From: an uncultured Bacteriovorax sp.
GTDB lineage: Bacteria; Bdellovibrionota; Bacteriovoracia; Bacteriovoracales; Bacteriovoracaceae
Assembly: GCA_946481315.1 (NCBI GenBank)
Contig: CAMLMH010000001.1
Location: forward strand, 868,001-932,000
DNA length: 64,000 nt
Direction: 5' to 3'
Part shown: positions 1 to 64,000 of the stretch, piece by piece
How the letters are laid out: the number at the start of each line of letters is the position of its first letter
Numbering within the stretch: the stretch's first letter is position 1
The notes under the pieces: generated by a model
Seen by the model: the letters and a program-made list of their open reading frames with translations, nothing else
The model's database searches: none
What the model was told of the DNA's origin: nothing
Program-made: the position numbers and the translations under genes

Positions 1-987
1 TTCCCAAAAACTGAAGTGACATCACATCCTGAAGCTCATACAGACGCTGCTGATGACAGATTTTTTACTCCGCTTGTTCGGGCCATGGCAAAAGACGCTG
101 GTGTTTCACTTGCGGAGCTTGCAAAAGTAAAAGGCACAGGAGCTGGCGGTCGAATCAATAAAGCTGATTTCGAACAATTTCTTTCGACACGTGGAAAATC
201 AGGCGCACCAGCTGCTCAAACGTCTTCACAACAAACCAAAGCTCCTAGTGCTCCGGCACCATTCGTACCAGCTTACGGCAAAGGTGAGCGCGTAGAAATC
301 GTGCCTATGGATAACATGAGAAAGACAATTGCCCGCAATATGCAGGCATCTAAACTGACTTCTCCACACGTCAACTCCATTGATGAAGTTGATATGACCA
401 ATTTGGTGAAGTTCAGAGACAGTTTCAAAAAACAATTTGAAAAAGAAGAAGGATTCTCACTGACGTACACTCACTTTATTTTATATGCGATCGTTCAGGC
501 ACTTAAAGAATTCCCGATTGTGAACTCTTCGATCGATGGTGATAATGTTGTTTACAAAAAAGATATCAATCTTGGATGTGCAGTTGCCGTTCCAGGTAAT
601 GGTCTGGTTGTTCCTGTCATCAAAGGTGCTGATAACTTAAACATCAGAGGCCTTGCCCGTGCGCTGGATGTTCTGGTCAACAAGGCAAGAAATAAAAAAT
701 TAACGATGGATGACCTGACAGGTGGAACATATACGTTCACTAACAATGGATCTTTCGGAATTTTGGCCGCAACACCGGTTATTCTGCAGCCTCAAGTTGC
801 AATCTTCTGTGTGGGGACAATTCAGAAGCGTCCAATCGTGACTAAAGATGATGCCATCGCTATCCGTCAGATGATGTATGCTACACATACTTATGATCAC
901 AGAATCATTGATGGTGAAGTCGGATCGAAGTTTCTTCGTCATGTCATTAATACGCTACAGACAATGGATCCATCAGCTCTATTTTAA
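1..987 (+). CDS. 2-oxoacid dehydrogenase E2 acyltransferase (partial, 5' end missing)
   Basis: This is the acyltransferase (E2) core of a pyruvate or branched-chain 2-oxoacid dehydrogenase complex, which moves an acyl group from lipoyl-lysine to CoA. The frame is open to the left edge; a GTG at position 16 is only an internal codon, so the N-terminal lipoyl domain(s) lie outside the window. Counting from that GTG, residues 16-57 form the peripheral-subunit (E3) binding domain, followed by an Ala/Pro/Gln-rich linker to about residue 90 and then the catalytic domain. The active-site signature YDHRIIDG is intact, with the catalytic His at 295 and Asp at 299. The sequence does not decide between pyruvate, 2-oxoglutarate and branched-chain substrate. 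A small exported-protein gene follows after 22 bases. Confidence 0.93.
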   Translation, partial: FPKTEVTSHPEAHTDAADDRFFTPLVRAMAKDAGVSLAELAKVKGTGAGGRINKADFEQFLSTRGKSGAPAAQTSSQQTKAPSAPAPFVPAYGKGERVEIVPMDNMRKTIARNMQASKLTSPHVNSIDEVDMTNLVKFRDSFKKQFEKEEGFSLTYTHFILYAIVQALKEFPIVNSSIDGDNVVYKKDINLGCAVAVPGNGLVVPVIKGADNLNIRGLARALDVLVNKARNKKLTMDDLTGGTYTFTNNGSFGILAATPVILQPQVAIFCVGTIQKRPIVTKDDAIAIRQMMYATHTYDHRIIDGEVGSKFLRHVINTLQTMDPSALF

Positions 988-1009
988 TTTGAGTTTTTAA
1001 GGAGTCTTT

Positions 1010-1315
1010 ATGAAAAAAATGATTGTGCTTTCAACCTTAGGTTTCTTTTTCACAGCAAGCCTTTACGCTAATACAATGCTTACGATTGAAACTAAGCTTT
1101 CTGATGGCAAGGCCTTCATTACTGCGACAAACACTGCAGGTGTTGAACTTCTTTGTGATTATAAAGTTAATTGGAGAACATCGCTCACTGACCTACGCGT
1201 AAGCTGGGGACAGGTTAATATCGCTGCTGAACAGGCAGTGACCGTATTGATTGAAGATTCACGTGGTCTGCCTGTTCGTAAGGCAACTCCGCATTTTGAA
1301 TGTTCTGCTGAATAG
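1010..1315 (+). CDS. small exported hypothetical protein
   Basis: This 101-residue protein has a clear Sec signal peptide (MKK start, hydrophobic residues 5-18, likely cleavage after LYA at residue 20). The mature part is about 80 residues and probably mostly beta. It has just two cysteines, C49 and C98, which could form one disulfide in the periplasm. A GGAG ribosome-binding site lies 5 bases before the ATG. It sits between the E2 gene and a glycosyltransferase (3-base gap downstream), so it is probably co-transcribed. I do not recognise the family and assign no function. Confidence 0.75.
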   Translation: MKKMIVLSTLGFFFTASLYANTMLTIETKLSDGKAFITATNTAGVELLCDYKVNWRTSLTDLRVSWGQVNIAAEQAVTVLIEDSRGLPVRKATPHFECSAE

Positions 1316-1318
1316 TTA

Positions 1319-2215
1319 ATGTCAAAAAAAATTTCTGGTTTTACTTTCATTAAAAACGGTCTCACTCTCGGGTATCCCATACTCGAGAGTGTACTTTCTA
1401 TCGAATCCATTTGTTTTGAAGTGATTATTAATGTTGGTTTCAATGACATTGAATGCACCGAAGATGACGGCACCTGGGACTATCTCACCAAAAACCTGAC
1501 CGATCCAAAATACAAGTTTGTGAAGTCCTGGTGGGACCCGAGTATTCAAAAAAGCGGTCTTATCCTCTCCCAACAAACCAACATTGCTCTTAAAAAATGT
1601 ACCGGCGATTACTGCATGTACATCCAGGGTGACGAGTGCGTCCATGAGGATGATTTAAAATCGATCCTGGACGGTGTTGAGCAGATGGAGAAAGAAAAGC
1701 AGATCGATGGATTAATTTTTAATTACCTGCATTTTTACGGCAACGTCGATACTTATAAGTATACTCGTAATCTCTATCGTCGGGAAGTTCGCCTGATCCG
1801 GAATCATAAAGGGATTAAGTCCTGGCTGGATGCTCAGGGCTTTCGGCATGCTGATGATACAAAAATAAAAGCTCGTCTTATTTCTGCCCGCATTTTCCAT
1901 TATGGTTGGGCACGTGCTCAGCAAGTCATGCGAAAAAAAATTCAGGTGTTCGATACTTTCTATCACGGGCAGGATCACGGCAGACAAGAGGGGAAACCTG
2001 AATTCCAATACGAGAGAAATTGGGGACTTCGCAAATTTAAAAAGACTCATCCGAAAGTCATGAAAGACTGGATTGGAAAAAACCGCAATCCTGTTGATCT
2101 CATGGCGTTACCGTTAACCTTAGACTGGAATGTTCCTGGTCTCATGTTCACTGATGCTATCGAAGCTGTGACCGGCTATCGGCTGGGTGAATACAAAAAT
2201 TACAAAATCATCTAA
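1319..2215 (+). CDS. family 2-like glycosyltransferase
   Basis: A 298-residue cytoplasmic protein that looks like a GT-A fold glycosyltransferase. The N-terminus (GFTFIKNG) is followed by an EVIINVG strand typical of family 2 enzymes. A YIQGDE segment around residues 100-105 sits where the metal- and nucleotide-sugar-binding DxD-type motif is expected. There is no signal peptide and no membrane segment. It starts 3 bases after the preceding small exported-protein gene and ends 9 bases before a convergent PAP2 gene. The sugar and acceptor cannot be read from the sequence; cell-surface polysaccharide or glycolipid synthesis is the usual role of such enzymes. Confidence 0.7.
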   Translation: MSKKISGFTFIKNGLTLGYPILESVLSIESICFEVIINVGFNDIECTEDDGTWDYLTKNLTDPKYKFVKSWWDPSIQKSGLILSQQTNIALKKCTGDYCMYIQGDECVHEDDLKSILDGVEQMEKEKQIDGLIFNYLHFYGNVDTYKYTRNLYRREVRLIRNHKGIKSWLDAQGFRHADDTKIKARLISARIFHYGWARAQQVMRKKIQVFDTFYHGQDHGRQEGKPEFQYERNWGLRKFKKTHPKVMKDWIGKNRNPVDLMALPLTLDWNVPGLMFTDAIEAVTGYRLGEYKNYKII

Positions 2216-2224
2216 TGCCTTGAT

Positions 2225-3055
2225 CTAATGATTCAGGGCCTCGGCTATACAGGCTTCCACTTTCAGCATTCCTTCAGGAAGCTTTGAACATTTCATCGGC
2301 TCTCTTCTCACAGGTTCGGTCCATTTGAAATTAAGCATTGTGACTCCAGTTAATGGATCAACGCTTGGAAAGATTTCAACCCCACTGCGATTTTCTCTAT
2401 TTCCTTTCATGGCATTCATGGCAAGTTTTGTGATTAAGTGACCAGCTATTCCTCCAATTATCACATCGGATGCCCAGTGAGCATTAGCGTGAACACGGGC
2501 AAAGCCAGTAATAGCTGCAAATCCGTAGGCAATATAAGGAACGATGGGATAATCTTCTTTATACATTTCTGCAATGACAGTCGCTAATGTGAATGCCTGT
2601 GTGGCATGACCTGAATAAAAAGATTTATGGCCTTCATTAAAAAAGCTGTAGGCTCCTAGACCGGCATTTGGTCTGGCCCGACCGAAAGTTCTTTTTACTT
2701 CTGTCGTTTGAGTTTTATGATTCTGGATGACGTCCATAATTTCTTCATCGTTACGGAAAGCAACTACACCTAAGCTCGTTGCAGCTGCAAGGGTAATGAG
2801 TTCATCATCTTTTAGAGAGAGAGGGACGAAGACTGATCGCTGAGTATCTTTTGAAAGATAACTCCCGAGTTCGTAAGCATCAAGAATTCCTCCATTGAAT
2901 CTGGCGATCTCAATCTTTTGTTCAGCTGTACATCCATAGATTGATTTCTTGCAGGCATTAACCCTTTTTACCATCGCACCGTAATCCAGGTCTAAGGCGG
3001 CAAATGCCTGGGATGTCGTGGATAGTGACAAGAATAGAATGAGCAGATGTTTCAT
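2225..3055 (-). CDS. exported PAP2-family phosphatase
   Basis: This 276-residue protein has a signal peptide (residues 1-20) and the three PAP2 phosphatase motifs: K121-x6-R128-P129, S148-G149-H150, and R187-x5-H193-x3-D197. The family removes phosphate from lipid pyrophosphates or other phosphate esters through a phosphohistidine intermediate; the second and third motifs carry the catalytic histidines. It resembles the soluble periplasmic class A acid phosphatase type more than the multi-pass lipid phosphatases, because only the signal peptide and one or two weakly hydrophobic stretches are present. It stands alone on the minus strand between two glycosyltransferase genes. Confidence 0.85.
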   Translation of the reverse strand: MKHLLILFLSLSTTSQAFAALDLDYGAMVKRVNACKKSIYGCTAEQKIEIARFNGGILDAYELGSYLSKDTQRSVFVPLSLKDDELITLAAATSLGVVAFRNDEEIMDVIQNHKTQTTEVKRTFGRARPNAGLGAYSFFNEGHKSFYSGHATQAFTLATVIAEMYKEDYPIVPYIAYGFAAITGFARVHANAHWASDVIIGGIAGHLITKLAMNAMKGNRENRSGVEIFPSVDPLTGVTMLNFKWTEPVRREPMKCSKLPEGMLKVEACIAEALNH

Positions 3056-3218
3056 AAAGAATTCCTGTTATGCATGTGTCAGTAAACGATACTTTAAGTT
3101 AGGGACATAAAGATTAAAGTTTTATTGTTTATACGGCCGCTTAGATTAGTGTCTAAAAAATAGACAACAGGGAGCCAGTGTTTTTAAGGGAAAACAATCT
3201 CTTGCACAAGTCTGGTAT

Positions 3219-4217
3219 TCAAATTGTTAGTCTGGAATAGATTTTTAAAAACTCTTCAGCTGATTTTTTCCAGCTGAAGAGTTTAGACCTGTCTATTAAA
3301 TGCTGTTTCTGAGTCTCATTGAATGTGCTCATTCCCCGGAGGAAAACATCACGCATATGCTCAGGCTCAAAGTTATCAAAGTAAAATGCATCTGGTCCGC
3401 CTATTTCCGGAACAGATGTTTTTCTGGATAAAAAGAGGGGGAGCCCCTGACTCATAGCTTCGGCAACAGGGAGACCAAAACCTTCAAGCAAAGAAGGAAA
3501 AATAAAAGCACTGGCATGGCGATAGTACCAAAGTTTATGTTCTTCATTGATTGTTCCTACCAGAAATATTCGTTCTTCAAGTTTTTCTTTTTTTATGGTT
3601 GCCAGCATATCTCTGGCATAGGCGTGATATGTCGTTCCGGCAATGATCAGCTGATAATCCGGGATGAGTTTCATCATATCGATGAGTACATGAAAATTCT
3701 TCTTGGGTAGAACAGTACCCACGGTGAAAAGAAATGGTTTATTTGCGACAATGGCAGGTCTTGCAGTTTTTTCACCAAGTGAGATGCCGTTATAGATGAC
3801 TTTTGTTTTTTGGGGGGCGACATTGAAATTTTTCATAACTTCGTCGCGGGTAAACTCTGAGATGAAAGTCACATAATCAGCGCGATCGATCTTTTTTTGC
3901 AGATTGCGTTTGTAGAATTCTCCGGAACCGAAACTGGTGGATTCATAAAGAGCGTTCAAATCATGGATGGTCAGTATGAATTTAGTTTTACTGGACCAGG
4001 GCATATAAGGTGAGTCCTGATGAACGGCATGAAACACCGCAGACTTTGGCAGAAGAAAGGGTATTTTCCTGGCCAGCTTCCCTAGTTTTCCCGGAATCCA
4101 GTAACGAATTTTCATGGGAGACTGGTCGAAGTGAACTTTTAAGTGAGCGCAAAATTGCCCGAGTCCGGAAAACGGATCTTTACTTTTTTCAAAATCAACG
4201 AGAATAGTCTTAGGCAT
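3219..4217 (-). CDS. family 4 glycosyltransferase (GT-B)
   Basis: A 332-residue GT-B glycosyltransferase of the GT4 type. The C-terminal half carries the nucleotide-sugar-binding signature with the E-x7-E pair at E245 and E253 (EGFGLPVAE), preceded by FTVGTVLPKKN, a usual start of the C-terminal domain. Such enzymes transfer mannose, glucose or similar sugars onto polysaccharide or lipid-linked acceptors on the cytoplasmic face. It is a monocistronic minus-strand gene; a terminator for the neighbouring endonuclease gene lies just upstream. The donor sugar is not determinable here. Confidence 0.88.
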   Translation of the reverse strand: MPKTILVDFEKSKDPFSGLGQFCAHLKVHFDQSPMKIRYWIPGKLGKLARKIPFLLPKSAVFHAVHQDSPYMPWSSKTKFILTIHDLNALYESTSFGSGEFYKRNLQKKIDRADYVTFISEFTRDEVMKNFNVAPQKTKVIYNGISLGEKTARPAIVANKPFLFTVGTVLPKKNFHVLIDMMKLIPDYQLIIAGTTYHAYARDMLATIKKEKLEERIFLVGTINEEHKLWYYRHASAFIFPSLLEGFGLPVAEAMSQGLPLFLSRKTSVPEIGGPDAFYFDNFEPEHMRDVFLRGMSTFNETQKQHLIDRSKLFSWKKSAEEFLKIYSRLTI

Positions 4218-4240
4218 AGATTTAATTTTACCAATAAAAA

Positions 4241-4268
4241 AGGCCTCATGATAGAGGCCTTTTTTTGC
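4241..4268 (-). terminator. Rho-independent terminator after the first endonuclease gene
   Basis: A 7-bp perfect stem (AGGCCTC / GAGGCCT, arms 4241-4247 and 4254-4260) with a 6-base loop. Reading on the minus strand it is followed by a T run (the A run at 4235-4240), matching the end of the minus-strand endonuclease gene that stops at 4290. T residues on the other side mean it could act in both directions. Confidence 0.8.
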
Positions 4269-4289
4269 TTAGAAAATTTTTTTAAAGGA

Positions 4290-5162
4290 TTAGAATCGAT
4301 TAATGTAGTTAGCTAGTTCCGGGAAATCGATGAACGGGTTACGGTTTCCTTGAGCGTAGTAAATCTGCTCATTTCTCTCCATTTCAGCATCATCAACCGG
4401 GTCAAGCAAATGCCATCTTCTTAGCACTTCTTCTTCGTCTCTTGGGATTGAGATTTTGTAACGAACTGAAAAGTAAAACAGAGCGCGGGCCACGTTTCCT
4501 TTGTGTTCAGTTGGTGGTTCGAAAAGTGTATCGCCGCGACCTTGGTTAGAAGATCCGGACTTTGAAGCTGAGCAGTCTTCTAGGACACCATTCTCGTTGC
4601 TGATATCAGCAAAATCAAAGTTTCCTCTGACTGAATTTGCTTTTGAGTCAGTAGGGTACAGGTGGTGAAGGTCAGCCTTTTGAACATCTTTTGGATAAGC
4701 ATTAGAGAATTTTGATTGCGGCCAGGTGTGCTCACAATTGATTTGGTTGTTGTTTGGAATGGCACCCGGGCGAACGTTTGCTCCACCAGAGAAAATCTTG
4801 TGGCAGTAAACATCTTTAATAAAATATTGGTTTCCGTTTTGTTCTAAGTGAAGTTTTCCGAAAAGAACTTTTCGTGCTCCATCGTATCCCAGGCTTCGTT
4901 GAGCGTAGCAGTTGCTGACTCCTGCTTGTGGGCATCCAAGAGTGTCTCTTCCACCTTTTGAATCTCTTTGGTGATTGCTGGTGAGAAGATTATTAAGTTC
5001 GATTTTTAGGGATTCGTCTTTAACGACTTTTGAAGAAATTTTCTGAATGAACTCTGCTGGATAATAAGTGCTGTCAGCAGAAGCTAAGTTGGACCAAGTA
5101 ACGAAGGCAACAAACAGTAAAGTCTTCAAGTGCATTCCCTTGTGAAAGTTCAATTTATGCAC
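4290..5162 (-). CDS. endA: secreted endonuclease I (EndA/Vvn family), copy 1
   Basis: A 290-residue endonuclease I family nuclease that degrades DNA (often also RNA) outside the cytoplasm. The signature CEHTWPQS lies at residues 143-150, with E144 and H145 matching the metal ligand and general base of Vibrio Vvn; DLHHLYP and RGNFDFAD follow. Several cysteines (C77, C85, C120, C143) fit the disulfide-stabilised periplasmic fold. The signal sequence lies at about residues 11-29. The longest frame starts with GTG; the ATG at residue 10 (position 5135) gives a more typical signal peptide, so the start is uncertain. A second paralogue lies immediately upstream in the same direction, 98 bases away. 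Confidence 0.92.
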   Translation of the reverse strand: MHKLNFHKGMHLKTLLFVAFVTWSNLASADSTYYPAEFIQKISSKVVKDESLKIELNNLLTSNHQRDSKGGRDTLGCPQAGVSNCYAQRSLGYDGARKVLFGKLHLEQNGNQYFIKDVYCHKIFSGGANVRPGAIPNNNQINCEHTWPQSKFSNAYPKDVQKADLHHLYPTDSKANSVRGNFDFADISNENGVLEDCSASKSGSSNQGRGDTLFEPPTEHKGNVARALFYFSVRYKISIPRDEEEVLRRWHLLDPVDDAEMERNEQIYYAQGNRNPFIDFPELANYINRF

Positions 5163-5260
5163 GGGAATTTACAAAACTTGATTAGGTTTGGCCAATGGTT
5201 CTTATTAGTTTCTCTAATAAAAATCTTACATTTTATTGCAAGATTCCATTCTAACTATGC

Positions 5261-5974
5261 TTAAAAATTAGAAATAGCGTCGATGTACTCTGGGTGATCA
5301 ATGAAAACATTCCGATTTCCTTGGAGTTTTTCAATTGCCGCATTGCGCGTTCTCTCTGCATCGTCAACTGGATCCAGGTCGCTCCAGCGTCTAAGAAACT
5401 CTTCCTGAGTATCTTCTATGGGCATTTTATAGCGGACAGAGAAATAGAAAAGAGCACGGGCCACGTTTCCTTTATGACTCGTTGGTGGCTCGAAATATGT
5501 TCTTCCCCCAGAGACTACTGATGGTCCTGAGCGGCTGGCTTCGCAGTTGTGCAGGTTCTGATTAACTGTTACGTCGGCAAAGTCAAAATTTCCCCGAGTC
5601 GAGTTAGCTTTTGAATCAGTAGGAAATAGGTGGTGCAAGTCAGATTTTTGAAGTTCAGTTGGAAACGCGCCGGTAAATTTACTTTGTGGCCAAGTGTGTT
5701 CGCAATTGATCTTGGATTGATCCGGAACGGCCATTGGGCCTGCGCCTGCTGTATAGTTGATGTCACAATATAAGTCGCGGATGAAATAGCCTTGTGCATT
5801 TTTTTCTAGGTGTAGCTGACCGAAGAGATATTTTTTAGCTGGATTGTAACCTAGGGCTTTGTGGTTTTTGCTGACGAGTTTGTATAGGTCAGCTTTTAGC
5901 GTTTCTGAGTCTGAAGCAAAAGTGAAGCTTACAAGAGAAAAGAAAACGCCAACAAAAGCAAAAGTGTTCTTCAT
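5261..5974 (-). CDS. endA: secreted endonuclease I (EndA/Vvn family), copy 2
   Basis: A 237-residue paralogue of the next gene downstream, sharing the order FGQLHLEKN, CEHTWPQSKF (C91, E92, H93), DLHHLFPTDSKAN and RGNFDFADV. A signal peptide covers residues 1-20. It lacks the roughly 40-residue insert, with two extra cysteines, seen near the N-terminus of copy 1. The shared motifs imply the same metal-dependent nuclease reaction in the periplasm or outside the cell. The two copies probably arose by tandem duplication followed by divergence. In a predatory or scavenging bacterium such enzymes could digest prey DNA; that is inference. Confidence 0.92.
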   Translation of the reverse strand: MKNTFAFVGVFFSLVSFTFASDSETLKADLYKLVSKNHKALGYNPAKKYLFGQLHLEKNAQGYFIRDLYCDINYTAGAGPMAVPDQSKINCEHTWPQSKFTGAFPTELQKSDLHHLFPTDSKANSTRGNFDFADVTVNQNLHNCEASRSGPSVVSGGRTYFEPPTSHKGNVARALFYFSVRYKMPIEDTQEEFLRRWSDLDPVDDAERTRNAAIEKLQGNRNVFIDHPEYIDAISNF

Positions 5975-6130
5975 GTCTTTTTCATCCCTAGAAAAGTTTT
6001 TTAAATTTTATATGCTAAAAGTCTAGGAGAGAGTTAGTAGAATGACTAATATTTTTTATTAGGTTTCTGTTAATTTTGAGCATTGTAAGATTTTTTTTTA
6101 GATGTCAGAATTTTGATCATAAAGCACAAA

Positions 6131-6166
6131 GACGAAAAAAAAGAGGGAGCTTTGTGTAGCTCCCTC
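6131..6166 (-). terminator. Rho-independent terminator after the Cys-rich protein gene
   Basis: A 9-bp perfect stem GAGGGAGCT / AGCTCCCTC (arms 6143-6151 and 6158-6166) with a 6-base loop. Reading on the minus strand it is followed by eight T residues (the A run at about 6135-6142). It lies 14 bases past the stop codon of the minus-strand Cys-rich gene. Confidence 0.88.
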
Positions 6167-6179
6167 GAGGGAATAACTC

Positions 6180-7523
6180 TTACTCGATCTCAACGTCCCG
6201 ATTAGTTCCTGCAGAGATGTCAGATGAACCTCTTCCTACTGCAGTCCCTAGATCAGTAAAATCTAATTTTAATTTCAAAGCTACATTTCTTGTTTTATTA
6301 AACATAATTGAACCGGCAACTTTACATCCTACCGAACGTAGATCGACAGAAACTTCGGTTTCTGTACCGATGAGCTTTGATTTAAATTGTGAAGCCTTGA
6401 GCGCTTTTTCGCACTGGACTTCATCCTTCTTTTTAATCGTGAGCTGCAGGCCTGCGCGTTTATGATCAAACTTTCCTTTAATCTTAAAGTTCAGAGAATC
6501 TCTACTTAGCTTAAGCTCATGGATGGATCCAATGCCGGCAAGATCCCGGCGGTTATAAAGAGCAACATGGTAAAGGGCCGAGATATTATTCAGGTCACCC
6601 TGCGCTTCTACTTTGATATCTTTTTTTAGGAAGGCGAGTACATTATCAGACTCATTCCCGGTAAATGACATCTCCCCTTTATCGGACAAAGCAACTCTAA
6701 AGGAAGTATCCAGATCTGCTCCTACGGCATTAAATTTTACCTCTACGTGTGCTTTGTGCGTTTTCAAAATGGTTTCGTGTGGAACCTGAACTGGTTTTTT
6801 GCATGCGTAAGGAACCTGGTATGGGACCTCTTCATTTCCACAAACTTCCTCTGTGTAGGGTACTTGTTCGCAAACATGTTGGCTGGGAATAGTTTCACAA
6901 CGAGTTTCGTAGTTATCGCGGCAAACTCTTTCCTGACGAGGAACGTCTCTGCATTCCTGACGAGAAGGACCTGTGTGGCATTCTCTTTCTTCATACGGAA
7001 CATCTCTGCACACCTGACGGCCAGGAGTGTTCTCACAAACTTCACGTGGTGGAATTTTTGTACAGCGGTTTTCACCTTGTTCAATCCGGCAAACGATATC
7101 ACCCGGAATAGTTCGGCACTGACGACCTCCTCCTTCTTGATGACATTCTCTTCTGTAGCGAACGACAACACGACATTGTTGCTCACCCGGAACTGTATGA
7201 CATTGTCTTTCATAGCGGGTTTCGTATGAACAAATAGGATCATTGACCTGGCGACATTCCTGACGGGAAGGGATCGTACGACACTCCTGGCGGTAGCGAG
7301 TCACATTACGGCAACGATACTCAGTACGATATTCTGTACGGTAGCAGGTGCTGTCTCTTTCTTCTGTTGTGTAAGTGATTTCTTTGAGCCAGTTTTCCAG
7401 GTCGAAGATTTCTTCGCGCTGGTTTTCAAATTGGATGACTTTCTCAGTTTCAGCAAATGCATTTGTCTGAAGCTGCAAGAGCACCATCAATGAAAAAATA
7501 AATGTGCGTGTTAGTGATGTCAC
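6180..7523 (-). CDS. exported Cys-rich repeat protein
   Basis: A 447-residue exported protein with three parts: a signal peptide (residues 1-24); a Cys/Arg/Glu-rich repeat region (about 55-245); and a probable beta-rich C-terminal domain (about 250-447) with two more cysteines. The repeat region has 20 cysteines from C60 to C241, nearly all 8-11 residues apart, in units such as QECRTIPSRQEC with recurring Tyr, Arg and Pro. The start is a GTG with a strong AAGGGGGA ribosome-binding site. I do not recognise a named family. Regular disulfide pairing in the periplasm or on the surface is likely, but metal binding or a structural rod role is also possible. It is a single-gene unit with its own terminator. 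Confidence 0.85.
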   Translation of the reverse strand: MTSLTRTFIFSLMVLLQLQTNAFAETEKVIQFENQREEIFDLENWLKEITYTTEERDSTCYRTEYRTEYRCRNVTRYRQECRTIPSRQECRQVNDPICSYETRYERQCHTVPGEQQCRVVVRYRRECHQEGGGRQCRTIPGDIVCRIEQGENRCTKIPPREVCENTPGRQVCRDVPYEERECHTGPSRQECRDVPRQERVCRDNYETRCETIPSQHVCEQVPYTEEVCGNEEVPYQVPYACKKPVQVPHETILKTHKAHVEVKFNAVGADLDTSFRVALSDKGEMSFTGNESDNVLAFLKKDIKVEAQGDLNNISALYHVALYNRRDLAGIGSIHELKLSRDSLNFKIKGKFDHKRAGLQLTIKKKDEVQCEKALKASQFKSKLIGTETEVSVDLRSVGCKVAGSIMFNKTRNVALKLKLDFTDLGTAVGRGSSDISAGTNRDVEIE

Positions 7524-7689
7524 TTTGTCCCCCTTTTAAAAATCGACACACTAGTAGTGCGAAGAGGATGCCAAAAAAAATATTGATGAGAAATGCGTCA
7601 AGTGAATGATAAAAAATCGAGCTTACTTTTTGCGATGAAAGCAACATTTGACACCAGTGATGGAGTGACACCACGACGGAGATTCAAAC

Positions 7690-8601
7690 CTACTCGTCTT
7701 TACCTCCGAAATGTTTTTTGATGGACTGCCATTGCTCTTCCTTGAGCGGAGTCATTTTTCCGATGGCCAGGTATTGTCTTAAAGCGATGTAATGATCCGG
7801 CGTGTCCGCTACATTCACCAGATGAGTGAGGAATGAAGCCTGAAAAGAAGGTTCAAGGTTAAGGTTAAAAAAGATGATCCTGCAGGGAAGCCTGGTGTCT
7901 GTCGTATGCACAATCTTTATGTCGGGTTCATTCTCGTAAGCATCTTCAAAATAAGAGCCAAATTTAGTGAGTATCTGACCGTTTGAAAACTTGCTGACAA
8001 AAATGACCATGGCATCAATCTTGTGGTTGAGCAGGTTTTGTTTTGCTTCGTTCATTGGACTTTTCAGAAAATATTTTTCCGGCAGGCTGTTGGTTGAAGT
8101 CAGCAGGCGATTGAGAATACCGGAAAAGCGCATGGCCCTTTCAGTAACGGCCAGGCCCTTTCCCCGCAAATCCTGCAAGGATTCTATGCCCGATTTTTTG
8201 TGAGAGAGAATCTGCAATTCAGCAAAACATTCATGAGTGGAGTGGGGTGATACAGCGAGGACTGGTTTGAAAGAAGGACTGATTTTTTTTAGGGAGATAA
8301 ATTGCGGAACATCAGCTAAACCAAAGTCAATGCTGTCAGGTTTTGTTTTAGTGGACTTCAAAAAATCATGCAGTGGAGAGCGATAATAAACGGGACGTAT
8401 TATTTCACCGTTATGTGAAAGCAGAGGTAGGGCCAGTTTTTCTGCTTCAGGGGTATGATTTTCTCCCGGCATACCTTTATCCGGCAGATAAAAAGTGAGC
8501 TCCTGTGGGCTTTGCAGTGAATGCTGGTAAAAGTAAAAGGCAAGTAGAGCAATACCTGCCAGTATGAGGAAAATTAACGTCCATTTTGTTTTACGTGACA
8601 T
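7690..8601 (-). CDS. membrane-anchored solute-binding-like protein, paralogue 1
   Basis: A 303-residue protein with an N-terminal membrane anchor (about residues 8-26) and a periplasmic domain resembling the phosphonate/phosphate-type (PhnD-like) substrate-binding fold. Shared with two other proteins in this window are the TFYLPDKGMPGE opening, a KSGIESLQDLRGKGL segment, TERAMR, and a Cys pair (C125 and C240, the latter in LPCR). No ABC permease or ATPase gene is nearby, so transport is unproven and a sensory or scaffold role is possible. The start codon lies one base after the stop of the deiodinase-like gene, so the two form an operon. Confidence 0.72.
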   Translation of the reverse strand: MSRKTKWTLIFLILAGIALLAFYFYQHSLQSPQELTFYLPDKGMPGENHTPEAEKLALPLLSHNGEIIRPVYYRSPLHDFLKSTKTKPDSIDFGLADVPQFISLKKISPSFKPVLAVSPHSTHECFAELQILSHKKSGIESLQDLRGKGLAVTERAMRFSGILNRLLTSTNSLPEKYFLKSPMNEAKQNLLNHKIDAMVIFVSKFSNGQILTKFGSYFEDAYENEPDIKIVHTTDTRLPCRIIFFNLNLEPSFQASFLTHLVNVADTPDHYIALRQYLAIGKMTPLKEEQWQSIKKHFGGKDE

Positions 8602-8602
8602 A

Positions 8603-9640
8603 TTAATGGCTCAGGATCTGAGACAAGCTTTTCTGATCAGATTTGACGTTGTTTATTTTCGTCCATTCCATCTGTCGCTTTTCATATTCTTTTTTGATGT
8701 CTTCATGCAGAGTGAGAAACATACTGTTCCATGTAAGTTTGTTTTGCAGAACATTCATATCGTTTTTCAGTCTGTAAACGGAAAGAGTTTTAAGTTTCTC
8801 AATGAGATGAGGAGAAATGCGGTTATAGATTTCCGGCTGTTCGATCCGTAGTCGCTCATACATCTGCAGTAATTGTTCCGCAGTCGGTGCCGGATGGGAC
8901 CCTTCCAGGGCCTTCATCTTCTGACCAACGGCCGTTTTTTCATTGCGCGAATATTTTTCAGAAACAAGTGAATGGATAAACGATCCGCCGATGAAATCAG
9001 CCTTTTCTGCTTTGCCATTAGCAGAAATGAGATTTTTAATACCAGTCTCTAATTTTTCGTGATCGGGAAAGATGGACCAGTGATTGACATGCATATCCGT
9101 TCCAATCAGATAAAGAGAGTTTCCAAAATTGCCCAGTTTCTGATGAAGTGTTCCCTGGATATCATCAATCAAAAAACCATGATTTATTTTTTCATCTTTA
9201 ATCAGTTTTTTAGCATATGAAATTTTTTGACTGAAATCTTTATGGATTCCATAATCACCACCGGGATGATTTTCCCTGGTATAGAGAGTATAGAAATCGA
9301 CAATTCCCTTATATTTTTCTTTTATTTTTTTTGTACGGGAGATGTTTAGTGCATAAGAGGGACAAGTCAGACTGCCGATCTGGATGACAATCGGACGATT
9401 TTTGACAAGCGAACTGACCCGCACTTTTTTCCCCTGATCCAGTGAATACACTTCCTGATCCGGAAACTTTAAAGAATTTGTCAGCCAGCCTGAAGTACCC
9501 CAATCCAGGAAGCAGCAGAGTTCAGCATTCCGGTTATAGTTTTCACTGCTTAATGTGACGATGGGTCTGGGGGTTTCAGCTATAGATAAAAACGGGATAA
9601 GAGTGAACGCGAGGGAAAAAAAGAGTCTGAATTTCTGCAT
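8603..9640 (-). CDS. exported iodothyronine deiodinase-like thioredoxin-fold protein
   Basis: A 345-residue protein with a signal peptide (residues 1-21). Residues 85-125 (IQIGSLTCPSY, then DFYTLYTRENHPGG) closely follow the deiodinase family pattern, in which a GS-x-T-U/C-P motif carries the reactive residue. Here the residue is Cys93 (codon TGT), not selenocysteine. The family has a thioredoxin fold. In bacteria these proteins are likely thiol- or peroxide-type redox enzymes rather than true deiodinases. C42-C43 near the N-terminus is an unusual adjacent Cys pair. The C-terminal 130 residues are helical and unassigned. It is translationally coupled to the downstream solute-binding-like gene. 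Confidence 0.75.
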   Translation of the reverse strand: MQKFRLFFSLAFTLIPFLSIAETPRPIVTLSSENYNRNAELCCFLDWGTSGWLTNSLKFPDQEVYSLDQGKKVRVSSLVKNRPIVIQIGSLTCPSYALNISRTKKIKEKYKGIVDFYTLYTRENHPGGDYGIHKDFSQKISYAKKLIKDEKINHGFLIDDIQGTLHQKLGNFGNSLYLIGTDMHVNHWSIFPDHEKLETGIKNLISANGKAEKADFIGGSFIHSLVSEKYSRNEKTAVGQKMKALEGSHPAPTAEQLLQMYERLRIEQPEIYNRISPHLIEKLKTLSVYRLKNDMNVLQNKLTWNSMFLTLHEDIKKEYEKRQMEWTKINNVKSDQKSLSQILSH

Positions 9641-9712
9641 TTTATGCGCCTTTAAAAAGGGATGTGCAGATAGGCTAATACAGAAATGGATAAAGGTAAA
9701 AGTTGTTTTGTC

Positions 9713-10999
9713 TTAACTTTTCTTGGGCCAGAGTTTTTCCAGCCGGCGTTTTAAGCCCTCTTCTTTTCCCTGCATGGTCGGACGGTAAAAAACAGGTGTC
9801 CCTTTCGGGGCATAGTCCTGTTCTACAAAGTGATCAGGATGAGAATGGGGATACAGATAAGCTTTAGTATGCGGAGGGGGATAATTGCGAAGGTGGTTGG
9901 GAACTTCTATGGTCGCATTGTCTTCGACGAAACTGAGAGCTTCGCCAATTCCCATATAGGAAGCATTACTTTTATAGGTTGAAGCCAGATAAGTTGTAGC
10001 CTGAGCAAGAATAATCCGGGCTTCGGGCATTCCGATTTGCGAAATAGCGGTGAGGGCCGATGTCGCGAGTGTCAGCGCAGTGGGATCGGCATTTCCCACA
10101 TCCTCGCTGGCAAAAATGACCAGCCTTCGGGCGATAAAAACCGGATCTTCTCCGCCGTCAATCATCACTGCTAGCCAGAGAAGAGCGGCCTGTGGATCAC
10201 TGCCGCGCATACTTTTGATAAAAGCAGAAATGACATCATAGTGACGGTTACCACCTTTATCGAAGGCGCGGGCATTGGCAATGATCAACTCTTTTACACT
10301 CTCAATGGTTGGATTTTTGAGTGCCAGTGCTGTCTCCAGCGAATTGAGCGCTACACGGGCGTCGCCTCCGGCGTAGCTGGCGAGGATTTTAACCAGTTCT
10401 GCATCAAAAGCTATATTGGTTTTTTTCAGGGCATTTTGCAGGATAATTTCAATATCATCACTGGAGAGTGTTTTAAGTTCTATAATATGCAGACGTGATA
10501 AGAGGGCCCTATTAACGGATACTCGGGGATTTTCTGTCGTCGCCCCGATCAGAGTAAAAGAGCCTATTTCAATATAAGGTAAGAGAGCATCCTGTTGGGC
10601 CTTATTAAAGCGGTGAATCTCATCGATAAAGATAATCGCTTCTTTGCCGTAGCGATTTTTTATGTCTTCGGCGTTGCCGATGAGCTTTTTGAGATCGGCC
10701 ACTCCGCCTAAAACTGCATTAAACGTATAAAATTCCTTTCCGGAAAGTTTCGCCAGCAAGCGAGCGAGTGTGGTTTTTCCGGTTCCGGATGGCCCAAAAA
10801 GAACGATGCTGGGAAAATTTTTATCTTTTAAGTAAGGATAACGTTTAAAAATCTCGGAATGACCGATAAATTCACTGAGGGTTTCAGGCCGGATCCGGTG
10901 CGCGAGAGGGGGATTTGCGGATACGCTTTGGGAAACAGGGACCTCTTTCGTTAGCTCCTCATCCTGCTCAAAGAGTGAATGTTGTGATTTTTCGACCAT
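9713..10999 (-). CDS. rarA: replication-associated recombination ATPase RarA (MgsA)
   Basis: A 428-residue AAA+ ATPase of the RarA/MgsA/WRNIP1 family, which acts at stalled replication forks as a clamp-loader-like tetramer. The Walker A motif GPSGTGKTT is at 69-77 and Walker B IIFIDEIHRF is around 122-131, followed by sensor 1 (LIGATTENP). The C-terminal part with FIARRLVIFASEDVG and YLYPHSHP is typical of the family. Length and motif order are normal. It is divergent from rpsU with a 124-base gap. The start ATG gives an N-terminal extension with an SLFE-type segment that could be a clamp- or SSB-binding peptide, which is inference. Confidence 0.96.
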   Translation of the reverse strand: MVEKSQHSLFEQDEELTKEVPVSQSVSANPPLAHRIRPETLSEFIGHSEIFKRYPYLKDKNFPSIVLFGPSGTGKTTLARLLAKLSGKEFYTFNAVLGGVADLKKLIGNAEDIKNRYGKEAIIFIDEIHRFNKAQQDALLPYIEIGSFTLIGATTENPRVSVNRALLSRLHIIELKTLSSDDIEIILQNALKKTNIAFDAELVKILASYAGGDARVALNSLETALALKNPTIESVKELIIANARAFDKGGNRHYDVISAFIKSMRGSDPQAALLWLAVMIDGGEDPVFIARRLVIFASEDVGNADPTALTLATSALTAISQIGMPEARIILAQATTYLASTYKSNASYMGIGEALSFVEDNATIEVPNHLRNYPPPHTKAYLYPHSHPDHFVEQDYAPKGTPVFYRPTMQGKEEGLKRRLEKLWPKKS

Positions 11000-11017
11000 T
11001 TTACTAATTTTTCCCCA

Positions 11018-11047
11018 TTGACGTGCCAGGTCCTCGTATCTTATAGT
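11018..11047 (+). promoter_or_regulatory. sigma70-type promoter for rpsU
   Basis: TTGACG at 11018-11023 and TATAGT at 11042-11047, 18 bases apart, each matching the consensus at five of six positions. Transcription would start near 11054, about 70 bases before the rpsU start. Confidence 0.6.
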
Positions 11048-11123
11048 GATAAAACTTTTTTCACTAGTTTTACTACAAAATTCTTGTAGCTTTCCAATGT
11101 TAATAAAGAGGAGGTGACTTAAA

Positions 11124-11354
11124 ATGGCTCAAGATCCACAATCAGCAATTACCGTTATGATCGATGAAAGATCTGGTGTAGAGCGTTCTTTGAAGAAATT
11201 CAAGAGAATGTGTGAGTCTTTCGGTGTCGTTCGCGAATACCGTAAGCGTCAAGAGTACAAAAAACCTTCTGTTAAGAATAAAGAAAAAATCGAAGCAGCA
11301 GACAAAAGACGTAAAAAGACAGCTATGAAATCAACTAGAGTATCAAAATACTAG
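11124..11354 (+). CDS. rpsU: 30S ribosomal protein S21
   Basis: A 76-residue basic protein matching S21 of the small ribosomal subunit, which helps initiation and lies near the anti-Shine-Dalgarno region of 16S rRNA. The core KKFKRMCESFGVVREYRKR and the YKKPS segment are diagnostic, and the Lys/Arg-rich tail is normal. A very strong GAGGAGGTGA ribosome-binding site precedes the ATG. It is flanked by its own promoter and terminator, so it appears monocistronic, unlike the rpsU-dnaG-rpoD arrangement of enterics. Confidence 0.97.
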   Translation: MAQDPQSAITVMIDERSGVERSLKKFKRMCESFGVVREYRKRQEYKKPSVKNKEKIEAADKRRKKTAMKSTRVSKY

Positions 11355-11366
11355 TTTATTAAATTT

Positions 11367-11390
11367 AGGCCTCGAATGAGGCCTTTTTTT
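11367..11390 (+). terminator. Rho-independent terminator after rpsU
   Basis: A 7-bp stem AGGCCTC / GAGGCCT (11367-11373 and 11378-11384) with a GAAT loop, followed directly by a run of T. It lies 12 bases past the rpsU stop. Confidence 0.93.
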
Positions 11391-11433
11391 CTGAAGTCCC
11401 CGTTTCTCCTCATCTTTCGCTAAATCAATAACA

Positions 11434-11442
11434 TGTTATAAT
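11434..11442 (+). promoter_or_regulatory. extended -10 promoter for the solute-binding-like gene
   Basis: TGT followed by a perfect TATAAT at 11437-11442, giving the extended -10 form TGnTATAAT. No good -35 box was seen at the right distance. It lies about 30 bases before the start codon at 11474. Confidence 0.5.
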
Positions 11443-11473
11443 TAAGTCTAATTAAGAACTCTTGAGGTTTATT

Positions 11474-12421
11474 ATGAAGACACCTTCTGCCAAAAAACCG
11501 GCTAAACAGTCTAAGTTCCTCTTTATAACTCTTGGCGTTGTAGCTCTTGGTGGTGGTTTTTATTATTACCAGGAAAACTTTGCACCTAAAAATGCAGAAG
11601 TTGTCACGTTACCTAGTACTCCGGAGTCTCCAAAGAAGAAGAAGGTCTTACCACCGCTTAAATACGTTTTACGTGAAATTCAGGGAAGTATTCAAAACGA
11701 TGAAATGCGCACCATGATGGTCGAGCAGGTTTTTGAAAGAAAAGGGCTAACCGTTAGTGTTGAGTTTTTAAAAAATGAAGAAGCCCTGGATCTAAAAAAA
11801 GATTTTAATTTTTACTTGGATAATACATTTATGGCCATGTGGATGAAACAGGCCAGAGCGGATGATCTTGAGCCTGTAGTATCTAGCAGTCAGGGATGTT
11901 CCATGGACACTCATATTCTTGCTAAAAAAGATTCCCCCCTTTTTCTGGATAATATAAAAGAAGCAAAGAAAGTTCTTATTTTTAAAAACGGCACTCATTC
12001 ACCGGGCACATTGAATCAGGTTCTTTCTCTGGGGCTAGACCCGTCAATAGTTTTTGAAGTTTCTAATCCTGAGGATGCGGTATCGGCCCTGGAACAGGGG
12101 ATGGTTGATATTCTCATTGAAGACACTCTCAGTCGGGAGAAAGTCGGGAAAATAGGGCAGGCTTCGGGCAAAGAATTTTTTGAAAAATTTAAACAGATTC
12201 ATACAACTAATGCTGAATTGCCATGCAGAGTAGTTTTGATGGCCAGGAGCACTTCACCGGAGATGAAAGATAAATTTATTGAAGTGATTTCCGGTATGAA
12301 AAAGATGTTTAAAGGCGGAACTACTGTACTAAGTGATGCCCAATTGACGGAAATGATGAAACCATACGATTTTGCAAAATTGCAGGAGCTGCAAAATCAA
12401 ATCAAACCTTTTACGCCATAA
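11474..12421 (+). CDS. membrane-anchored solute-binding-like protein, paralogue 2
   Basis: A 315-residue protein, the most divergent of the three paralogues. It has an N-terminal anchor (about residues 14-32), a Pro/Lys-rich linker, and a periplasmic solute-binding-like domain. The Cys pair is kept (C142 and C251, the second again in LPCR), but the KSG and TERAMR segments are changed. The ATG at 11474 is chosen because a TTGAGG ribosome-binding site ends 7 bases before it; the longer TTG-started frame at 11462 begins inside that site. Its last 11 bases overlap the convergent phhB gene. Function is unknown; ligand sensing or delivery is a guess. Confidence 0.75.
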   Translation: MKTPSAKKPAKQSKFLFITLGVVALGGGFYYYQENFAPKNAEVVTLPSTPESPKKKKVLPPLKYVLREIQGSIQNDEMRTMMVEQVFERKGLTVSVEFLKNEEALDLKKDFNFYLDNTFMAMWMKQARADDLEPVVSSSQGCSMDTHILAKKDSPLFLDNIKEAKKVLIFKNGTHSPGTLNQVLSLGLDPSIVFEVSNPEDAVSALEQGMVDILIEDTLSREKVGKIGQASGKEFFEKFKQIHTTNAELPCRVVLMARSTSPEMKDKFIEVISGMKKMFKGGTTVLSDAQLTEMMKPYDFAKLQELQNQIKPFTP

Positions 12422-12665
12422 GATCATTAATCTTAGCGGCAAGAATGAAATCTTTTTCCGAGAGACTTTTCTGATCATGGGTTGTTAATTTAACCACACA
12501 CTGATTAAAACTTACGATTAAATCCGGATGATGATTTAAGCGATTGGCTTCCCAGGCAATTGCATTGACGAAACCAATCGTTTTCAAATAACTCTTAAAA
12601 GTAAAAATACGGATGAGCTCGTTGTTCTTGATTTCCCATCCGGCCGGCGTTGTTAAATTATTCAT
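12411..12665 (-). CDS. phhB: pterin-4a-carbinolamine dehydratase (PCD)
   Basis: An 84-residue PCD, which dehydrates 4a-hydroxytetrahydropterin so the cofactor can be recycled after aromatic amino acid hydroxylation. The catalytic histidines are present: H45 and H46 in NHHPD, and H63 in TTHD. The family C-terminus (SEKDFILAAKIND) is intact. The ATG at 12665 overlaps the stop of the upstream solute-binding-like gene (ATGAATAA), implying translational coupling and membership in the 12411-17599 operon. Its usual partner phhA lies at 37620-38417, in another operon. The recycling role with PhhA is inferred from the pair. Confidence 0.93.
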   Translation of the reverse strand: MNNLTTPAGWEIKNNELIRIFTFKSYLKTIGFVNAIAWEANRLNHHPDLIVSFNQCVVKLTTHDQKSLSEKDFILAAKINDLMA

Positions 12666-13653
12666 CGCTTCCCTGATCGTCTTCAATCGTTTTAGCAAAC
12701 TTTACAAAACCTTTATCGGCAGTCGCTTCACCGAGAGTTTTAGTGATGACCGACCAGTCTTCAGAGGTGAGTGTCGTCAGTCCTCCTATCATCGCCAGCT
12801 GACGAAGAGTAATTCTGCTGTCGGCATCGTTCGTGAGAGAAAGTAATTTAGTGATGAAGGCCTTTTGCGTTTCGGGTGCCAGCTTTTCGTTAACAAAAAT
12901 AACTCTGCAGGGAATTTTTGTATCAGTGGTATAAATGACCTGCATTTCCGGTTCTTTTTCATAGTTGTTGCCATCGAAACTGCCGAACCGGCTGATGGTC
13001 TGACCGTTTCCTAATTTACTCACGGTAATAACGATGGCATCAACCGTACCGCTGAGTAGATTTTCTTTTGCCCAGGGAATTTTGCGTTTGATGTAAAGTG
13101 TATCAAAAGAAAGATTTTCTTTTTCAAAAGTGGCCGTGAGCATATTCACCGATCGCATCGCACGTTCAGTTATTACCAGCTTTTTATTTTTTAAATCGGC
13201 CATAGATTTTAAGCCGGATTTTTTTGTCGTAATAATCTGCATTTCGCTGTGACAGCTGGATTCTCTATCAGGAGAGACTGCAAAAACAGGACGAAGTTTT
13301 GCGCCTTCTCTGTTTAAAAATGCCAGTTGAGGAACATCCATCATGCCGGTATCAACTTTATCATTGATGATATTGTTTTGTTTCATGAAAACGCGAAAGG
13401 GAAGATTATAATGAACAATATTGACTTTTCTGCCTTCAACTGAAAACAAGTCTTCGGCTTTTTGATCCGTATCATTAGTGTCTTCTCTTTCTCCCGGCAT
13501 ATCTCTTTCCGGAAGATAAAATGTCAGTTCTTCAGAGGGCCCCGCCACTGGTTCGGAAACATTCTTTTGCTGGTAAAAATAATATCCCGTGAATCCAATT
13601 CCAATCAGGAGGGCAAGAGATAAAAGTGTGGTTAGAATTTTGTTTGGACTCAT
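12658..13653 (-). CDS. membrane-anchored solute-binding-like protein, paralogue 3
   Basis: A 331-residue close relative of the protein at 7690-8601. It shares an N-terminal anchor (about 7-27), LTFYLPERDMPGE, TKKSGLKSMADLKNKKL, TERAMRS and the Cys pair (C134 and C249 in IPCR). The fold resembles PhnD-type periplasmic binding proteins, but no permease or ATPase is encoded nearby. It starts 4 bases after the bicupin gene stop and overlaps phhB at its end, so it is an internal gene of an operon that also encodes the JmjC oxygenase and the radical SAM enzyme. The ligand is unknown. Confidence 0.75.
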   Translation of the reverse strand: MSPNKILTTLLSLALLIGIGFTGYYFYQQKNVSEPVAGPSEELTFYLPERDMPGEREDTNDTDQKAEDLFSVEGRKVNIVHYNLPFRVFMKQNNIINDKVDTGMMDVPQLAFLNREGAKLRPVFAVSPDRESSCHSEMQIITTKKSGLKSMADLKNKKLVITERAMRSVNMLTATFEKENLSFDTLYIKRKIPWAKENLLSGTVDAIVITVSKLGNGQTISRFGSFDGNNYEKEPEMQVIYTTDTKIPCRVIFVNEKLAPETQKAFITKLLSLTNDADSRITLRQLAMIGGLTTLTSEDWSVITKTLGEATADKGFVKFAKTIEDDQGSDE

Positions 13654-13657
13654 GGTT

Positions 13658-14341
13658 TTACCTGCTTGAATTGTTAATAATAGTTCTGTTGATCATAGGA
13701 TGGACTTCATCAGTAGGCCCCCAATCCGTATCAGGATGAAAGGCTATTACATTAAGCACAGAATCGAAAGTTTCAAAGTGATGACCCAGCATGGCAGGAA
13801 GGAAGAATACATCTCCTGGCAAAAGTTCAGTCACTCCGTCATTCGTTATGCAGCGACCCCTGCCGGAATAGACCACTCCAAAGCGAAAACTTGGATGATG
13901 GTGATGAGTTTGTGCTATTGCAGGAGGAAAGTGTAGCAAGTTCAGACAAGGCTCACCAATTCGCGCTGGTGACAAAAGTAAGGTATCCGTACAACCATCA
14001 ATGTATTTTAACCGCCCTTGCTCTTCAACGGGTCCGCCTAACGTGTTCAGCACATTAAGATTTGACGTCGTAATGAGTAGTAAACGGCTATTGCTGCTGA
14101 GCTTTATTTCCCAGCTGCCGTTTAAACATCCATACATCCCGGTTGAAATTTTATGCTCCGAATGTCTTCCGGAAAAAGTAGCTGTTCCCTGATGAAGAAA
14201 AAAATAAATCGCTGGGCCATTTTTGCTTATAATTTCTGCTTCGCCAGCTGATTGGATATTCTCCAGTTCAAATAACAGTTTTAGAAAAGAAGCCTGTTTT
14301 TTAAAATTACCCTGTATAACTGTTGCGCGGGTTAAGTCCAT
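13658..14341 (-). CDS. bicupin protein
   Basis: A 227-residue protein with two cupin-like halves. The second is better preserved: an HHHH cluster at residues 146-149, then GRGRC, LLPGDVFFLPAMLGHHFE with H187-H188, and a C-terminal HPDTDWGPTDE / HPMINRT block. The histidines would bind a metal such as Fe, Mn or Ni. No signal peptide is present, so it acts in the cytoplasm. Its start overlaps the end of the radical SAM gene by 10 bases. Dioxygenase, isomerase or sugar/ligand-binding functions are all possible, and the sequence does not choose. Confidence 0.75.
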   Translation of the reverse strand: MDLTRATVIQGNFKKQASFLKLLFELENIQSAGEAEIISKNGPAIYFFLHQGTATFSGRHSEHKISTGMYGCLNGSWEIKLSSNSRLLLITTSNLNVLNTLGGPVEEQGRLKYIDGCTDTLLLSPARIGEPCLNLLHFPPAIAQTHHHHPSFRFGVVYSGRGRCITNDGVTELLPGDVFFLPAMLGHHFETFDSVLNVIAFHPDTDWGPTDEVHPMINRTIINNSSR

Positions 14342-15879
14342 ACTTTGTCCTTGCTGATTTGTCGTTTAAAAGGCTTCTTTATCAGAGTTTTTATTATTGC
14401 GAGACCTTCATAGTAAAGCATCCACCATCCGCGAATTCGGAATTCATTATAATGATCCCGTTTAATCATTTTAGTGACATTGACCAGGATGAAAGGGCTG
14501 ATGAAGGCCGGAAAATACTTTATTACATCCAGACGAAGACAGGCCTTAATAAAAAAATGTGGCATGAGCGGCAGTAGGACGATGAAGGCATGATAACGAC
14601 GGGATAATGAATCCTGTTCCAGCTCCGTTCCCCCGGCGATATGTCCGCGGGTAAGCTGATTGGTTTCAAGTTTGTGAATCTGTTCCGGTGTAAGCAGCTT
14701 TCTTTCCTTAGCAATAGAGAGAATTTCTGTAGAGGGATAATAGCGCAGCCAGAAAGCATAAATATGCCATGGTCGTGCAGAAGCCAGTAATTCAACAGTT
14801 TTGTCCAGATCCTCTTTCGTTTCAGTGGGAAGGCCGATGATCACATCAACAGTCGTGCGGATTTTGTATTTACGTAAGGCCTGCATGGCCTTGAGAATCT
14901 GATCGTCTTTCGTTTTGCGATTGAGAATCTCCTTGCGGATATTTTCTGCTCCTGACTGAATTCCCATTTCAACAGCATCACATCCACTCTCAGCGAGTAG
15001 TTTAGCCATTTCTTCATCAATGGTATTAGGATATACCCAGGCAAAGTATGGGAGTCCTACTTTTTCTTTATAGAGCGGACAAAATTCGCGCAGCCAGTTT
15101 CTATCATAACTGAAATCTTCGTCATTGAAGCGGACGTGCTTAATACCATACCTCTCTCTGGCCCAGAGAATTTCATTCACAACATATTCCGGAGAGTGCC
15201 GACGGGCCCATTTTTTTGTTTCCGGAATTTCGGTTTTATACAGCTTCATGGAGGTATTATTATCGCAAAAAGTGCAGCGGTATGGACAACCTCGTCCGCT
15301 CATCGTCGTATATCCATGATTGAGATAAGGCATGACATCGTAGTAGAGATCCTTGTCGGGAAAAGGCAGGCAATCGAGGTCTTCAATCAGCGGCCGCATG
15401 GAATTAAGAATAATTTTTCCGTCCCGTTTGAATCCCAGTCCGGCAACAGAGTCAAAGCTGATTTTTCCGGCCATGGCCTCTACCAATTCGTAGAGTGTCA
15501 TTTCCCCTTCACCGCGTACTATATAATCAAAGCAATCATGGCGCAGACATTCTTCGGGATGAAAAGTCGCATGCGTGTTGCCTACAACAATCGGAATGTT
15601 GAGCTTCTCTTTTATCCTCCTGGCCCATTTTAAGGCCCAGGCGAAATCATCGGTAACTGCTGAGAGACCGATGAGATCCGGGGCGTGCGACTCAATCTGA
15701 TTAATGATGTGCTGCTGGTCCTCAAACAAGCGGGAAAGCAGGGGATATTGAACCCAGGGATTATCAAAAAGATTGGGATCATTGACCAATGCAGTTTCAT
15801 GTCCCTTGCTTTTTAAAAAAGCTGAAAGACACTGAATACCGCCCATTTCCTGTTGAGGGTTGAGGAAAAGTACTTTCAT
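14332..15879 (-). CDS. cobalamin-binding-domain radical SAM protein
   Basis: A 515-residue B12-dependent radical SAM enzyme. The N-terminal domain (about 1-130) has the Rossmann-like B12-binding layout (VLFLNP, GLSAVTDDF, PIVVGNTHATFHPEE). The radical SAM core follows, with the 4Fe-4S cluster ligands C198, C202 and C205 in GRGCPYRCTFC, the EMGIQSG strand and IGLPTET. The family includes methylases acting on unactivated carbons and ring-forming enzymes such as those in bacteriochlorophyll, hopanoid and antibiotic pathways. The substrate is unknown. It overlaps the TVP38 gene (4 bases) upstream and the bicupin gene (10 bases) downstream, so it is tightly co-expressed with them. Confidence 0.9.
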   Translation of the reverse strand: MKVLFLNPQQEMGGIQCLSAFLKSKGHETALVNDPNLFDNPWVQYPLLSRLFEDQQHIINQIESHAPDLIGLSAVTDDFAWALKWARRIKEKLNIPIVVGNTHATFHPEECLRHDCFDYIVRGEGEMTLYELVEAMAGKISFDSVAGLGFKRDGKIILNSMRPLIEDLDCLPFPDKDLYYDVMPYLNHGYTTMSGRGCPYRCTFCDNNTSMKLYKTEIPETKKWARRHSPEYVVNEILWARERYGIKHVRFNDEDFSYDRNWLREFCPLYKEKVGLPYFAWVYPNTIDEEMAKLLAESGCDAVEMGIQSGAENIRKEILNRKTKDDQILKAMQALRKYKIRTTVDVIIGLPTETKEDLDKTVELLASARPWHIYAFWLRYYPSTEILSIAKERKLLTPEQIHKLETNQLTRGHIAGGTELEQDSLSRRYHAFIVLLPLMPHFFIKACLRLDVIKYFPAFISPFILVNVTKMIKRDHYNEFRIRGWWMLYYEGLAIIKTLIKKPFKRQISKDKVWT

Positions 15880-16556
15880 GTTTTATCCGCCAGGGTGTTT
15901 TTGATACTATAAAAAAGAATCAGCAGAAAAAAGAATAAACCTGCCATGACAAATTTATTGCTCAGCCATCCGGCACTATGACCGCTCAGCATGGCCCCAA
16001 AAGCATTGAGCAGAAAAACATCAAAGAAAACTCCGATGATCGTAGTGATCAGATAGAGGCGAAAATCTATCCGCAAAAGCCCGCAAAGAAGATTCATAAC
16101 TCCAAACGGAACGACCGGTGAAAGGCGTAACAGCAACAAAGAAGAGCTGTCTGCATTGTTGATTCTTCCGGATATTTTCTCCAGCCGGGGACGAAATTTA
16201 TTAAACAAAGCTGAGAGCATGAGCTTTTTTCCCAGAAAATATCCCAAACAAGCACTAATTACCGTTATGCTGTAAACGATGATCGAGCCGGGAATGAAAC
16301 CGAAGAAAGCTCCTGCAGATATATTTAAAAGAGTACAGCTACCGGGAATGGAAAAGGTCGAGGCAATCAGGTGCAGTCCCATAAAGATCACGATAGCGTA
16401 GAGGGGAGAGTGCAGATAAAATTGCTGAAAAATTTTAAGGATTCCTGAAAATTCATCTGGCTTAATGACCGGTCCGTCTTCCAGCAGAATTGTTCCTGCC
16501 AGCAAGGCTATCACGACTGGACCCAGAAATTTTTTTATTTCAAATTCTCTGTTCAT
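15876..16556 (-). CDS. TVP38/TMEM64 (DedA-like) membrane protein
   Basis: A 226-residue polytopic inner-membrane protein with about six hydrophobic segments. The central region carries the family pattern: SIPGSCTLLNISAGAFFGF, then GYFLGKK, and further on LLRLSPVVPFGVMNLL. TVP38/DedA relatives act in lipid (for example undecaprenyl phosphate or phospholipid) flipping or membrane homeostasis. It lies between the JmjC and radical SAM genes with 4-base overlaps on both sides, so it may help move a lipid intermediate of this pathway; that is inference. Confidence 0.88.
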   Translation of the reverse strand: MNREFEIKKFLGPVVIALLAGTILLEDGPVIKPDEFSGILKIFQQFYLHSPLYAIVIFMGLHLIASTFSIPGSCTLLNISAGAFFGFIPGSIIVYSITVISACLGYFLGKKLMLSALFNKFRPRLEKISGRINNADSSSLLLLRLSPVVPFGVMNLLCGLLRIDFRLYLITTIIGVFFDVFLLNAFGAMLSGHSAGWLSNKFVMAGLFFFLLILFYSIKNTLADKT

Positions 16557-17599
16557 TTGATCCTTTCTTCCATCGCCTTCATGACCTGGGAGATTTTTCC
16601 TCCGGCATGGGCCCAGATGAGATTCGTATCAATCTTCCCATAGCTCATGGTTTTCCAGATTGGTGGATTGGTTGAAAAAATTCTCAGCATGGTCAGCGTG
16701 ACTGAGGACTTAAGGGCAGCCCTGAGTGAAGAGTAACGGTAACCGACAGCAATTGTATCCGTTAAATTTTCCACAAAGTGCCAGGTATGAGGAGGGACAT
16801 AGAGAACATCACCTGGTTTGAGTACTACTTCGAAACTTCGGGCGTGTTTAAATAACGGGAACCGGATATGATCCGCCTCATCGACATCGACAGGGCTTTT
16901 GATGTAAGCCGTATTCCCTACTTGCGGATAAAGCAGAGCGGAGTCATCTGGAGAGAAAAGTGTCCACTTTTTTTCCCCGACGATCTGAACATAAAGATTG
17001 CAAGGTTGGTCTGTATGCAACAGCGTCTTTTGACCAATACCTCCGACAAACATATAGGAAGCATGGGCGAAAGTCCGGTCTCCCTGCATGTTCTGTAGCC
17101 AGGAGAGATTGAGTTCATTTTTTAGCTCTGGGTTTTTGTCCATCAGCGGACTGAAACGCAAATATTTTTTTCCGCCTTTTCTAATATCAGCTATAAGTTC
17201 TGCCAGAGTGAGAATTTCAAAATCGGTTTCTGTATTCCGGTCAGTGAGACCATCGGCGGTGACAATAAGAACATCTTCGCTTCCCGAGCGAAGGGCCAGG
17301 TTATCAAAAGACCATTTTTTTATTGCCGGCCATTCCAGGGCTGCTCCGGAAAAAACGACAGGTGTTGAAGTCTGAAAATAGGATTTTTTGAATTCAGCTG
17401 ACGTTAACCCACTGATTCGGGGAACTTCCGCTTTCTGGACTTGTGCTTGAGAATTTAGCCTTTCAGCTATTTTCTGCAATAACTTTGCCTTGGAAGTACC
17501 AAACAGCAGATGAAAGTACCTTCCTAGCAGTTGCTCGGCGATGAGATAGAAAGAAAATTCGAGTCTTTCTTTGCTTAATGTGACTGAGGTGCTTTTCAT
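16553..17599 (-). CDS. JmjC/cupin_8-type Fe(II)/2-oxoglutarate oxygenase
   Basis: A 348-residue protein with a JmjC-like cupin_8 domain. The facial iron triad is visible: H195 and D197 in LLHTDQP, and H274 in YVPPHTWHFVEN. LYVQIVGEKKWTLFSP and KPGDVLYVPP are typical. Such enzymes hydroxylate proteins, tRNA or small molecules using 2-oxoglutarate and oxygen. The first 60 residues are a helical N-terminal extension. This is the first gene of an operon continuing through TVP38, radical SAM, bicupin, solute-binding-like and phhB (17599 down to 12411). Its upstream gap is shared with a divergent glycosyltransferase gene. Confidence 0.87.
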   Translation of the reverse strand: MKSTSVTLSKERLEFSFYLIAEQLLGRYFHLLFGTSKAKLLQKIAERLNSQAQVQKAEVPRISGLTSAEFKKSYFQTSTPVVFSGAALEWPAIKKWSFDNLALRSGSEDVLIVTADGLTDRNTETDFEILTLAELIADIRKGGKKYLRFSPLMDKNPELKNELNLSWLQNMQGDRTFAHASYMFVGGIGQKTLLHTDQPCNLYVQIVGEKKWTLFSPDDSALLYPQVGNTAYIKSPVDVDEADHIRFPLFKHARSFEVVLKPGDVLYVPPHTWHFVENLTDTIAVGYRYSSLRAALKSSVTLTMLRIFSTNPPIWKTMSYGKIDTNLIWAHAGGKISQVMKAMEERIK

Positions 17600-17681
17600 A
17601 TTCTTAAAATAAATTTTATACTATGATGACTAAGTAATTCTGTCTTGTCATTGTCCTAAGTATAAATTAAGGAATTTTTTA

Positions 17682-18689
17682 ATGGTTCGCTCTAAGATTG
17701 TTATTTCTTGTGCCGGATTAGGGATGGGAAATGCCTCCCGCATTGCGGCCTTGATTGAAGAGCTGCACGGATTCGATGTTGATGTTTATTCATGGGGTGC
17801 CGGATTCCGTTTTCTAAGAGAATTCCGCAATATCCACCAACTGAATTTTCGTTTATTTGAGCTTGAATCATTCAGTGGAAAGAGCCTAACTAAAGGTTTT
17901 ATCACTTATCTGAAAAATTGCTGGTACTTAAGACAGCGTCTCTCAGCAGAGAAAATAGATTTAATCATCGCTGATTCTGATTATCATTTGCCTGGTTATA
18001 TCGCACTCTCGGCGCCAAGATGGTTTATCGGCCAGGCAGCCGATGTTATTGCCCGGAAAAAAAAGTTTCGTCCCCGCCTTTCTTTGAGAGGAAAAATAAA
18101 TTTCTTTCTTCGGGAAAAGCTCGACTTTTTTTTCCAGTATTTTTGTTATGACAGAATTTTTGTTCCCAGCTTTTCAGCCAATCATAAGCAAACAGGTTTG
18201 CGGGTGCAGTTTATTGATTTGATTGTCCGGAAGGAATTTCTTAATTCCCCGAATGGAAGTCCATCAGAAAAAATCGGAATTCTGCTCAGTGGCTCAAAGC
18301 AAGGACTGCAGGATTTTGAATGCCTGAAGGAGAACTCAGTTGTCGAGTTTATTGCCCGGGGAGATGAGAAGACAGAAATTTCCAGTGTCGCGGAGATGGA
18401 TAAATTTCACTCCTTCATCTGCCAGGGAGGTCTGTCGTCACTTTCTGAATTACTGACGAGGAAAAAACCTCTTTTTGTTGTACCTTTGCCGCATCATCCG
18501 GAACAGCTGCTTAATGCCATGGAGATTGAAAGATTAGGAGCAGGAATAAAAGTGGAGCCGCAATTTTTTAAAGATAACGATCAGCTATCCATAAACTTTG
18601 AACTGAATTCTCTTCATCCTTCGCCCGGGTTTACGGGGGCCAGTCAACTGGTTCAGGAAATTTGTAATACGTTAGTGTTTGATAAATGA
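17682..18689 (+). CDS. GT-B glycosyltransferase (MurG/GT28-like)
   Basis: A 335-residue GT-B type protein. The N-terminus (VISCAGLGMGNASR) is the glycine-rich loop typical of MurG-like and processive-type glycosyltransferases. The C-terminal half has FHSFICQGGLSSLSELL, a donor-binding segment, followed by KPLFVVPLPHHPEQLLNA, the usual GT28 C-terminal block. No signal peptide; it likely works at the membrane face on a lipid acceptor. It is preceded by a divergent operon and overlaps the convergent methyltransferase gene by 18 bases. Donor and acceptor are unknown. Confidence 0.82.
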   Translation: MVRSKIVISCAGLGMGNASRIAALIEELHGFDVDVYSWGAGFRFLREFRNIHQLNFRLFELESFSGKSLTKGFITYLKNCWYLRQRLSAEKIDLIIADSDYHLPGYIALSAPRWFIGQAADVIARKKKFRPRLSLRGKINFFLREKLDFFFQYFCYDRIFVPSFSANHKQTGLRVQFIDLIVRKEFLNSPNGSPSEKIGILLSGSKQGLQDFECLKENSVVEFIARGDEKTEISSVAEMDKFHSFICQGGLSSLSELLTRKKPLFVVPLPHHPEQLLNAMEIERLGAGIKVEPQFFKDNDQLSINFELNSLHPSPGFTGASQLVQEICNTLVFDK

Positions 18690-19256
18690 ATAGCAGCTGG
18701 CGATAGCTGTAGATCTTTTCTCCTGCAGCTTTAATCCATTCTTACCGGCCAATTTCACATATTCGTCGCCTGAGCGTATATGAGCGGGACATTTTTTTAG
18801 CTCATGCACCCAGCGGTAAATAACTCCTGTTATTCCATCCCGGGGAAACAAAAGGACCATATTTCCGCCTGATTTAAGCTGGGCTGATGCCAGTTGGAAA
18901 AAATTCTCCGGATTGGAAATAAATTCCACAATTCCCAAAGCGATCAGGTGATTAAATTTTCCGGATCCGCAAAAGCTCTCCAGCGTCCCGTGATGTGTTT
19001 TCACTTCAGGAAAACGGGCCTGCAGCTCTTTGATCATGGCATGGGAGGGATCTAAGGCCGTAATCTGCATATTATAATTTTTCAGAAAATGGCCGGTGTA
19101 TACACCAGGTCCGCATCCCACATCGATAAGAAAATTTCCAGGAACAGGTTTCAACAGCTGAGTGACAACATTTATTTCCTGTTTTTTAATTTTTCCCCAC
19201 AATCCTTGCAGACTTCTTTGATAATAGTCAGCAGCCCGCTCTTCAAAATAGTTCAT
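18672..19256 (-). CDS. class I SAM-dependent methyltransferase A
   Basis: A 194-residue small-molecule type methyltransferase. Motif I is LIDVGCGPGVYTG (residues 43-55), followed by the acidic ITALDPS loop and LIALGIVEFI. The start overlaps the previous methyltransferase stop (ATGA-type, 4 bases), so the two are coupled. The substrate is unknown; the neighbourhood points to a secondary metabolite or a glycolipid. Confidence 0.85.
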   Translation of the reverse strand: MNYFEERAADYYQRSLQGLWGKIKKQEINVVTQLLKPVPGNFLIDVGCGPGVYTGHFLKNYNMQITALDPSHAMIKELQARFPEVKTHHGTLESFCGSGKFNHLIALGIVEFISNPENFFQLASAQLKSGGNMVLLFPRDGITGVIYRWVHELKKCPAHIRSGDEYVKLAGKNGLKLQEKRSTAIASCYSFIKH

Positions 19257-19909
19257 TGGCGTACCGCTTTAACCAGGAGTCCCGGATCTAGGGGAATAGG
19301 TGAGTGAATGTAGTAGGGAGTGTATCCTCTGATGTTTAGCCATTCCTCAATTTCTTCTTTCTTATATGAACGTGCGCGGTAGCCATGCAATCCGGGCTTC
19401 TTATCTTTCCACTTTCGGTAATAATAATAAGGATTCCATAGGGATGTTTGTTTTTTAGTTGTAAAGGAAAACAAGAGCGTGCTGCAATTCATCCGCGAAA
19501 ATAAACTCTGCATTTCTTCGGGAGTCAGCCAGTCGGTGAGCCCCAGAAACACAACAACATCGGCTTGATAATCTGGCAGATGTAAAACATTGCTTGAAGT
19601 AAAGAGGACATTATCTGATCCACGAAACTGCTCTAGGGCCTTATCGATGGCTTCACTAGAGAGATCTACACCATGATAATAAGAAAACTTTGCCTTCAAT
19701 TGACTCAACAGAACCCCACTGCCACATCCCAATTCCAGCAGACGGGATGCTGGGTTTTTCCGAAGGTGCTCATTGAGAATTTTAGCAGCAGTTGCTGTGC
19801 GGTTTCTCACCGTCCAGGATAGCGGATTAAGGGGAGACCAGAATCCATAGCGGGAATTTTCCCACTTTAAAATTTTTTGATCCCAATAATCTTTACTGAA
19901 TCCGGACAT
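19253..19909 (-). CDS. class I SAM-dependent methyltransferase B
   Basis: A 218-residue methyltransferase with motif I LLELGCGSGVLL (57-68), then YYHGVDLS and VVVFLGLTDWLT. It is not closely similar to its neighbour outside the SAM-binding core, so the two are probably not a recent duplication. It overlaps the ChbG-like gene by 17 bases and the next methyltransferase by 4, making a three-gene operon. The substrate is unknown. Confidence 0.85.
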   Translation of the reverse strand: MSGFSKDYWDQKILKWENSRYGFWSPLNPLSWTVRNRTATAAKILNEHLRKNPASRLLELGCGSGVLLSQLKAKFSYYHGVDLSSEAIDKALEQFRGSDNVLFTSSNVLHLPDYQADVVVFLGLTDWLTPEEMQSLFSRMNCSTLLFSFTTKKQTSLWNPYYYYRKWKDKKPGLHGYRARSYKKEEIEEWLNIRGYTPYYIHSPIPLDPGLLVKAVRQ

Positions 19910-20573
19910 CGCTGAGTCCTCTTAAAAAAGTAAATTCTGAAATTCTTTCCGATCGTAGTTTATCATAAATTTTATACTGCTCGAAATCATCCTTTACAGA
20001 AGGATGACAGATAATCTGATGGAAAGCAGCTAGCTTCTTTTCTAAAGTTTTTTTCTGCCGAATATCCTTTTTTCTCAAATAACCGTAGGGAAGAATTGCG
20101 GCTGTCAGTCCTGCTTTTTTCAAAATGGTCTGTGCTCTTATCCCCAGAACAAAACTCCCTAAATGCGATCGGTCCAGCATGATACGAATTTTCAGCTCCG
20201 GATTTGCCCGTAATTCTCCGGCAATAACATTCAGGATTCCCGGTAACAAGTGAACATGCTGATGTCCGTCCAGAACTGTCACGGGAATATTCTTCTGATG
20301 ACAAATTTTCATCTGGCGGCGGAATTCATCGTGTAGTTTTTTGGGCTTAAACAGCAAACTCAAACGATTAGAAGGGTAGGTCAGATTAAAATGCAGATTA
20401 AAGACTACCGGAAGAGTGAGAAGTTCTTTTAGTCGATAGTCCAGAAACTCCCCATCTGTCATCACAGATACGGAACCCAATATGCCGCATTTCACCAGCT
20501 CAATGATACTGTCATTTATTGCCGGAGATAGACCCCAGTCATCGGCGCAGAATTTTCGGTAAAATAATGACAT
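19893..20573 (-). CDS. ChbG/HpnK (YdjC-like) carbohydrate deacetylase
   Basis: A 226-residue metal-dependent deacetylase of the ChbG/HpnK family, which removes N-acetyl groups from chitooligosaccharides or hopanoid-linked sugars. The DD pair comes early (CADDWGLSPAIND, residues 11-12) and the metal histidines follow in NLHFN and DGHQHVH. The ATG at 20573 puts the DD motif at the normal distance from the N-terminus; a longer TTG-started frame (to 20663) would overlap the divergent glycosyltransferase start and is less likely. With the two methyltransferases it may tailor a sugar group. Confidence 0.85.
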   Translation of the reverse strand: MSLFYRKFCADDWGLSPAINDSIIELVKCGILGSVSVMTDGEFLDYRLKELLTLPVVFNLHFNLTYPSNRLSLLFKPKKLHDEFRRQMKICHQKNIPVTVLDGHQHVHLLPGILNVIAGELRANPELKIRIMLDRSHLGSFVLGIRAQTILKKAGLTAAILPYGYLRKKDIRQKKTLEKKLAAFHQIICHPSVKDDFEQYKIYDKLRSERISEFTFLRGLSDVRIQ

Positions 20574-20652
20574 CAAAAAAGCATAAAAAATCCGGTAGAT
20601 TTTGACGAGAGTTTTATCTTGAATAAGTCTTTCATCTAATAAATAATTCTTT

Positions 20653-22920
20653 ATGTCTTCCAAGTTAAAATCGATCCTGAAAGGACTTGTCTTCCTGGTC
20701 TTTTTTGTCTATCTCATCCAGGGATTCCGCTTATGGGATGAAACCGTCTCCTATACATTCCAGGAAAGAGATATTTCCCGCGCTCTTGGTTTGCTCAAAG
20801 GTGATTGGATATTTTATGGTCCAGAAATGACCGGGGGAGGACATCTTCCTGGTCCGCTGTATTATGTGGGGATGGCCGTTTTTTTTCTTTTTCAAGAAGG
20901 ATGGACGGCTGCCTGGACAATGCAGTTCCTGCTAAGTTTTTTAGCAGCATCGGCTGGATTTCTTTATTTTAAAAAGAAATTTTCCACCGAGTCTGCTTTT
21001 GTGTTTTTTATTCTTTTATCCACCGCACCGTTTTCGTTCTGGTTCCTGCGTACTTTTTTAAATGTGAGTTCGCTTCCTGTATTTGTGGTTCTCACTCTTA
21101 TCCTGCAGGACCTCACGTTTTTTAGCAGTGAAGAAAAAAAGCGAGAAAAAGCATTCTGGTTGTGTTGTCTAGTCATCGGAATCGGTCTGCAATTTCACCT
21201 GTCGATAAGTTTTTTACTGATATCTCTTCTTGTGTGTCTGCTGTTTCAACGCCGGTTTGGTTTACCCGCATTGTCCAGGCAGTCGATACTAAAAGGTCTG
21301 ATACTTTTTTTGCTGCCTTCAGTTCCTTATCTGCTGTGGCTTATCTGTCGAAAATTTGAAATTCATTTTGGTGTTCCGGCTTTTTATACCGGTGAAAGTG
21401 ATCAAACCGTAGGAAGTTTAGTTCATCTGATTAAAATCGGTTTTCAGGAGAAGTGGGAAATATTCTCCCAAAAAATACTTTTTACTATACCTTTCCCTCT
21501 GATTACCGGACTGATGGCCCTGGGATGGGGGAGAGCGCATTTTAACTGGAAGCGTTTCATCCCGCTGTTATTATCTGCATTTGTTGCCTTCATTCCATAT
21601 CTCAACTGGTATATTTCTCCACAGGCGATTCGCTATACTATTCTTTTTTATATCGTCTTACAATTTGTCACTGTTCATGTTCTGATCCATGTTCTGGAAG
21701 ATAAAAAGACACTTCAAAAATATATTATCCTCAGCACCAGTTTTATCATTTTCATGTGGGGTTTTGTATTTTTTCGATACGACGATGCCCCGATGCTGCT
21801 GAATGTCCGGGAAGGTCTTCTCTTTCTGACAATTGTTACCGGAATGGCCTTTTTTGTTCTACGTGAAAATCTCTTTTTTAAAAAATCGTCATTGCTTGCC
21901 TACGCGCTCACTGCAGGACTCATTTTTACTCAGAATATAGATACCGGCTTTGCAGGCTTTAAATATAAAGACCGTAGTGGATATATGCCATCACACAAAG
22001 ACTGGTCGGAAATATGGACGGTCGTTTATAATGAAACCGGATGGTCGTATGAAGAAGCGAGGAAGAGAATCTTTTTTATTGGCCACCATATGAGTCAAAG
22101 CCCAAAGCTTGCTTATCAATCTTTAAAGCTGGAGCAATCTGGAAAAAAAATGCTCCCCCTTTCTCCTGATGGTTTTTTTATCTCCAATCGTTACGGAAAA
22201 TTTAAGGACAAAAGAAAAAAAGACAGATTCAGAAGATATAAAGGATGGATACTTCAACAAACTATTCCTCCTGAACTGAAGGAAGGAATCAAAAATGGAT
22301 CGATCGCCCTGGGTGAGAATCTCTCCGGAAAAAACCTTATTGTTCCGTATTGGATAAAATCCACTGCCTCTGTACCTCCTTTTTTCCATAATACAGGTGA
22401 AGGTTATCATTACAGTCCAGATGAAATTCAGTTAAACAGCTATTCGGTTGTAAATGGCGTGTATCAGGATAAGGAGCATATTGTTTTTCGATGGAATGAA
22501 TGCGCCGATCAGCATCCATTTTGTTCGACCGGAGCCTTCATTCAACATCGTTCAGAGGGAAGCCAAAAAGTGATTAAGGTCAAAGTTCTTGGTAGTTCAA
22601 TGGCCCAGATTTCCCCATGGATTAGTCCGAACTGGACACAGGCGTGGATCAATTCATATCTAAAAGTCAAATGCGGCAGCAGTGATTTTTCTTTTCCGCT
22701 GGCAGGATCTATTGGTTTTTCCCGGTTGAATTCCCATGGCAAAGACAGCCCTTTCTTCCAGGGAAATAACTCCTTTCTCGCCCCCTTTGAACGTGTCCTG
22801 ACATTTAATTGCAATGAAGATATACGAAAAATCGCCCTGGGCAGGAGTGGATCACTGGTTGATAAAATTCACATTGTAGAGACTCTCGCAGCTCAGGAAT
22901 TGTCAGTCGATGTTAAATGA
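20653..22920 (+). CDS. GT-C membrane glycosyltransferase (ArnT/PMT-like)
   Basis: A 755-residue integral membrane protein with about ten or more hydrophobic segments in the first 430 residues. After the first one comes a periplasmic loop with FQERDISRAL, the acidic position used by GT-C enzymes to bind a polyprenyl-phosphate sugar. The last roughly 300 residues are soluble and periplasmic. Such enzymes transfer a sugar from undecaprenyl-phosphate to a lipid or protein outside the inner membrane. It is divergent from the deacetylase gene (79-base gap) and 52 bases upstream of the redoxin fusion gene, so it may begin an operon reaching 26978. Confidence 0.8.
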   Translation: MSSKLKSILKGLVFLVFFVYLIQGFRLWDETVSYTFQERDISRALGLLKGDWIFYGPEMTGGGHLPGPLYYVGMAVFFLFQEGWTAAWTMQFLLSFLAASAGFLYFKKKFSTESAFVFFILLSTAPFSFWFLRTFLNVSSLPVFVVLTLILQDLTFFSSEEKKREKAFWLCCLVIGIGLQFHLSISFLLISLLVCLLFQRRFGLPALSRQSILKGLILFLLPSVPYLLWLICRKFEIHFGVPAFYTGESDQTVGSLVHLIKIGFQEKWEIFSQKILFTIPFPLITGLMALGWGRAHFNWKRFIPLLLSAFVAFIPYLNWYISPQAIRYTILFYIVLQFVTVHVLIHVLEDKKTLQKYIILSTSFIIFMWGFVFFRYDDAPMLLNVREGLLFLTIVTGMAFFVLRENLFFKKSSLLAYALTAGLIFTQNIDTGFAGFKYKDRSGYMPSHKDWSEIWTVVYNETGWSYEEARKRIFFIGHHMSQSPKLAYQSLKLEQSGKKMLPLSPDGFFISNRYGKFKDKRKKDRFRRYKGWILQQTIPPELKEGIKNGSIALGENLSGKNLIVPYWIKSTASVPPFFHNTGEGYHYSPDEIQLNSYSVVNGVYQDKEHIVFRWNECADQHPFCSTGAFIQHRSEGSQKVIKVKVLGSSMAQISPWISPNWTQAWINSYLKVKCGSSDFSFPLAGSIGFSRLNSHGKDSPFFQGNNSFLAPFERVLTFNCNEDIRKIALGRSGSLVDKIHIVETLAAQELSVDVK

Positions 22921-22972
22921 GATCTCGATAAAAATTCTTGTCTCCTGCTAAACAATTTTCTAAGATTATGAA

Positions 22973-24889
22973 ATGAAAAAAATTATTCTGGCCGGAATCA
23001 TCCTTTGTGCAGGTGTTATACTCTTTATCGGAAAAGAAAGACTTTATCCGAAAAAGCAAAGTAATGAGGCAATTACTACTGCAAAAGGGGATGTCGATAA
23101 TTTTGCCCTGCTTGATCACAAAGGTGAATGGCATGAGCTTTATCGTCACAACGATGCTAAAGCCGTCGTCATCATCAGTCAGGGGAACGATTGTCCCATT
23201 ATCCAGAAATATTCATCCGTCATAACAGAACAGATTAATTTCTTTTCACCTCAGGGAGTTGTCTTTTATCTGCTTAATTCTAATACTAACGACGACAGAA
23301 AAAGTATTATTCAGGAAGCTGAAACTTTTGAGTTTAAACTTCCTATTTTGATGGATCCTTCACAGGTAGTAGCTGAAGTTCTTGGGGTAACCCGCACCTG
23401 TGAAGCAGTTGTTATAGATCCAAGAGGCTGGAAAATAATTTATCGTGGAGCGATTGATGACCGTCTTGATTATGGTGTTAATAAGATTACCGCACGAAAC
23501 CATTATTTAAAAAATGCTCTCGAGGCACTGGTGCAGGGAAAGAAGACGGAGCTCAAAACTGTTCCGGCCAAAGGTTGTTTAATTACCTTTAAAAAACCCA
23601 AGTCAATTTCCTACGAAAAAGAGATAGCGCCGGTTTTCATAAATAAATGTCTGAACTGTCATTCGGAGCATGGTAAGTATGTTCCTTTTTTTGACAGCTA
23701 TGAAAAAGTGGCCGGCTGGACAGCTATGTCCAAGGAAACCATTCTTACAGACCGAATGCCACCCTATAGTATTGATCGCCATTATGGGGAATATGATCAG
23801 GACTTATCATTAACCTCAGAAGAAAAGCGACTTCTGGTATCCTGGTTCAATGCTGGCGCCCCTAAGGAAAGTAGTGAGGGAGATCCCTTAAAATCTTATG
23901 TACCAAAAAGAAAATTTAGAAACTTTGATAAACTTCCCAAACTGATGTACAGAATTTCGACTGATAAACCGGCCATCATTCCCCCGGAAGGCACTACAGA
24001 ATATCTCTATACCCAGCTCGGAGGCGAAGTTCCCCATGATATCTGGTTAAGAGGTTTCAATACTATTTCTACTAACCCTCGGCAGCTGCATCATCTTTCA
24101 TTGATTGTCGTATCTAAACCGCTGGATTTTTACAAACGACTTGCTGAAAAACAATTTCCAGAGAAAGACAAATTTTTAAAGAATCGCCCCGATGGAGATT
24201 TGCCTACCTTCTTGCTTGCCTCAATGATCAATTATGAGAACAAAAATCCGGATGGACCTTATTTTCGCAGCCAAATTTTTGCTGCAGGAAAAAAACAACC
24301 TTTTTATTTTGGTGAAAAATTTACTGTGCACATACCAAAAGGATCATTTCTGATCCTGGAAGCTCACTATATGGGAAATGGGAAAACTGAACAAGAGCAG
24401 ACGACTGTAGAGTTTCTGGGATCAAAAAATCGAAGACCCGGTAAGTTCTTACTTAAAACCAAAACTATCATAAACCGAAAATTTTCAATTCCTCCAATGG
24501 TTAAAAATTTTGCTGTGTTGACTAACGAATGGAAACCCGAGCAGGATATTATGATTATCAGTGCTCTTGCGCATCTACACATGAGAGGTAAGTCAGTTGT
24601 TGTTGAAAAACGAGAGCCAGGCTCCAAAGTTTTTGAACCATTTATTTCTGTACCTAATTATTATTATGGATGGCAAACAGGCTCTCAGATTAAGCCCAAA
24701 AAACCTGTTCCAGTAAAGAAAGGATCCAGCTTCAGAGGTGAATGCCGCTATGATAATTCACCACAAAATCCAAATAATCCGGATCCTATGCAAACAGTTA
24801 ATTTTGGCCAGCGCGTGGATAAAACCGAGATGTGCAATATCCATTTGAATTATTTTGTAAAAAAAGGAAATGAAAAATTAAAACTTTGA
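22973..24889 (+). CDS. redoxin / cytochrome c / copper monooxygenase fusion
   Basis: A 638-residue exported fusion with three modules. Residues 1-20 are a signal or anchor. Residues 40-200 form a thioredoxin-like redoxin domain with a single reactive C74 (NDCPIIQK). Residues 215-300 form a heme c domain with C226-LN-C229-H230 and a possible axial M262 (RMPPY). Residues 330-638 match the copper type II ascorbate-dependent monooxygenase family (PHM/DBH): H373-H374, H465 in EAHYMG, H534-H536 in HLHMRG, and M620 in EMC match the copper ligands of PHM. Hydroxylation of a periplasmic C-H bond is likely. The stop overlaps the next gene by 4 bases. Confidence 0.88.
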   Translation: MKKIILAGIILCAGVILFIGKERLYPKKQSNEAITTAKGDVDNFALLDHKGEWHELYRHNDAKAVVIISQGNDCPIIQKYSSVITEQINFFSPQGVVFYLLNSNTNDDRKSIIQEAETFEFKLPILMDPSQVVAEVLGVTRTCEAVVIDPRGWKIIYRGAIDDRLDYGVNKITARNHYLKNALEALVQGKKTELKTVPAKGCLITFKKPKSISYEKEIAPVFINKCLNCHSEHGKYVPFFDSYEKVAGWTAMSKETILTDRMPPYSIDRHYGEYDQDLSLTSEEKRLLVSWFNAGAPKESSEGDPLKSYVPKRKFRNFDKLPKLMYRISTDKPAIIPPEGTTEYLYTQLGGEVPHDIWLRGFNTISTNPRQLHHLSLIVVSKPLDFYKRLAEKQFPEKDKFLKNRPDGDLPTFLLASMINYENKNPDGPYFRSQIFAAGKKQPFYFGEKFTVHIPKGSFLILEAHYMGNGKTEQEQTTVEFLGSKNRRPGKFLLKTKTIINRKFSIPPMVKNFAVLTNEWKPEQDIMIISALAHLHMRGKSVVVEKREPGSKVFEPFISVPNYYYGWQTGSQIKPKKPVPVKKGSSFRGECRYDNSPQNPNNPDPMQTVNFGQRVDKTEMCNIHLNYFVKKGNEKLKL

Positions 24890-25461
24890 TTGCCTATATT
24901 TCACTTCTTTTATTCTGGGGATGCACCAATAGTGAGTTCATGTCACAGCTTGAAGATCAAAAAATACCGGCCCGGTTTGAAAAGGATTGGCAATTAAATC
25001 TCAATTCAGCTGCGCTTAATTCAATTATTGTAGCTGAAAACAAAAAACTGGGCGAAAAAGTCCGAATTAATATTAAGAATTCTTCCGGCAGAATTGAAGA
25101 AACGATAAAAAAACATTCAATGCTCTCCCTCAGCCAGTATGAATTTACCGCAACTCCTTACCCAGGCCAGCTGACTGAAGCTGTAAACTGTGGCAAAAAA
25201 TTTTACCCGCAGTTGATCACAGATCAAACGATTGATTACTATCTTTTCTATGTGAACGATCGGTTTGTACTAAGTGTGTGTGACAGTGATGATTTTACCT
25301 ATAAGATGTTCACCGGATTTTTTACAGATGAGCAGAATCGACTGATCGTTGTTGATTATTTTTCTAAAGAGGCTAATTCACCGGAAATATTTTTTAAGAA
25401 GCATTTCGATAAATTAACGGCGCTGCAACTGGATTTTTTAAAAGAGCAGAAGCAACAATGA
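24886..25461 (+). CDS. putative lipoprotein
   Basis: A 191-residue protein beginning with a short hydrophobic signal that ends in LFWGC, with C13 as a plausible lipidated cysteine although the lipobox is not perfect. The start is a TTG overlapping the stop of the copper monooxygenase fusion (TTGA), so it is translationally coupled. Its own end overlaps the sulfatase-like start by 4 bases. No known domain is recognised. Two later cysteines (NCGKK and SVCDSD) could pair. It may be an accessory partner of the fusion protein, which is inference from coupling alone. Confidence 0.7.
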   Translation: MIAYISLLLFWGCTNSEFMSQLEDQKIPARFEKDWQLNLNSAALNSIIVAENKKLGEKVRINIKNSSGRIEETIKKHSMLSLSQYEFTATPYPGQLTEAVNCGKKFYPQLITDQTIDYYLFYVNDRFVLSVCDSDDFTYKMFTGFFTDEQNRLIVVDYFSKEANSPEIFFKKHFDKLTALQLDFLKEQKQQ

Positions 25462-26978
25462 TCCATAGTCTTGCTTTTTTATTGCTCTTATCTTTAAACC
25501 CCTTCGTTATCAATGCATCGGAGGTTTTTCCCAATACCTGTAAAGATTGTAATTTGATAATTATTAATCTAACCAGTACCCGTAAAAAACATTTAAGCCT
25601 CTATGGCCATCAACGTCATACAACACCAAATATTGATCGGTTTTTTGCTCAATCTTATATCTTTCAGAATGCCTTTGCTCCGGCCTCTTTAACTTTTACG
25701 GATGCTGTGAGTCTTTTTTATTCCCTCGCTCCGATTACCCATGAAGCTTTTGCCCGTGAATTAAAAGGAAAAACAGCAGAACGATTAAAAAAGCTTCCAA
25801 CCTTGCCTTCAGTTCTGGGGCAACAAGGATACAAGACAGCTGCTTTTGTGAGTGATGAAGATTATACTTTTGAATGGGGTTACGGGAAAGATTTCGGTCT
25901 GTATTTTGACCGCGCTCATTACGCTGAAAATAATATTCCTTTTAAGCCCTTTACCTTCAGCATCGGAACAAAAGAGCTCATTCCACATGTTATTAACTGG
26001 CTAAACAAGAACCACCAGCAAAAATTCTTTCTCTTTTTGCAGGCATATGACATGCACTGTCCATATTCTGCAGATGAAAAATTCCAGGCACGATTTACCC
26101 TACCTCATTCGACAGAAATACCTTTTACGACAGAATGTTTTATGTCACGTGAGCCGGTAAAGAAGATTAAAGAAAAGGGAGTGACGAAGTTTGAATTAAA
26201 AAGTTTTTTTGCCTACCTGGATAAAAAGCAGATTACATATCGTTTTACAGCTCAGGATTTAGAATATTTAAAGGCCATGTATGATGCAGAGCTGGCACAA
26301 AGTGATGACCGGCTTAAGCAGCTCTTCGATACAATCACTCAGCTGAAACTGGACAAAAATTCGGTTATCGTTTTTATGGCCGATCATGGAGACAATCTGG
26401 GGGAAAATGGTTTCTTCATGAAACCTTCTGCTTTTCCGATGGGTAATCTGCACAACCACAATCTTAATTTTCCGCTGCTGATTAAGTTTCCAGGACAACA
26501 AAATGAATATCAGCAAAGACAATTTGTTCAGACAATGGATCTGACACCAAGCTTGCTGGATATTTTAGGTGTAAATGTTCCGTCAGGGATGCAAGGAAAA
26601 AGTTTCCGTTTTCATCTGGGAAATGCTAAAGATCTGCACTTTTTCAATTATGCTTTCTCTTTGCGCTTTGATGTGCTGGAGGAGGATCGTTCAATTGACC
26701 ATCTTTATAAACTGGAAGTTCTGAACGATGAAAAATGGAAATTTATACGGGCCAGGAAAGTCGGACATAAAAATAAAAAATTAATCAGTGAGGAGAAATT
26801 TTTGTTTAATCTGCAGCAAGATCCGCTGGAAGAAAAAAATCTCTATCAGAAGAATAAAAAAATTGCTAACGAATATTCTTTGCTCATGAGTAAGGCACGC
26901 AAAATGGTGCCGGTTGGATTGAAGAAATCAGATTTTTTTAAAAATGGCAGCAGCATTGTTTCCCCCAAATCCAAATGA
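25458..26978 (+). CDS. sulfatase / alkaline phosphatase-superfamily protein with altered active site
   Basis: A 506-residue exported protein (signal peptide about 1-20) of the sulfatase-like superfamily, which includes phosphoethanolamine and phosphoglycerol transferases. Family landmarks are YGH / TPNIDRFF near residues 49-62, H200 in AYDMHCPY, and D309-H310 in MADHGDNLGENG. However, the first metal-binding aspartate, usually in a DTLR-type motif, is replaced by T39 (NLTSTRKK), and no C-x-P-S-R sulfatase signature is seen, only APASLTF. It may be an inactive or re-tooled enzyme. It is the last gene of the operon, and its final 51 bases overlap the convergent ketosynthase gene. Confidence 0.8.
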   Translation: MIHSLAFLLLLSLNPFVINASEVFPNTCKDCNLIIINLTSTRKKHLSLYGHQRHTTPNIDRFFAQSYIFQNAFAPASLTFTDAVSLFYSLAPITHEAFARELKGKTAERLKKLPTLPSVLGQQGYKTAAFVSDEDYTFEWGYGKDFGLYFDRAHYAENNIPFKPFTFSIGTKELIPHVINWLNKNHQQKFFLFLQAYDMHCPYSADEKFQARFTLPHSTEIPFTTECFMSREPVKKIKEKGVTKFELKSFFAYLDKKQITYRFTAQDLEYLKAMYDAELAQSDDRLKQLFDTITQLKLDKNSVIVFMADHGDNLGENGFFMKPSAFPMGNLHNHNLNFPLLIKFPGQQNEYQQRQFVQTMDLTPSLLDILGVNVPSGMQGKSFRFHLGNAKDLHFFNYAFSLRFDVLEEDRSIDHLYKLEVLNDEKWKFIRARKVGHKNKKLISEEKFLFNLQQDPLEEKNLYQKNKKIANEYSLLMSKARKMVPVGLKKSDFFKNGSSIVSPKSK

Positions 26979-28067
26979 GTGACTGAGAAAATATTTTTTC
27001 TGTGTGCTTACCGGACTGGTGATAATATTGAGATCGAATGCTTTCTGATCACAATTTTTGGTTGGTGGAATGATGTTTTGTTTTAAAGCAGCCGCTGCCA
27101 GTATTGTTTCGATCAATCCGGATGCGTCCGTGGTATGACCTAGATGTCCTTTTAAAGATGTCACGGGAATCTGCTGATTTTGGAAGACTTTTGTAATTGC
27201 CAGGGCTTCATGTTCATCGTTTAAAGTCGTAGCCGTTCCATGAGATTTAATAAAGGCCAGGTCATCCTCATTTATACCGGAAAGCTCAATTGTTTTTTTG
27301 ATGGAGCGAATGACTTCCTTAACATCATCCCTCCCATCTGTTAGTTTGTGTCCGTCATTCGTCTGGCTATAGGAAATAATCTCTGCCAGTGTGTCATTAG
27401 ATTTATCCTTTGAAAGAATCAGTGCTGAAGCAGATTCTGTCTTAATAAAGCCACTTCTTTTTTGATCAAACGGACGTGAGAGATGTTCTGTCTTCTGGCC
27501 ATTGACAGCGAATGCCCCCAGCCCTTGCAAAACATAAAGTACATAGGGATCGATTAAATCCATAGCAATAATCAGAACTTTCTTCCATAAACCCAGTTTA
27601 ATTCCCTGAGCGGCATGAGTTAATAACGTTAAGCCGGTAGTGCAGGTATTATCAATAGTAGTGATTTGCTCACGGGATAAATTTATCCCATGTCTGTTCA
27701 TACATTGGGCCACAAAATCCAGTTCATCCAGCATTGTTTTTGCAGTCATTTGTGATTGCTCAAATGTATCGATATGACGAAAGAGCAAAAAGCAGTGATC
27801 AAATTGAGATTCTTTAGCGAGAACATAATGATGGAGAATTTGATTTAAAATTTTTTCTGACTTCGTTTCTTCTGCAAACTCCGGATGTTGATAATGCTCT
27901 TTACTCATTAAACCGCAGACTTTAACCGGAAAATTTTGTCCATATATGCCGGGGATCTCACTATAGGCAGCCTGATTATTGATCAAGGCTTGCAGATGCT
28001 GATCGATGCCTGCACCAAAAGGAGACAGGACAAAGGGACTTGAGATGTAAATTCCTTCAGTATTCAT
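26928..28067 (-). CDS. beta-ketoacyl-ACP synthase (type II ketosynthase)
   Basis: A 379-residue ketosynthase with the complete Cys-His-His triad: C142 in DNTCTTG, H276 in SHGTATTLND, and H308 in LKGHLGHT. The glycine-rich SFGFGGNNAA C-terminus is present. It condenses malonyl-ACP with an acyl chain. It is slightly shorter than FabF (about 410) and divergent in its N-terminus, so it is probably a specialised rather than housekeeping enzyme. Its ATG overlaps the stop of the ACP gene by 4 bases. It overlaps the sulfatase-like gene tail to tail by 51 bases. Confidence 0.9.
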   Translation of the reverse strand: MNTEGIYISSPFVLSPFGAGIDQHLQALINNQAAYSEIPGIYGQNFPVKVCGLMSKEHYQHPEFAEETKSEKILNQILHHYVLAKESQFDHCFLLFRHIDTFEQSQMTAKTMLDELDFVAQCMNRHGINLSREQITTIDNTCTTGLTLLTHAAQGIKLGLWKKVLIIAMDLIDPYVLYVLQGLGAFAVNGQKTEHLSRPFDQKRSGFIKTESASALILSKDKSNDTLAEIISYSQTNDGHKLTDGRDDVKEVIRSIKKTIELSGINEDDLAFIKSHGTATTLNDEHEALAITKVFQNQQIPVTSLKGHLGHTTDASGLIETILAAAALKQNIIPPTKNCDQKAFDLNIITSPVSTQKKYFLSHSFGFGGNNAAAIFKKI

Positions 28068-28333
28068 TTAGTAAGGCTCAAAAGATAGCTCTCAACATCA
28101 GCAACTGTAACTTCCTTGAATCTTCTGCCAGAAGTTTTTGTAAGCACAATACTCATCTGGGTTATGTCCAGCGGGATTTTTACTGCTTTTTCCAGTTCAA
28201 AGACAAAGTCAACAAAGTCGATGGACTCGAGCCCCAGATCCTCCATAATTTTTGTCTGGCGATCAATAACTATCTGCTGATTGCTGATTCTTTTTAATGA
28301 ACTGACAATACAATTAAAGATTTCATCCTGCAT
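28064..28333 (-). CDS. acyl carrier protein
   Basis: An 89-residue acyl carrier protein with the phosphopantetheine site at S37 in LGLESIDFVDF, followed by the usual acidic helix. The sequence ESID, rather than DSLD, is typical of ACPs in specialised pathways. It lies between the Cys-less ketosynthase-like gene (14-base gap) and the true ketosynthase (4-base overlap), so it is the probable carrier for their shared acyl chain. Confidence 0.9.
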   Translation of the reverse strand: MQDEIFNCIVSSLKRISNQQIVIDRQTKIMEDLGLESIDFVDFVFELEKAVKIPLDITQMSIVLTKTSGRRFKEVTVADVESYLLSLTK

Positions 28334-28347
28334 ATTTTCTTCCTGAG

Positions 28348-29058
28348 TTAAACCAATAATCCATCAAGATATCCATAATATTCTTTTGTCTTCATCGTTT
28401 TTAATAGTGGTCTATCGCTGCTTTTATCCATAAAAAAAACACCAGCAGCTTCAGTGAGGATAGATTCAGGATTCTTAAGTGCATGCCAGGCTGCAAGATA
28501 AGGATCCTCATAAATATTGACCAGACCAACTACGGCCAGATCGATTTCCTGGCCCTGCAGATCCATCCATGCTTTTTGAAAAATTAACTCAGGTTGCGGC
28601 GATGTAATGACAAAAGAAGGTCCATGAATTTCATGAAAAATACATATATGTCCTGGAACAATACCGATGTGGTTTCTGATCCCATGGGTAGGGGGAATAT
28701 GTCCGCGGTAGACATTTACCAGTTCGGGTTCGGCTGTTTTAAGGGGATAGTCAGGGAACTGATCGTCCATATTGTAATGGGGGCCGCAGATATATATTCC
28801 AATTCTCTCGGAAGAGTATGATTTTTTAATTGTCGAAAAGTTCAGCAGGTGCATGCATTCCAGTAGCCATTGAGTTTTCTTGGAATGTAAACGAACGTTC
28901 TTAGCTGCCGTTTTATTATATGTGAGATCTAAATTTTCTATCGGGGCAAGCCGGGTAGAGAGCTGGCTGAGACGCTGATCAAAGAGGCGAGAATGAGTAT
29001 AAGGCCTGGGTATATCACCAGTGAGGATCAGCCCATTATTTCTCTTAACAATTCTCAT
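28348..29058 (-). CDS. Cys-less, truncated ketosynthase-like protein
   Basis: A 236-residue protein resembling the N-terminal half of a thiolase-fold ketosynthase. HGPSFVITSPQ followed by WMDLQGQEIDLAVVGLVNI matches the region where ketosynthases have GP...ACA...G.ADVMIAG, but the catalytic Cys is missing. Its place is taken by Ser/Pro/Gln. Such proteins can act as partners, like the chain-length factors of type II polyketide synthases. The ATG at 29058 (MRIVKRNN) is preferred over an upstream frame that runs into the divergent ketoreductase gene. It is the first gene of the KS-ACP operon. Confidence 0.65.
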   Translation of the reverse strand: MRIVKRNNGLILTGDIPRPYTHSRLFDQRLSQLSTRLAPIENLDLTYNKTAAKNVRLHSKKTQWLLECMHLLNFSTIKKSYSSERIGIYICGPHYNMDDQFPDYPLKTAEPELVNVYRGHIPPTHGIRNHIGIVPGHICIFHEIHGPSFVITSPQPELIFQKAWMDLQGQEIDLAVVGLVNIYEDPYLAAWHALKNPESILTEAAGVFFMDKSSDRPLLKTMKTKEYYGYLDGLLV

Positions 29059-29107
29059 TTTAATAATATATACTAAAACAATCTGATTTAGAACTGGAAA
29101 GAATATC

Positions 29108-29857
29108 TTGACGAATAGTAAGACAAAACAATTGGCAATTATCACTGGTGGTACGAAAGGTCTGGGACTGGCAATTGCGGAAATGCTAGCTCCTCACTAC
29201 AATCTTGCACTCATTTATTTATCTGATAATAAAGCTGCTGAAGCTGCAGGAAAAAAAATTGCCGACGCTTTTTTGCAACAATGTGACATTACTCATGCAA
29301 GCGAAGTTGAAAATGCAGTTAAAAGAATTAAAGAACATTTTCAAACTCATTGCTCTGTTTTAATTAACTGTGCCGGAATAGCGGTAAAAGATTTATTTTT
29401 AATGGAAAACCCCGCTGATCACCGCAAAACGTTTGAGACCAATTACTTTGGTGCTGTTAACGTGATTCGTTCTGTCTTGCCGGACATGGCCCGTAACAAA
29501 TATGGAAGAATTGTCAGTCTTAGTACCAATAATGTGAGTATTAATAATCGTGGCTCAGGTGCCTATTGTGCTTCAAAGGCAGCGCTGGAAAAATTTTGTG
29601 AAATCCTGGGAGGGGAGGTCGCGAGATCCGGCATCACTGTAAACCTGGTGCGCCCCGGAATGGTAGAGACACAAATGTCAGCTTCCTATCTGAGTGGCCT
29701 GAACGAAGAAGAGTTTAAATCACTGACTAGTCCTAATGAAAAATTAATCTCTGCTGTTGAAGTTGCCCGGGCAGTTAAGTTTCTGGTCGAATCTGAACAT
29801 ATCAATTCCAGTATTATTACAGTGGACAGCGGGCATGCACTTTTTAGAAAAGTTTAG
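29108..29857 (+). CDS. 3-oxoacyl-ACP reductase-like short-chain dehydrogenase (FabG-like)
   Basis: A 249-residue classical SDR. The cofactor motif TGGTKGLG is at residues 13-20, NCAG at about 87-90, a catalytic Ser around 139, and Y153-x3-K157 in GAYCASK. It would reduce the 3-ketoacyl product of the neighbouring ketosynthase, using NAD(P)H. The start is TTG with a GGAAAG ribosome-binding site 7 bases away. It is divergent from the KS-ACP operon with a 49-base gap, and the next membrane-protein gene overlaps it by 23 bases. Substrate assignment is by context. Confidence 0.88.
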   Translation: MTNSKTKQLAIITGGTKGLGLAIAEMLAPHYNLALIYLSDNKAAEAAGKKIADAFLQQCDITHASEVENAVKRIKEHFQTHCSVLINCAGIAVKDLFLMENPADHRKTFETNYFGAVNVIRSVLPDMARNKYGRIVSLSTNNVSINNRGSGAYCASKAALEKFCEILGGEVARSGITVNLVRPGMVETQMSASYLSGLNEEEFKSLTSPNEKLISAVEVARAVKFLVESEHINSSIITVDSGHALFRKV

Positions 29858-31274
29858 TCCACTTTATGCATGGATTGGGGCAGTAATTCTCTTTGGAGTC
29901 ATAACCCTTTTTCCTGGTTCACCCTTCTCAGCTTATCTTATTTTACCGGTTATTCTTTGCGCCTTTTTTCCGGCTCATCGCCAGAAAATTGTTTTTGCAG
30001 CAACCCTTTTTTTGGGAATTTTTATTCTCAATAATTTCTTTGCTCTTCATATTTATGGACGGGATATTCTGGATCCTTTCATTTTACTTTTTCAGGAAAA
30101 AGGAGAGGCCCTCAGCTATTCGGTTTTTATGGCCTCACTTCTGGCCGTTGCAGGCTACTTATTGCTGAATATGGTGATGTTTTTCTTTGCCCGCAGGTTC
30201 TTTTCAAAATTTAGTTTTCCTCTTTCGTTGACACTGGTTTTCATCTATATGTTCCTTTTCTGGCTTAGTTGTCAGTGGCTATCATTGGATTCTTTTCCCA
30301 GTATTGTCTTTGCTATGATCATGCTTATGTTAGGACGACACTGTTTTTACTTTTTTAATTATCTGCGGTTTTTCCGAACACTACCCCAAAACTGCACACA
30401 ATGCTTTGCTCTGTTTCAGCCATTCTGGTTTCTTAATTTTGAAATACCTGAAAATCCCGACTATGAAGTGGAAAAACAATCCATTGCATATTCAGCACAG
30501 GCCACTGCCGCCCTTCATATTCTCATCTCCACAATGGGATTTAAAATTTTATTAATTGTTTTTACTATGCTGGCAGGATTTATTCTTAAAGGTGAGCTAA
30601 GCATTTACCTCAGTGCCGAAGCTCTGGAGAAAGAATTGTTTTTTCCCTTGTTTGAAAACTGGAGGAATACACCCGTTGCGGTTCTTTATTTTGCACTTTT
30701 TAGTTATGCATTTTCGTACTTAATGACAACATTTTTCATCTATGGAAGAGTCATGATTGCGCTGGCCAAACTCTGTGGCTTCAATCTTCCGGATTATATT
30801 GATTCTCCCTGGAAGTCGCATTCATTTGCCGATTTTTTCTCCCGCACAATGTATTATTATAATTTAATTATCGTAAATCACTTCTTTTTCCCGGCCGTTG
30901 AATGGAGCAGGCGTTTTAACTTAAAAAAAGAATGGCGGGTATTCATCTGTTTAAACTGGGCACTCATTTTTGGGGGATTTTTTGCCAGGTTTTTAAAAGA
31001 TCTTTTTCGCATTTATCGACGGGGCTTTTTCCCAACCATAGACTATCTGACAAAATCTACTTTGTTTTATCTTATTGTTTTATCTCTGGCGGTTAATTTC
31101 AGTATCATCCGCAATCGGCACAAAAAAGTGCAGGAAGGCAATATTTTTAAAATGTTGTTATTTGTCTTTTTTTACTCTTTAATTATGCCTTTTAATCTTT
31201 CTCGTTATTTTGGCGAAAGAACTGATATCATCTATTTTTATATGAAGTTATTAAGTTTTGGTTTGTTGTTTTAA
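29835..31274 (+). CDS. polytopic membrane protein, MBOAT-like
   Basis: A 479-residue membrane protein with about ten hydrophobic segments. A central block (GFNLPDYIDSPW / SFADFFSRTMYYY / VNHFFFP) resembles the MBOAT pattern of alginate O-acetyltransferase AlgI and relatives, in which an aromatic-rich stretch leads to a catalytic His. If correct, it would transfer an acyl group from CoA or ACP to a sugar or lipid hydroxyl across the membrane. The ATG at 29835 lies inside the end of the ketoreductase gene, a sign of coupling. Its end overlaps the convergent acyl ligase gene by 24 bases. The family match is by eye. Confidence 0.6.
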   Translation: MHFLEKFSPLYAWIGAVILFGVITLFPGSPFSAYLILPVILCAFFPAHRQKIVFAATLFLGIFILNNFFALHIYGRDILDPFILLFQEKGEALSYSVFMASLLAVAGYLLLNMVMFFFARRFFSKFSFPLSLTLVFIYMFLFWLSCQWLSLDSFPSIVFAMIMLMLGRHCFYFFNYLRFFRTLPQNCTQCFALFQPFWFLNFEIPENPDYEVEKQSIAYSAQATAALHILISTMGFKILLIVFTMLAGFILKGELSIYLSAEALEKELFFPLFENWRNTPVAVLYFALFSYAFSYLMTTFFIYGRVMIALAKLCGFNLPDYIDSPWKSHSFADFFSRTMYYYNLIIVNHFFFPAVEWSRRFNLKKEWRVFICLNWALIFGGFFARFLKDLFRIYRRGFFPTIDYLTKSTLFYLIVLSLAVNFSIIRNRHKKVQEGNIFKMLLFVFFYSLIMPFNLSRYFGERTDIIYFYMKLLSFGLLF

Positions 31275-32768
31275 AATCAACTGGCCCAAAAATCTTTGGG
31301 TTCTTTCTTCCTTAAAAAATCTTTTAAAATACCATCTCCTGGCCTTGCCGCTGGCGGTACGGATTTTTTCTTCTGTAATAAAAAGAACTTTAGGACGCCG
31401 GTTCGGACTTAGGAATTGAAAAGACTGCGAAAAAAGATCCTGAATAAAAAATGGATCGATATCTGCATCAGTTCGTTCCAGAACCACTGCCATTTCTTCT
31501 CCCCGATAATCATTATCAAAGGAGCAGATAATAAATTCCCGATTGTCTGGTAACTTATCCCGTATGAGGTCTTCAATCATTCGAAGTGAAACACTTTCAC
31601 CATTGATCTTTGCCATTTCTTTTTTACGTCCGGTAATAAAAAAATAATTTTCATTATCGACCTTCTGATAGTATCCCAGGTCCCCGGTTGGGAAAAAATC
31701 ATCAGACAACACTATTTCCGTTTGCAGATACCCCTGTTGAAAGTTCGTGCCTTTTATGAAGAGTTCTCCCTCTTTTCCTTCCGGACATAATTCTTGATCA
31801 CACATGATTTTTACGGTTGTTCCAGAGAGGGGGGGACCAATGGAGGGGTAAGGAGAATTGATGAGCAGTCGCTCATAGAGCTCGTCAGAAATATTGACCG
31901 GAATTTTACAGGAAAAATTAATTCCCTCGGAGAGTCCATATCCCTGAATAATTTTTTTACCAGTCAGCAACCAGATCTGTTTTACTGTATTTGACGAAAG
32001 CGGAGCCGCAGCTGATACAAAATAATTTAATGAACTCAGATCATAGTTTTGCGCAATTTCTCCGGAGCGGGCAATAGAGTTAAGTATTGTGGGTATGACA
32101 CTCAGGATTTCTACATTGTATCTGGCCAGTGAATGCAAAATCAATTTCAGATCGAATTGCGAAAAAAGGACAATCGTTCCGCCGGTTAGCAGTGAAGCAA
32201 AAAAACTGAAATACAAAGCGTTAACATGAAAAAGCGGAAGGGGGGTACCGATAATTCTTTTACGGTCATTTAAATGATGATGTTTGATAACGGCCTGAAC
32301 ATTTTCTAAAACGCACCGGGCGCTTTGCCGTACAATTTTGGATGTACCAGTGGTTGCGCTGGTAGGGATATAGGTGAAGTCCTGATTTTCCGGAAATGGC
32401 GAAGGAGGATAATTATCACTATATGCTCCATCCTCAAAAAAGGATAAATCAATATGCGCATGATCTGGGATCAGGCTTAATAGATGGCATTTAATTCGTT
32501 CATCTTCATTGGGATTTTGTAAATACACTGTTTTATGGGCAAACCACGAAGCCGTAATAAGTACGGCAAAGCGATAACTGTTTTCTTCACCAATGACTAT
32601 ACATTGCTTAGAAGGAAATTCTCTAGTTATCTTTGCGGAGTTTTTCTGAACATCATTTAAAAATTTTTTGAATGTGTATTTGGTATCATGAACCGGATCG
32701 ATAAAGAAAACTTCGTCACTGTGAAGTAAGCAAGATTCATAAACGAGCTTGAGTATTTCATTATTCAT
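31251..32768 (-). CDS. AMP-dependent acyl-CoA/ACP ligase
   Basis: A 505-residue acyl-adenylating enzyme of the ANL superfamily. The ATP-binding P-loop TSATTGTSK (136-144), GYGLSEG, TGDLG and the hinge region ITGRKKEMAKINGES are present, and a catalytic Lys follows in TASGKARR near the C-terminus. It activates a carboxylic acid as an acyl-AMP and transfers it to CoA or an ACP. Close to an ACP, ketosynthase and ketoreductase, it most likely supplies the starter acyl group. It is alone on the minus strand, converging with the MBOAT-like gene. Confidence 0.9.
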   Translation of the reverse strand: MNNEILKLVYESCLLHSDEVFFIDPVHDTKYTFKKFLNDVQKNSAKITREFPSKQCIVIGEENSYRFAVLITASWFAHKTVYLQNPNEDERIKCHLLSLIPDHAHIDLSFFEDGAYSDNYPPSPFPENQDFTYIPTSATTGTSKIVRQSARCVLENVQAVIKHHHLNDRKRIIGTPLPLFHVNALYFSFFASLLTGGTIVLFSQFDLKLILHSLARYNVEILSVIPTILNSIARSGEIAQNYDLSSLNYFVSAAAPLSSNTVKQIWLLTGKKIIQGYGLSEGINFSCKIPVNISDELYERLLINSPYPSIGPPLSGTTVKIMCDQELCPEGKEGELFIKGTNFQQGYLQTEIVLSDDFFPTGDLGYYQKVDNENYFFITGRKKEMAKINGESVSLRMIEDLIRDKLPDNREFIICSFDNDYRGEEMAVVLERTDADIDPFFIQDLFSQSFQFLSPNRRPKVLFITEEKIRTASGKARRWYFKRFFKEERTQRFLGQLILKQQTKT

Positions 32769-32809
32769 GTTAAAATAAACTTATTTAAATCCTATTACCG
32801 GACTCACTA

Positions 32810-34225
32810 ATGTTCATCCTCATCTTTTTTCTTTCTATGTTTAATTTTAGCCTTCTTCAAAATGGTATGGCAAAAGACATTGTTATGTCAGCGGATGAAG
32901 TGTCCAACACAATTTCTATTCTGGATGCTGAAACATCAGAAATACTCGGTCAGTATTCATATGGTCGACCACGTGATTATGTTCTTTTAAGCTCTGTAAA
33001 AAAATTTACTCAGACAAACGTTCATGGTCTGGCCGTCAATCCGGTTGGGAAAGAACTCGCAATAACTTCCAATATCAGTAATTCTGTCGTTATTTATAAA
33101 TTAACTGATCTGGAAAAAGAAGTCCATTATCTCAATGTTGGTCTTTCACCTCACATTGCCATGTATTCAGCCGACAATAGTGAATTGTGGGTGGCCAGCC
33201 GGGGAACAGAGTCTGTAGAAATTTTTGACACAAAAAAATATAATCTTAAAACGAAATTAAAGGTAAGTCCTTGTCCTAGTTTTTTTGCATTTTTAAAGGC
33301 TAAAGCACACGTTTTTGTCTCTAATGTATGTACAAATAAACTTGAAGTTTATCATGCAAAGAATAAAAAACGGATAAAGACAATAGAACTCAATGGATAT
33401 TTTTCTCCGCTCATAACGCTTTCACCAGATCAAAAAGAATTATGGATCATCCGCAAAGAAACAGATCAGGTAGCCAGGATTGATACAGAGAAGCTGGAAT
33501 TGATTGAATACGTTGATGTCGGAGTTTTCCCGCAACACGTGGCTTTTATCCAAAAAGGCGGGCGAGTACTGGCAGCTGTTACAGTCGGTGGGGAAAGTGC
33601 CGTCAAGTTTTATAGCTTTGCTACCGGAAAAACAGGAACTAAACTTGAGCACAATGTTATTGTTCCTGGTGTCCCACATGGCATTACAGTCAGAAAAGAT
33701 CAAAAGAAGATCTTTGTGGCCGGTGAACACAGTGATAAGGTCTACACCATTGACGCTGACACTATGGCCATAACAGAGCGGACCAATATTGGCAATTCAC
33801 CACAATCACTCATTACGATTGCTGATTTTCCAGTGCCCAAAAATGGGCTTTCTCAACCGTCAGTGAAAAGAGACTCTATCATTCATAATCTGTCCGGGCA
33901 GTCTTTAGTGTCAGGTGCAGAAGTGACAGTGAGACAGCTTTTTCAGAACTTCCATTTTAATTTTTTAGTTCATGGGCAAATTAAAAAAGAACTGGCATTG
34001 CAGTTTTATATGACTGATTCAGAAGAGGCCATAAAAACGAAAGATAAAGAGAAGCTGATTCCCATTGGTTTTGTTTTCTGTTCATTGGGAACATATGCTT
34101 GTGTTAATTCCACCTCCATTCCAGTGGGGCTCATCAAGCAGGATGTACTAAAAAATCCAAATCTTAAAATGGTTGCCTTTGATGAAGAAGGAAAGATGAT
34201 ACTGATTTCTACGGAGAAAAAATGA
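32810..34225 (+). CDS. YVTN-type beta-propeller protein
   Basis: A 471-residue exported protein (signal about 1-20) made of repeated 40-residue units with the YVTN-family pattern: VSNTISILDAET, NSVVIYKL, SVEIFDTKKY, NKLEVYHAKN, QVARIDTEKLE and DKVYTIDADTM. These form a seven-bladed-type propeller. The last 130 residues form a separate domain with two cysteines. Such proteins often bind metals or act beside redox enzymes in the periplasm. It overlaps the DUF305 gene by 4 bases. The function is unknown. Confidence 0.82.
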   Translation: MFILIFFLSMFNFSLLQNGMAKDIVMSADEVSNTISILDAETSEILGQYSYGRPRDYVLLSSVKKFTQTNVHGLAVNPVGKELAITSNISNSVVIYKLTDLEKEVHYLNVGLSPHIAMYSADNSELWVASRGTESVEIFDTKKYNLKTKLKVSPCPSFFAFLKAKAHVFVSNVCTNKLEVYHAKNKKRIKTIELNGYFSPLITLSPDQKELWIIRKETDQVARIDTEKLELIEYVDVGVFPQHVAFIQKGGRVLAAVTVGGESAVKFYSFATGKTGTKLEHNVIVPGVPHGITVRKDQKKIFVAGEHSDKVYTIDADTMAITERTNIGNSPQSLITIADFPVPKNGLSQPSVKRDSIIHNLSGQSLVSGAEVTVRQLFQNFHFNFLVHGQIKKELALQFYMTDSEEAIKTKDKEKLIPIGFVFCSLGTYACVNSTSIPVGLIKQDVLKNPNLKMVAFDEEGKMILISTEKK

Positions 34226-34590
34226 AGCAAATAATGTTTCTCATTTTATGTTTGTTGTGGGGTTTTGAAGCTAAATCCTGCGACACTTGCCTGGGATCAA
34301 AAGAAAGTGAGGTGTTTCTGGCTTCCCCGCTAACGCCTTTTAAGACATTGATGGAAAAATCGATGCATTTGATGGACACTCAGATGGGAAAAGTGAATTT
34401 GGAAGATAAAAATAAGGAGCGTGTTTTTTTACAAATGATGATTGCGCATCATGAAGGAGCGCTGAATATGGCCAATTCGCTGATTGCTCACAGTAAAGAT
34501 CCCGATCTTGTGAATTATGGCAGATCTATTATTGCCAATCAAATGAATGAAATTCTTTATATGAAAGCACTATTGAATAAAATTAAATAA
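34222..34590 (+). CDS. DUF305-family exported protein
   Basis: A 122-residue exported protein with a signal peptide (about 1-18) and the DUF305 core: MMIAHHEGALNMA followed by GRSIIANQMNEI. Family members such as CopM bind copper or silver in the periplasm through Met and His. Two cysteines (CDTC) lie near the start of the mature protein. It is coupled to the YVTN gene by a 4-base overlap. In this neighbourhood it might hold copper for the copper monooxygenase at 22973-24889; that is inference. Confidence 0.85.
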   Translation: MKQIMFLILCLLWGFEAKSCDTCLGSKESEVFLASPLTPFKTLMEKSMHLMDTQMGKVNLEDKNKERVFLQMMIAHHEGALNMANSLIAHSKDPDLVNYGRSIIANQMNEILYMKALLNKIK

Positions 34591-34595
34591 AGCAT

Positions 34596-35519
34596 TCAAG
34601 GTTTTTTAGTCAAAATGATAAAATTGAAAAAGAGGGCATGAATGAAAAAACCAATGGCTGAAGCAAGTGAGGCTTTTGGATCATAGAACAATAATATTGC
34701 TCCGGAGACGGCAAAATTTTTGGTTGCAACCGACAGGTCAAGTGCCGTTGCGGTGGTATATGAAAATAAATTAGAGTTAATTTTTCGGGCCAGAAAATAG
34801 ACACCAAAATCCTGCAGCAGCATGATCAGTGTGATGAAAAGAATTTCCTTCCATGGCGTGTAGTCGAGATTGATCTTGGCAACCGAAGCACCCATATATG
34901 TAAAAGCAAGAAAAGATATGGCCAGCATGTTGATATGACCGGCCTGGCTTTTTAAAGAGCGAACAACAACCGGCATAAACTTCTGCAAAAAGAGACCGAT
35001 GGGAACCGGCCCCAGGATCAAAATCAGCATATCGATAATGATTGGACGTAAGTGAATGTGGCCGATCCCTTTGATGTTGAACAGATCTGCTCCCCAGAAG
35101 GCCACCCCCAATACCGCCAATGGAAAAAGAATCATGGTCGCAATCATCATAGCGTAGGCCAGTTCAACATCACCTTTATGCAGACGGGTAAACTGCGGAA
35201 CAACAATTGCTACCGGACATAAAGAAGCAAGAATGAGCCCATAACGGAAAGACTCCTCAGTGATCAGAGCATTAACCAGAAACCACTGTAACAGGGGAAA
35301 GAACATTAAATGAAAAAATAAACCGGCCAGTAAAGGATATTTCAGGATGTTCAGCTGACGGAAGACCAGAGCAGGATTAATTTCCATCCACGCCAGGACC
35401 ATCATAAAGAAGAGAACAGCAAATGCATATGAAGAGGACGCCAGCGCGACGTAGGGAAAGAGTATTCCGGCGACAAAAGATAAAACTATAGGAAGTCCGA
35501 ATAAATTTAACATGGTCAA
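34596..35519 (-). CDS. bile acid:sodium symporter-family (BASS) transporter
   Basis: A 307-residue inner-membrane protein with about nine or ten hydrophobic segments. LASLCPVAIVVPQFTRLHKGD and ATALDLSVATKNFAVSGAIL are the two cores typical of the SBF/BASS family, which moves organic anions with sodium. The substrate is unknown. It lies alone on the minus strand, 31 bases from the divergent phosphodiesterase-like gene, and may take part in uptake or export of a product of the region. Confidence 0.85.
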   Translation of the reverse strand: MTMLNLFGLPIVLSFVAGILFPYVALASSSYAFAVLFFMMVLAWMEINPALVFRQLNILKYPLLAGLFFHLMFFPLLQWFLVNALITEESFRYGLILASLCPVAIVVPQFTRLHKGDVELAYAMMIATMILFPLAVLGVAFWGADLFNIKGIGHIHLRPIIIDMLILILGPVPIGLFLQKFMPVVVRSLKSQAGHINMLAISFLAFTYMGASVAKINLDYTPWKEILFITLIMLLQDFGVYFLARKINSNLFSYTTATALDLSVATKNFAVSGAILLFYDPKASLASAIGFFIHALFFNFIILTKKP

Positions 35520-35550
35520 ATGATCAGTGCTTTCATATTATTTTAATATT

Positions 35551-37623
35551 ATGGAAGACAAAAAAAGAAATGTAACCATTGTTTTAGTTATTGCTGCTTT
35601 TTTGGCCATGCTGGTGGCCTTGTTTACGACTAAAAACACTCAAAAAAGTACACAAAAAAGACTGAAACTCTACTGGTTCATCCCGGATGGACTTCGCTCA
35701 GAACCTGTCACTTTTAAAATTTTTGAATGGGCAAGAACCGGCAAACTTCCTAATCTGAAGCAGTTAATGGATGAAGGAGCTCACGGTTACTCGATCCCTG
35801 TTTTTCCCGGACACACTCCCACCAATTTTGCGACATTGTTAACCGGTACAACTCCTGACGTTCACGGTATAGCTGACGGACCGATGCGCATTGAAGGTTA
35901 CCCTCTGAAGATGGTTTCCAAAGGAGGATTCAGTTCACAGGCAAAACGAGTGGCACCGCTTTGGTATACGCTGGAACAAGAAAAAATGCTGGTGAGCCTT
36001 TTATCAATTCCGGGATCGACTCCGCCGGAATTAAACGATGGAGTCACAATACGCGGACGCTGGGGAGGCTGGGGAATTGATTTTCCGGCCATTAATTTTC
36101 ACGCCGAAGGTGACAGACAGCTACAGGTTGAGGCCGGACAAAATAAACGTGTTTTTAATTTTGGTTCTGAGCTGACAAAGTTTATCAAAACCAGAAATCC
36201 TGAAGGCTGGACAATTCCGGTACAAAGTTATTCACCGGCGCGGGAAATTGATCTCACAAACTGGAGTTATCCTTTCTATGGTCTTATCATCGATTCTTCA
36301 GATGATCAGACCGAAAATTATGATCAGGTCATTTTTTCATCTGATAAAAAAACAATTGTCCGTAAAATTAAGGAAGGCGAGTGGAGTGACTGGGTGGGGG
36401 TGAAACTCAACTGGGAACTGAAAAATGATTACAATATTCATACGCCTAAGAAGTCCGCCTGGGAGAGGGAAGCCTCTGCAGTTGAAGTCGGAACCGATAT
36501 GAAAATCAAGGTCATCAAACTGGGTAAAAAAGATTATTTCCGTATCCGTTTTTTTTACAACAATCTCAACGAGTTTCTGGTTAAACCCAGTTATGTCTTT
36601 GATGACATTCACAAAAATGTCGGCCCGGCCGTAGACTTTGTCGACAACTATCCGCCACAGCTCATTTATTTGCGGGAAGATAAAACGACGTTTCTCGAAG
36701 AGATGCAGATGTCTTTTGAATGGCACCAGAAGATGGCCGGCTATATGATTAAGCAGCTCAAAAGTGACGTCATTATTCAGAGTATTTATTCTCCCAATCA
36801 GATGCTGACCAGCCGCTGGTGGCTGCCTTATGTTGATCCTAAAAGTCCGCGTTATCATGAAATAAGCGACACGGAGAGAGAAATCTTGTGGCAAGAAGTC
36901 CTATCCATGTACCAGCATATCGATAATATACTCGGAGAAATCCTACGATCAGCACCCTCAGACGCCTACATTGTCTTTTCGTCTGATCACGGGGCCATTC
37001 CACTATCTAAAGAAGTCCGGCTCAATAATCTGTTTGCCAAAAAAGGCTGGCTGAAATTTAAATTCTCCAAAGCTACCGGAGAATATGAAATAGACTGGGA
37101 AAAGACCAGGGCCATTTTCCTGCAGATGGATAACGTTTATCTGCATACCAAAGGTTTGGGCGGCAATTACAACCGTGATTCCGGACCTCACTATGAAGCT
37201 TTTAGAAACGAAGTAATAGAGGCAATCTCATCTCTGACAGACAGTAATGGAATCAGACCACTCGCCAGTATTGTTAAATGGGAAGAATTAGAGAAACTGC
37301 AGTTACCGGCGGACCGATCCGGTGACCTGGTCATTGCCAATACTCCACACTATAACTGGGTGGAAGACGTTTCTCTGGACTATCAGATTTTCAAAACATC
37401 GCTGAAAGGCGGTTATAAGCAGGCCGTGCTGCCGGATCAGGAAAATGGTATGTGGACTCCGTTTGTGATTAAAGGGCCAGGAGTTAAGGCCGGAGCTGAA
37501 TTGAAAAATCCGGTTAACCATATTGATCAGTATGCAACGATCCTTCGGTTGCTGAATATCAAACCGACCGGACATCAAAAAGGACGGGTTCTGAAAGAAA
37601 TTCTCCGGCACTCTATAAATTAA
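35551..37623 (+). CDS. type I phosphodiesterase / nucleotide pyrophosphatase-family protein
   Basis: A 690-residue protein with an N-terminal membrane anchor (about 8-30) and a large alkaline-phosphatase-superfamily domain. PDGLR at the start of the domain, PGHTPTNFATLLTG with the likely nucleophile Thr, GIADG, and SSDHGA near the middle give the metal-binding framework. It would hydrolyse a phosphodiester or phosphate in the periplasm. The ATG at 35551 is used because a longer GTG-started frame has no clear ribosome-binding site. Its end overlaps phhA tail to tail by 4 bases. Confidence 0.85.
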   Translation: MEDKKRNVTIVLVIAAFLAMLVALFTTKNTQKSTQKRLKLYWFIPDGLRSEPVTFKIFEWARTGKLPNLKQLMDEGAHGYSIPVFPGHTPTNFATLLTGTTPDVHGIADGPMRIEGYPLKMVSKGGFSSQAKRVAPLWYTLEQEKMLVSLLSIPGSTPPELNDGVTIRGRWGGWGIDFPAINFHAEGDRQLQVEAGQNKRVFNFGSELTKFIKTRNPEGWTIPVQSYSPAREIDLTNWSYPFYGLIIDSSDDQTENYDQVIFSSDKKTIVRKIKEGEWSDWVGVKLNWELKNDYNIHTPKKSAWEREASAVEVGTDMKIKVIKLGKKDYFRIRFFYNNLNEFLVKPSYVFDDIHKNVGPAVDFVDNYPPQLIYLREDKTTFLEEMQMSFEWHQKMAGYMIKQLKSDVIIQSIYSPNQMLTSRWWLPYVDPKSPRYHEISDTEREILWQEVLSMYQHIDNILGEILRSAPSDAYIVFSSDHGAIPLSKEVRLNNLFAKKGWLKFKFSKATGEYEIDWEKTRAIFLQMDNVYLHTKGLGGNYNRDSGPHYEAFRNEVIEAISSLTDSNGIRPLASIVKWEELEKLQLPADRSGDLVIANTPHYNWVEDVSLDYQIFKTSLKGGYKQAVLPDQENGMWTPFVIKGPGVKAGAELKNPVNHIDQYATILRLLNIKPTGHQKGRVLKEILRHSIN

Positions 37624-38417
37624 ACTTTGAACTTTTTCTTGCGCTCAAAGCGGGCAGGGAAGTCTTCCATACTCATGGAGGAAATTGCCATTTTAAGCGG
37701 ATCTTTTTCAATCAGGGCAAACAAGTCTTCATAACTATCGATGACAAAATATACCGGCTGGAGAATATCGATACGAAATGGAGTTCGGAGTGCAACCATG
37801 GGATCGAGCGGAAGACGCTCCGGAATTTCACTCTCGACACTGTACTTTACTTCAGAAGCTGACGAGAGTATTCCTCCGCCATAGGCCTTTATTTTTCCAT
37901 CTTCTTTGATCAGACCAAACTCGATTGTAAACCAGAACAGCCGGAACATGCGCATACGTGTTTTACTGTCGGCCTTCAGGGCCATTTTTCCATACTGATG
38001 CATGAATTCGGCGTAAGGCTCGTTGGTCAGTAAAGGACAATGGCCGAAGAGCTCATGAAAAACATCGGGTTCCTGGATGTAATCAATATCTTCCGGAATG
38101 CGGATGAAATTAGCCGCAGGAAAACGCTTATTGGACAGCAGAGTAAAAAAATGATCAGGCTGAATGAGTGCGGGCACATGTTCTACCCCCCAGCCAGTGT
38201 GCGAACTGAGTCTTTCCGTTATCTCATAATGCTGAGGGATCACAGAACCGAAATCCAGTAACTCCACTCCGCGCAGGAACTCCCGGGAGGCACGCGTTTT
38301 AACCAGCTCTTTCTGCCGATTGAGCAGGAAAGCCCATGTTTCATTTTCTTCTTTTGAATAATGGGCGGTCCCATTTTCGTCCAGGGGCAGAGACTGATAA
38401 ATGTGTTTAGGTTTCAT
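37620..38417 (-). CDS. phhA: phenylalanine 4-hydroxylase
   Basis: A 265-residue monomer-type phenylalanine hydroxylase that makes tyrosine using tetrahydropterin, O2 and Fe(II). The iron triad is visible: H121 and H126 in FHELFGH, and E166 in TIEFGL. It has no regulatory ACT domain, as usual for bacterial PhhA. The start codon overlaps the stop of the SRPBCC gene (4 bases), placing it last in a three-gene operon. The pterin supply could come from the folE and PTPS-like genes near the right end, and recycling from phhB at 12411-12665. Confidence 0.95.
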   Translation of the reverse strand: MKPKHIYQSLPLDENGTAHYSKEENETWAFLLNRQKELVKTRASREFLRGVELLDFGSVIPQHYEITERLSSHTGWGVEHVPALIQPDHFFTLLSNKRFPAANFIRIPEDIDYIQEPDVFHELFGHCPLLTNEPYAEFMHQYGKMALKADSKTRMRMFRLFWFTIEFGLIKEDGKIKAYGGGILSSASEVKYSVESEIPERLPLDPMVALRTPFRIDILQPVYFVIDSYEDLFALIEKDPLKMAISSMSMEDFPARFERKKKFKV

Positions 38418-38854
38418 GTGAGCTCACGGATATAGACAGGCTCTCTGGCCTTAAACATTAAATAGATCAAAGGATACAAACAAAGATCTAGAACCGACAA
38501 ACCGGTTGTAAAAAAAATATGATCAACGATCACTGAAGTACTCTCTGAAAGGTTTCGGACAGTGTGAATGTGTTTCCATGTTTTAAGGGGAAACGGAATT
38601 TGTAATCCGATGTCAGTAAAGCTGGAGTATTGATCCGTATGTTCTTCACTGACAATTTTATTTTTCCAGTGCTGCCTGAAAATTCCCAGAAGAAATACAT
38701 CCAGATGCACTTCATCACCTGTGCGGCATCCATCAAAGCGATAGACGTGGATAGAAGTTAATGGAGGTTTTAGGGCAGAAAAAAGCTGTAGATTAAAACG
38801 CCGAAAAACGTCTTGATAAGAGTTTTGTATAACGGTTTCAATCTTCAGTTGCAT
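38414..38854 (-). CDS. SRPBCC-like protein
   Basis: A 146-residue protein with the look of a START/SRPBCC ligand-binding domain: an N-terminal strand VIQNSYQDVFRRF, several strands, and a C-terminal helix ending in VIVDHIFFTTGLSV. It is coupled to phhA by a 4-base overlap. The family binds hydrophobic ligands, but the ligand here is unknown. It lies 11 bases after the preceding gene. Confidence 0.55.
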   Translation of the reverse strand: MQLKIETVIQNSYQDVFRRFNLQLFSALKPPLTSIHVYRFDGCRTGDEVHLDVFLLGIFRQHWKNKIVSEEHTDQYSSFTDIGLQIPFPLKTWKHIHTVRNLSESTSVIVDHIFFTTGLSVLDLCLYPLIYLMFKAREPVYIRELT

Positions 38855-38865
38855 GCCGAAGCTTA

Positions 38866-39399
38866 TTAAGCAGCTTTGAGCATGAATTTAATTTTTTCGT
38901 GCTGACAAAGTGAAGTGAATGGCTTCAGCCAGCAATCATCACTTAAACGAAGAATAATTTTATGGGAGTGGTCTTTTTTCTTCAGCAGTGTCTGTGGAAA
39001 CAGTGCCAGAGGAGCTCCTTCCAGGACAAATTCAAAACTCTTATCACTGGAGAGTTTTCCTGAATATAAAGCGGCCAGGCAGATATAAGCTCCATAGGCC
39101 GAAGCCTCAATTTTAATTTTTTGTCCTTTGCAGTTGTTGATGTGTTCAATAAGAACTAATGCATCAGCATTAAGTGCGAAAGGATTTATGTGTTTGTAGC
39201 TGCTTAAAAGATCGCGATGTTTTTTGGATAAACGCTTTTTTTCTTCTGCTGTAAAATTAAGAAAATCAAAACTTGATAGCATTGTCTGATCAAATCCAAC
39301 ATTCATTGGGGTGGCGGCATAACTCATCAGAGGTTTTTTAGCCGCTTTTGGATCCTCGTAAAAAAAGATCTTTCCTTTGAAGTGTTGAACTTTTTGCAT
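38866..39399 (-). CDS. hypothetical protein (weak alpha/beta hydrolase resemblance)
   Basis: A 177-residue protein with no signal peptide. EASAYGAYICLAAL looks like a nucleophile elbow preceded by a strand, which suggests an alpha/beta hydrolase half-fold, but no full catalytic triad is seen. A GAGGA ribosome-binding site lies before the ATG. It is the first gene of the phhA operon. I assign no function. Confidence 0.6.
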   Translation of the reverse strand: MQKVQHFKGKIFFYEDPKAAKKPLMSYAATPMNVGFDQTMLSSFDFLNFTAEEKKRLSKKHRDLLSSYKHINPFALNADALVLIEHINNCKGQKIKIEASAYGAYICLAALYSGKLSSDKSFEFVLEGAPLALFPQTLLKKKDHSHKIILRLSDDCWLKPFTSLCQHEKIKFMLKAA

Positions 39400-39613
39400 G
39401 CGAATCCTCGATAGTTATGGGGCTCACCTAATAATAAACCCTTTCGGTTTGTTTTAAAAAAAGTTGAATTTTTGGAGGAAATTGCTCGAATTTGCCGGGA
39501 CTTGGGACCTTCCTCTAAGTTTTATTTATGCCCAGTTATTGAGCAATCTTCTTAAGGAGGTTTTTACGGGGAGGACCTTTCTAAGGCTGCTATTTTCTTA
39601 TTATAATAGGTCC

Positions 39614-40126
39614 ATGATGAGAGATAAAAAAATCAAAATAGTGTCAGCTTGTTTTTTCTTCGCCCTGGGATTTGCGGCCAACGGTCTGCTCGAGCGTGTT
39701 CAACATGCCGGACCAGTTAATGTGGAAGGCGAAGAGCGCTATCCGGTCAATCCGGACGATTTTGATTCTCAAAAAATCATTGAGGCCATAGAGCGAGATC
39801 GTTCCGACTGGCAAGTTCCTCCACCTGGGATGGAAAGTGAGGGCGCGAGCATTATGGGTGAGATTGCACAGCGTGAAGATGAAAAATTCGTTTATTATGA
39901 AATACCGATTAATCAGTCAGCCAATGCCAACCATGAACTGAAAGTGGAAATTAAAGAGGGGATTGTCCGCATTGCTGAAGTGCTAAAAGGTAAAGATGAA
40001 AATTCAGTCATTGAAACCAGTGCGGAGCGAATGTTTTCGCTTGATCCATCATTGGATTCATCCATGGCGGAAGTTAAAAACCTGAAAGATAAAATTACGA
40101 TCAAAATTCCCAAGAAACGAATCTGA
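39614..40126 (+). CDS. Hsp20/alpha-crystallin-like protein with N-terminal anchor
   Basis: A 170-residue protein with a hydrophobic N-terminal segment (signal or anchor) and a C-terminal region resembling the small heat shock fold: LKVEIKEGIVRIAEV, then MFSLDPSLDSSMAEVKNLKD, then ITIKIPKKRI. This matches the typical sHSP ending, in which a strand with an I-x-I/V-type PK motif closes the domain. An exported small heat shock protein is unusual. The ATG at 39614 is preferred over a TTG-started frame at 39464. A TATAAT at 39602-39607 lies so close that the transcript may be nearly leaderless. Confidence 0.6.
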   Translation: MMRDKKIKIVSACFFFALGFAANGLLERVQHAGPVNVEGEERYPVNPDDFDSQKIIEAIERDRSDWQVPPPGMESEGASIMGEIAQREDEKFVYYEIPINQSANANHELKVEIKEGIVRIAEVLKGKDENSVIETSAERMFSLDPSLDSSMAEVKNLKDKITIKIPKKRI

Positions 40127-40693
40127 TTAGCGGAATCTTAAACCTAAATTAATCATCGGAGTTAAAGAGGTATATGTTTCGCTCACTTCCGTCGAGGTGT
40201 TGTTGACTTCTGCTTTACTGACATTGAGGGCGTGATACATGAGACTGGCCCCCATGTAAAAATTGCGGGACAATTTGAGTTCATATCCCAACCCCGCCAG
40301 GAGTCCATAACCGGAAATTTCCTCATTAAGACCAGCTAGGGTAGTGCGTTTACCTTTAGCATACGGATTCCAGGCAGCTGTCACAAAGATAGTGCGGTCA
40401 TTGTTAAAGTAATAAGTCATTCGTGGCCCCAGTTCCAGAGTGGAGACTTTGGTTGAGGTTGTAGTCTTAAAATCATGCGAAAGTATTGTTATGTTCTGAC
40501 CAATATAAAACTGGCCTTTGGATCCCAGTGAGGCACCAATATAGATATGATTGGTCGTGTCTGCAAAAGTAAATTTTGTTCCGCCATCTTCATAAGAGTT
40601 AAAACCGGTATTAATATCGATTTTAAAATCTGCCATTACTGCAGAAGAGATGAGTATCAGAAAACTTACAATCAGCGATTTAATCATTTTCAT
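40127..40693 (-). CDS. outer-membrane beta-barrel protein
   Basis: A 188-residue protein with a signal peptide (1-21) and alternating hydrophobic/polar strands. The C-terminus ends in the aromatic NLGLRFR, typical of outer-membrane insertion signals. About eight strands are predicted by eye. It begins 14 bases after the tyrS stop, so the two are probably co-transcribed. The stop codon abuts the end of the convergent Hsp20-like gene. The function is unknown. Confidence 0.75.
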   Translation of the reverse strand: MKMIKSLIVSFLILISSAVMADFKIDINTGFNSYEDGGTKFTFADTTNHIYIGASLGSKGQFYIGQNITILSHDFKTTTSTKVSTLELGPRMTYYFNNDRTIFVTAAWNPYAKGKRTTLAGLNEEISGYGLLAGLGYELKLSRNFYMGASLMYHALNVSKAEVNNTSTEVSETYTSLTPMINLGLRFR

Positions 40694-40707
40694 ATCAATC
40701 CTTTGAT

Positions 40708-41979
40708 TTAAATAAATTTAACAACACAGTAGTTTTTCTTTCCTTTCCTGAGAACCATGCAGGACTCGGAAGCCAGATGATCTACTGTAAGACTTAGTGT
40801 CGTGTCAGTAAGAGAATCATTGTTTAAATATACACCTTTTTGCTCGATAGACTTTCGTGCTTCACTTTTACTGGAAAAGAGAGGTGTTTGGGCGAGTAAA
40901 TCAAGAAGAGGATAACCTTTAAGCAGATCACTGCGCTCTAGCTCTATTGCCGGAACTCCGGAAAAAATAGCATTGAGATCTTTATCCTTAAGCTGGGTGA
41001 TTTTTTCACCAAAAAAGATGCGGGTAGCATAAAGTGCCGAATCTAATCCTTCCTGACCATGAACTAATCTTACGACTTCAGCTGCCAGGGTTTTTTGCGC
41101 TTCTCTTAAATGGGGTTCCGCCAGCGTTTTCTCTTCCAGCTTCTTGATTTCATCCAGAGATAAAAAGGTAAAATACTTCAGATACTTAATCACTGAAGCA
41201 TCTTCACTATTTAAGAGAAACTGATACATTTGGTAGGGCGAAGTCATTTCGGGATCAAGATAAATGGCCGATCCTCCTTCGGATTTCCCGAATTTATTTC
41301 CATGTGCATCTGTGACCAGTGGAAAAACGAGTCCGAACACGTGTTTGCCATCCATTTTTCTGGTGTAATCAATTCCGGCAGTAATATTTCCCCATTGATC
41401 ACTGCCACCCATTTGAAGACTAACGTCATAGGTATGGGCGAGATGGCGGTAGTCATAAGCCTGAATCATCTGGTAACAAAATTCAGTGAAACTCAAACCA
41501 ACTTCAGAATCCAGTCTTTTTCTGACCGACTCTTTAGCGATCATTTCAGAAATTCTGAATTTTTTTCCTACATCTCTCAAAAATTCCAGAAAAGTGAATT
41601 TTCCCATCCAGTCATAATTGTTAACCATCTTTGCAGCGTTTTCACCTTCAAGACGAACGATACGATTAAACTGTTTTTTCTGAGCTTCAAGGTTTTCTTT
41701 GATTACATCTTCAGTCAATAATACACGTTCTGTGCTTTTACCTGATGGATCGCCGATCATTCCGGTGGCACCTCCGAGAACAATAAACGGAATATGCCCG
41801 GCATCCTGAAATCGCCTCATCGTTATCATCGTGAAGAGATTTCCCATTTGCAAAGAACGAGCTGTAGGGTCATAACCAATATAAAACTTTATTTTCTTGG
41901 TATTTAATATTTCTTTTAGTTCCGGGCTTGAAACATCAGCAATCAAACCGCGTTGCTCTAATTCTTCGTAAAAATCCAT
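40708..41979 (-). CDS. tyrS: tyrosyl-tRNA synthetase
   Basis: A 423-residue class I tRNA synthetase for tyrosine. Landmarks are YDPTARSLQMGNL (HIGH region), GGSDQWGNI, and the KMSKS-like KFGKSEGG, followed by a C-terminal S4 RNA-binding domain (SKSEARKSIEQKGVYLNND). Length and order are normal. An AAGGATC ribosome-binding site precedes the ATG. It is followed closely by an outer-membrane protein gene. Confidence 0.97.
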   Translation of the reverse strand: MDFYEELEQRGLIADVSSPELKEILNTKKIKFYIGYDPTARSLQMGNLFTMITMRRFQDAGHIPFIVLGGATGMIGDPSGKSTERVLLTEDVIKENLEAQKKQFNRIVRLEGENAAKMVNNYDWMGKFTFLEFLRDVGKKFRISEMIAKESVRKRLDSEVGLSFTEFCYQMIQAYDYRHLAHTYDVSLQMGGSDQWGNITAGIDYTRKMDGKHVFGLVFPLVTDAHGNKFGKSEGGSAIYLDPEMTSPYQMYQFLLNSEDASVIKYLKYFTFLSLDEIKKLEEKTLAEPHLREAQKTLAAEVVRLVHGQEGLDSALYATRIFFGEKITQLKDKDLNAIFSGVPAIELERSDLLKGYPLLDLLAQTPLFSSKSEARKSIEQKGVYLNNDSLTDTTLSLTVDHLASESCMVLRKGKKNYCVVKFI

Positions 41980-42043
41980 TTCTGTGATCCTTTAAGACAA
42001 GGTGGGAAGTTTAGAGAAGATTATGACAGAAAAAGGGCAAGAA

Positions 42044-42070
42044 GAGAATCCTGTCTTTGACAGGATTCTC
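42044..42070 (-). terminator. terminator after the small exported coiled-coil gene
   Basis: A perfect 12-bp stem (GAGAATCCTGTC / GACAGGATTCTC, arms 42044-42055 and 42059-42070) with a 3-base loop. On the minus strand it is followed by a T-rich stretch. It lies 13 bases past the stop at 42083. Confidence 0.65.
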
Positions 42071-42082
42071 CAAAAGCGGGAA

Positions 42083-42499
42083 TTATTTTAAGTAAGATTT
42101 AAGGTCAGATATCAGGCTTTCTAGTCGACGGTTTGTCTTCTGCAAAGTCTCAAGATCCGGTTGAATTTCTTTCCTGTTTAGTGCTTCCTGGTCTTCGCGG
42201 ATATTTTGCAGTCGGGCAATGAAGCCTGAGAGCGCATATTGAGCTTCTTCTTTGGCATTCTCATCACTCATGCGGTCATTGGCGAAACGGGCCACCAGAG
42301 CAATCAGCTGGGAGGCTTTCTCCTGGCGGGAGGCGATTTCCTTATGCAGATCTTCAATCATCATGTTTTCGGCAGCAAGGATTTTTCCTTCTGTTATTTC
42401 CCGGGCCATGATTTCATCAATATCGTCCTGGGAATAGGCCAAAGGGGCGATGAGAGTTGAGGTTAGAAGCATCATTCCAATCCAGGTTTTCATTTTCAC
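42083..42499 (-). CDS. small exported coiled-coil protein
   Basis: A 138-residue protein with a signal peptide (about 1-24, SAYSQ-type end region at residue 23) and a mostly helical, charged mature part likely to form a coiled coil (EMAREITEGK... and LESLISDLKSYL). There is no known domain. It is a monocistronic gene with its own terminator. The function is unknown. Confidence 0.7.
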   Translation of the reverse strand: MKMKTWIGMMLLTSTLIAPLAYSQDDIDEIMAREITEGKILAAENMMIEDLHKEIASRQEKASQLIALVARFANDRMSDENAKEEAQYALSGFIARLQNIREDQEALNRKEIQPDLETLQKTNRRLESLISDLKSYLK

Positions 42500-42633
42500 T
42501 GTCCTCTTCGTTTATGCTCACTCTTTATTCGCCTGTCTAAATATTTGACGGCAGCTGAGTGTGCTAAGTTTGTAATTGTTCACTGATCTCAATGATTCAC
42601 TACTGGTCATGATGCAGGCTTAATGCCAAGATA

Positions 42634-43011
42634 GTGATGATGGACAAACAAACGAAAATCATTTTTTATGACGGTGACTGTGGATTATGCCAGCGTTCAA
42701 TCCGTTGGCTGGCAACTTCTGACCGCGATCACAGACTCCTCTTCGCTCCTTTAAATGGCAAAACTTATCAGCAATATTTCTCCACTCCCGCCCAAATGGA
42801 AACGGTCATTTATCTGAAAGGAAAAGAGAGTTTTACCAAAAGCTCTGCCATCCTGGAGTGTCTTGAAGATTTACCAAAACGCAAACTTTATTCCTTTCTT
42901 CTCCGGCTCATACCAAAAATTATTCGTGATTTTTTCTATGATCTGGTTGCGGCCGGCAGACATAAGTTGACGTGCCCATACTTCCCGCGTGACGAACGTT
43001 TTCTCGAATAG
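42634..43011 (+). CDS. DCC-family thiol-disulfide oxidoreductase-like protein
   Basis: A 125-residue DUF393/DCC family protein. The family hallmark FYDGDCGLC puts the Cys pair C16 and C19 next to D13 and D15, giving a thioredoxin-like redox site. The second half has SAILECLEDL and the typical C-terminal ending with RLIPKIIRDFFYDLVA. Three start codons in a row (GTG-ATG-ATG) leave the exact N-terminus open by two residues. The substrate is unknown. Confidence 0.88.
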   Translation: MMMDKQTKIIFYDGDCGLCQRSIRWLATSDRDHRLLFAPLNGKTYQQYFSTPAQMETVIYLKGKESFTKSSAILECLEDLPKRKLYSFLLRLIPKIIRDFFYDLVAAGRHKLTCPYFPRDERFLE

Positions 43012-43020
43012 TTCATTTTA

Positions 43021-43029
43021 TGTTATAAT
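43021..43029 (+). promoter_or_regulatory. extended -10 promoter for the CDF transporter gene
   Basis: TGT followed by TATAAT at 43024-43029, giving TGnTATAAT. No good -35 was seen. It lies 28 bases before the GTG start at 43057. Confidence 0.5.
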
Positions 43030-43056
43030 GACTGCTGATAAAATTGCGGGGTCATA

Positions 43057-44061
43057 GTGTCAGATCAGTCTTCATCCATTCTGCATAATCTAAAAGGGAA
43101 ATTATGGATTTCTGTTTTTCCTATCATTGGGGGAATAGCACTACTTATTCTGAAATTCTATGCATTCAATTTAACCAACTCGCAGGCAATTTATTCAGAC
43201 GCTCTGGAGAGCATTATCAATGTGCTGACGAGCTTTGCTACTTTAACTGTTATCATCATTGCCGCCAAACCTGCTGATGAAGATCATCCATACGGTCACG
43301 GAAAAGCCGAGAGCATGGCCGCCACTTTTGAAGGTGGGGCCATTACCGTTGCCGGACTCATCATTATCTATGAAGCATTTCATGCTTTTTTTAAAGGCGA
43401 GCATGTAGAAGAAATAAATCTCGGTCTATTACTCACCATCATCGCCGGAACTGCCAATGGGCTGATGGGATGGGGAATGTATATCCGGGGAAAAAAAGTT
43501 CATTCTGAAGCTCTTATCTCTTCGGGATCTCACCTGATGAGTGATGCTCTCACCAGTATCGGTGTATTGCTCTCTCTCGTCCTGGTGAAGTGGACGGGAA
43601 GACAGTGGCTTGATCCACTGATTGCCGGTGTGTTTGGACTGACTCTTTGTTATTCTGGTCTGAAAATACTGATGCGTTCTGGAAATGTTTTGCTTGATGG
43701 TCACGACCGTCAACTGCTGGAGAATTTAGTTGCCCTCTTTAAAAAAGAGCGCCGTCCGGGAGTCATTCATATTCACCATACCAGGGTGATCAGAAGTGGA
43801 AATTTCCATCATATTGAATGCCACATGGTAGTTCCGGAGTTCTGGACGATTGCCGAATCTCATGATTTCAGCGAAGGACTTGAAGCGGATATTTTAAAAG
43901 ATTACCCGGTAGGAGGCGAGCTGCGCATTCACCTTGATCCGTGCCGGAGAGTTTATTGTGAAAACTGCGAACTGGAATTTTGTCCGATAAGACAGCGTCC
44001 ATTTGTTGAACGTCATCCGTTATCTCTGGAGATTATCATTGCTCCGGACGAGCCGGTCTGA
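43057..44061 (+). CDS. cation diffusion facilitator (CDF) transporter
   Basis: A 334-residue inner-membrane exporter of divalent cations such as zinc, iron or manganese. Five to six transmembrane segments occupy the first 200 residues. YSDALES in segment 2 and DEDHPYGHGKAE are family signatures, and HLMSDAL in segment 5 supplies the matching metal site. The cytoplasmic C-terminal domain has an extra CENCELEFC block with closely placed cysteines, which could bind metal. The start is GTG. Its stop abuts the convergent zinc-ribbon gene. Confidence 0.92.
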   Translation: MSDQSSSILHNLKGKLWISVFPIIGGIALLILKFYAFNLTNSQAIYSDALESIINVLTSFATLTVIIIAAKPADEDHPYGHGKAESMAATFEGGAITVAGLIIIYEAFHAFFKGEHVEEINLGLLLTIIAGTANGLMGWGMYIRGKKVHSEALISSGSHLMSDALTSIGVLLSLVLVKWTGRQWLDPLIAGVFGLTLCYSGLKILMRSGNVLLDGHDRQLLENLVALFKKERRPGVIHIHHTRVIRSGNFHHIECHMVVPEFWTIAESHDFSEGLEADILKDYPVGGELRIHLDPCRRVYCENCELEFCPIRQRPFVERHPLSLEIIIAPDEPV

Positions 44062-44271
44062 TTATTTTTTCTGAGCTTTTGTATTGATGGCCTGTTCGTA
44101 AAGTTTAAGCACATCGGCATCAATTTCTTTTACATCAATGCTTTTGATCGATTTCATAGAAGCTTTCATTTCATCACAGGAATGGATTCCGCCATCGCCA
44201 TTGATCGGGCGATTGCGTCCGCCTTCTTTGATCCAGGTAATTTCTTTTGAACAAAACTTACAGCGGGCCAT
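44062..44271 (-). CDS. small zinc-finger-like protein
   Basis: A 69-residue protein with C4-x2-C7 and, further on, H30-x-C32, likely binding one zinc ion. The remainder is helical. It converges on the CDF transporter gene with no gap, and its ribosome-binding site looks acceptable (AAGGAT). The family is not recognised beyond this; functions could include nucleic acid binding or metal sensing. Confidence 0.6.
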   Translation of the reverse strand: MARCKFCSKEITWIKEGGRNRPINGDGGIHSCDEMKASMKSIKSIDVKEIDADVLKLYEQAINTKAQKK

Positions 44272-44358
44272 GATTTAATCCTTTTTTCGGCTTTTCCTAT
44301 ACAAATTTCGCCATCTTTCAGGCACAATAGGATGGTTTAATTATAACAAGGGAAGGCC

Positions 44359-45627
44359 ATGCTAGATATTAAATTCATCAGAGAAAATTCTGACATCGTG
44401 AGGAAAGCCTGCGAGTTAAAAAATATCAATCTCGACATCGGCGAACTGTTAAAGCTTGATCGTGAGCTTGTGGCCTTAAAAACCGAAGAACAAAACCTAT
44501 TAACGCAAAAAAACGCCATAACAGCGAAGATTCCCAAGGCATCTGCTGAAGAGCGTCCCAATCTTATTGCAGAGAGCAGAGGATTTGACGAAAAGGCTAA
44601 AGGGCTCAAAGGGCAATTTGAAGAACTGGAGCTTAAACTAAAAAATATGCTTTACCTGGTTCCCCAGATTCCTTCGCCTAAAGCACCAGTGGGAAAAGAT
44701 GACGGTGATAACGTTGAAGTAAAAAAATTCGGAATTCTCCCGAAGTTTAACTTTAAGCCACTCGATCATGTGCAGATTTTAGAAAAACACAATTGGGCGG
44801 ATTTCGAGCGAATCGCTAATGTCTCCGGCTCACGCTCATATTCACTGAAAAATGAAATGGTTCTGCTGGAAATGGCCATGCACCGTCTGGCCATGGATAA
44901 ACTGATGAGTAAAGGCTTTACTTTGGTATCGGTTCCGGCCCTCGCCCGCGAAGAAGCTCTTTTTGGAACAGGACATTTTCCAACCGGCAGAGACCAGGCT
45001 TATTTTCTCCCGGAAGATAATCTCTACCTCACAGGGACTGCAGAAGTGCAGATTAATTCTCTGCACGCAGGAGAAATTTTAAAAGAATCTGACCTTCCGA
45101 TATTATATGCTGGTTATTCTCCATGTTTCCGACGTGAAGCCGGGTCATATGGACGCGATGTACGCGGACTAATCAGAGTTCATCAATTCATGAAAGTTGA
45201 ACAGTTTGTCATTTGTAAAAACGATCCGGCCGAATCAGAAAAATGGCACCAGATTCTTCTGGAAACTTCTGAAGAAATCGTTCAGGACTTAGAACTTCCA
45301 TATCGTATTGTTGAATGCTGTACCGGAGATATGGGAGCGGGCAAAGTGCGAATGTACGATGTTGAGGCCTGGGTTCCATCAGAAAATAAATACCGCGAAA
45401 CACACAGCTGTTCTGCGCTTCACGACTGGCAGTCAAGAAGAACACAAACACGCTATCGCGACGGCGACAATAAAGTTCAGTTCGTTCACACGCTAAACAA
45501 CACCGCCATTGCGACTCCAAGAATTATTGTTCCTTTCCTGGAAAATCATCAGCTGGAAGACGGAACTATCCGTGTGCCGGAAAAGCTTCGTCCATATCTG
45601 GGCGGAAAAGTAATTTTGGGTAAATAA
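44359..45627 (+). CDS. serS: seryl-tRNA synthetase
   Basis: A 422-residue class II tRNA synthetase for serine. The N-terminal arm is a long coiled coil (about residues 25-100), followed by the catalytic core with motif 2 (SPCFRREAGSYGRDVRGLIR) and motif 3 (NNTAIATPRIIVPFLENHQ). GMGAGKVRMYDVE-type and TGTAEV segments are normal. It has its own strong terminator, embedded in the next convergent gene. Confidence 0.97.
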   Translation: MLDIKFIRENSDIVRKACELKNINLDIGELLKLDRELVALKTEEQNLLTQKNAITAKIPKASAEERPNLIAESRGFDEKAKGLKGQFEELELKLKNMLYLVPQIPSPKAPVGKDDGDNVEVKKFGILPKFNFKPLDHVQILEKHNWADFERIANVSGSRSYSLKNEMVLLEMAMHRLAMDKLMSKGFTLVSVPALAREEALFGTGHFPTGRDQAYFLPEDNLYLTGTAEVQINSLHAGEILKESDLPILYAGYSPCFRREAGSYGRDVRGLIRVHQFMKVEQFVICKNDPAESEKWHQILLETSEEIVQDLELPYRIVECCTGDMGAGKVRMYDVEAWVPSENKYRETHSCSALHDWQSRRTQTRYRDGDNKVQFVHTLNNTAIATPRIIVPFLENHQLEDGTIRVPEKLRPYLGGKVILGK

Positions 45628-45652
45628 TTTTCCAAAAGCCGTATAAAAAAAT

Positions 45653-46372
45653 TTAACCTAAGCTGGATAAAGGATCATGGAAAACCAAACCCATGATCCT
45701 TTTTGCTTTTGAATTGCTGATTACAGTTGGATTTGCATTTTCACACATAGTATATTGCGGAGGAGTTAAACCAAATTTGCGGGCCAGTTCCGGATAAAAA
45801 TCTTTCTTCTGCATTTTACAATCGCTGACCAGATTAAAAATTTCTCCCCACAAATCTTTTTCAATGACGGCTTTAATTGCACGGGCCACATCTTCTCCGT
45901 GAACCAGATGAGTGTATTCTTCACCCGTTTTAAGACCTGTTTTGCCGGAGAGAAATTTGAGGGGATGACGGTTTTTCCCGTACAGACCACCAGGACGCAG
46001 AATGGTGACTTTTTTAAATCGATCCCGCAGATAAGCTTCAGTCGCAATCAGGACCGGATTGCCCTTGCAGGCATCGAGAACATGCGCTTCGTCGGTGGCA
46101 CCTTCACTTTTTCCATAAACAGAAGTTGAGCTGATGAAAATGATTTTTTTCTCACTGCCAAGCTGCTCGAAAAACCTTTCGATAAGTGGAAGAGTCAAAG
46201 GAGGAATGGCATAGACGATAATGTCAGAGGCTGAAATTTCCGACGGAAGGGAGTGAAAATGTTCGACGTCGAAGTTTTGGCGCGTGGTCGTGAACACCTC
46301 ATGATCCTTTAGATGAGGAAGAAGAATTTTTCCTAACCATCCGCATCCAACAATGATGATTTTCTTTTTCAT
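45653..46372 (-). CDS. NAD(P)-binding SDR/epimerase-like protein
   Basis: A 239-residue protein with a Rossmann dinucleotide site GCGWLG (residues 9-14), VYGKSEG around the SDR catalytic region, and LRPGGLYG typical of extended SDRs and YeeZ-like NAD-dependent epimerases. The substrate is unknown. It is monocistronic on the minus strand. Its last codons (about 45669-45702) coincide with the serS terminator hairpin, which constrains the C-terminal sequence. Confidence 0.85.
   Translation of the reverse strand: MKKKIIIVGCGWLGKILLPHLKDHEVFTTTRQNFDVEHFHSLPSEISASDIIVYAIPPLTLPLIERFFEQLGSEKKIIFISSTSVYGKSEGATDEAHVLDACKGNPVLIATEAYLRDRFKKVTILRPGGLYGKNRHPLKFLSGKTGLKTGEEYTHLVHGEDVARAIKAVIEKDLWGEIFNLVSDCKMQKKDFYPELARKFGLTPPQYTMCENANPTVISNSKAKRIMGLVFHDPLSSLG
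45669..45706 (+). terminator. serS terminator embedded in the 3' end of the SDR gene
   Basis: A 12-bp stem AAAGGATCATGG / CCATGATCCTTT (45669-45680 and 45691-45702) with a 10-base loop, followed by a T-rich tail. It lies 41 bases past the serS stop and inside the last codons of the minus-strand SDR gene, so the SDR C-terminus is encoded by a terminator. Confidence 0.85.
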
Positions 46373-46415
46373 GTGCTCACGTTATCATGAGTGAATTCAA
46401 TAAAGGAGACTCATT

Positions 46416-46844
46416 TTGAAAACTCTTATCAGCTTATTTATCGCGACCCTTATTTCAACCAGTGCTTTTGCTTACAACGATCCGAAAGTCGGAGGAATTG
46501 TTACTTTAAAACCAGCTTTCGCTAAAAAAATTGTGAAAGGCGGAGTGCTGTATGTTTTTGCCAAACAAGCAGGTCCTGATTCCGGTCCCAATGACCGTAC
46601 ACCACCTGTGGCCGTGATTAAAATTGAAAATCCTACTTTTCCTCAGGCCTTCGTCTTAACCCAAAAAAACACGATGATCGCTGGAACTCCTTTTACCGGT
46701 CCATTTCACGTAGTTGCCCGCTATTCACCTAATGGCGATGCTATGCGTGCTCCGGGTGCTTTAGAAGGAATGGATAACCGTCATCCTTCAGTTAATTTAG
46801 GAAACAAAGATCTTAAAATTGAACTGAATATCGAAATCAAATAA
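46416..46844 (+). CDS. exported CcmI C-terminal-like domain protein
   Basis: A 142-residue exported protein (signal 1-19) that matches the C-terminal periplasmic domain of the cytochrome c biogenesis protein CcmI/CcmH: GGIVTLKPAFAKK, LYVFAKQA, PPVAVIKI, FVLTQKNTM and FHVVARYS. Normally this domain is fused to a TPR protein. The start is TTG with a strong AAGGAGA ribosome-binding site. It leads a five-gene unit with a hypothetical protein, TldD, its partner and a RibD-like protein. A role in haem handling is inference. Confidence 0.75.
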   Translation: MKTLISLFIATLISTSAFAYNDPKVGGIVTLKPAFAKKIVKGGVLYVFAKQAGPDSGPNDRTPPVAVIKIENPTFPQAFVLTQKNTMIAGTPFTGPFHVVARYSPNGDAMRAPGALEGMDNRHPSVNLGNKDLKIELNIEIK

Positions 46845-46846
46845 TC

Positions 46847-47476
46847 ATGCCAGACTTCTCTCTATTCCCGAAAAGCGAAGAGTGGGGAACCGGAGATGAA
46901 GCTCTGGACTTAAAACTTAGTCATGCCCTTAAAAAGGCCCAGCAGGACTTAACCTTAGTATCTATCAGGAATTTTCTGGAAACTGGCTCGGGGATTAAAA
47001 CCCGGGCCTATAATCCCTCTTTTTTAATGCTGATTGAGATGGTCACCAAAGCGCTGCTACATTTTTCTGCTCCCGGTGAAAATGTTTATGATCTGATGAA
47101 TAAACTCAAAGGACATTATGAAGAGCGCGAGCGAATCTGCTTAACACTACCCGAAACCCAATTAATAAAAAACGAATTGCAGGTAAACAAACATTCCCGC
47201 TACCACAATCAGTTAGACTTCTATCTGCAACTTCATTCATCAACAGAGAGAAATCCCTTTCTTAAAGAGAGCCTGAATCGGGGCGAGCATACGCTCCTGA
47301 CTAAAATTATTTTCAAAGAGTTGAAACTATACCTGAGCGGAGAAATCGGAGGAATGCATGATCAGGATCCTCTGTTAAGAGCACTGGCGGAAAAAAAGAA
47401 AACAGTTTTTATCGAAGGCTTTGCCGAACTCTGGTATGATCAAGGACACATTTTCACACTTTCGTTAATCTCTTAA
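46847..47476 (+). CDS. hypothetical protein
   Basis: A 209-residue protein with no signal peptide and no recognised motif. It starts 2 bases after the preceding stop and ends 11 bases before tldD. Long helices and the pattern of charged residues suggest an all-alpha cytoplasmic protein. It probably shares expression with the Tld genes. The function is unknown. Confidence 0.7.
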   Translation: MPDFSLFPKSEEWGTGDEALDLKLSHALKKAQQDLTLVSIRNFLETGSGIKTRAYNPSFLMLIEMVTKALLHFSAPGENVYDLMNKLKGHYEERERICLTLPETQLIKNELQVNKHSRYHNQLDFYLQLHSSTERNPFLKESLNRGEHTLLTKIIFKELKLYLSGEIGGMHDQDPLLRALAEKKKTVFIEGFAELWYDQGHIFTLSLIS

Positions 47477-47487
47477 GGGAGCCCAAA

Positions 47488-48852
47488 ATGGATATTAAAA
47501 ATCTGCTGGACCAGTTGAAACTGGATTCGTACCAATGTCATTTTATCGATGTAAGAGTTGAGCGCACACAGTCGACAAACTGTGCTTTTTTAAATGGTGA
47601 ACTTGTCGCTGCCGGCGAGCGTCCCGTCATGGGAGCCTTTATTCGTCTGCATGAAAACGGTACATGGTTTTATGCTTCAACGACGGCCATTGACCAGCTG
47701 GATGCTGAAATAAAAAAATTGGTAGTCCAGGCAAAAGCCCTGAAGAGTGCACCCAATACTTATAAGCTTCCGCCGAATAACGGTAAACATCATCTGATCA
47801 AAAAAGCGGACAAAGCTTTTTCTCAACTTCCAATGCAGCAAAAAGTGGCGATGGTCGAAAACTATCTGCCTCTGGTAAAAAAAATTGCTAACGTGACTGA
47901 ATCCCGCCTGCGCTACACTGATTTGTACAAGGAGAAATTCTATAAATCCAGCGTCGGAACGGAGTTTTCCTATGACTTCAACCAGGCAGGATTTAATTTC
48001 GGTCTAACTCTCAAAAAAGGTGAACAGCTCTTCGACGATGCTTTTCGTAAATATGTCTCTGACTTTGGAGAATTTTCCGGTTTAGACAATTCTATTCTAG
48101 ACTACTTTAGCGAAGCTCAGAAATTTCTGGATGCAGCGACGGTTGAACCTGGAAAATATAAAGTTGTTCTTTCTCCGGAAATTACCGGTGTGTTCACTCA
48201 TGAGTCTTTCGGCCATAAATCCGAAGCCGATTTTATGATGGGGGATCCGGAAGCGACCAAGGAATGGAAATTGGGAAGCACCATTGGAGCCGCATGTTTA
48301 TCAATCGTGGATTGCGGAACACATGACAATACTTCCGGCTATTGCCCGATCGATGATGAAGGAACACTTGCTCAGAAAAATTATCTGATCAAAAATGGAG
48401 TACTCACCGGAAGGCTGCACTCAACTCATACTGCCAGTGTTCTGGAAGAACAACCAACGGGAAATGCCCGCGCGCTGAATTTTGAATTTGAACCTATTGT
48501 TCGCATGACTTCAACTTACATTGAAGGGGGAAAGACACCTTATAGTGATCTGTTAAAGATGGCAGAGGGCGGAATTTATATTTACAACTTTAAGCATGGC
48601 TCAGGCGGAAGTACGTTCACCATCGCTCCTATTCGCGCTTATAAAATTAAAAACGGCAAGCTGGCCGAGCCAGTGCTGGTCTCAGTACTGTCAGGTTCTG
48701 TGTTTGAAACGTTAAAAAAAATCGAAGCCTGTGGAGATGATTTTCATCTGGAGAGTTCTGCTTTTGGCGGATGCGGAAAAATGGAGCAGTCTCCGTTACC
48801 AGTGGCCGACGGTGGACCATCCATCCTCGTCAGTGAAATGCAGATCAGTTAA
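47488..48852 (+). CDS. tldD: TldD-family metalloprotease
   Basis: A 454-residue zinc peptidase of the TldD/PmbA family. H238-E239-x3-H243 in THESFGH is the catalytic zinc motif. The family works as a TldD-TldE heterodimer that trims unfolded peptides and removes leader peptides from certain RiPPs (microcin B17, for example). The partner is encoded immediately downstream (23-base gap). A strong AAGGGAG ribosome-binding site precedes the start. Confidence 0.93.
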   Translation: MDIKNLLDQLKLDSYQCHFIDVRVERTQSTNCAFLNGELVAAGERPVMGAFIRLHENGTWFYASTTAIDQLDAEIKKLVVQAKALKSAPNTYKLPPNNGKHHLIKKADKAFSQLPMQQKVAMVENYLPLVKKIANVTESRLRYTDLYKEKFYKSSVGTEFSYDFNQAGFNFGLTLKKGEQLFDDAFRKYVSDFGEFSGLDNSILDYFSEAQKFLDAATVEPGKYKVVLSPEITGVFTHESFGHKSEADFMMGDPEATKEWKLGSTIGAACLSIVDCGTHDNTSGYCPIDDEGTLAQKNYLIKNGVLTGRLHSTHTASVLEEQPTGNARALNFEFEPIVRMTSTYIEGGKTPYSDLLKMAEGGIYIYNFKHGSGGSTFTIAPIRAYKIKNGKLAEPVLVSVLSGSVFETLKKIEACGDDFHLESSAFGGCGKMEQSPLPVADGGPSILVSEMQIS

Positions 48853-48875
48853 TTTTAAATTAAAAGGACAATCAC

Positions 48876-50111
48876 ATGAAATATGATTTACTCACAATTA
48901 AAGAAGAATCTCTTTCAGTAGAAGTTGTAGGCGGAAAAATAAATTCTTACCGCAACAAAAATGTTACTAAAAAAGGTGTGCGGTTATTTGAAAACAATAA
49001 AATATTCACCACGTCTGCAGTGGGAGAAATAAGTGACCAGGAACTACTTAAAAAAGCAGAGGGTTCAAAGAATGTAGGGATTCCTTACGATTATGAACGA
49101 CCTCAATTCCAGGATCTGAAAGTTATAGATACTGAAAGTATGCTGGTGGGGCCCGGAAGCATTGAAACAGCAATAACAGAAACTCAGGCAGCGCTTAGCG
49201 GGCTGAGTTCGCGTTTTGTTTTTAACGGTAAATTCCAGCGCAGTTTTTATCATGTCACTCTTAAAAATGAAGATGGTAAAACAATGGAGCGACAATTCGG
49301 TTCTAATGAATGGTACTATCTGTACAAACAAATTGGTTCTCCTAATTTACTGGATGGTTACTTAGAAGAAAGCGGTCGCGATCTGAATGTTCAGGATGTC
49401 CTGCAAAAAAATATTCCTTTCATTGAAGCCTATCCTAATTTGATTGAATTCAAAGCAGGCAAATACCCAGTCTTGTTTTTACATGCAGGCCAGTTACTGG
49501 GGAAACTAAGTGAATCCCTGCGGGCAGAAAAATACTGTCAGGGTTCGGCACTTTATAGCGGAAAATTAAATCAACAGATCTTCAGCGACAAATTTTCATT
49601 GTATGATGTGAATTATTCACCGGCGCACAGCTTGTACCGTAAGTTCGATGAAGAAGGGACATTCCGCTCAGTGGGCAGTCTGCCACTTATTGAAAATGGT
49701 GTTTTTAAACATATTGTAGCTGATTTACGAAATGCTAAAAAATATGGAGTGGAAGCGACCGGAAACGGCATGCGCAGTTTTGATTCGGGGGTCTCAACCG
49801 GTTTCAATTCATTGCTCATCGGTAAAGGAGCGCGCTCGACAGATCAAATCTTAAACGACCTTCCGGAATGTATTGTTGTTTTTATGGGCGACGGTGGAGA
49901 CTTTACAGATAAAGGCGATTTCTCCACACCACTGCAGCTTGCATACCTGATGAAAAACGGAAAAATAACAGGAAGACTTCCGCAACTCACAGTGAAAACC
50001 ACAACGGCGGATATGTTTGGACCTCGCCTGCTGGAAATTGCCAGTGATGGTTTCCAGAAGAATCAGATGCAGCCATCTCTCTTTACGGAAATGGATGTCT
50101 ATCTTAACTAA
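48876..50111 (+). CDS. TldE/PmbA-family partner subunit
   Basis: A 411-residue protein related to TldD but without the HExxxH zinc motif, as expected of TldE/PmbA. LHAGQLLGKLSESL lies where the active site would be, and GDGGDFTDKGDFSTPLQ and NGKITGRLPQL are family blocks. It would pair with the TldD encoded just upstream to form the proteolytic chamber. Its end overlaps the RibD-like gene by 17 bases. Confidence 0.88.
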   Translation: MKYDLLTIKEESLSVEVVGGKINSYRNKNVTKKGVRLFENNKIFTTSAVGEISDQELLKKAEGSKNVGIPYDYERPQFQDLKVIDTESMLVGPGSIETAITETQAALSGLSSRFVFNGKFQRSFYHVTLKNEDGKTMERQFGSNEWYYLYKQIGSPNLLDGYLEESGRDLNVQDVLQKNIPFIEAYPNLIEFKAGKYPVLFLHAGQLLGKLSESLRAEKYCQGSALYSGKLNQQIFSDKFSLYDVNYSPAHSLYRKFDEEGTFRSVGSLPLIENGVFKHIVADLRNAKKYGVEATGNGMRSFDSGVSTGFNSLLIGKGARSTDQILNDLPECIVVFMGDGGDFTDKGDFSTPLQLAYLMKNGKITGRLPQLTVKTTTADMFGPRLLEIASDGFQKNQMQPSLFTEMDVYLN

Positions 50112-50610
50112 TCGTCCACAAATTGTTTTATTGAATCGTGACCCGGCAGTTCATCCTGACCGGGTTGCGCATATTGCTAAACTGCGCTCTCGTTTTTCCT
50201 GCTTGTGGATGGATGAAGCGGAAGTTAATCGTTTTGATCCGCATTTACAGATTGAGGGGGTGGATCCTAAAAAGCAGCCATTGCGTATCATCTGGATTCG
50301 TCTTGATGCCATTGATTTTAGCAAGAAAGTTTTCAGCGATGAATATCGTCGCAACACCATCGTCATCACCACCGATCAGGACATCGCCGAGAATGCGGAA
50401 ATTGCTTTTAAACTTGAACAAACGGGCATTGGTCTGATGACTCAGGGGCAAAGCAGAACAGAGCTTAAAAGCGTTTTAAAAACGCTTACGAGTTTAAAAC
50501 TAAAATCCCTTCTTATCGAAGGGACTTCAGATTCTGAAAAATTATTTGCGGACTGTGGCGTGATTGATTTTATTCTTGCGGACGCGAAAGATTTTGTAAC
50601 TGATCTTTAA
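50095..50610 (+). CDS. RibD C-terminal (reductase)-like protein
   Basis: A 171-residue protein resembling the dihydrofolate-reductase-like domain of RibD: HPDRVAHIAKLRSRF, PLRIIWIRLDAIDF, NTIVITTDQD, and KSLLIEGTSDSEKLFADCGVIDFIL, the usual VEGG/LVDE end. RibD proper also has an N-terminal deaminase, missing here. The ATG at 50095 lies within the end of the preceding gene. The glycine pair of the VEGG motif is not fully kept, so activity is uncertain. It overlaps the convergent gene by 41 bases. Confidence 0.6.
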   Translation: MSILTNRPQIVLLNRDPAVHPDRVAHIAKLRSRFSCLWMDEAEVNRFDPHLQIEGVDPKKQPLRIIWIRLDAIDFSKKVFSDEYRRNTIVITTDQDIAENAEIAFKLEQTGIGLMTQGQSRTELKSVLKTLTSLKLKSLLIEGTSDSEKLFADCGVIDFILADAKDFVTDL

Positions 50611-50914
50611 CGGCTGCTTCGTTAAATGGTTTTTTGGTCAGCTCAACGGCCTTATCCGGATCATTTCTTACCATTCCGATGGCCGTATCATTAAGGGCCT
50701 TAATTTCTGCTGAACTCATCGTCGCCAGCTGCAGTTTTGCTTTTTCATAATCTTCTTTATTGATTTGCCCGCTGGCCTTCATTGACTCAAGACTTTTCAT
50801 AATTTCATCACTGGAGACATTGATTCCTGCCAGGGGATCAACCAGATCTTCAGCAAAAGCAAAACCGGAAGAAAGGAAAATAAAAGTCACTGTACTGAGA
50901 GCGAGCTTAATCAT
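50570..50914 (-). CDS. exported SHOCT-like hypothetical protein
   Basis: A 114-residue exported protein (signal about 1-21, FAFA-type end). The middle resembles a SHOCT short helical hairpin: MKASGQINKEDYEKAKLQL. The start has a GGAGATT-type ribosome-binding site. It overlaps the RibD-like gene at its 3' end. The function is unknown. Confidence 0.65.
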   Translation of the reverse strand: MIKLALSTVTFIFLSSGFAFAEDLVDPLAGINVSSDEIMKSLESMKASGQINKEDYEKAKLQLATMSSAEIKALNDTAIGMVRNDPDKAVELTKKPFNEAAVKDQLQNLSRPQE

Positions 50915-51037
50915 GAAATCTCCAGGATCACATTAGACACATTAAAGTTGAAGGCATTTTAACATTTGTTTAGAGAGAACCAGGAAGATTATGTAAGCTA
51001 TTGAAAATGAATAAGAAAAGAAGAAGGTGCAGACCCT

Positions 51038-51065
51038 GAGATCGCCCAGTTTCCTGGGCAATCTC
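51038..51065 (-). terminator. putative terminator after yebC
   Basis: A hairpin GAGAT-C-GCCCAG / CTGGGC-A-ATCTC (51038-51049 and 51054-51065) with a 4-base loop and one C-A mismatch. On the minus strand it is followed by a pyrimidine-rich stretch, but not a clean T run. It lies 20 bases past the yebC stop. Confidence 0.5.
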
Positions 51066-51084
51066 CAGATCTGAATTGGTCTTT

Positions 51085-51816
51085 TTAAAGGTCAGCGAAA
51101 GAGTCTTCCCATTTAACGTTATGGTAAACTTTCGTGACGTCATCATCACCTTCGAGCAGTTCAACCAGCTTCATCACTGTGACGAAAGTGTCCTTGTCGA
51201 TTTCTTTATGAGTCAGCGGCACTCTTTCAAGGCCTGCTTCTTCCGCTGTGATTTTTAACTGGTCAAGTTTGGTCTGAATCGCACCGAAAGATTCCATTGG
51301 ACCTGTTACGGTGTAGTAACCGTCCTCCAGGACAACATCATCAGCTCCGGCATCGATCATATCCAGCGTGAATTCATCTTCGTTTAGTTTACCGGCCGGA
51401 ATTTCAAAAACAGCTTTGCGTTCAAATACAAACTGCAGGCATCCGCTTGTGCCTAATGATCCGCCACACTTGTTGAAAAAGTTTCGGACATTGGCCACAG
51501 TTCTCGTGACATTGTTAGTTGAAGCTTCAACGAAGATGGCCACACCGTTTGGTCCGTAACCTTCATAAGAGATATCTTCATATCCTTCATCTTCATTGCC
51601 GAGACCTTTTTTGATGGCCCGGTCAACGTTGTCTTTTGGTACGTTATATTTACGACAACGCTCCAGAGCGATACGAAGCATGAAATTGCTCTCAACTTCT
51701 TCTCCGCCGTTTTTAACGGCCTTTGTGACTTCTCTTAAAGTTTTTGTGTAGATTAAAGAGCGTTGCTTATCGGAAGCCCCTTTTTTCTCTTTAATGTTGT
51801 TCCACTTACGTCCCAT
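51085..51816 (-). CDS. yebC: YebC/PmpR-family translation/transcription factor
   Basis: A 243-residue YebC family protein with the family opening MGRKWNNIKEKKGA, DRAIKKG, YEGYGPNGVAIFVE and NKCGGSLG. YebC/TACO1 proteins help ribosomes through polyproline stretches and have been described as transcription regulators. The length is normal. It is alone on the minus strand, 60 bases below the GNAT gene. Confidence 0.95.
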   Translation of the reverse strand: MGRKWNNIKEKKGASDKQRSLIYTKTLREVTKAVKNGGEEVESNFMLRIALERCRKYNVPKDNVDRAIKKGLGNEDEGYEDISYEGYGPNGVAIFVEASTNNVTRTVANVRNFFNKCGGSLGTSGCLQFVFERKAVFEIPAGKLNEDEFTLDMIDAGADDVVLEDGYYTVTGPMESFGAIQTKLDQLKITAEEAGLERVPLTHKEIDKDTFVTVMKLVELLEGDDDVTKVYHNVKWEDSFADL

Positions 51817-51876
51817 GAATCGTCCTTACGAAAGAAATAAATTTAAGTCGTTATTCTAACTTTTTTTGATCGCCTT

Positions 51877-52374
51877 TTAAAGCGGTGCCTCGAAATAAAT
51901 GAATCCATTGCCAGTATGCTTGATCAATAGAGGAGCGCGCTCATGGGAGAACTTCTCCAGCAGCTTCTGCATTTTCAGGTTACTGGTGTGATAATCCCCG
52001 TAAAACTTGCCAATACCCACTTCCTTGGCGCGCTCAGCAATTGCATTAAGCAGTCTTTTGCCGAGCCCCTGGCCCTGATAACAATCCACTATGGTGATGC
52101 CAATTTCGGCCATGGCCGGATCGTCGTTTTTTCTTATCGCCCGGATAACACCGGCCGGGTAGAGCTTTCCGTCTTTGTGATGAACGACCACGAAGGCCAG
52201 GTGATTATTCTGATCGACTTCGGTGAGAAACTTCAATTCCTCTTCGGAAAAACCTTTTTTGGCTGAGAAAAAACGCTGACGGATAGATTCAGGTGAGAGC
52301 ATCTGTAAACCCACCTGCAGAGGGATTTTATCCTCCGGTAGTATCGGGCGAATTTCAAATGTGTTTTCACTCAT
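51877..52374 (-). CDS. GNAT-family N-acetyltransferase
   Basis: A 165-residue GNAT. The acetyl-CoA binding site is GQGLGKRLLNAIAERA. A preceding strand (MAEIGITIVDCYQ) and the YPAGVIRAIR region fit the fold. It starts 9 bases after the ABC-F gene stop, so the two are likely co-transcribed. The substrate is unknown. Confidence 0.88.
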   Translation of the reverse strand: MSENTFEIRPILPEDKIPLQVGLQMLSPESIRQRFFSAKKGFSEEELKFLTEVDQNNHLAFVVVHHKDGKLYPAGVIRAIRKNDDPAMAEIGITIVDCYQGQGLGKRLLNAIAERAKEVGIGKFYGDYHTSNLKMQKLLEKFSHERAPLLIKHTGNGFIYFEAPL

Positions 52375-52383
52375 GAAAGTATC

Positions 52384-53970
52384 TTAATCGTTTAGTCCTA
52401 AATATTCATCAAAAGTCTTTTCAACATCGACAATTGATCCATCTGGCTGAATATCAATAATACGATTGGCAACTGTCTGAACAAATTCATGGTCATGACA
52501 GGCAAATATGAGCGGTGAATCCCATTTTTTCAGGCCTTCGTTAACTGATGTAATGCTTTCTAAGTCTAAGTGATTGGTCGGGCCGTCCATGATCAGAACA
52601 TTTGGCGCTTCGAGCATCATTTTGGAGAGCATCATGCGGACTTTTTCACCACCGGATAAAACGTTGGTTTTTTTCTGTGATTCTTCACCGGTAAAAAGCA
52701 TGCGGCCTAAAAAGCCCCGAACGAAAGACTCGTCTTTGTCTTCAGAGAATTCGCGAAGCCAGTCAACCAGATTGTAGCGGCCATCAGCAAAGAAGCTACT
52801 GTTATCGGCCGGAAAATAAGAGCGCTGAACAGTGACTCCCCATTGAATGTTTCCGGAGTCAGCATTTGTCACTCCGGCCAGAACGTCCATTAAAGCACTG
52901 CAGGCCTGATCGCTTCCAAGAAGGACGATTTTGTCTGTTTTACGAACCTGGAAAGAAATATTTTTAAAGAGAACTTTTCCATCCACAGTCTTAGAAATTT
53001 TTTCAACGTTAAGAACATCTTTTCCGAGTTCTTTTTTCGCCTTGAAGTGGATGTAGGGATATTTTCTGGTTGAAGGCTGAATGTCTTCAAGGGTGATTTT
53101 ATCCAGCATCTTTTGTCTTGATGTCGCTTGTTTTGATTTCGAAGCATTGGCCGAAAAGCGCGCGATAAATTCTTTGAGCTCTTTAATTTTTTCTTCAGTC
53201 TTTTTATTAGCATTTGATTTAAGGGTAAGAGCAAGCTGAGAAGACTGATACCAGAAATCATAGTTACCAGTGTAAATCTGAATTTTTCCGAAATCGATAT
53301 CCGCCATGTGCGTACATACTTTGTTTAAGAAGTGACGGTCGTGAGATACAACGATAACCGTATTTTCAAAATTGAGCAGAAAGTTTTCCAGCCAGTGGAT
53401 CGCTTTCATATCAAGGTGGTTGGTAGGCTCATCAAGCAATAGAATATCTGGTTTACCAAAGAGCGCCTGGGCAAGAAGCACTTTTACTTTCTCACCACCA
53501 TTGAGCTCTTTCATTTTTTTAGATAGCAATTCTTCTTTGATTCCCAGACCGGATAGTAAAACGGCCGCTTCTGATTCTGCTTCCCAGCCGTTCATTTCGG
53601 CGAAAGCTGATTCTAGTTCTCCGGCGCGGACACCGTCAGCATCTGAAAAATTTTCTTTTGCATAAAGGGCATCTTTTTCTTCCATGACATCCAGAAGTTT
53701 TTTATTCCCCATGATAACGGTTTTTAAAACTTCCACTTCGTCATAGAGAAAATGGTCCTGCTTTAAAACTGAAAGGCGCTGTCCCGGAGTAATGAACACA
53801 GTTCCGGTGGAGCTGGGAATTTCACCGGATAAAATTTTAAGGAAGGTTGATTTTCCCGCACCGTTAGCACCGATGAGTCCATAACAATTTCCCGGAGAAA
53901 ATTTGATATCGACATCCTCGAAAAGTTTACGTGCGCCGTATCTTAAACCAACATTCTGGCAGATGATCAT
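52384..53970 (-). CDS. ABC-F ATPase (YbiT/YkpA type) with degenerate second site
   Basis: A 528-residue ABC-F protein with two ABC domains and a helical linker (about 250-290). The first domain is complete: Walker A GANGAGKST (34-42), NGGEKVK signature, Walker B LLLDEPTNHLD (D180, E181). In the second, Walker A is degenerate (LGSDQACSALM, no Lys), and the Walker B glutamate is Gly463 (MDGPTNHLD). Such proteins act on ribosomes. The WGVT / SYFP / DNS block is typical of the YbiT/YkpA type. It is followed by the GNAT gene in an operon. Confidence 0.92.
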   Translation of the reverse strand: MIICQNVGLRYGARKLFEDVDIKFSPGNCYGLIGANGAGKSTFLKILSGEIPSSTGTVFITPGQRLSVLKQDHFLYDEVEVLKTVIMGNKKLLDVMEEKDALYAKENFSDADGVRAGELESAFAEMNGWEAESEAAVLLSGLGIKEELLSKKMKELNGGEKVKVLLAQALFGKPDILLLDEPTNHLDMKAIHWLENFLLNFENTVIVVSHDRHFLNKVCTHMADIDFGKIQIYTGNYDFWYQSSQLALTLKSNANKKTEEKIKELKEFIARFSANASKSKQATSRQKMLDKITLEDIQPSTRKYPYIHFKAKKELGKDVLNVEKISKTVDGKVLFKNISFQVRKTDKIVLLGSDQACSALMDVLAGVTNADSGNIQWGVTVQRSYFPADNSSFFADGRYNLVDWLREFSEDKDESFVRGFLGRMLFTGEESQKKTNVLSGGEKVRMMLSKMMLEAPNVLIMDGPTNHLDLESITSVNEGLKKWDSPLIFACHDHEFVQTVANRIIDIQPDGSIVDVEKTFDEYLGLND

Positions 53971-54190
53971 AGTTCTTCCTTCTTCTTTCCTTGCGTCATT
54001 CTTAATTTCTTGAAATCCCTTTTTAGATCACAAGAAAGAAAAAGTCAGGGCTTTTTCACTCCAAAAATCACCAGGATGGAGCGGAGAGAAAAAAAATGTT
54101 CTGTACTCCAGTTTTTTAGGGGGGTAAAAAAGAAGTAATTAACTCAACTTTTTTGACACGTCTGATTAAAAATCAGGGTGATAATGATAT

Positions 54191-54457
54191 ATGCAGACAG
54201 ATAACACAGAAACCTTTATCCCTAAATATGAAACCGCTAGAATTGCCGTTGAACGGGCCCGTGCGCGGATCAAAGAAAACAACGAAATGATCTCCCGTTT
54301 AAAAAGCGAAGCCAACATCGAGCATGACGATGCGGATAGCCCATTCTCCGAAGCAGAAAATTTTTCCCCGGACGATTCACATGCCTTTGATTTGTATAAA
54401 ATTAAATCAACAAATGGCATCACTGACTTTTTCAAAGACATCTTCGGAGTGTTCTAG
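54191..54457 (+). CDS. small acidic hypothetical protein
   Basis: An 88-residue acidic protein with a helical first part (TARIAVERARARIKENNEMISRL) and a disordered Asp/Glu-rich middle. The family is not recognised. The next gene starts one base after its stop, so they are probably translated together. It lies upstream of rapA. Confidence 0.6.
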   Translation: MQTDNTETFIPKYETARIAVERARARIKENNEMISRLKSEANIEHDDADSPFSEAENFSPDDSHAFDLYKIKSTNGITDFFKDIFGVF

Positions 54458-54458
54458 C

Positions 54459-54614
54459 ATGACTCAAAAAAAATCTAAATCGCACAAAGGGCAGAAGGCA
54501 CTCAAGTCGCATCTCACCCAGGCCGATATTGAAATTGGCCGCAAGAGAATCTATTTGCTCATTGCTATGGTCGTGGTATCGCTCATCATTGCAGCGATTA
54601 AGATGCATACATAA
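54459..54614 (+). CDS. small single-pass membrane protein
   Basis: A 51-residue protein with a basic N-terminus (MTQKKSKSHKGQK) and one C-terminal transmembrane segment (YLLIAMVVVSLIIAAI). The ATG follows the TAG stop of the preceding gene by one base (CTAGCATG). It lies 36 bases upstream of rapA. It is too small to assign a function. The basic N-terminus would be on the cytoplasmic side. Confidence 0.6.
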   Translation: MTQKKSKSHKGQKALKSHLTQADIEIGRKRIYLLIAMVVVSLIIAAIKMHT

Positions 54615-54650
54615 AATCTAAAGAATCATTTTTCACTAAAAGGACAAATT

Positions 54651-57350
54651 GTGAGTTCATTAAAAGTAGGCCAGCGCTTCATGAGCGAAACTGAGCCGGA
54701 ACTAGGTCTGGGTATTCTCGCCCATGTTGAAGCAAAAACAGTTAAAATTACTTTTCCAGCGGCCCGTGCCGAACGCACATACGGTTCAAAGGGAGCTCCC
54801 ATCAAACGAGTTGTCTTCAGTGTAGGAGACGAAATCACTCTGCGCACGGGAGAAAAACATGCAGTTGAGTCCGTCGTTGATCACGAAGGGTTGGTGGGCT
54901 ATTTAAGTCATGGACAGGTTTATGACGAACGTGAGCTTTCTGATTCGCTGAGTTTCAATAAACCAGAAGAGCGTATTTTTAACGGATCCGTCGATGCTCC
55001 GACACTCTTTAATCTTCGCTACAAAACACTTTCGCATAAAAATCGTCTAACGCAGTCTCCGGTACGCGGTTTTATCGGCGGGCGAATGAATTTAATACCG
55101 CATCAGTTTTATGTCGCTCATCAGATTACGGACCGTCCAATTCCCCGCGTACTTCTGGCTGACGAAGTAGGTCTGGGAAAAACAATTGAAGCAGGTCTGG
55201 CCCTGCATCACCTGATTCTCACAGAACGGGTGAAGCGAGCCTTGATTGTTGTTCCGGACTCTCTGGTTTATCAGTGGTTCATCGAAATGCTACGCAAATT
55301 TAATCTCTCTTTTGCAACCATGAATCAGGAAACACATCTTGAACCGGGCACCAATCCGTTTACTGAAAACGATCTGGTGATCGTCAACATTGGTCTTTTA
55401 AAAGGCGCTGAAATGGCCCGTAAACTGATGAGTGAAGCAAACTGGGACCTGATGGTCGTCGATGAAGCTCACCAGTTAAAATGGAGTCAGGAAAAAGCGT
55501 CGGTGGAATATAAAATTGTCGAACAGATTGCCAAAACCACTAAAGGCCTCCTGCTGCTGACAGCGACTCCTGAACAGCTGGGGATGGAAGGGCACTTTGC
55601 CCGTCTTCGCCTCCTGGATCCCGATCGCTTTTTTGATTTTCACCAATTCCTGCAGGAAATGAGTGAATACGAAAAGGTGGCAGTGGAGGCCCGCGAACTG
55701 CAACGCTATAAAAGTGAAGCCAACGACCGGAAACTCTCAGAACTGCAGGATCTGCACGGGCCCGGACGCATTTATTTCCGCAACACCCGCGACCGGATGG
55801 GAAAACATTTTTCTTTTTTCCCGAAACGCCTGCTGCATCCTTATCCTTTAGAAAGCAAAGCCACGCATTTACTTTCACTGGAAGATGAAGAAACAATCGG
55901 CCCTTCCTTTGATTTAAAACTTGATTGGCTGACTGATTTTGTTATGAAACACCGTCGGGAAAAAATGCTGTTAATTACAAAATCTAAAACGAAAGTATTG
56001 TGTCTGGAAAAACTCTTAAAAGACAGGATTCCCGGACTCAATGTCGGTGTTTTTCATTCCGGACTATCCTTCATTGCCCGCGATCGACAGGCCGCCTATT
56101 TTGCCGAAGAAAACGGAGCTGAAATACTTCTGTGTACGGAAATCGGAAGTGAAGGGCGCAACTTCGAATTCGCCCATCACCTGGTCTTATACGATCTTCC
56201 GCTCAATCCCGATTTATTAGAACAGCGGATTGGTCGATTGGACCGCATCGGGCAGAAAAAAGACATCAACATTCACGTGCCTTATGTTCAGAATTCCTAT
56301 GATGAAGTTCTTTTTCAATGGTACCACCGTGGGCTAAATGCTTTTTGCCAGTCAGCTGAAGGAGCAAGTGTCGTTCATCTGAGTCTGCAGTCATTGCTGG
56401 AAGAATACCTGAAAAAACCGGAACTGGTTCTTCCTGAAAATCAGGTCTTCCAGGATTTCCTCATTACTACTAAAAATGAATTCTCAGTCGTGCATAAAAA
56501 GATGGAAGAGGGACGGGACGTTCTGGTCGAACTCAATTCGTTCAAAGAAGATAAAGCTTATGAAATCATCAACAGCATTAAAGTTTTTGATGAGGAAGCG
56601 ACACTAATAAATTACATGAACGAAGTTTTCCAGGAACTGGGTGTGGATATCGAAGACCTGGATGAAAGTGTGTTCTATATTAAACCAAGTGACAATATGT
56701 ATGTTCCGCATTTTCCAGGTCTAGAAAGTGAAGGACTGCGGATTACCTTTGACCGCAAAGTTGCCCTAAAGCGGGAAGACGTCGAATTTTTAACATGGGA
56801 TCATCCGATGGTTGTTGGAGTAATGGATCTCATCCTGAGTAATAGTTTTGGAAATGCAGCCATTATGATGCGCAAGAAAAGTGGCTCAACGAAAACTTTC
56901 GTAGAAACTTTTTTTAAACTTCAAGTCGTTGCTCCTAAAGCGATGAGTCCGGAGCGCTTTTTCCCACCGACACCGATTCGTATTCTCGTCGACAGTTCAG
57001 GCGAAGATTTCTCTGAAAAATTTCAAAAAGAAGATATCGATGAAAAAATCACCGGTGCAGATCCGGAGCTGATTAAAAAGGCTAAAGGGCTTCCTAAAGC
57101 TGCTGTCACGAAAGTGATTAAGACCGCTCACGACTTTGCCCTTAAGGAAGCTGAAGGGCTGAAAATCCGCTATAAAAACGATATGCTTGCCCATTTGAAA
57201 GTCGAGCGCGACCGCTTAGTGAAACTTAAAGCGGTTAATCCCGTTGTCCGGCAGGATGAAATTGATGCTCTGGAATTGCAGATGGAAACGCTGACCAAAT
57301 GTTTTCTGGATGCGGAAGTGACTCTGGATTCAATCCGTCTCATTTTCTAA
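54651..57350 (+). CDS. rapA: RNA polymerase-associated SWI2/SNF2 ATPase RapA
   Basis: An 899-residue RapA (HepA), which recycles RNA polymerase by releasing it from stalled complexes. The N-terminal Tudor-like part (about 1-110) is followed by IPHQFYVAHQI, the helicase motif I LADEVGLGKTIEAG, DEAH box (VVDEAHQLKW), and motif VI (QRIGRLDRIGQ). It is shorter than the E. coli protein (968) but otherwise regular. The start is GTG with AAAGGAC upstream. A 23-bp inverted repeat follows its stop directly. Confidence 0.94.
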   Translation: MSSLKVGQRFMSETEPELGLGILAHVEAKTVKITFPAARAERTYGSKGAPIKRVVFSVGDEITLRTGEKHAVESVVDHEGLVGYLSHGQVYDERELSDSLSFNKPEERIFNGSVDAPTLFNLRYKTLSHKNRLTQSPVRGFIGGRMNLIPHQFYVAHQITDRPIPRVLLADEVGLGKTIEAGLALHHLILTERVKRALIVVPDSLVYQWFIEMLRKFNLSFATMNQETHLEPGTNPFTENDLVIVNIGLLKGAEMARKLMSEANWDLMVVDEAHQLKWSQEKASVEYKIVEQIAKTTKGLLLLTATPEQLGMEGHFARLRLLDPDRFFDFHQFLQEMSEYEKVAVEARELQRYKSEANDRKLSELQDLHGPGRIYFRNTRDRMGKHFSFFPKRLLHPYPLESKATHLLSLEDEETIGPSFDLKLDWLTDFVMKHRREKMLLITKSKTKVLCLEKLLKDRIPGLNVGVFHSGLSFIARDRQAAYFAEENGAEILLCTEIGSEGRNFEFAHHLVLYDLPLNPDLLEQRIGRLDRIGQKKDINIHVPYVQNSYDEVLFQWYHRGLNAFCQSAEGASVVHLSLQSLLEEYLKKPELVLPENQVFQDFLITTKNEFSVVHKKMEEGRDVLVELNSFKEDKAYEIINSIKVFDEEATLINYMNEVFQELGVDIEDLDESVFYIKPSDNMYVPHFPGLESEGLRITFDRKVALKREDVEFLTWDHPMVVGVMDLILSNSFGNAAIMMRKKSGSTKTFVETFFKLQVVAPKAMSPERFFPPTPIRILVDSSGEDFSEKFQKEDIDEKITGADPELIKKAKGLPKAAVTKVIKTAHDFALKEAEGLKIRYKNDMLAHLKVERDRLVKLKAVNPVVRQDEIDALELQMETLTKCFLDAEVTLDSIRLIF

Positions 57351-57408
57351 CAGGTTCCACCTACCTTTTGGTGGTGCGACGCCGTACCAAAAGGTAGGTG
57401 GAACCTGT
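57350..57408. repeat. perfect 23-bp inverted repeat between convergent genes
   Basis: Two perfect complementary 23-base arms (57350-57372 and 57386-57408) with a 13-base loop. The left arm begins ACAGGTTCCACCTACC. It starts at the last base of the rapA stop and ends 9 bases before the convergent HD-domain gene stop. No T runs flank it, so it is not a classical terminator, but a two-way terminator or a dispersed palindromic repeat is plausible. Confidence 0.8.
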
Positions 57409-57417
57409 AAGAGTATG

Positions 57418-58359
57418 CTAAGAAAGCATTTCTTCTTTTTGCAGGATCTTTTTAAAATCGTTCAGAAGATCGAGGGAATAGTTACCCAGCTCATCGATCA
57501 TCATATCTTTCATGGTCTGTGCCGGACTGGTTTTATTGGTAATCGTTCGTTTGTCGTAGTTGTTTACCAGGGAGAGAATTTCTTCCTGCATGGAGAGTTT
57601 CTTTTTCTTATTCGGACCCAGGCCACTTAAAACTTCTTCATGGTTCTGGATCAATTCTAAAATGGTGGGCGTGACGTAAAGCTTGTCCTTTAACAAGGCT
57701 GCGGCATCTTTACAGTGCATATAATAAACGCGTTTATCTTCATGGCCTAAAAGTTTTTTGGGTTTATAAAAGAGCTGAATATCGTTTTTGTTCATGTTGG
57801 TCAGACCGATGTCGTGGATCAGCGCGGCTGTTCCTAGTTCATCGAGTTCGTTTTCAGAGAGACGTTTGACTTCGCCCAGCTTACAGGCGAGGGCACAGAC
57901 GTTGAGTGAGTGCTTGATGATGTCTTCGTTTTTATCGACTTTTTTACCGAAGATTTTCTTTAGAGCATCCGGATTGTTTTTAATGACCTGCCGTAAGCTC
58001 TTAGCCGCTTTTTCAGTCATGCGGTAAGCACTTTCACTGCCCGGATCTTTCTGCATCCGTTCGATCGCCGAGGTCGCAGCTCCTTCGGCCATATTGACTT
58101 TTTCATCCACGCTGACGTTTGGATTGGAGAGTGTTTCATCCAAAAGGGCATCGAGAAATTTCTGATAATTGGATTCATCGTTTTCGGTGATAAAGAATTT
58201 AGCAATTTTCTGCGTTTTTAATTTTTCGAATTTCTCTTCCGAGAGCTGTTCACCTCTTTTGACATAACAAAGATATTGTTCTTTGAAGAAAATGTAGAGG
58301 TCGAACGTCAGGTCGCGCAGTGGCTTTACAGTGGAAATTCTGAGCGGAGTAAAATCCAT
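57418..58359 (-). CDS. HD-domain protein with lost GYP motif
   Basis: A 313-residue protein with an N-terminal region of about 140 residues of unknown type and a C-terminal HD domain. Metal-binding HD is H182-D183 (IHDIGL), with H206, H215 and H240-E241 as further ligands. In c-di-GMP phosphodiesterases the last block is HE-x-L-x-G-x-GYP; here it is EVLSGLGPN, so GYP is missing. Cyclic-dinucleotide binding or an altered substrate is possible. Confidence 0.85.
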   Translation of the reverse strand: MDFTPLRISTVKPLRDLTFDLYIFFKEQYLCYVKRGEQLSEEKFEKLKTQKIAKFFITENDESNYQKFLDALLDETLSNPNVSVDEKVNMAEGAATSAIERMQKDPGSESAYRMTEKAAKSLRQVIKNNPDALKKIFGKKVDKNEDIIKHSLNVCALACKLGEVKRLSENELDELGTAALIHDIGLTNMNKNDIQLFYKPKKLLGHEDKRVYYMHCKDAAALLKDKLYVTPTILELIQNHEEVLSGLGPNKKKKLSMQEEILSLVNNYDKRTITNKTSPAQTMKDMMIDELGNYSLDLLNDFKKILQKEEMLS

Positions 58360-58572
58360 GAGGTTGTCATCCGTAATGAGGTTAATCGGGCTGCTATTAT
58401 TTTAGGCTCATTCGGAAATTTTTCAATTCGTCTTAAGGGATAAAACAGGCATAATTTCTTACTCCTGGTAGCTCCCTGCTCAGGTATTTCTTCGCTCTTT
58501 TCTAATGCCAAAGTGCATTGGATCAGGGTAGAGTAGGCTCACAAATTATCACTTCAATGGAAAGAAAGACAA

Positions 58573-60207
58573 ATGATCAGTTTCAATAATGTTTCAAAAC
58601 ACTATGGTGGACAAATTCTCTATGAAAACGCTTCGTTTATGCTTCGTCCCGGAGATAAAGCGGGTCTGGTAGGTCCTAACGGAGCAGGGAAGACGACAGT
58701 ATTTCGCATACTCATGAAAGAAGAAGGTTTCGAAGGCGGCTCTATTACCGTACCGGAAAAAATTCGTGTGGCCTATTTTTCTCAGAATATCGGAGAAATG
58801 AAAGGACGAACGGTTATTGAAGAAGTTATCAGCGGAAACGCCCGAGCGGCAGAATTGGCAGTTGAAATTAAAAAGATTGAAAAAATTCTTGATGGGGAGA
58901 CTCCTCTTTCCGACGACGAAATGGAAAAGGTGCTCTTTAAGCTCGGGGATTATCAAACGGAGTTTGAAAAACTAGGCGGCTATGACCTGGAAGTAAGGGC
59001 CAAGGAAATCATCACCGGATTGGGGGTGATGCCTTATGACCATGACCGTGATGTAGGACTTTTTTCGGGTGGATGGAGAATGCGAATTGCACTGGCCAAA
59101 GTTCTCATTCAAAATCCGGACGTCATTTTACTGGATGAGCCTACCAACTATCTGGACTTAGAGAGCATTCTCTGGCTGGAAGAATGGTTAAAGACCTTTA
59201 AGGGAGCTGTTCTCATGACTTCCCACGACCGTGATTTCATGAACGGTATTGTTAACCGGATTATCGAGGTGGCCAATAAAACCATTACGACTTTCACCGG
59301 TAATTATGACTACTACGAAAAAGAAAAAGAAATAAGAAAAGAGCAACAGATAGCCCAGCATGAATCGCAGCAGGCCATGCTAAAAAAAGAAGAAGAATTC
59401 ATTGCTAAGTTTGCGGCGCGGGCCAGTCACGCTGCCCAGGTGCAGTCCAGAGTTAAGAAGCTCGATAAGATCGACCGCGTGGAGCTGCCACCGGAAGATA
59501 TTGTCATGGATTTTACATTTCCAGTTCCTCCACGCGGAAGTAACGATGTCGTGGTCATGAAAGATCTCGCCAAAACATGGACCCGTGATGACGGAACTCC
59601 ACATAATGTTTTTTCCGGATTAACAGCGACGGTCAACCGTCTGGATAAAATTGCTGTCGTCGGGGTAAACGGCGCAGGTAAATCAACCCTTTTAAAAGTT
59701 ATCTGTGGTTTAACAGAAGCAACAAAAGGTGAATCTTCACTGGGGCCATCGATTAAAGCGGGATACTTCTCCCAGTTTTCTCTCGATCTTTTGAATCCGG
59801 AAAATACAGTTCTGGAAGAAATTTCCAACCGACTTCCGCATGCTACCAATGGTTATATCCGCAATCTCCTGGCCGCTTTCTTATTCCGCGGTGATGATGT
59901 GGAAAAAAAAATTAAGGTTCTCTCCGGGGGGGAAAAATCACGCGTTGTTCTGGCAACTTTGATGTCTAACAACAACAATTTGCTGATCCTGGATGAGCCT
60001 ACTAACCATCTTGACCTGAAATCGCGTGACGTTCTCCTGAACGCGCTGAAGAGTTTTGACGGAACAGTGATGTATGTTTCTCACGACAGGCACTTTCTGC
60101 ATGGATTATCAAACCGGGTGTTCGAAGTGGATAAAGGAGGAATCAGAGTATTTGATTCTAACTTCCAGTACTACTTAGATAAGAAAAAAGCTGAAGCACA
60201 AGGGTAA
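58573..60207 (+). CDS. ABC-F ATPase (YheS-like)
   Basis: A 544-residue ABC-F protein with both sites intact: Walker A GPNGAGKTT (34-42) and GVNGAGKST in the second half; signatures FSGGWRMR and LSGGEKSR; Walker B ILLDEPTNYLD and LILDEPTNHLD. A linker rich in Gln/Lys/Glu joins the halves. It is likely a ribosome-associated translation factor. It is distinct from the other ABC-F in this window (52384-53970), which has a dead second site. Confidence 0.93.
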   Translation: MISFNNVSKHYGGQILYENASFMLRPGDKAGLVGPNGAGKTTVFRILMKEEGFEGGSITVPEKIRVAYFSQNIGEMKGRTVIEEVISGNARAAELAVEIKKIEKILDGETPLSDDEMEKVLFKLGDYQTEFEKLGGYDLEVRAKEIITGLGVMPYDHDRDVGLFSGGWRMRIALAKVLIQNPDVILLDEPTNYLDLESILWLEEWLKTFKGAVLMTSHDRDFMNGIVNRIIEVANKTITTFTGNYDYYEKEKEIRKEQQIAQHESQQAMLKKEEEFIAKFAARASHAAQVQSRVKKLDKIDRVELPPEDIVMDFTFPVPPRGSNDVVVMKDLAKTWTRDDGTPHNVFSGLTATVNRLDKIAVVGVNGAGKSTLLKVICGLTEATKGESSLGPSIKAGYFSQFSLDLLNPENTVLEEISNRLPHATNGYIRNLLAAFLFRGDDVEKKIKVLSGGEKSRVVLATLMSNNNNLLILDEPTNHLDLKSRDVLLNALKSFDGTVMYVSHDRHFLHGLSNRVFEVDKGGIRVFDSNFQYYLDKKKAEAQG

Positions 60208-60215
60208 TTCTTCCC

Positions 60216-60851
60216 ATGAAGAATGTAACGTTTACGTTTGATTTTCTCTCACCTTATTCCTATCTGGCCTGGACATGGGTGAGAGACCAGCAGCACATCA
60301 ACTGGACTTATCGTCCCGTCCCGATGGCCAGTCTGATTACTCATTACGAGACCAAAGGTCCGGCGCAGATTGAACCAAAAAGAAATTATCTTTTTAAAGA
60401 TCTGCTCCGAAAAACGGCAGAAAGAAATATTCCCTTTACCACGCCTAAAGAGCTTCCCTTCAATTCGCTCTATGCTCTTCGGCTTTCTTTGGAGGGAGTG
60501 GCCGGGGACACTCAACGCTCTGTCATCGATGCCATTTACCGTGCAGGGTGGGAATATGGTCTGGATATCGGAAATGATGACGTTTTAAAGGATGTGATAA
60601 ATAAGGCACAACTTCCGGTAGAGGAATTATTCAGCAAAATGGAAGCAAAAGAAGCCCGGCGTGAACTCAAGCAGAACCTTGAAGCAGCGCTCGCTGACGG
60701 TCTCTTTGGTGTGCCGAGCTTTACCGTCCAAAAAGAGCTTTTCTGGGGTCATGATTCCATTCCTTACCTGGAAAAATATTTGGACGGAAAAGATTTATTG
60801 GATCAAACTAAGTACGAGAAATTTCTTAATCTTTTTACAGTGAGGTCTTAA
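60216..60851 (+). CDS. DsbA-like / 2-hydroxychromene-2-carboxylate isomerase-family protein
   Basis: A 211-residue thioredoxin-fold protein of the HCCA isomerase/DsbA family: FDFLSPYSYLA near the N-terminus, LFGVPSFTVQKELFWGHDSIPYLEKYL near the end. No CxxC is present. The Ser in SPYSY corresponds to the catalytic position of glutathione-dependent HCCA isomerases. The substrate is unknown. It lies 8 bases after the ABC-F stop and abuts the cyclophilin gene. Confidence 0.88.
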   Translation: MKNVTFTFDFLSPYSYLAWTWVRDQQHINWTYRPVPMASLITHYETKGPAQIEPKRNYLFKDLLRKTAERNIPFTTPKELPFNSLYALRLSLEGVAGDTQRSVIDAIYRAGWEYGLDIGNDDVLKDVINKAQLPVEELFSKMEAKEARRELKQNLEAALADGLFGVPSFTVQKELFWGHDSIPYLEKYLDGKDLLDQTKYEKFLNLFTVRS

Positions 60852-61409
60852 GTGAAATCGTGGATTATTTCCCTGGCAATGATTGCAAGCAGCAGTGCTT
60901 TTGCCGCTAACCCAAAAATCGTTATCAAAACTAATAAAGGGGATATCGAAGCTGAGCTTTTCGAAGACAAAGCGCCAAAGACTGTTAAAAACTTCCTTTC
61001 TTACGTAGACAAAGGTCACTACAAAGGAACTATCTTCCACAGAGTCATCAATAACTTCATGATTCAGGGAGGAGGATTTGATAAAGACATGAAAGAAAAA
61101 TCCACTGGTGCTCCGATTGAAAACGAAGCGACCAATGGTCTTAAAAACGAAACCGGAACACTGGCCATGGCCCGTACAATGGATGTGAACTCGGCAACAG
61201 CTCAGTTTTTCATCAACGTGGCCGACAATTCTTTTCTTGATCACCGCGATAAGACACCACAAGGGTACGGTTACGCAGTTTTTGGCAAAGTAACTGCAGG
61301 AATGCCTGTAGTGAACATGATTAAAGCAGTAAAAACTGGTAGCCGCGGTATGTATGAAGACGTTCCAATGGAGCCGGTAGTAATTTTAGACATCACAAAA
61401 AAGAAGTGA
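60852..61409 (+). CDS. periplasmic cyclophilin-type peptidyl-prolyl isomerase
   Basis: A 185-residue exported PPIase (signal about 1-19). The cyclophilin core [31 protein letters not shown] and YAVFGKV is intact, with the catalytic Arg in FHRV. It would catalyse proline isomerisation in the periplasm, like PpiA. The start GTG directly follows the previous stop, with GAGGTC as ribosome-binding site. Confidence 0.95.
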
Positions 61410-61456
61410 TACTGTTGCGCTTTAGGATAAAAACCTTTTGATTTGGGGATACTCGC

Positions 61457-61939
61457 ATGCAAGTTGAAAAAAACAAAGTCGTTGGAATCGACTATAAACT
61501 TACCGACAAAGATGGAAAGATGATCGATTCTTCCGCCAACCACGGTCCACTTTATTATATTCAGGGGATCGGTAACCTTATCCCTGGACTGGAAAATGCC
61601 CTTGAAGGTAAAAAATCCGGCGATAGCTTAAAAGTCACAATTCCACCAAAAGATGCATACGGCGAAAGAAATGAATCTCTTTGCCAGAACGTTCCACGCG
61701 CACAGTTTGAATCTGCTGAAGGCCTAGAAGTAGGAATGCAGTTTGAAGTTGATACTGAACAAGGTGAACTTGTTGTTTCTGTGACAAAAATCGATGGCGA
61801 CACAATTACTGTAGACGGAAATCACCCGCTGGCAGGCGTTGAACTTCATTTTGACGTAACAGTGAAAGAAGTTCGTGAAGCTTCAGCTGAAGAACTGGCC
61901 CACGGTCACGTTCACGGTGAACACGGTCACCACCACTAA
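61457..61939 (+). CDS. slyD: FKBP-type peptidyl-prolyl isomerase SlyD
   Basis: A 160-residue SlyD. The FKBP part (VVGIDYKLTDKDG, GPLYYIQG, LIPGLENAL) is followed by the IF domain and a C-terminal His-rich tail (HGHVHGEHGHHH) that binds nickel or zinc. The cysteine and His residues match a metal-chaperone role. It is 47 bases after the cyclophilin gene. Confidence 0.96.
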   Translation: MQVEKNKVVGIDYKLTDKDGKMIDSSANHGPLYYIQGIGNLIPGLENALEGKKSGDSLKVTIPPKDAYGERNESLCQNVPRAQFESAEGLEVGMQFEVDTEQGELVVSVTKIDGDTITVDGNHPLAGVELHFDVTVKEVREASAEELAHGHVHGEHGHHH

Positions 61940-61945
61940 GAATTT

Positions 61946-62923
61946 GTGAATTATCTTAAGACTTTCCTTCCTTATCTCTTCGGGAACAAGAAAGGAAAGT
62001 CTTATTCTCTTCCTGACGATCTTGACTGGTCATCGCTCTGCTTCGAAGAATCTCTCATGTTTCACACGCTGGGACACTCACTTTCGGAATTTCTCACTAC
62101 CCTTAAAGTAAGCTCACTGACTACAAAAGAGGTCTTTCACCTTTTTGGTTTTCATGAATATCTTCCGGCCGAATTTCTAATAGAACTCAAACAGCATTTT
62201 CCGGATGAGTGGCAGATCTTTATAGAGGCCACCGGACGCGAACACATCGGCAGCGAAGAACTGCAAGAACTGCTCAATGATGAAAACGGAATTCTTTCTG
62301 TCTTTGCTCTTTTGCACACTGACCGCAAACGCCCCGGCAAGCTGCTCATCCGAAAAGCGGATGGACTTTTTTTAACGAATGAAAAAGGTCATCTGTGGAG
62401 TATTCCCGTTTTAGGTCTCTCGGGGAGAGAGCTGGCCTTTAATCATTCTAATGGCGACACTCCGACCGGTATTATGAAAATTGACTCCGTCATGCCGGAG
62501 GCCAATAATCAGTACGAATTCGGAAAACACCGCCGGCTGATATTAAACTTTATTCCTAAAAGTGCCGGAGAGGGCGAACTTAAAAAACACATGCCTTTTT
62601 CTCACTACGACCTCGATTGGTGGAAACCAGTGATTGTCGCCCGGGATATGGGGCGCTCACTGCTCCGGATCCACGGAACGGGTCGAACAAATCTGGATCC
62701 GCTAAAGCCGTATTTTCCGATGGTTCCCACTTCCGGGTGTCTCGCCACCAATGAAAGCCGTTTAATGGGGCTCTTTCCAAATGATGATCAAAGAAGCCTG
62801 CTGGATGCCCTGATGATCGCTTCTGACCTTCACCCAACTTTTGAAAATGAATCTAAAATTCATGGTCTCTTGTATGTCGTAGAGTTCGATGGTAGATTTC
62901 AAGCGCTTGAATTTAGGCATTGA
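61946..62923 (+). CDS. L,D-transpeptidase (YkuD)-like protein
   Basis: A 325-residue protein with a YkuD-like catalytic region: GDTPTGIMKI, then RIHGTG with H243, and TSGCL with S263-G264-C265 as the catalytic Cys site. The usual S-H-G-C is here S-G-C. No signal peptide is seen, although most such enzymes act on peptidoglycan in the periplasm. The first 120 residues are unassigned. The start is GTG, 6 bases after slyD. An intracellular substrate or an unusual export route are both possible. Confidence 0.78.
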   Translation: MNYLKTFLPYLFGNKKGKSYSLPDDLDWSSLCFEESLMFHTLGHSLSEFLTTLKVSSLTTKEVFHLFGFHEYLPAEFLIELKQHFPDEWQIFIEATGREHIGSEELQELLNDENGILSVFALLHTDRKRPGKLLIRKADGLFLTNEKGHLWSIPVLGLSGRELAFNHSNGDTPTGIMKIDSVMPEANNQYEFGKHRRLILNFIPKSAGEGELKKHMPFSHYDLDWWKPVIVARDMGRSLLRIHGTGRTNLDPLKPYFPMVPTSGCLATNESRLMGLFPNDDQRSLLDALMIASDLHPTFENESKIHGLLYVVEFDGRFQALEFRH

Positions 62924-62940
62924 TATCAGGAATCGACACA

Positions 62941-63396
62941 ATGTATGTCTCGACCAAAAAATTTATCGGGTACCCTTGTACTCATCGCCAGTGGCGCGAC
63001 GTTGGCCATTGCAAATTCGTGCACGGCTATTCCCGGGAATTTACCTTTTGGTTTAAATGTAAAAACCTGGACGACAAGGGCTGGGTCATGGATTTCGGAG
63101 GATTTAAAAAGTTTAAATCTTTTCTCGACGATACTTTTGACCACACCTGTCTGATTAACCAGGATGATCCGGAACTTCCGCTTTTTAAAGACATGCATGA
63201 AAGAGGAATTGTGAAACTGCGAATTCTTCCCAATGTGGGGATGGAAGGCACATCGAAATTCCTGCACCAAAAAATGAACGAATTCTTACTAACTGAAACG
63301 AACGGACGCGTGTGGTGCTTTAAAGTCGAAACTCGCGAAAACGAAAAAAATTCCGGTCTCTACGAAGAAGACCGCGCGGACATTACACCCGCATAG
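62941..63396 (+). CDS. 6-pyruvoyl-tetrahydropterin synthase / QueD-like protein
   Basis: A 151-residue PTPS/QueD homologue, which converts dihydroneopterin triphosphate into a pyruvoyl or carboxy pterin. The zinc region CTHRQW / GHCKFVHGYSREF retains one Cys and two His, but the final H of the usual HGH is Tyr (HGY). WVMDFGGFK matches the MDF strand, and the C-terminus has KVETRENEK with the catalytic Glu. It is followed 8 bases later by folE, which makes its substrate. The ATG at 62941 is preferred over a TTG-started frame at 62920. Confidence 0.85.
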   Translation: MYVSTKKFIGYPCTHRQWRDVGHCKFVHGYSREFTFWFKCKNLDDKGWVMDFGGFKKFKSFLDDTFDHTCLINQDDPELPLFKDMHERGIVKLRILPNVGMEGTSKFLHQKMNEFLLTETNGRVWCFKVETRENEKNSGLYEEDRADITPA

Positions 63397-63404
63397 GATA
63401 TTTT

Positions 63405-64000
63405 ATGAGCATGGTTGATCCCAAAGTAATCTTGAAAAAAGTCACACCAACACCAATGGTGGAGAGCAAACTTACACGCGAGCAAAAAAAAGTTAAAATC
63501 GAAAGTCTCTTCAAAGAAATCATGGAGACACTAGGTCTTGATCTCTCGGACGATTCTCTCCGTGAAACTCCGCATCGCGTGGCCAAAATGTATGTCGATG
63601 AAGTTTTCTACGGTCTGCAGACGGAAAATTTTCCGAAGATCACTATCGTCGATAATAAATTTGATTACGATCACGCTGTGATTGAATTCAACATCGTGAC
63701 CAATTCCATTTGCGAACACCATTTTGTTCCGATTATTGGCAAAACACACGTGGCCTACATCCCAAAAAATAAAGTGATCGGTTTATCCAAACTCAACCGT
63801 ATCGTGGATTACTTCGCGCGCAGACCACAAATCCAGGAGCGCATGACTCTGCAGATCCATCAGGCCCTTTGTACTATTCTGGAAACAGAAGATGTGGCCG
63901 TTGTCACAGATGCTACTCACAATTGCGTAAAGCTCCGCGGAGTCAAAGATGAGACGGCCCTTACGCGTACTTCGAAACTATCCGGAGTCTTTAAGGCCGA
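63405..64000 (+). CDS. folE: GTP cyclohydrolase I (partial, 3' end missing)
   Basis: The first 198 codons of GTP cyclohydrolase I, which turns GTP into dihydroneopterin triphosphate, the first step of folate and biopterin synthesis. ETPHRVAKMY, the zinc ligands in ICEHHFVP and HNCVKLRGV, and GLSKLNRIVDYFA are all present. The frame runs off the right end. The ATG has an AGGA ribosome-binding site 6 bases away. It directly follows the PTPS/QueD-like gene. Confidence 0.96.
   Translation, partial: MSMVDPKVILKKVTPTPMVESKLTREQKKVKIESLFKEIMETLGLDLSDDSLRETPHRVAKMYVDEVFYGLQTENFPKITIVDNKFDYDHAVIEFNIVTNSICEHHFVPIIGKTHVAYIPKNKVIGLSKLNRIVDYFARRPQIQERMTLQIHQALCTILETEDVAVVTDATHNCVKLRGVKDETALTRTSKLSGVFKA

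Follow-up and report, generated by a model that had tools for sequence, protein, structure and literature searches.

A conserved 20-gene locus with a half-size chain-length-factor-like protein and an MBOAT-fold protein in an uncultured Bacteriovorax sp., a candidate for envelope glycolipid biosynthesis

The Bacteriovorax group is known for its predatory bacteria. Systems that transfer or decorate acyl chains and lipid-bound sugars have been described in other bacteria. In the Dlt system, DltA is the ligase, DltC the carrier protein and DltB the MBOAT protein, and DltB takes its substrate from the carrier protein. In the ApeO-ApeC pair of aryl polyene (APE) biosynthesis, a ketosynthase (KS) is accompanied by a KS-like protein, roughly half as large, that retains the first thiolase domain, as stated in the available extract of PMC8358021. 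On the sugar side, HpnI, HpnK and HpnJ, which are a glycosyltransferase, a YdjC-type deacetylase and a radical SAM enzyme, act in turn on a lipid-bound sugar according to an excerpt of PMC12583986. Polyketide and other clusters detected by antiSMASH in Bdellovibrionota are reported in the accessible portion of PMC8067016, and the locus described here may be among them, unnamed. No paper describing the locus was present among the literature matches listed, and a paper search combining the terms for a half-size chain length factor and an MBOAT-fold protein returned none.

We analysed a 64,000-nt stretch of the genome of an uncultured Bacteriovorax sp. (hereafter the window), in which the initial annotation had proposed a biosynthetic region at 12411..37623. 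Scanning genome contigs with an alignment of the KS-like protein revealed two carriers, L001 in genome G001 and L002 in genome G002; all 72 kb of the G001 contig and 100 of the 155 kb of the G002 contig were examined. Comparison with these MAG contigs delimits one conserved locus of 20 genes, lying on both strands at 13658-34590. Eighteen of the 20 genes are found inside approximately 38 kb of G002, in an order and on strands identical to those of the window. G002 carries extra copies inside the block (two PMT-like genes and four oxidases), and one copy each was used for this colinearity. In G001, 17 of the 20 genes lie inside approximately 33 kb, with some blocks moved. Within the stretches examined, G002 lacks the genes for the 191-aa lipoprotein-like and phosphatase-type proteins, and G001 lacks those for the oxidase, the beta-propeller and the DUF305 protein. 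Therefore, either the core can do without these genes or parts of the MAGs are missing. The whole case is built on three loci (window, G001 and G002), and because two of them come from MAGs, gene absences in a carrier may reflect assembly gaps.

The surroundings of the block differ between the window and its relatives. In the window, it is flanked by a pterin dehydratase gene on one side and a phenylalanine hydroxylase gene on the other, with genes for a binding protein, an SBF protein and a phosphodiesterase also in between. In both G001 and G002, a shared M16 peptidase gene is near the block, and so are genes that we take, from reading the sequences without a family call, to encode methylmalonyl-CoA mutase. 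The remaining window ORFs compared have no orthologue in the G001 and G002 stretches, where just weak ABC-ATPase and binding-protein matches were obtained. A 27% relative of the binding protein encoded at 12658 is present in G001, and this relative is slightly closer to another binding protein of the window. The occurrence of the same block in two differing surroundings argues for a unit. The operons had been supposed to belong together, and they do stay together in these two diverged genomes; the pterin dehydratase, binding protein, SBF and phosphodiesterase genes, which had been counted in, are outside the conserved block. A guess from gene position thus becomes a conserved locus with defined ends, and the grouping of the genes is supported once those ends are trimmed. 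The genes named at the outset are present as intact ORFs at the coordinates given, and most are named by Pfam or NCBIfam, some with scores at or below the cut-off. Two starts had to be corrected, that of the KS-like gene to 29058 and that of the MBOAT-like gene to 29835, both matching the starts in the relatives. Four-base overlaps between same-strand neighbours, which had been pointed out as well, number seven when read off the gene coordinates. As a check for island markers, no tRNA was found in the window, and no Rfam match reached the gathering score.

At the core of the locus lies a small type II polyketide/fatty-acid cassette comprising a ligase, an acyl carrier protein (ACP), a KS, a half-size KS-like partner, a ketoreductase (KR) and an MBOAT-fold membrane protein, all of them present in both relatives. 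The ketosynthase (26928..28067, minus strand) matches the KS families of Pfam and NCBIfam with C142/H276/H311 intact, and C142, H276, K306 and H311 are invariant in 3/3 loci. The discrete ACP (28064..28333, minus strand) matches its family and carries the Ser attachment site, S37, in the same LGLESIDFVDF stretch in the window and both relatives. Separated from the KS by the ACP gene is a protein of 236 aa (28348..29058, minus strand), which by structure model and alignment looks like a half-size, Cys-less KS-like protein resembling a chain length factor (half-CLF). It matches ketoacyl-synt at only E 0.023; its model (pLDDT 69) matches KS and KS/CLF folds in Foldseek with TM-scores near 0.5, the KS/CLF of ishigamide (a polyene) being among the first matches. 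The active-site Cys is absent from the window protein and six aligned relatives. A half-CLF profile gave no match to PDB sequences at 0.001, and weak KS/PKS matches at E<=10. The ketoreductase, an SDR protein by Pfam (29108..29857, plus strand), is 53% identical in both relatives with Y153 and K157 invariant, and the acyl/aryl-AMP ligase (31251..32768, minus strand) is named by Pfam. Identity among the cassette proteins falls to approximately 39-54%, and gene order is nonetheless kept. As the initial annotation had remarked, no dehydratase, enoyl reductase or thioesterase family was matched among the 20 block genes with Pfam and NCBIfam. Each carrier has three FabA/FabZ-family genes, all on other contigs, so dehydration could be borrowed. 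For the invariant residues of the KS, KR and ACP, and for those of the radical SAM, JmjC, YdjC and oxidase proteins given below, we presume the catalytic roles known from their families.

The MBOAT-fold membrane protein (29835..31274, plus strand) has no Pfam or NCBIfam match. Its structure model matches MBOAT structures, with DltB as the best match in the structure search, in agreement with the MBOAT-like name it had been given. Homology by HHalign to the ordinary MBOAT encoded at the G001 locus was tried and rejected (41 columns, probability 2.2%), and the MBOAT assignment rests on the fold. Arg385 likely occupies the place of the MBOAT catalytic His, as judged from the sequence motif. Of 19 aligned rows, of which two are the same G001 protein, 16 hold Arg in column 385 and three hold His; among seven distant relatives, six carry His in that column or an adjacent one. 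Because Arg stands where the catalytic His is expected, the protein may lack acyltransferase activity.

Sugar-side genes and their neighbours, all with relatives in both genomes, make up a further part of the block. On the minus strand are those for a cupin protein (13658..14341; Cupin_2; 50-52% identity), a B12-binding radical SAM enzyme (14332..15879; Pfam; 75-76%), a VTT (DedA-like) membrane protein (15876..16556; VTT_dom; 40-53%), a JmjC/Cupin_8 hydroxylase (16553..17599; Pfam; 55-58%), two methyltransferases (18672..19256, 33-34%, and 19253..19909, 41-43%; both Pfam) and a YdjC-type deacetylase (19893..20663; Pfam; 33-37%). On the plus strand is a GT28-type glycosyltransferase (17682..18689; Pfam, with the MJ1255/VC2487 family below cut-off; 41%). 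Between the window and both relatives, CxxxCxxC at 198 of the radical SAM enzyme, HTD at 195 and H274 of the JmjC protein, and D41, D42, H134, H136 and H138 of the YdjC protein are invariant.

The genes for exported or putatively envelope-facing proteins are all on the plus strand. They encode a PMT/GT-C-like membrane glycosyltransferase of 755 aa (20653..22920; PMT_2 at 24.1 bits, below the 26.1 cut-off), an exported fusion of thioredoxin-like, CxxCH haem and copper monooxygenase-C parts (the oxidase; 22973..24889; Cu2_monoox_C at 23.3 bits, cut-off 23), a 191-aa lipoprotein-like protein (24886..25461; lipobox-like start; two relatives in G001), an alkaline-phosphatase-superfamily enzyme (25458..26978; a 46-47% copy in G001), an exported YVTN-type beta-propeller (32810..34225; Pfam) and a DUF305 protein (34222..34590; Pfam), the last two with a relative in G002 only among the stretches examined. 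The oxidase motifs CLNCH at 226, HH at 373 and HLH at 534 are shared by 5/5 proteins (the window and the four G002 copies). The phosphatase-type enzyme had been called a sulfatase. The Pfam Sulfatase match holds; the formylglycine-type motif C/S-x-P-S-R is absent, with Thr79 aligned near that place, and the label is doubtful.

Class-wide searches covered seven block genes, namely those for the MBOAT-like, PMT-like, radical SAM, JmjC, beta-propeller, oxidase and GT28-type proteins. The MBOAT-like protein was found in two of 129 class genomes (G001 and G002), and the PMT-like protein is full-length in the same two, with two further weak partial matches, both in G001. The chance that a second gene present in exactly two of 129 genomes picks the same pair is approximately 1 in 8256. 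The B12 radical SAM enzyme occurs in four of 129 genomes at E<=1e-60 (75-76% in G001 and G002, 31-38% in the others), the JmjC protein in 24 of 129 at E<=1e-20 (56-58% in G001 and G002, <=35% elsewhere), and the beta-propeller in one of 129 (G002). For the oxidase, 4/125 genomes matched at E<=1e-20; only G002 has full-length copies (45-50%), G007, G011 and G017 have weaker matches, and G001 has none. The GT28-type enzyme was matched in 6/116 genomes at E<=1e-10 (42-43% in the two carriers, 27-32% in the other four). As a set, the tested genes are absent from the other class genomes searched.

In a collection of 5.8 billion proteins, with the window protein counted each time, the MBOAT-like family has 18 members and the half-CLF family seven, while the radical SAM family has 115 at E<=1e-100, some of them labelled Elusimicrobiota (approximately 8,000 candidates were scored for the MBOAT-like and radical SAM families). 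The radical SAM family is thus far wider than the KS cassette; because of this difference (115 versus 18 and seven), it seems that a sugar-side module and a KS cassette came to be joined. Half-CLF and MBOAT-like proteins are apparently co-located on four contigs, of 1,814,484 (P0003, P0013), 154,947 (P0004, P0008; G002), 125,414 (P0005, P0022) and 72,311 bases (P0006, P0023; G001), and on a contig of 810,031 bases an MBOAT-like protein is apparently paired with a radical SAM protein. Across the phylum, the MBOAT-like profile matched 16 of 368 genomes, 14 of them weakly. At six loci taken from six of those 14 genomes, the neighbours, called with our own small HMMs at E<=0.01 (some weak), include a KS at five, a half-CLF-like protein at four, and ACP-like, KR-like and ligase-like proteins at three each. 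With widened, less clean profiles at E<=1e-18, the MBOAT-like protein is in 11 genomes, with a half-CLF on the same contig in six, all of which had fed the profiles; three MBOAT-like genomes outside the profile input, G007, G210 and G247, gave no half-CLF match. Nine of the 15 half-CLF matches at E<=1e-20 are without an MBOAT-like match (E<=1e-18) on their contig. A widened MBOAT-like profile reached 131 of 368 genomes, mostly through short one-motif matches resembling ordinary MBOATs. Because the phylum-wide profiles give many unpaired members, a wider pairing of MBOAT-like, half-CLF and KS proteins in Bdellovibrionota is suggestive only. Comparison of the KS alignment with viral contigs gave two distant KS matches, L005 (31%) and L006 (28%), which were set aside.

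The locus probably builds an undescribed cell-surface glycolipid-like molecule. Our working interpretation, held with slightly less than even confidence, is that the genes at 13658-34590 form a single biosynthetic locus, kept as a unit, and that it serves to make an acyl-sugar conjugate of the cell envelope. The modified acyl or glycolipid product proposed at the outset fits the enzymes by family resemblance; the genes, their conservation and linkage, the conserved catalytic residues and the folds are observed, and we infer each substrate, the reaction sequence and the final molecule. The ligase would load a starter acid onto the ACP, the KS with its half-size factor would extend the chain, and the KR would reduce it; dehydration, if any, might be left to borrowed housekeeping FabZ-type enzymes. 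The MBOAT-fold protein could then transfer the chain, in the manner of DltB, onto a sugar acceptor bound to the membrane. The GT28-type glycosyltransferase would make that acceptor, and the YdjC protein would remove its N-acetyl group. The B12 radical SAM enzyme, the JmjC hydroxylase and the two methyltransferases would alter the acceptor, and the VTT protein may aid its crossing of the membrane. Outside the cell, the PMT-like protein might add a sugar, the alkaline-phosphatase-superfamily enzyme might add or move a phospho-group, and the haem/copper enzyme might oxidise the product, assisted by the beta-propeller and DUF305 proteins. A bolder proposal, possible and in our view rather doubtful, is that some Bacteriovoracales produce envelope glycolipids of a new class, whose acyl part is supplied by a dedicated minimal type II PKS (KS, half-CLF, ACP, KR and ligase), whose chain is transferred or bound by a His-less MBOAT relative, whose sugar is rebuilt by the B12 radical SAM enzyme, and which are oxidised outside by the exported thioredoxin-haem-copper enzyme. 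With a half-size chain length factor encoded next to an MBOAT-fold protein, the locus offers a small testable system for the transfer of a type II acyl chain to a membrane acceptor.

The GT-C-like enzyme and the deacetylase inside the block, and the GT4 glycosyltransferases and ABC-2 exporter pair on the relatives' contigs, might instead point to modification of a long surface polysaccharide (O-antigen or capsule), on which the acyl chain would be a minor substituent and not the lipid moiety of a glycolipid. However, the exporter pair and the GT4 genes are absent from the window, and no polymerase, chain-length regulator or exporter is found in the window block; we regard this reading as unlikely. 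A reduced aryl-polyene-type pigment cluster, in which the ligase would activate an aromatic acid, the KS, half-CLF and KR with a borrowed dehydratase would make a polyene, and the other genes would anchor it to the envelope, would account for the ligase, the KR, the ApeO-ApeC-like pairing of a KS with a half-size Cys-less partner and the ishigamide match. It appears distinctly improbable against a single ACP, a single KS, the lack of a dehydratase, thioesterase, MMPL/RND exporter and Lol-like genes, and sugar-side and oxidase genes that have no Ape counterpart.

Two other readings would divide the block. The operons could be independent neighbours, linked by slow drift of gene order among close relatives, and the variable module contents of the three genomes and the spread of the radical SAM family beyond the small MBOAT-like family are consistent with this. 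It is very unlikely, since order is retained at the cassette identities given above, the window surroundings are unlike those of the relatives, and the two rarest genes (MBOAT-like and PMT-like) are missing in the other 127 class genomes. Alternatively, the radical SAM, JmjC and cupin proteins might modify a peptide or protein in a RiPP-like manner, with the acyl genes as a separate pathway. The best NCBIfam match of the radical SAM protein is indeed the RiPP enzyme ApyD, and other radical SAM genes occur on the relatives' contigs; but the protein reaches only 147 bits for ApyD, where the cut-off is 750, it falls far short of every NCBIfam equivalog, no precursor gene was noticed in the block on plain reading, and the adjoining deacetylase and glycosyltransferase point to sugars, which makes this hardly probable at all.

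The locus shares parts with each of the described systems. Like a type II PKS (KS-CLF-ACP), it has a discrete KS with Cys-His-His and a discrete ACP with Ser. As in the hopanoid cyclitol ether pathway (HpnI/HpnK/HpnJ), a glycosyltransferase, a YdjC-type deacetylase and a radical SAM enzyme are present; however, the HpnJ and HpnK models score 127.3 and 29.4 bits against cut-offs of 577.6 and 232.6, and the glycosyltransferase is of a different type from HpnI. With APE clusters it shares a KS with a half-size partner, a ligase, an ACP and a KR. In contrast to the Ape list in the available part of PMC8253772, it has no dehydratase (ApeI/P), second ACP, second KS, thioesterase, RND exporter or Lol-like genes, and it adds an MBOAT-fold protein and sugar-side enzymes. 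The likeness to ApeC consists in size, missing Cys and gene company, ApeC not being among the matches listed from the PDB profile search and Foldseek. The locus is therefore APE-like in one protein pair and is not an APE cluster, because the remainder of the APE gene list is missing from it. It differs from the Dlt system in that a KS and a KR would extend the chain first, in the Arg at the likely place of the catalytic His, and in an MBOAT-like protein only about 11% identical to DltB; the two share a ligase, a carrier protein and a membrane protein of MBOAT fold, for which DltB is the top structural match.

The conserved 20-gene locus (window 13658-34590) is flanked by a pterin carbinolamine dehydratase gene (12411-12698) on one side and a phenylalanine hydroxylase gene (37620-38417) on the opposite side. 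These two enzymes are functional partners, and the arrangement looks as though the locus had been inserted between their genes. The G+C content is 0.383-0.396 across window 24001-36000, which covers the ketosynthase (KS) cassette and its neighbours, a drop relative to the remaining blocks (~0.41-0.44). In addition, a side-by-side pair of endonuclease I-family genes is present at window 4290-5974.

Several mutually related NMT1/phosphonate-type periplasmic binding proteins are encoded close to the locus (window 7690-8601 and 12658-13653), and window 11462-12421 might be a further member of this set. In G001, one of the two diverged relatives carrying the block, the radical SAM gene is adjoined by a 27-28% relative of these window proteins. 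The block of the other relative, G002, includes cytochrome P460 and DUF3179 proteins (L019 17355-18311; L020 7639-8718), which are additional exported redox-type proteins. Relatives' contigs (L014 3119-14530; L018 11995-15585) also carry radical SAM genes, GT4 glycosyltransferases, an ABC-2 exporter pair and a small protein that appears PqqD-like by eye, together with an Asp/Arg hydroxylase-like gene in G002; none of these L014/L018 genes is found in the window.

Among the distant loci with KS and half-size chain-length-factor-like (half-CLF) genes, one (L036 4552-8592) also encodes a nitroreductase, a KASIII-type protein and a protein with a PAPS-reductase domain. In two genomes, DctP-type binding protein genes (L033 9186-10211; L034 5454-7672) adjoin the distant KS, half-CLF and MBOAT-like genes.
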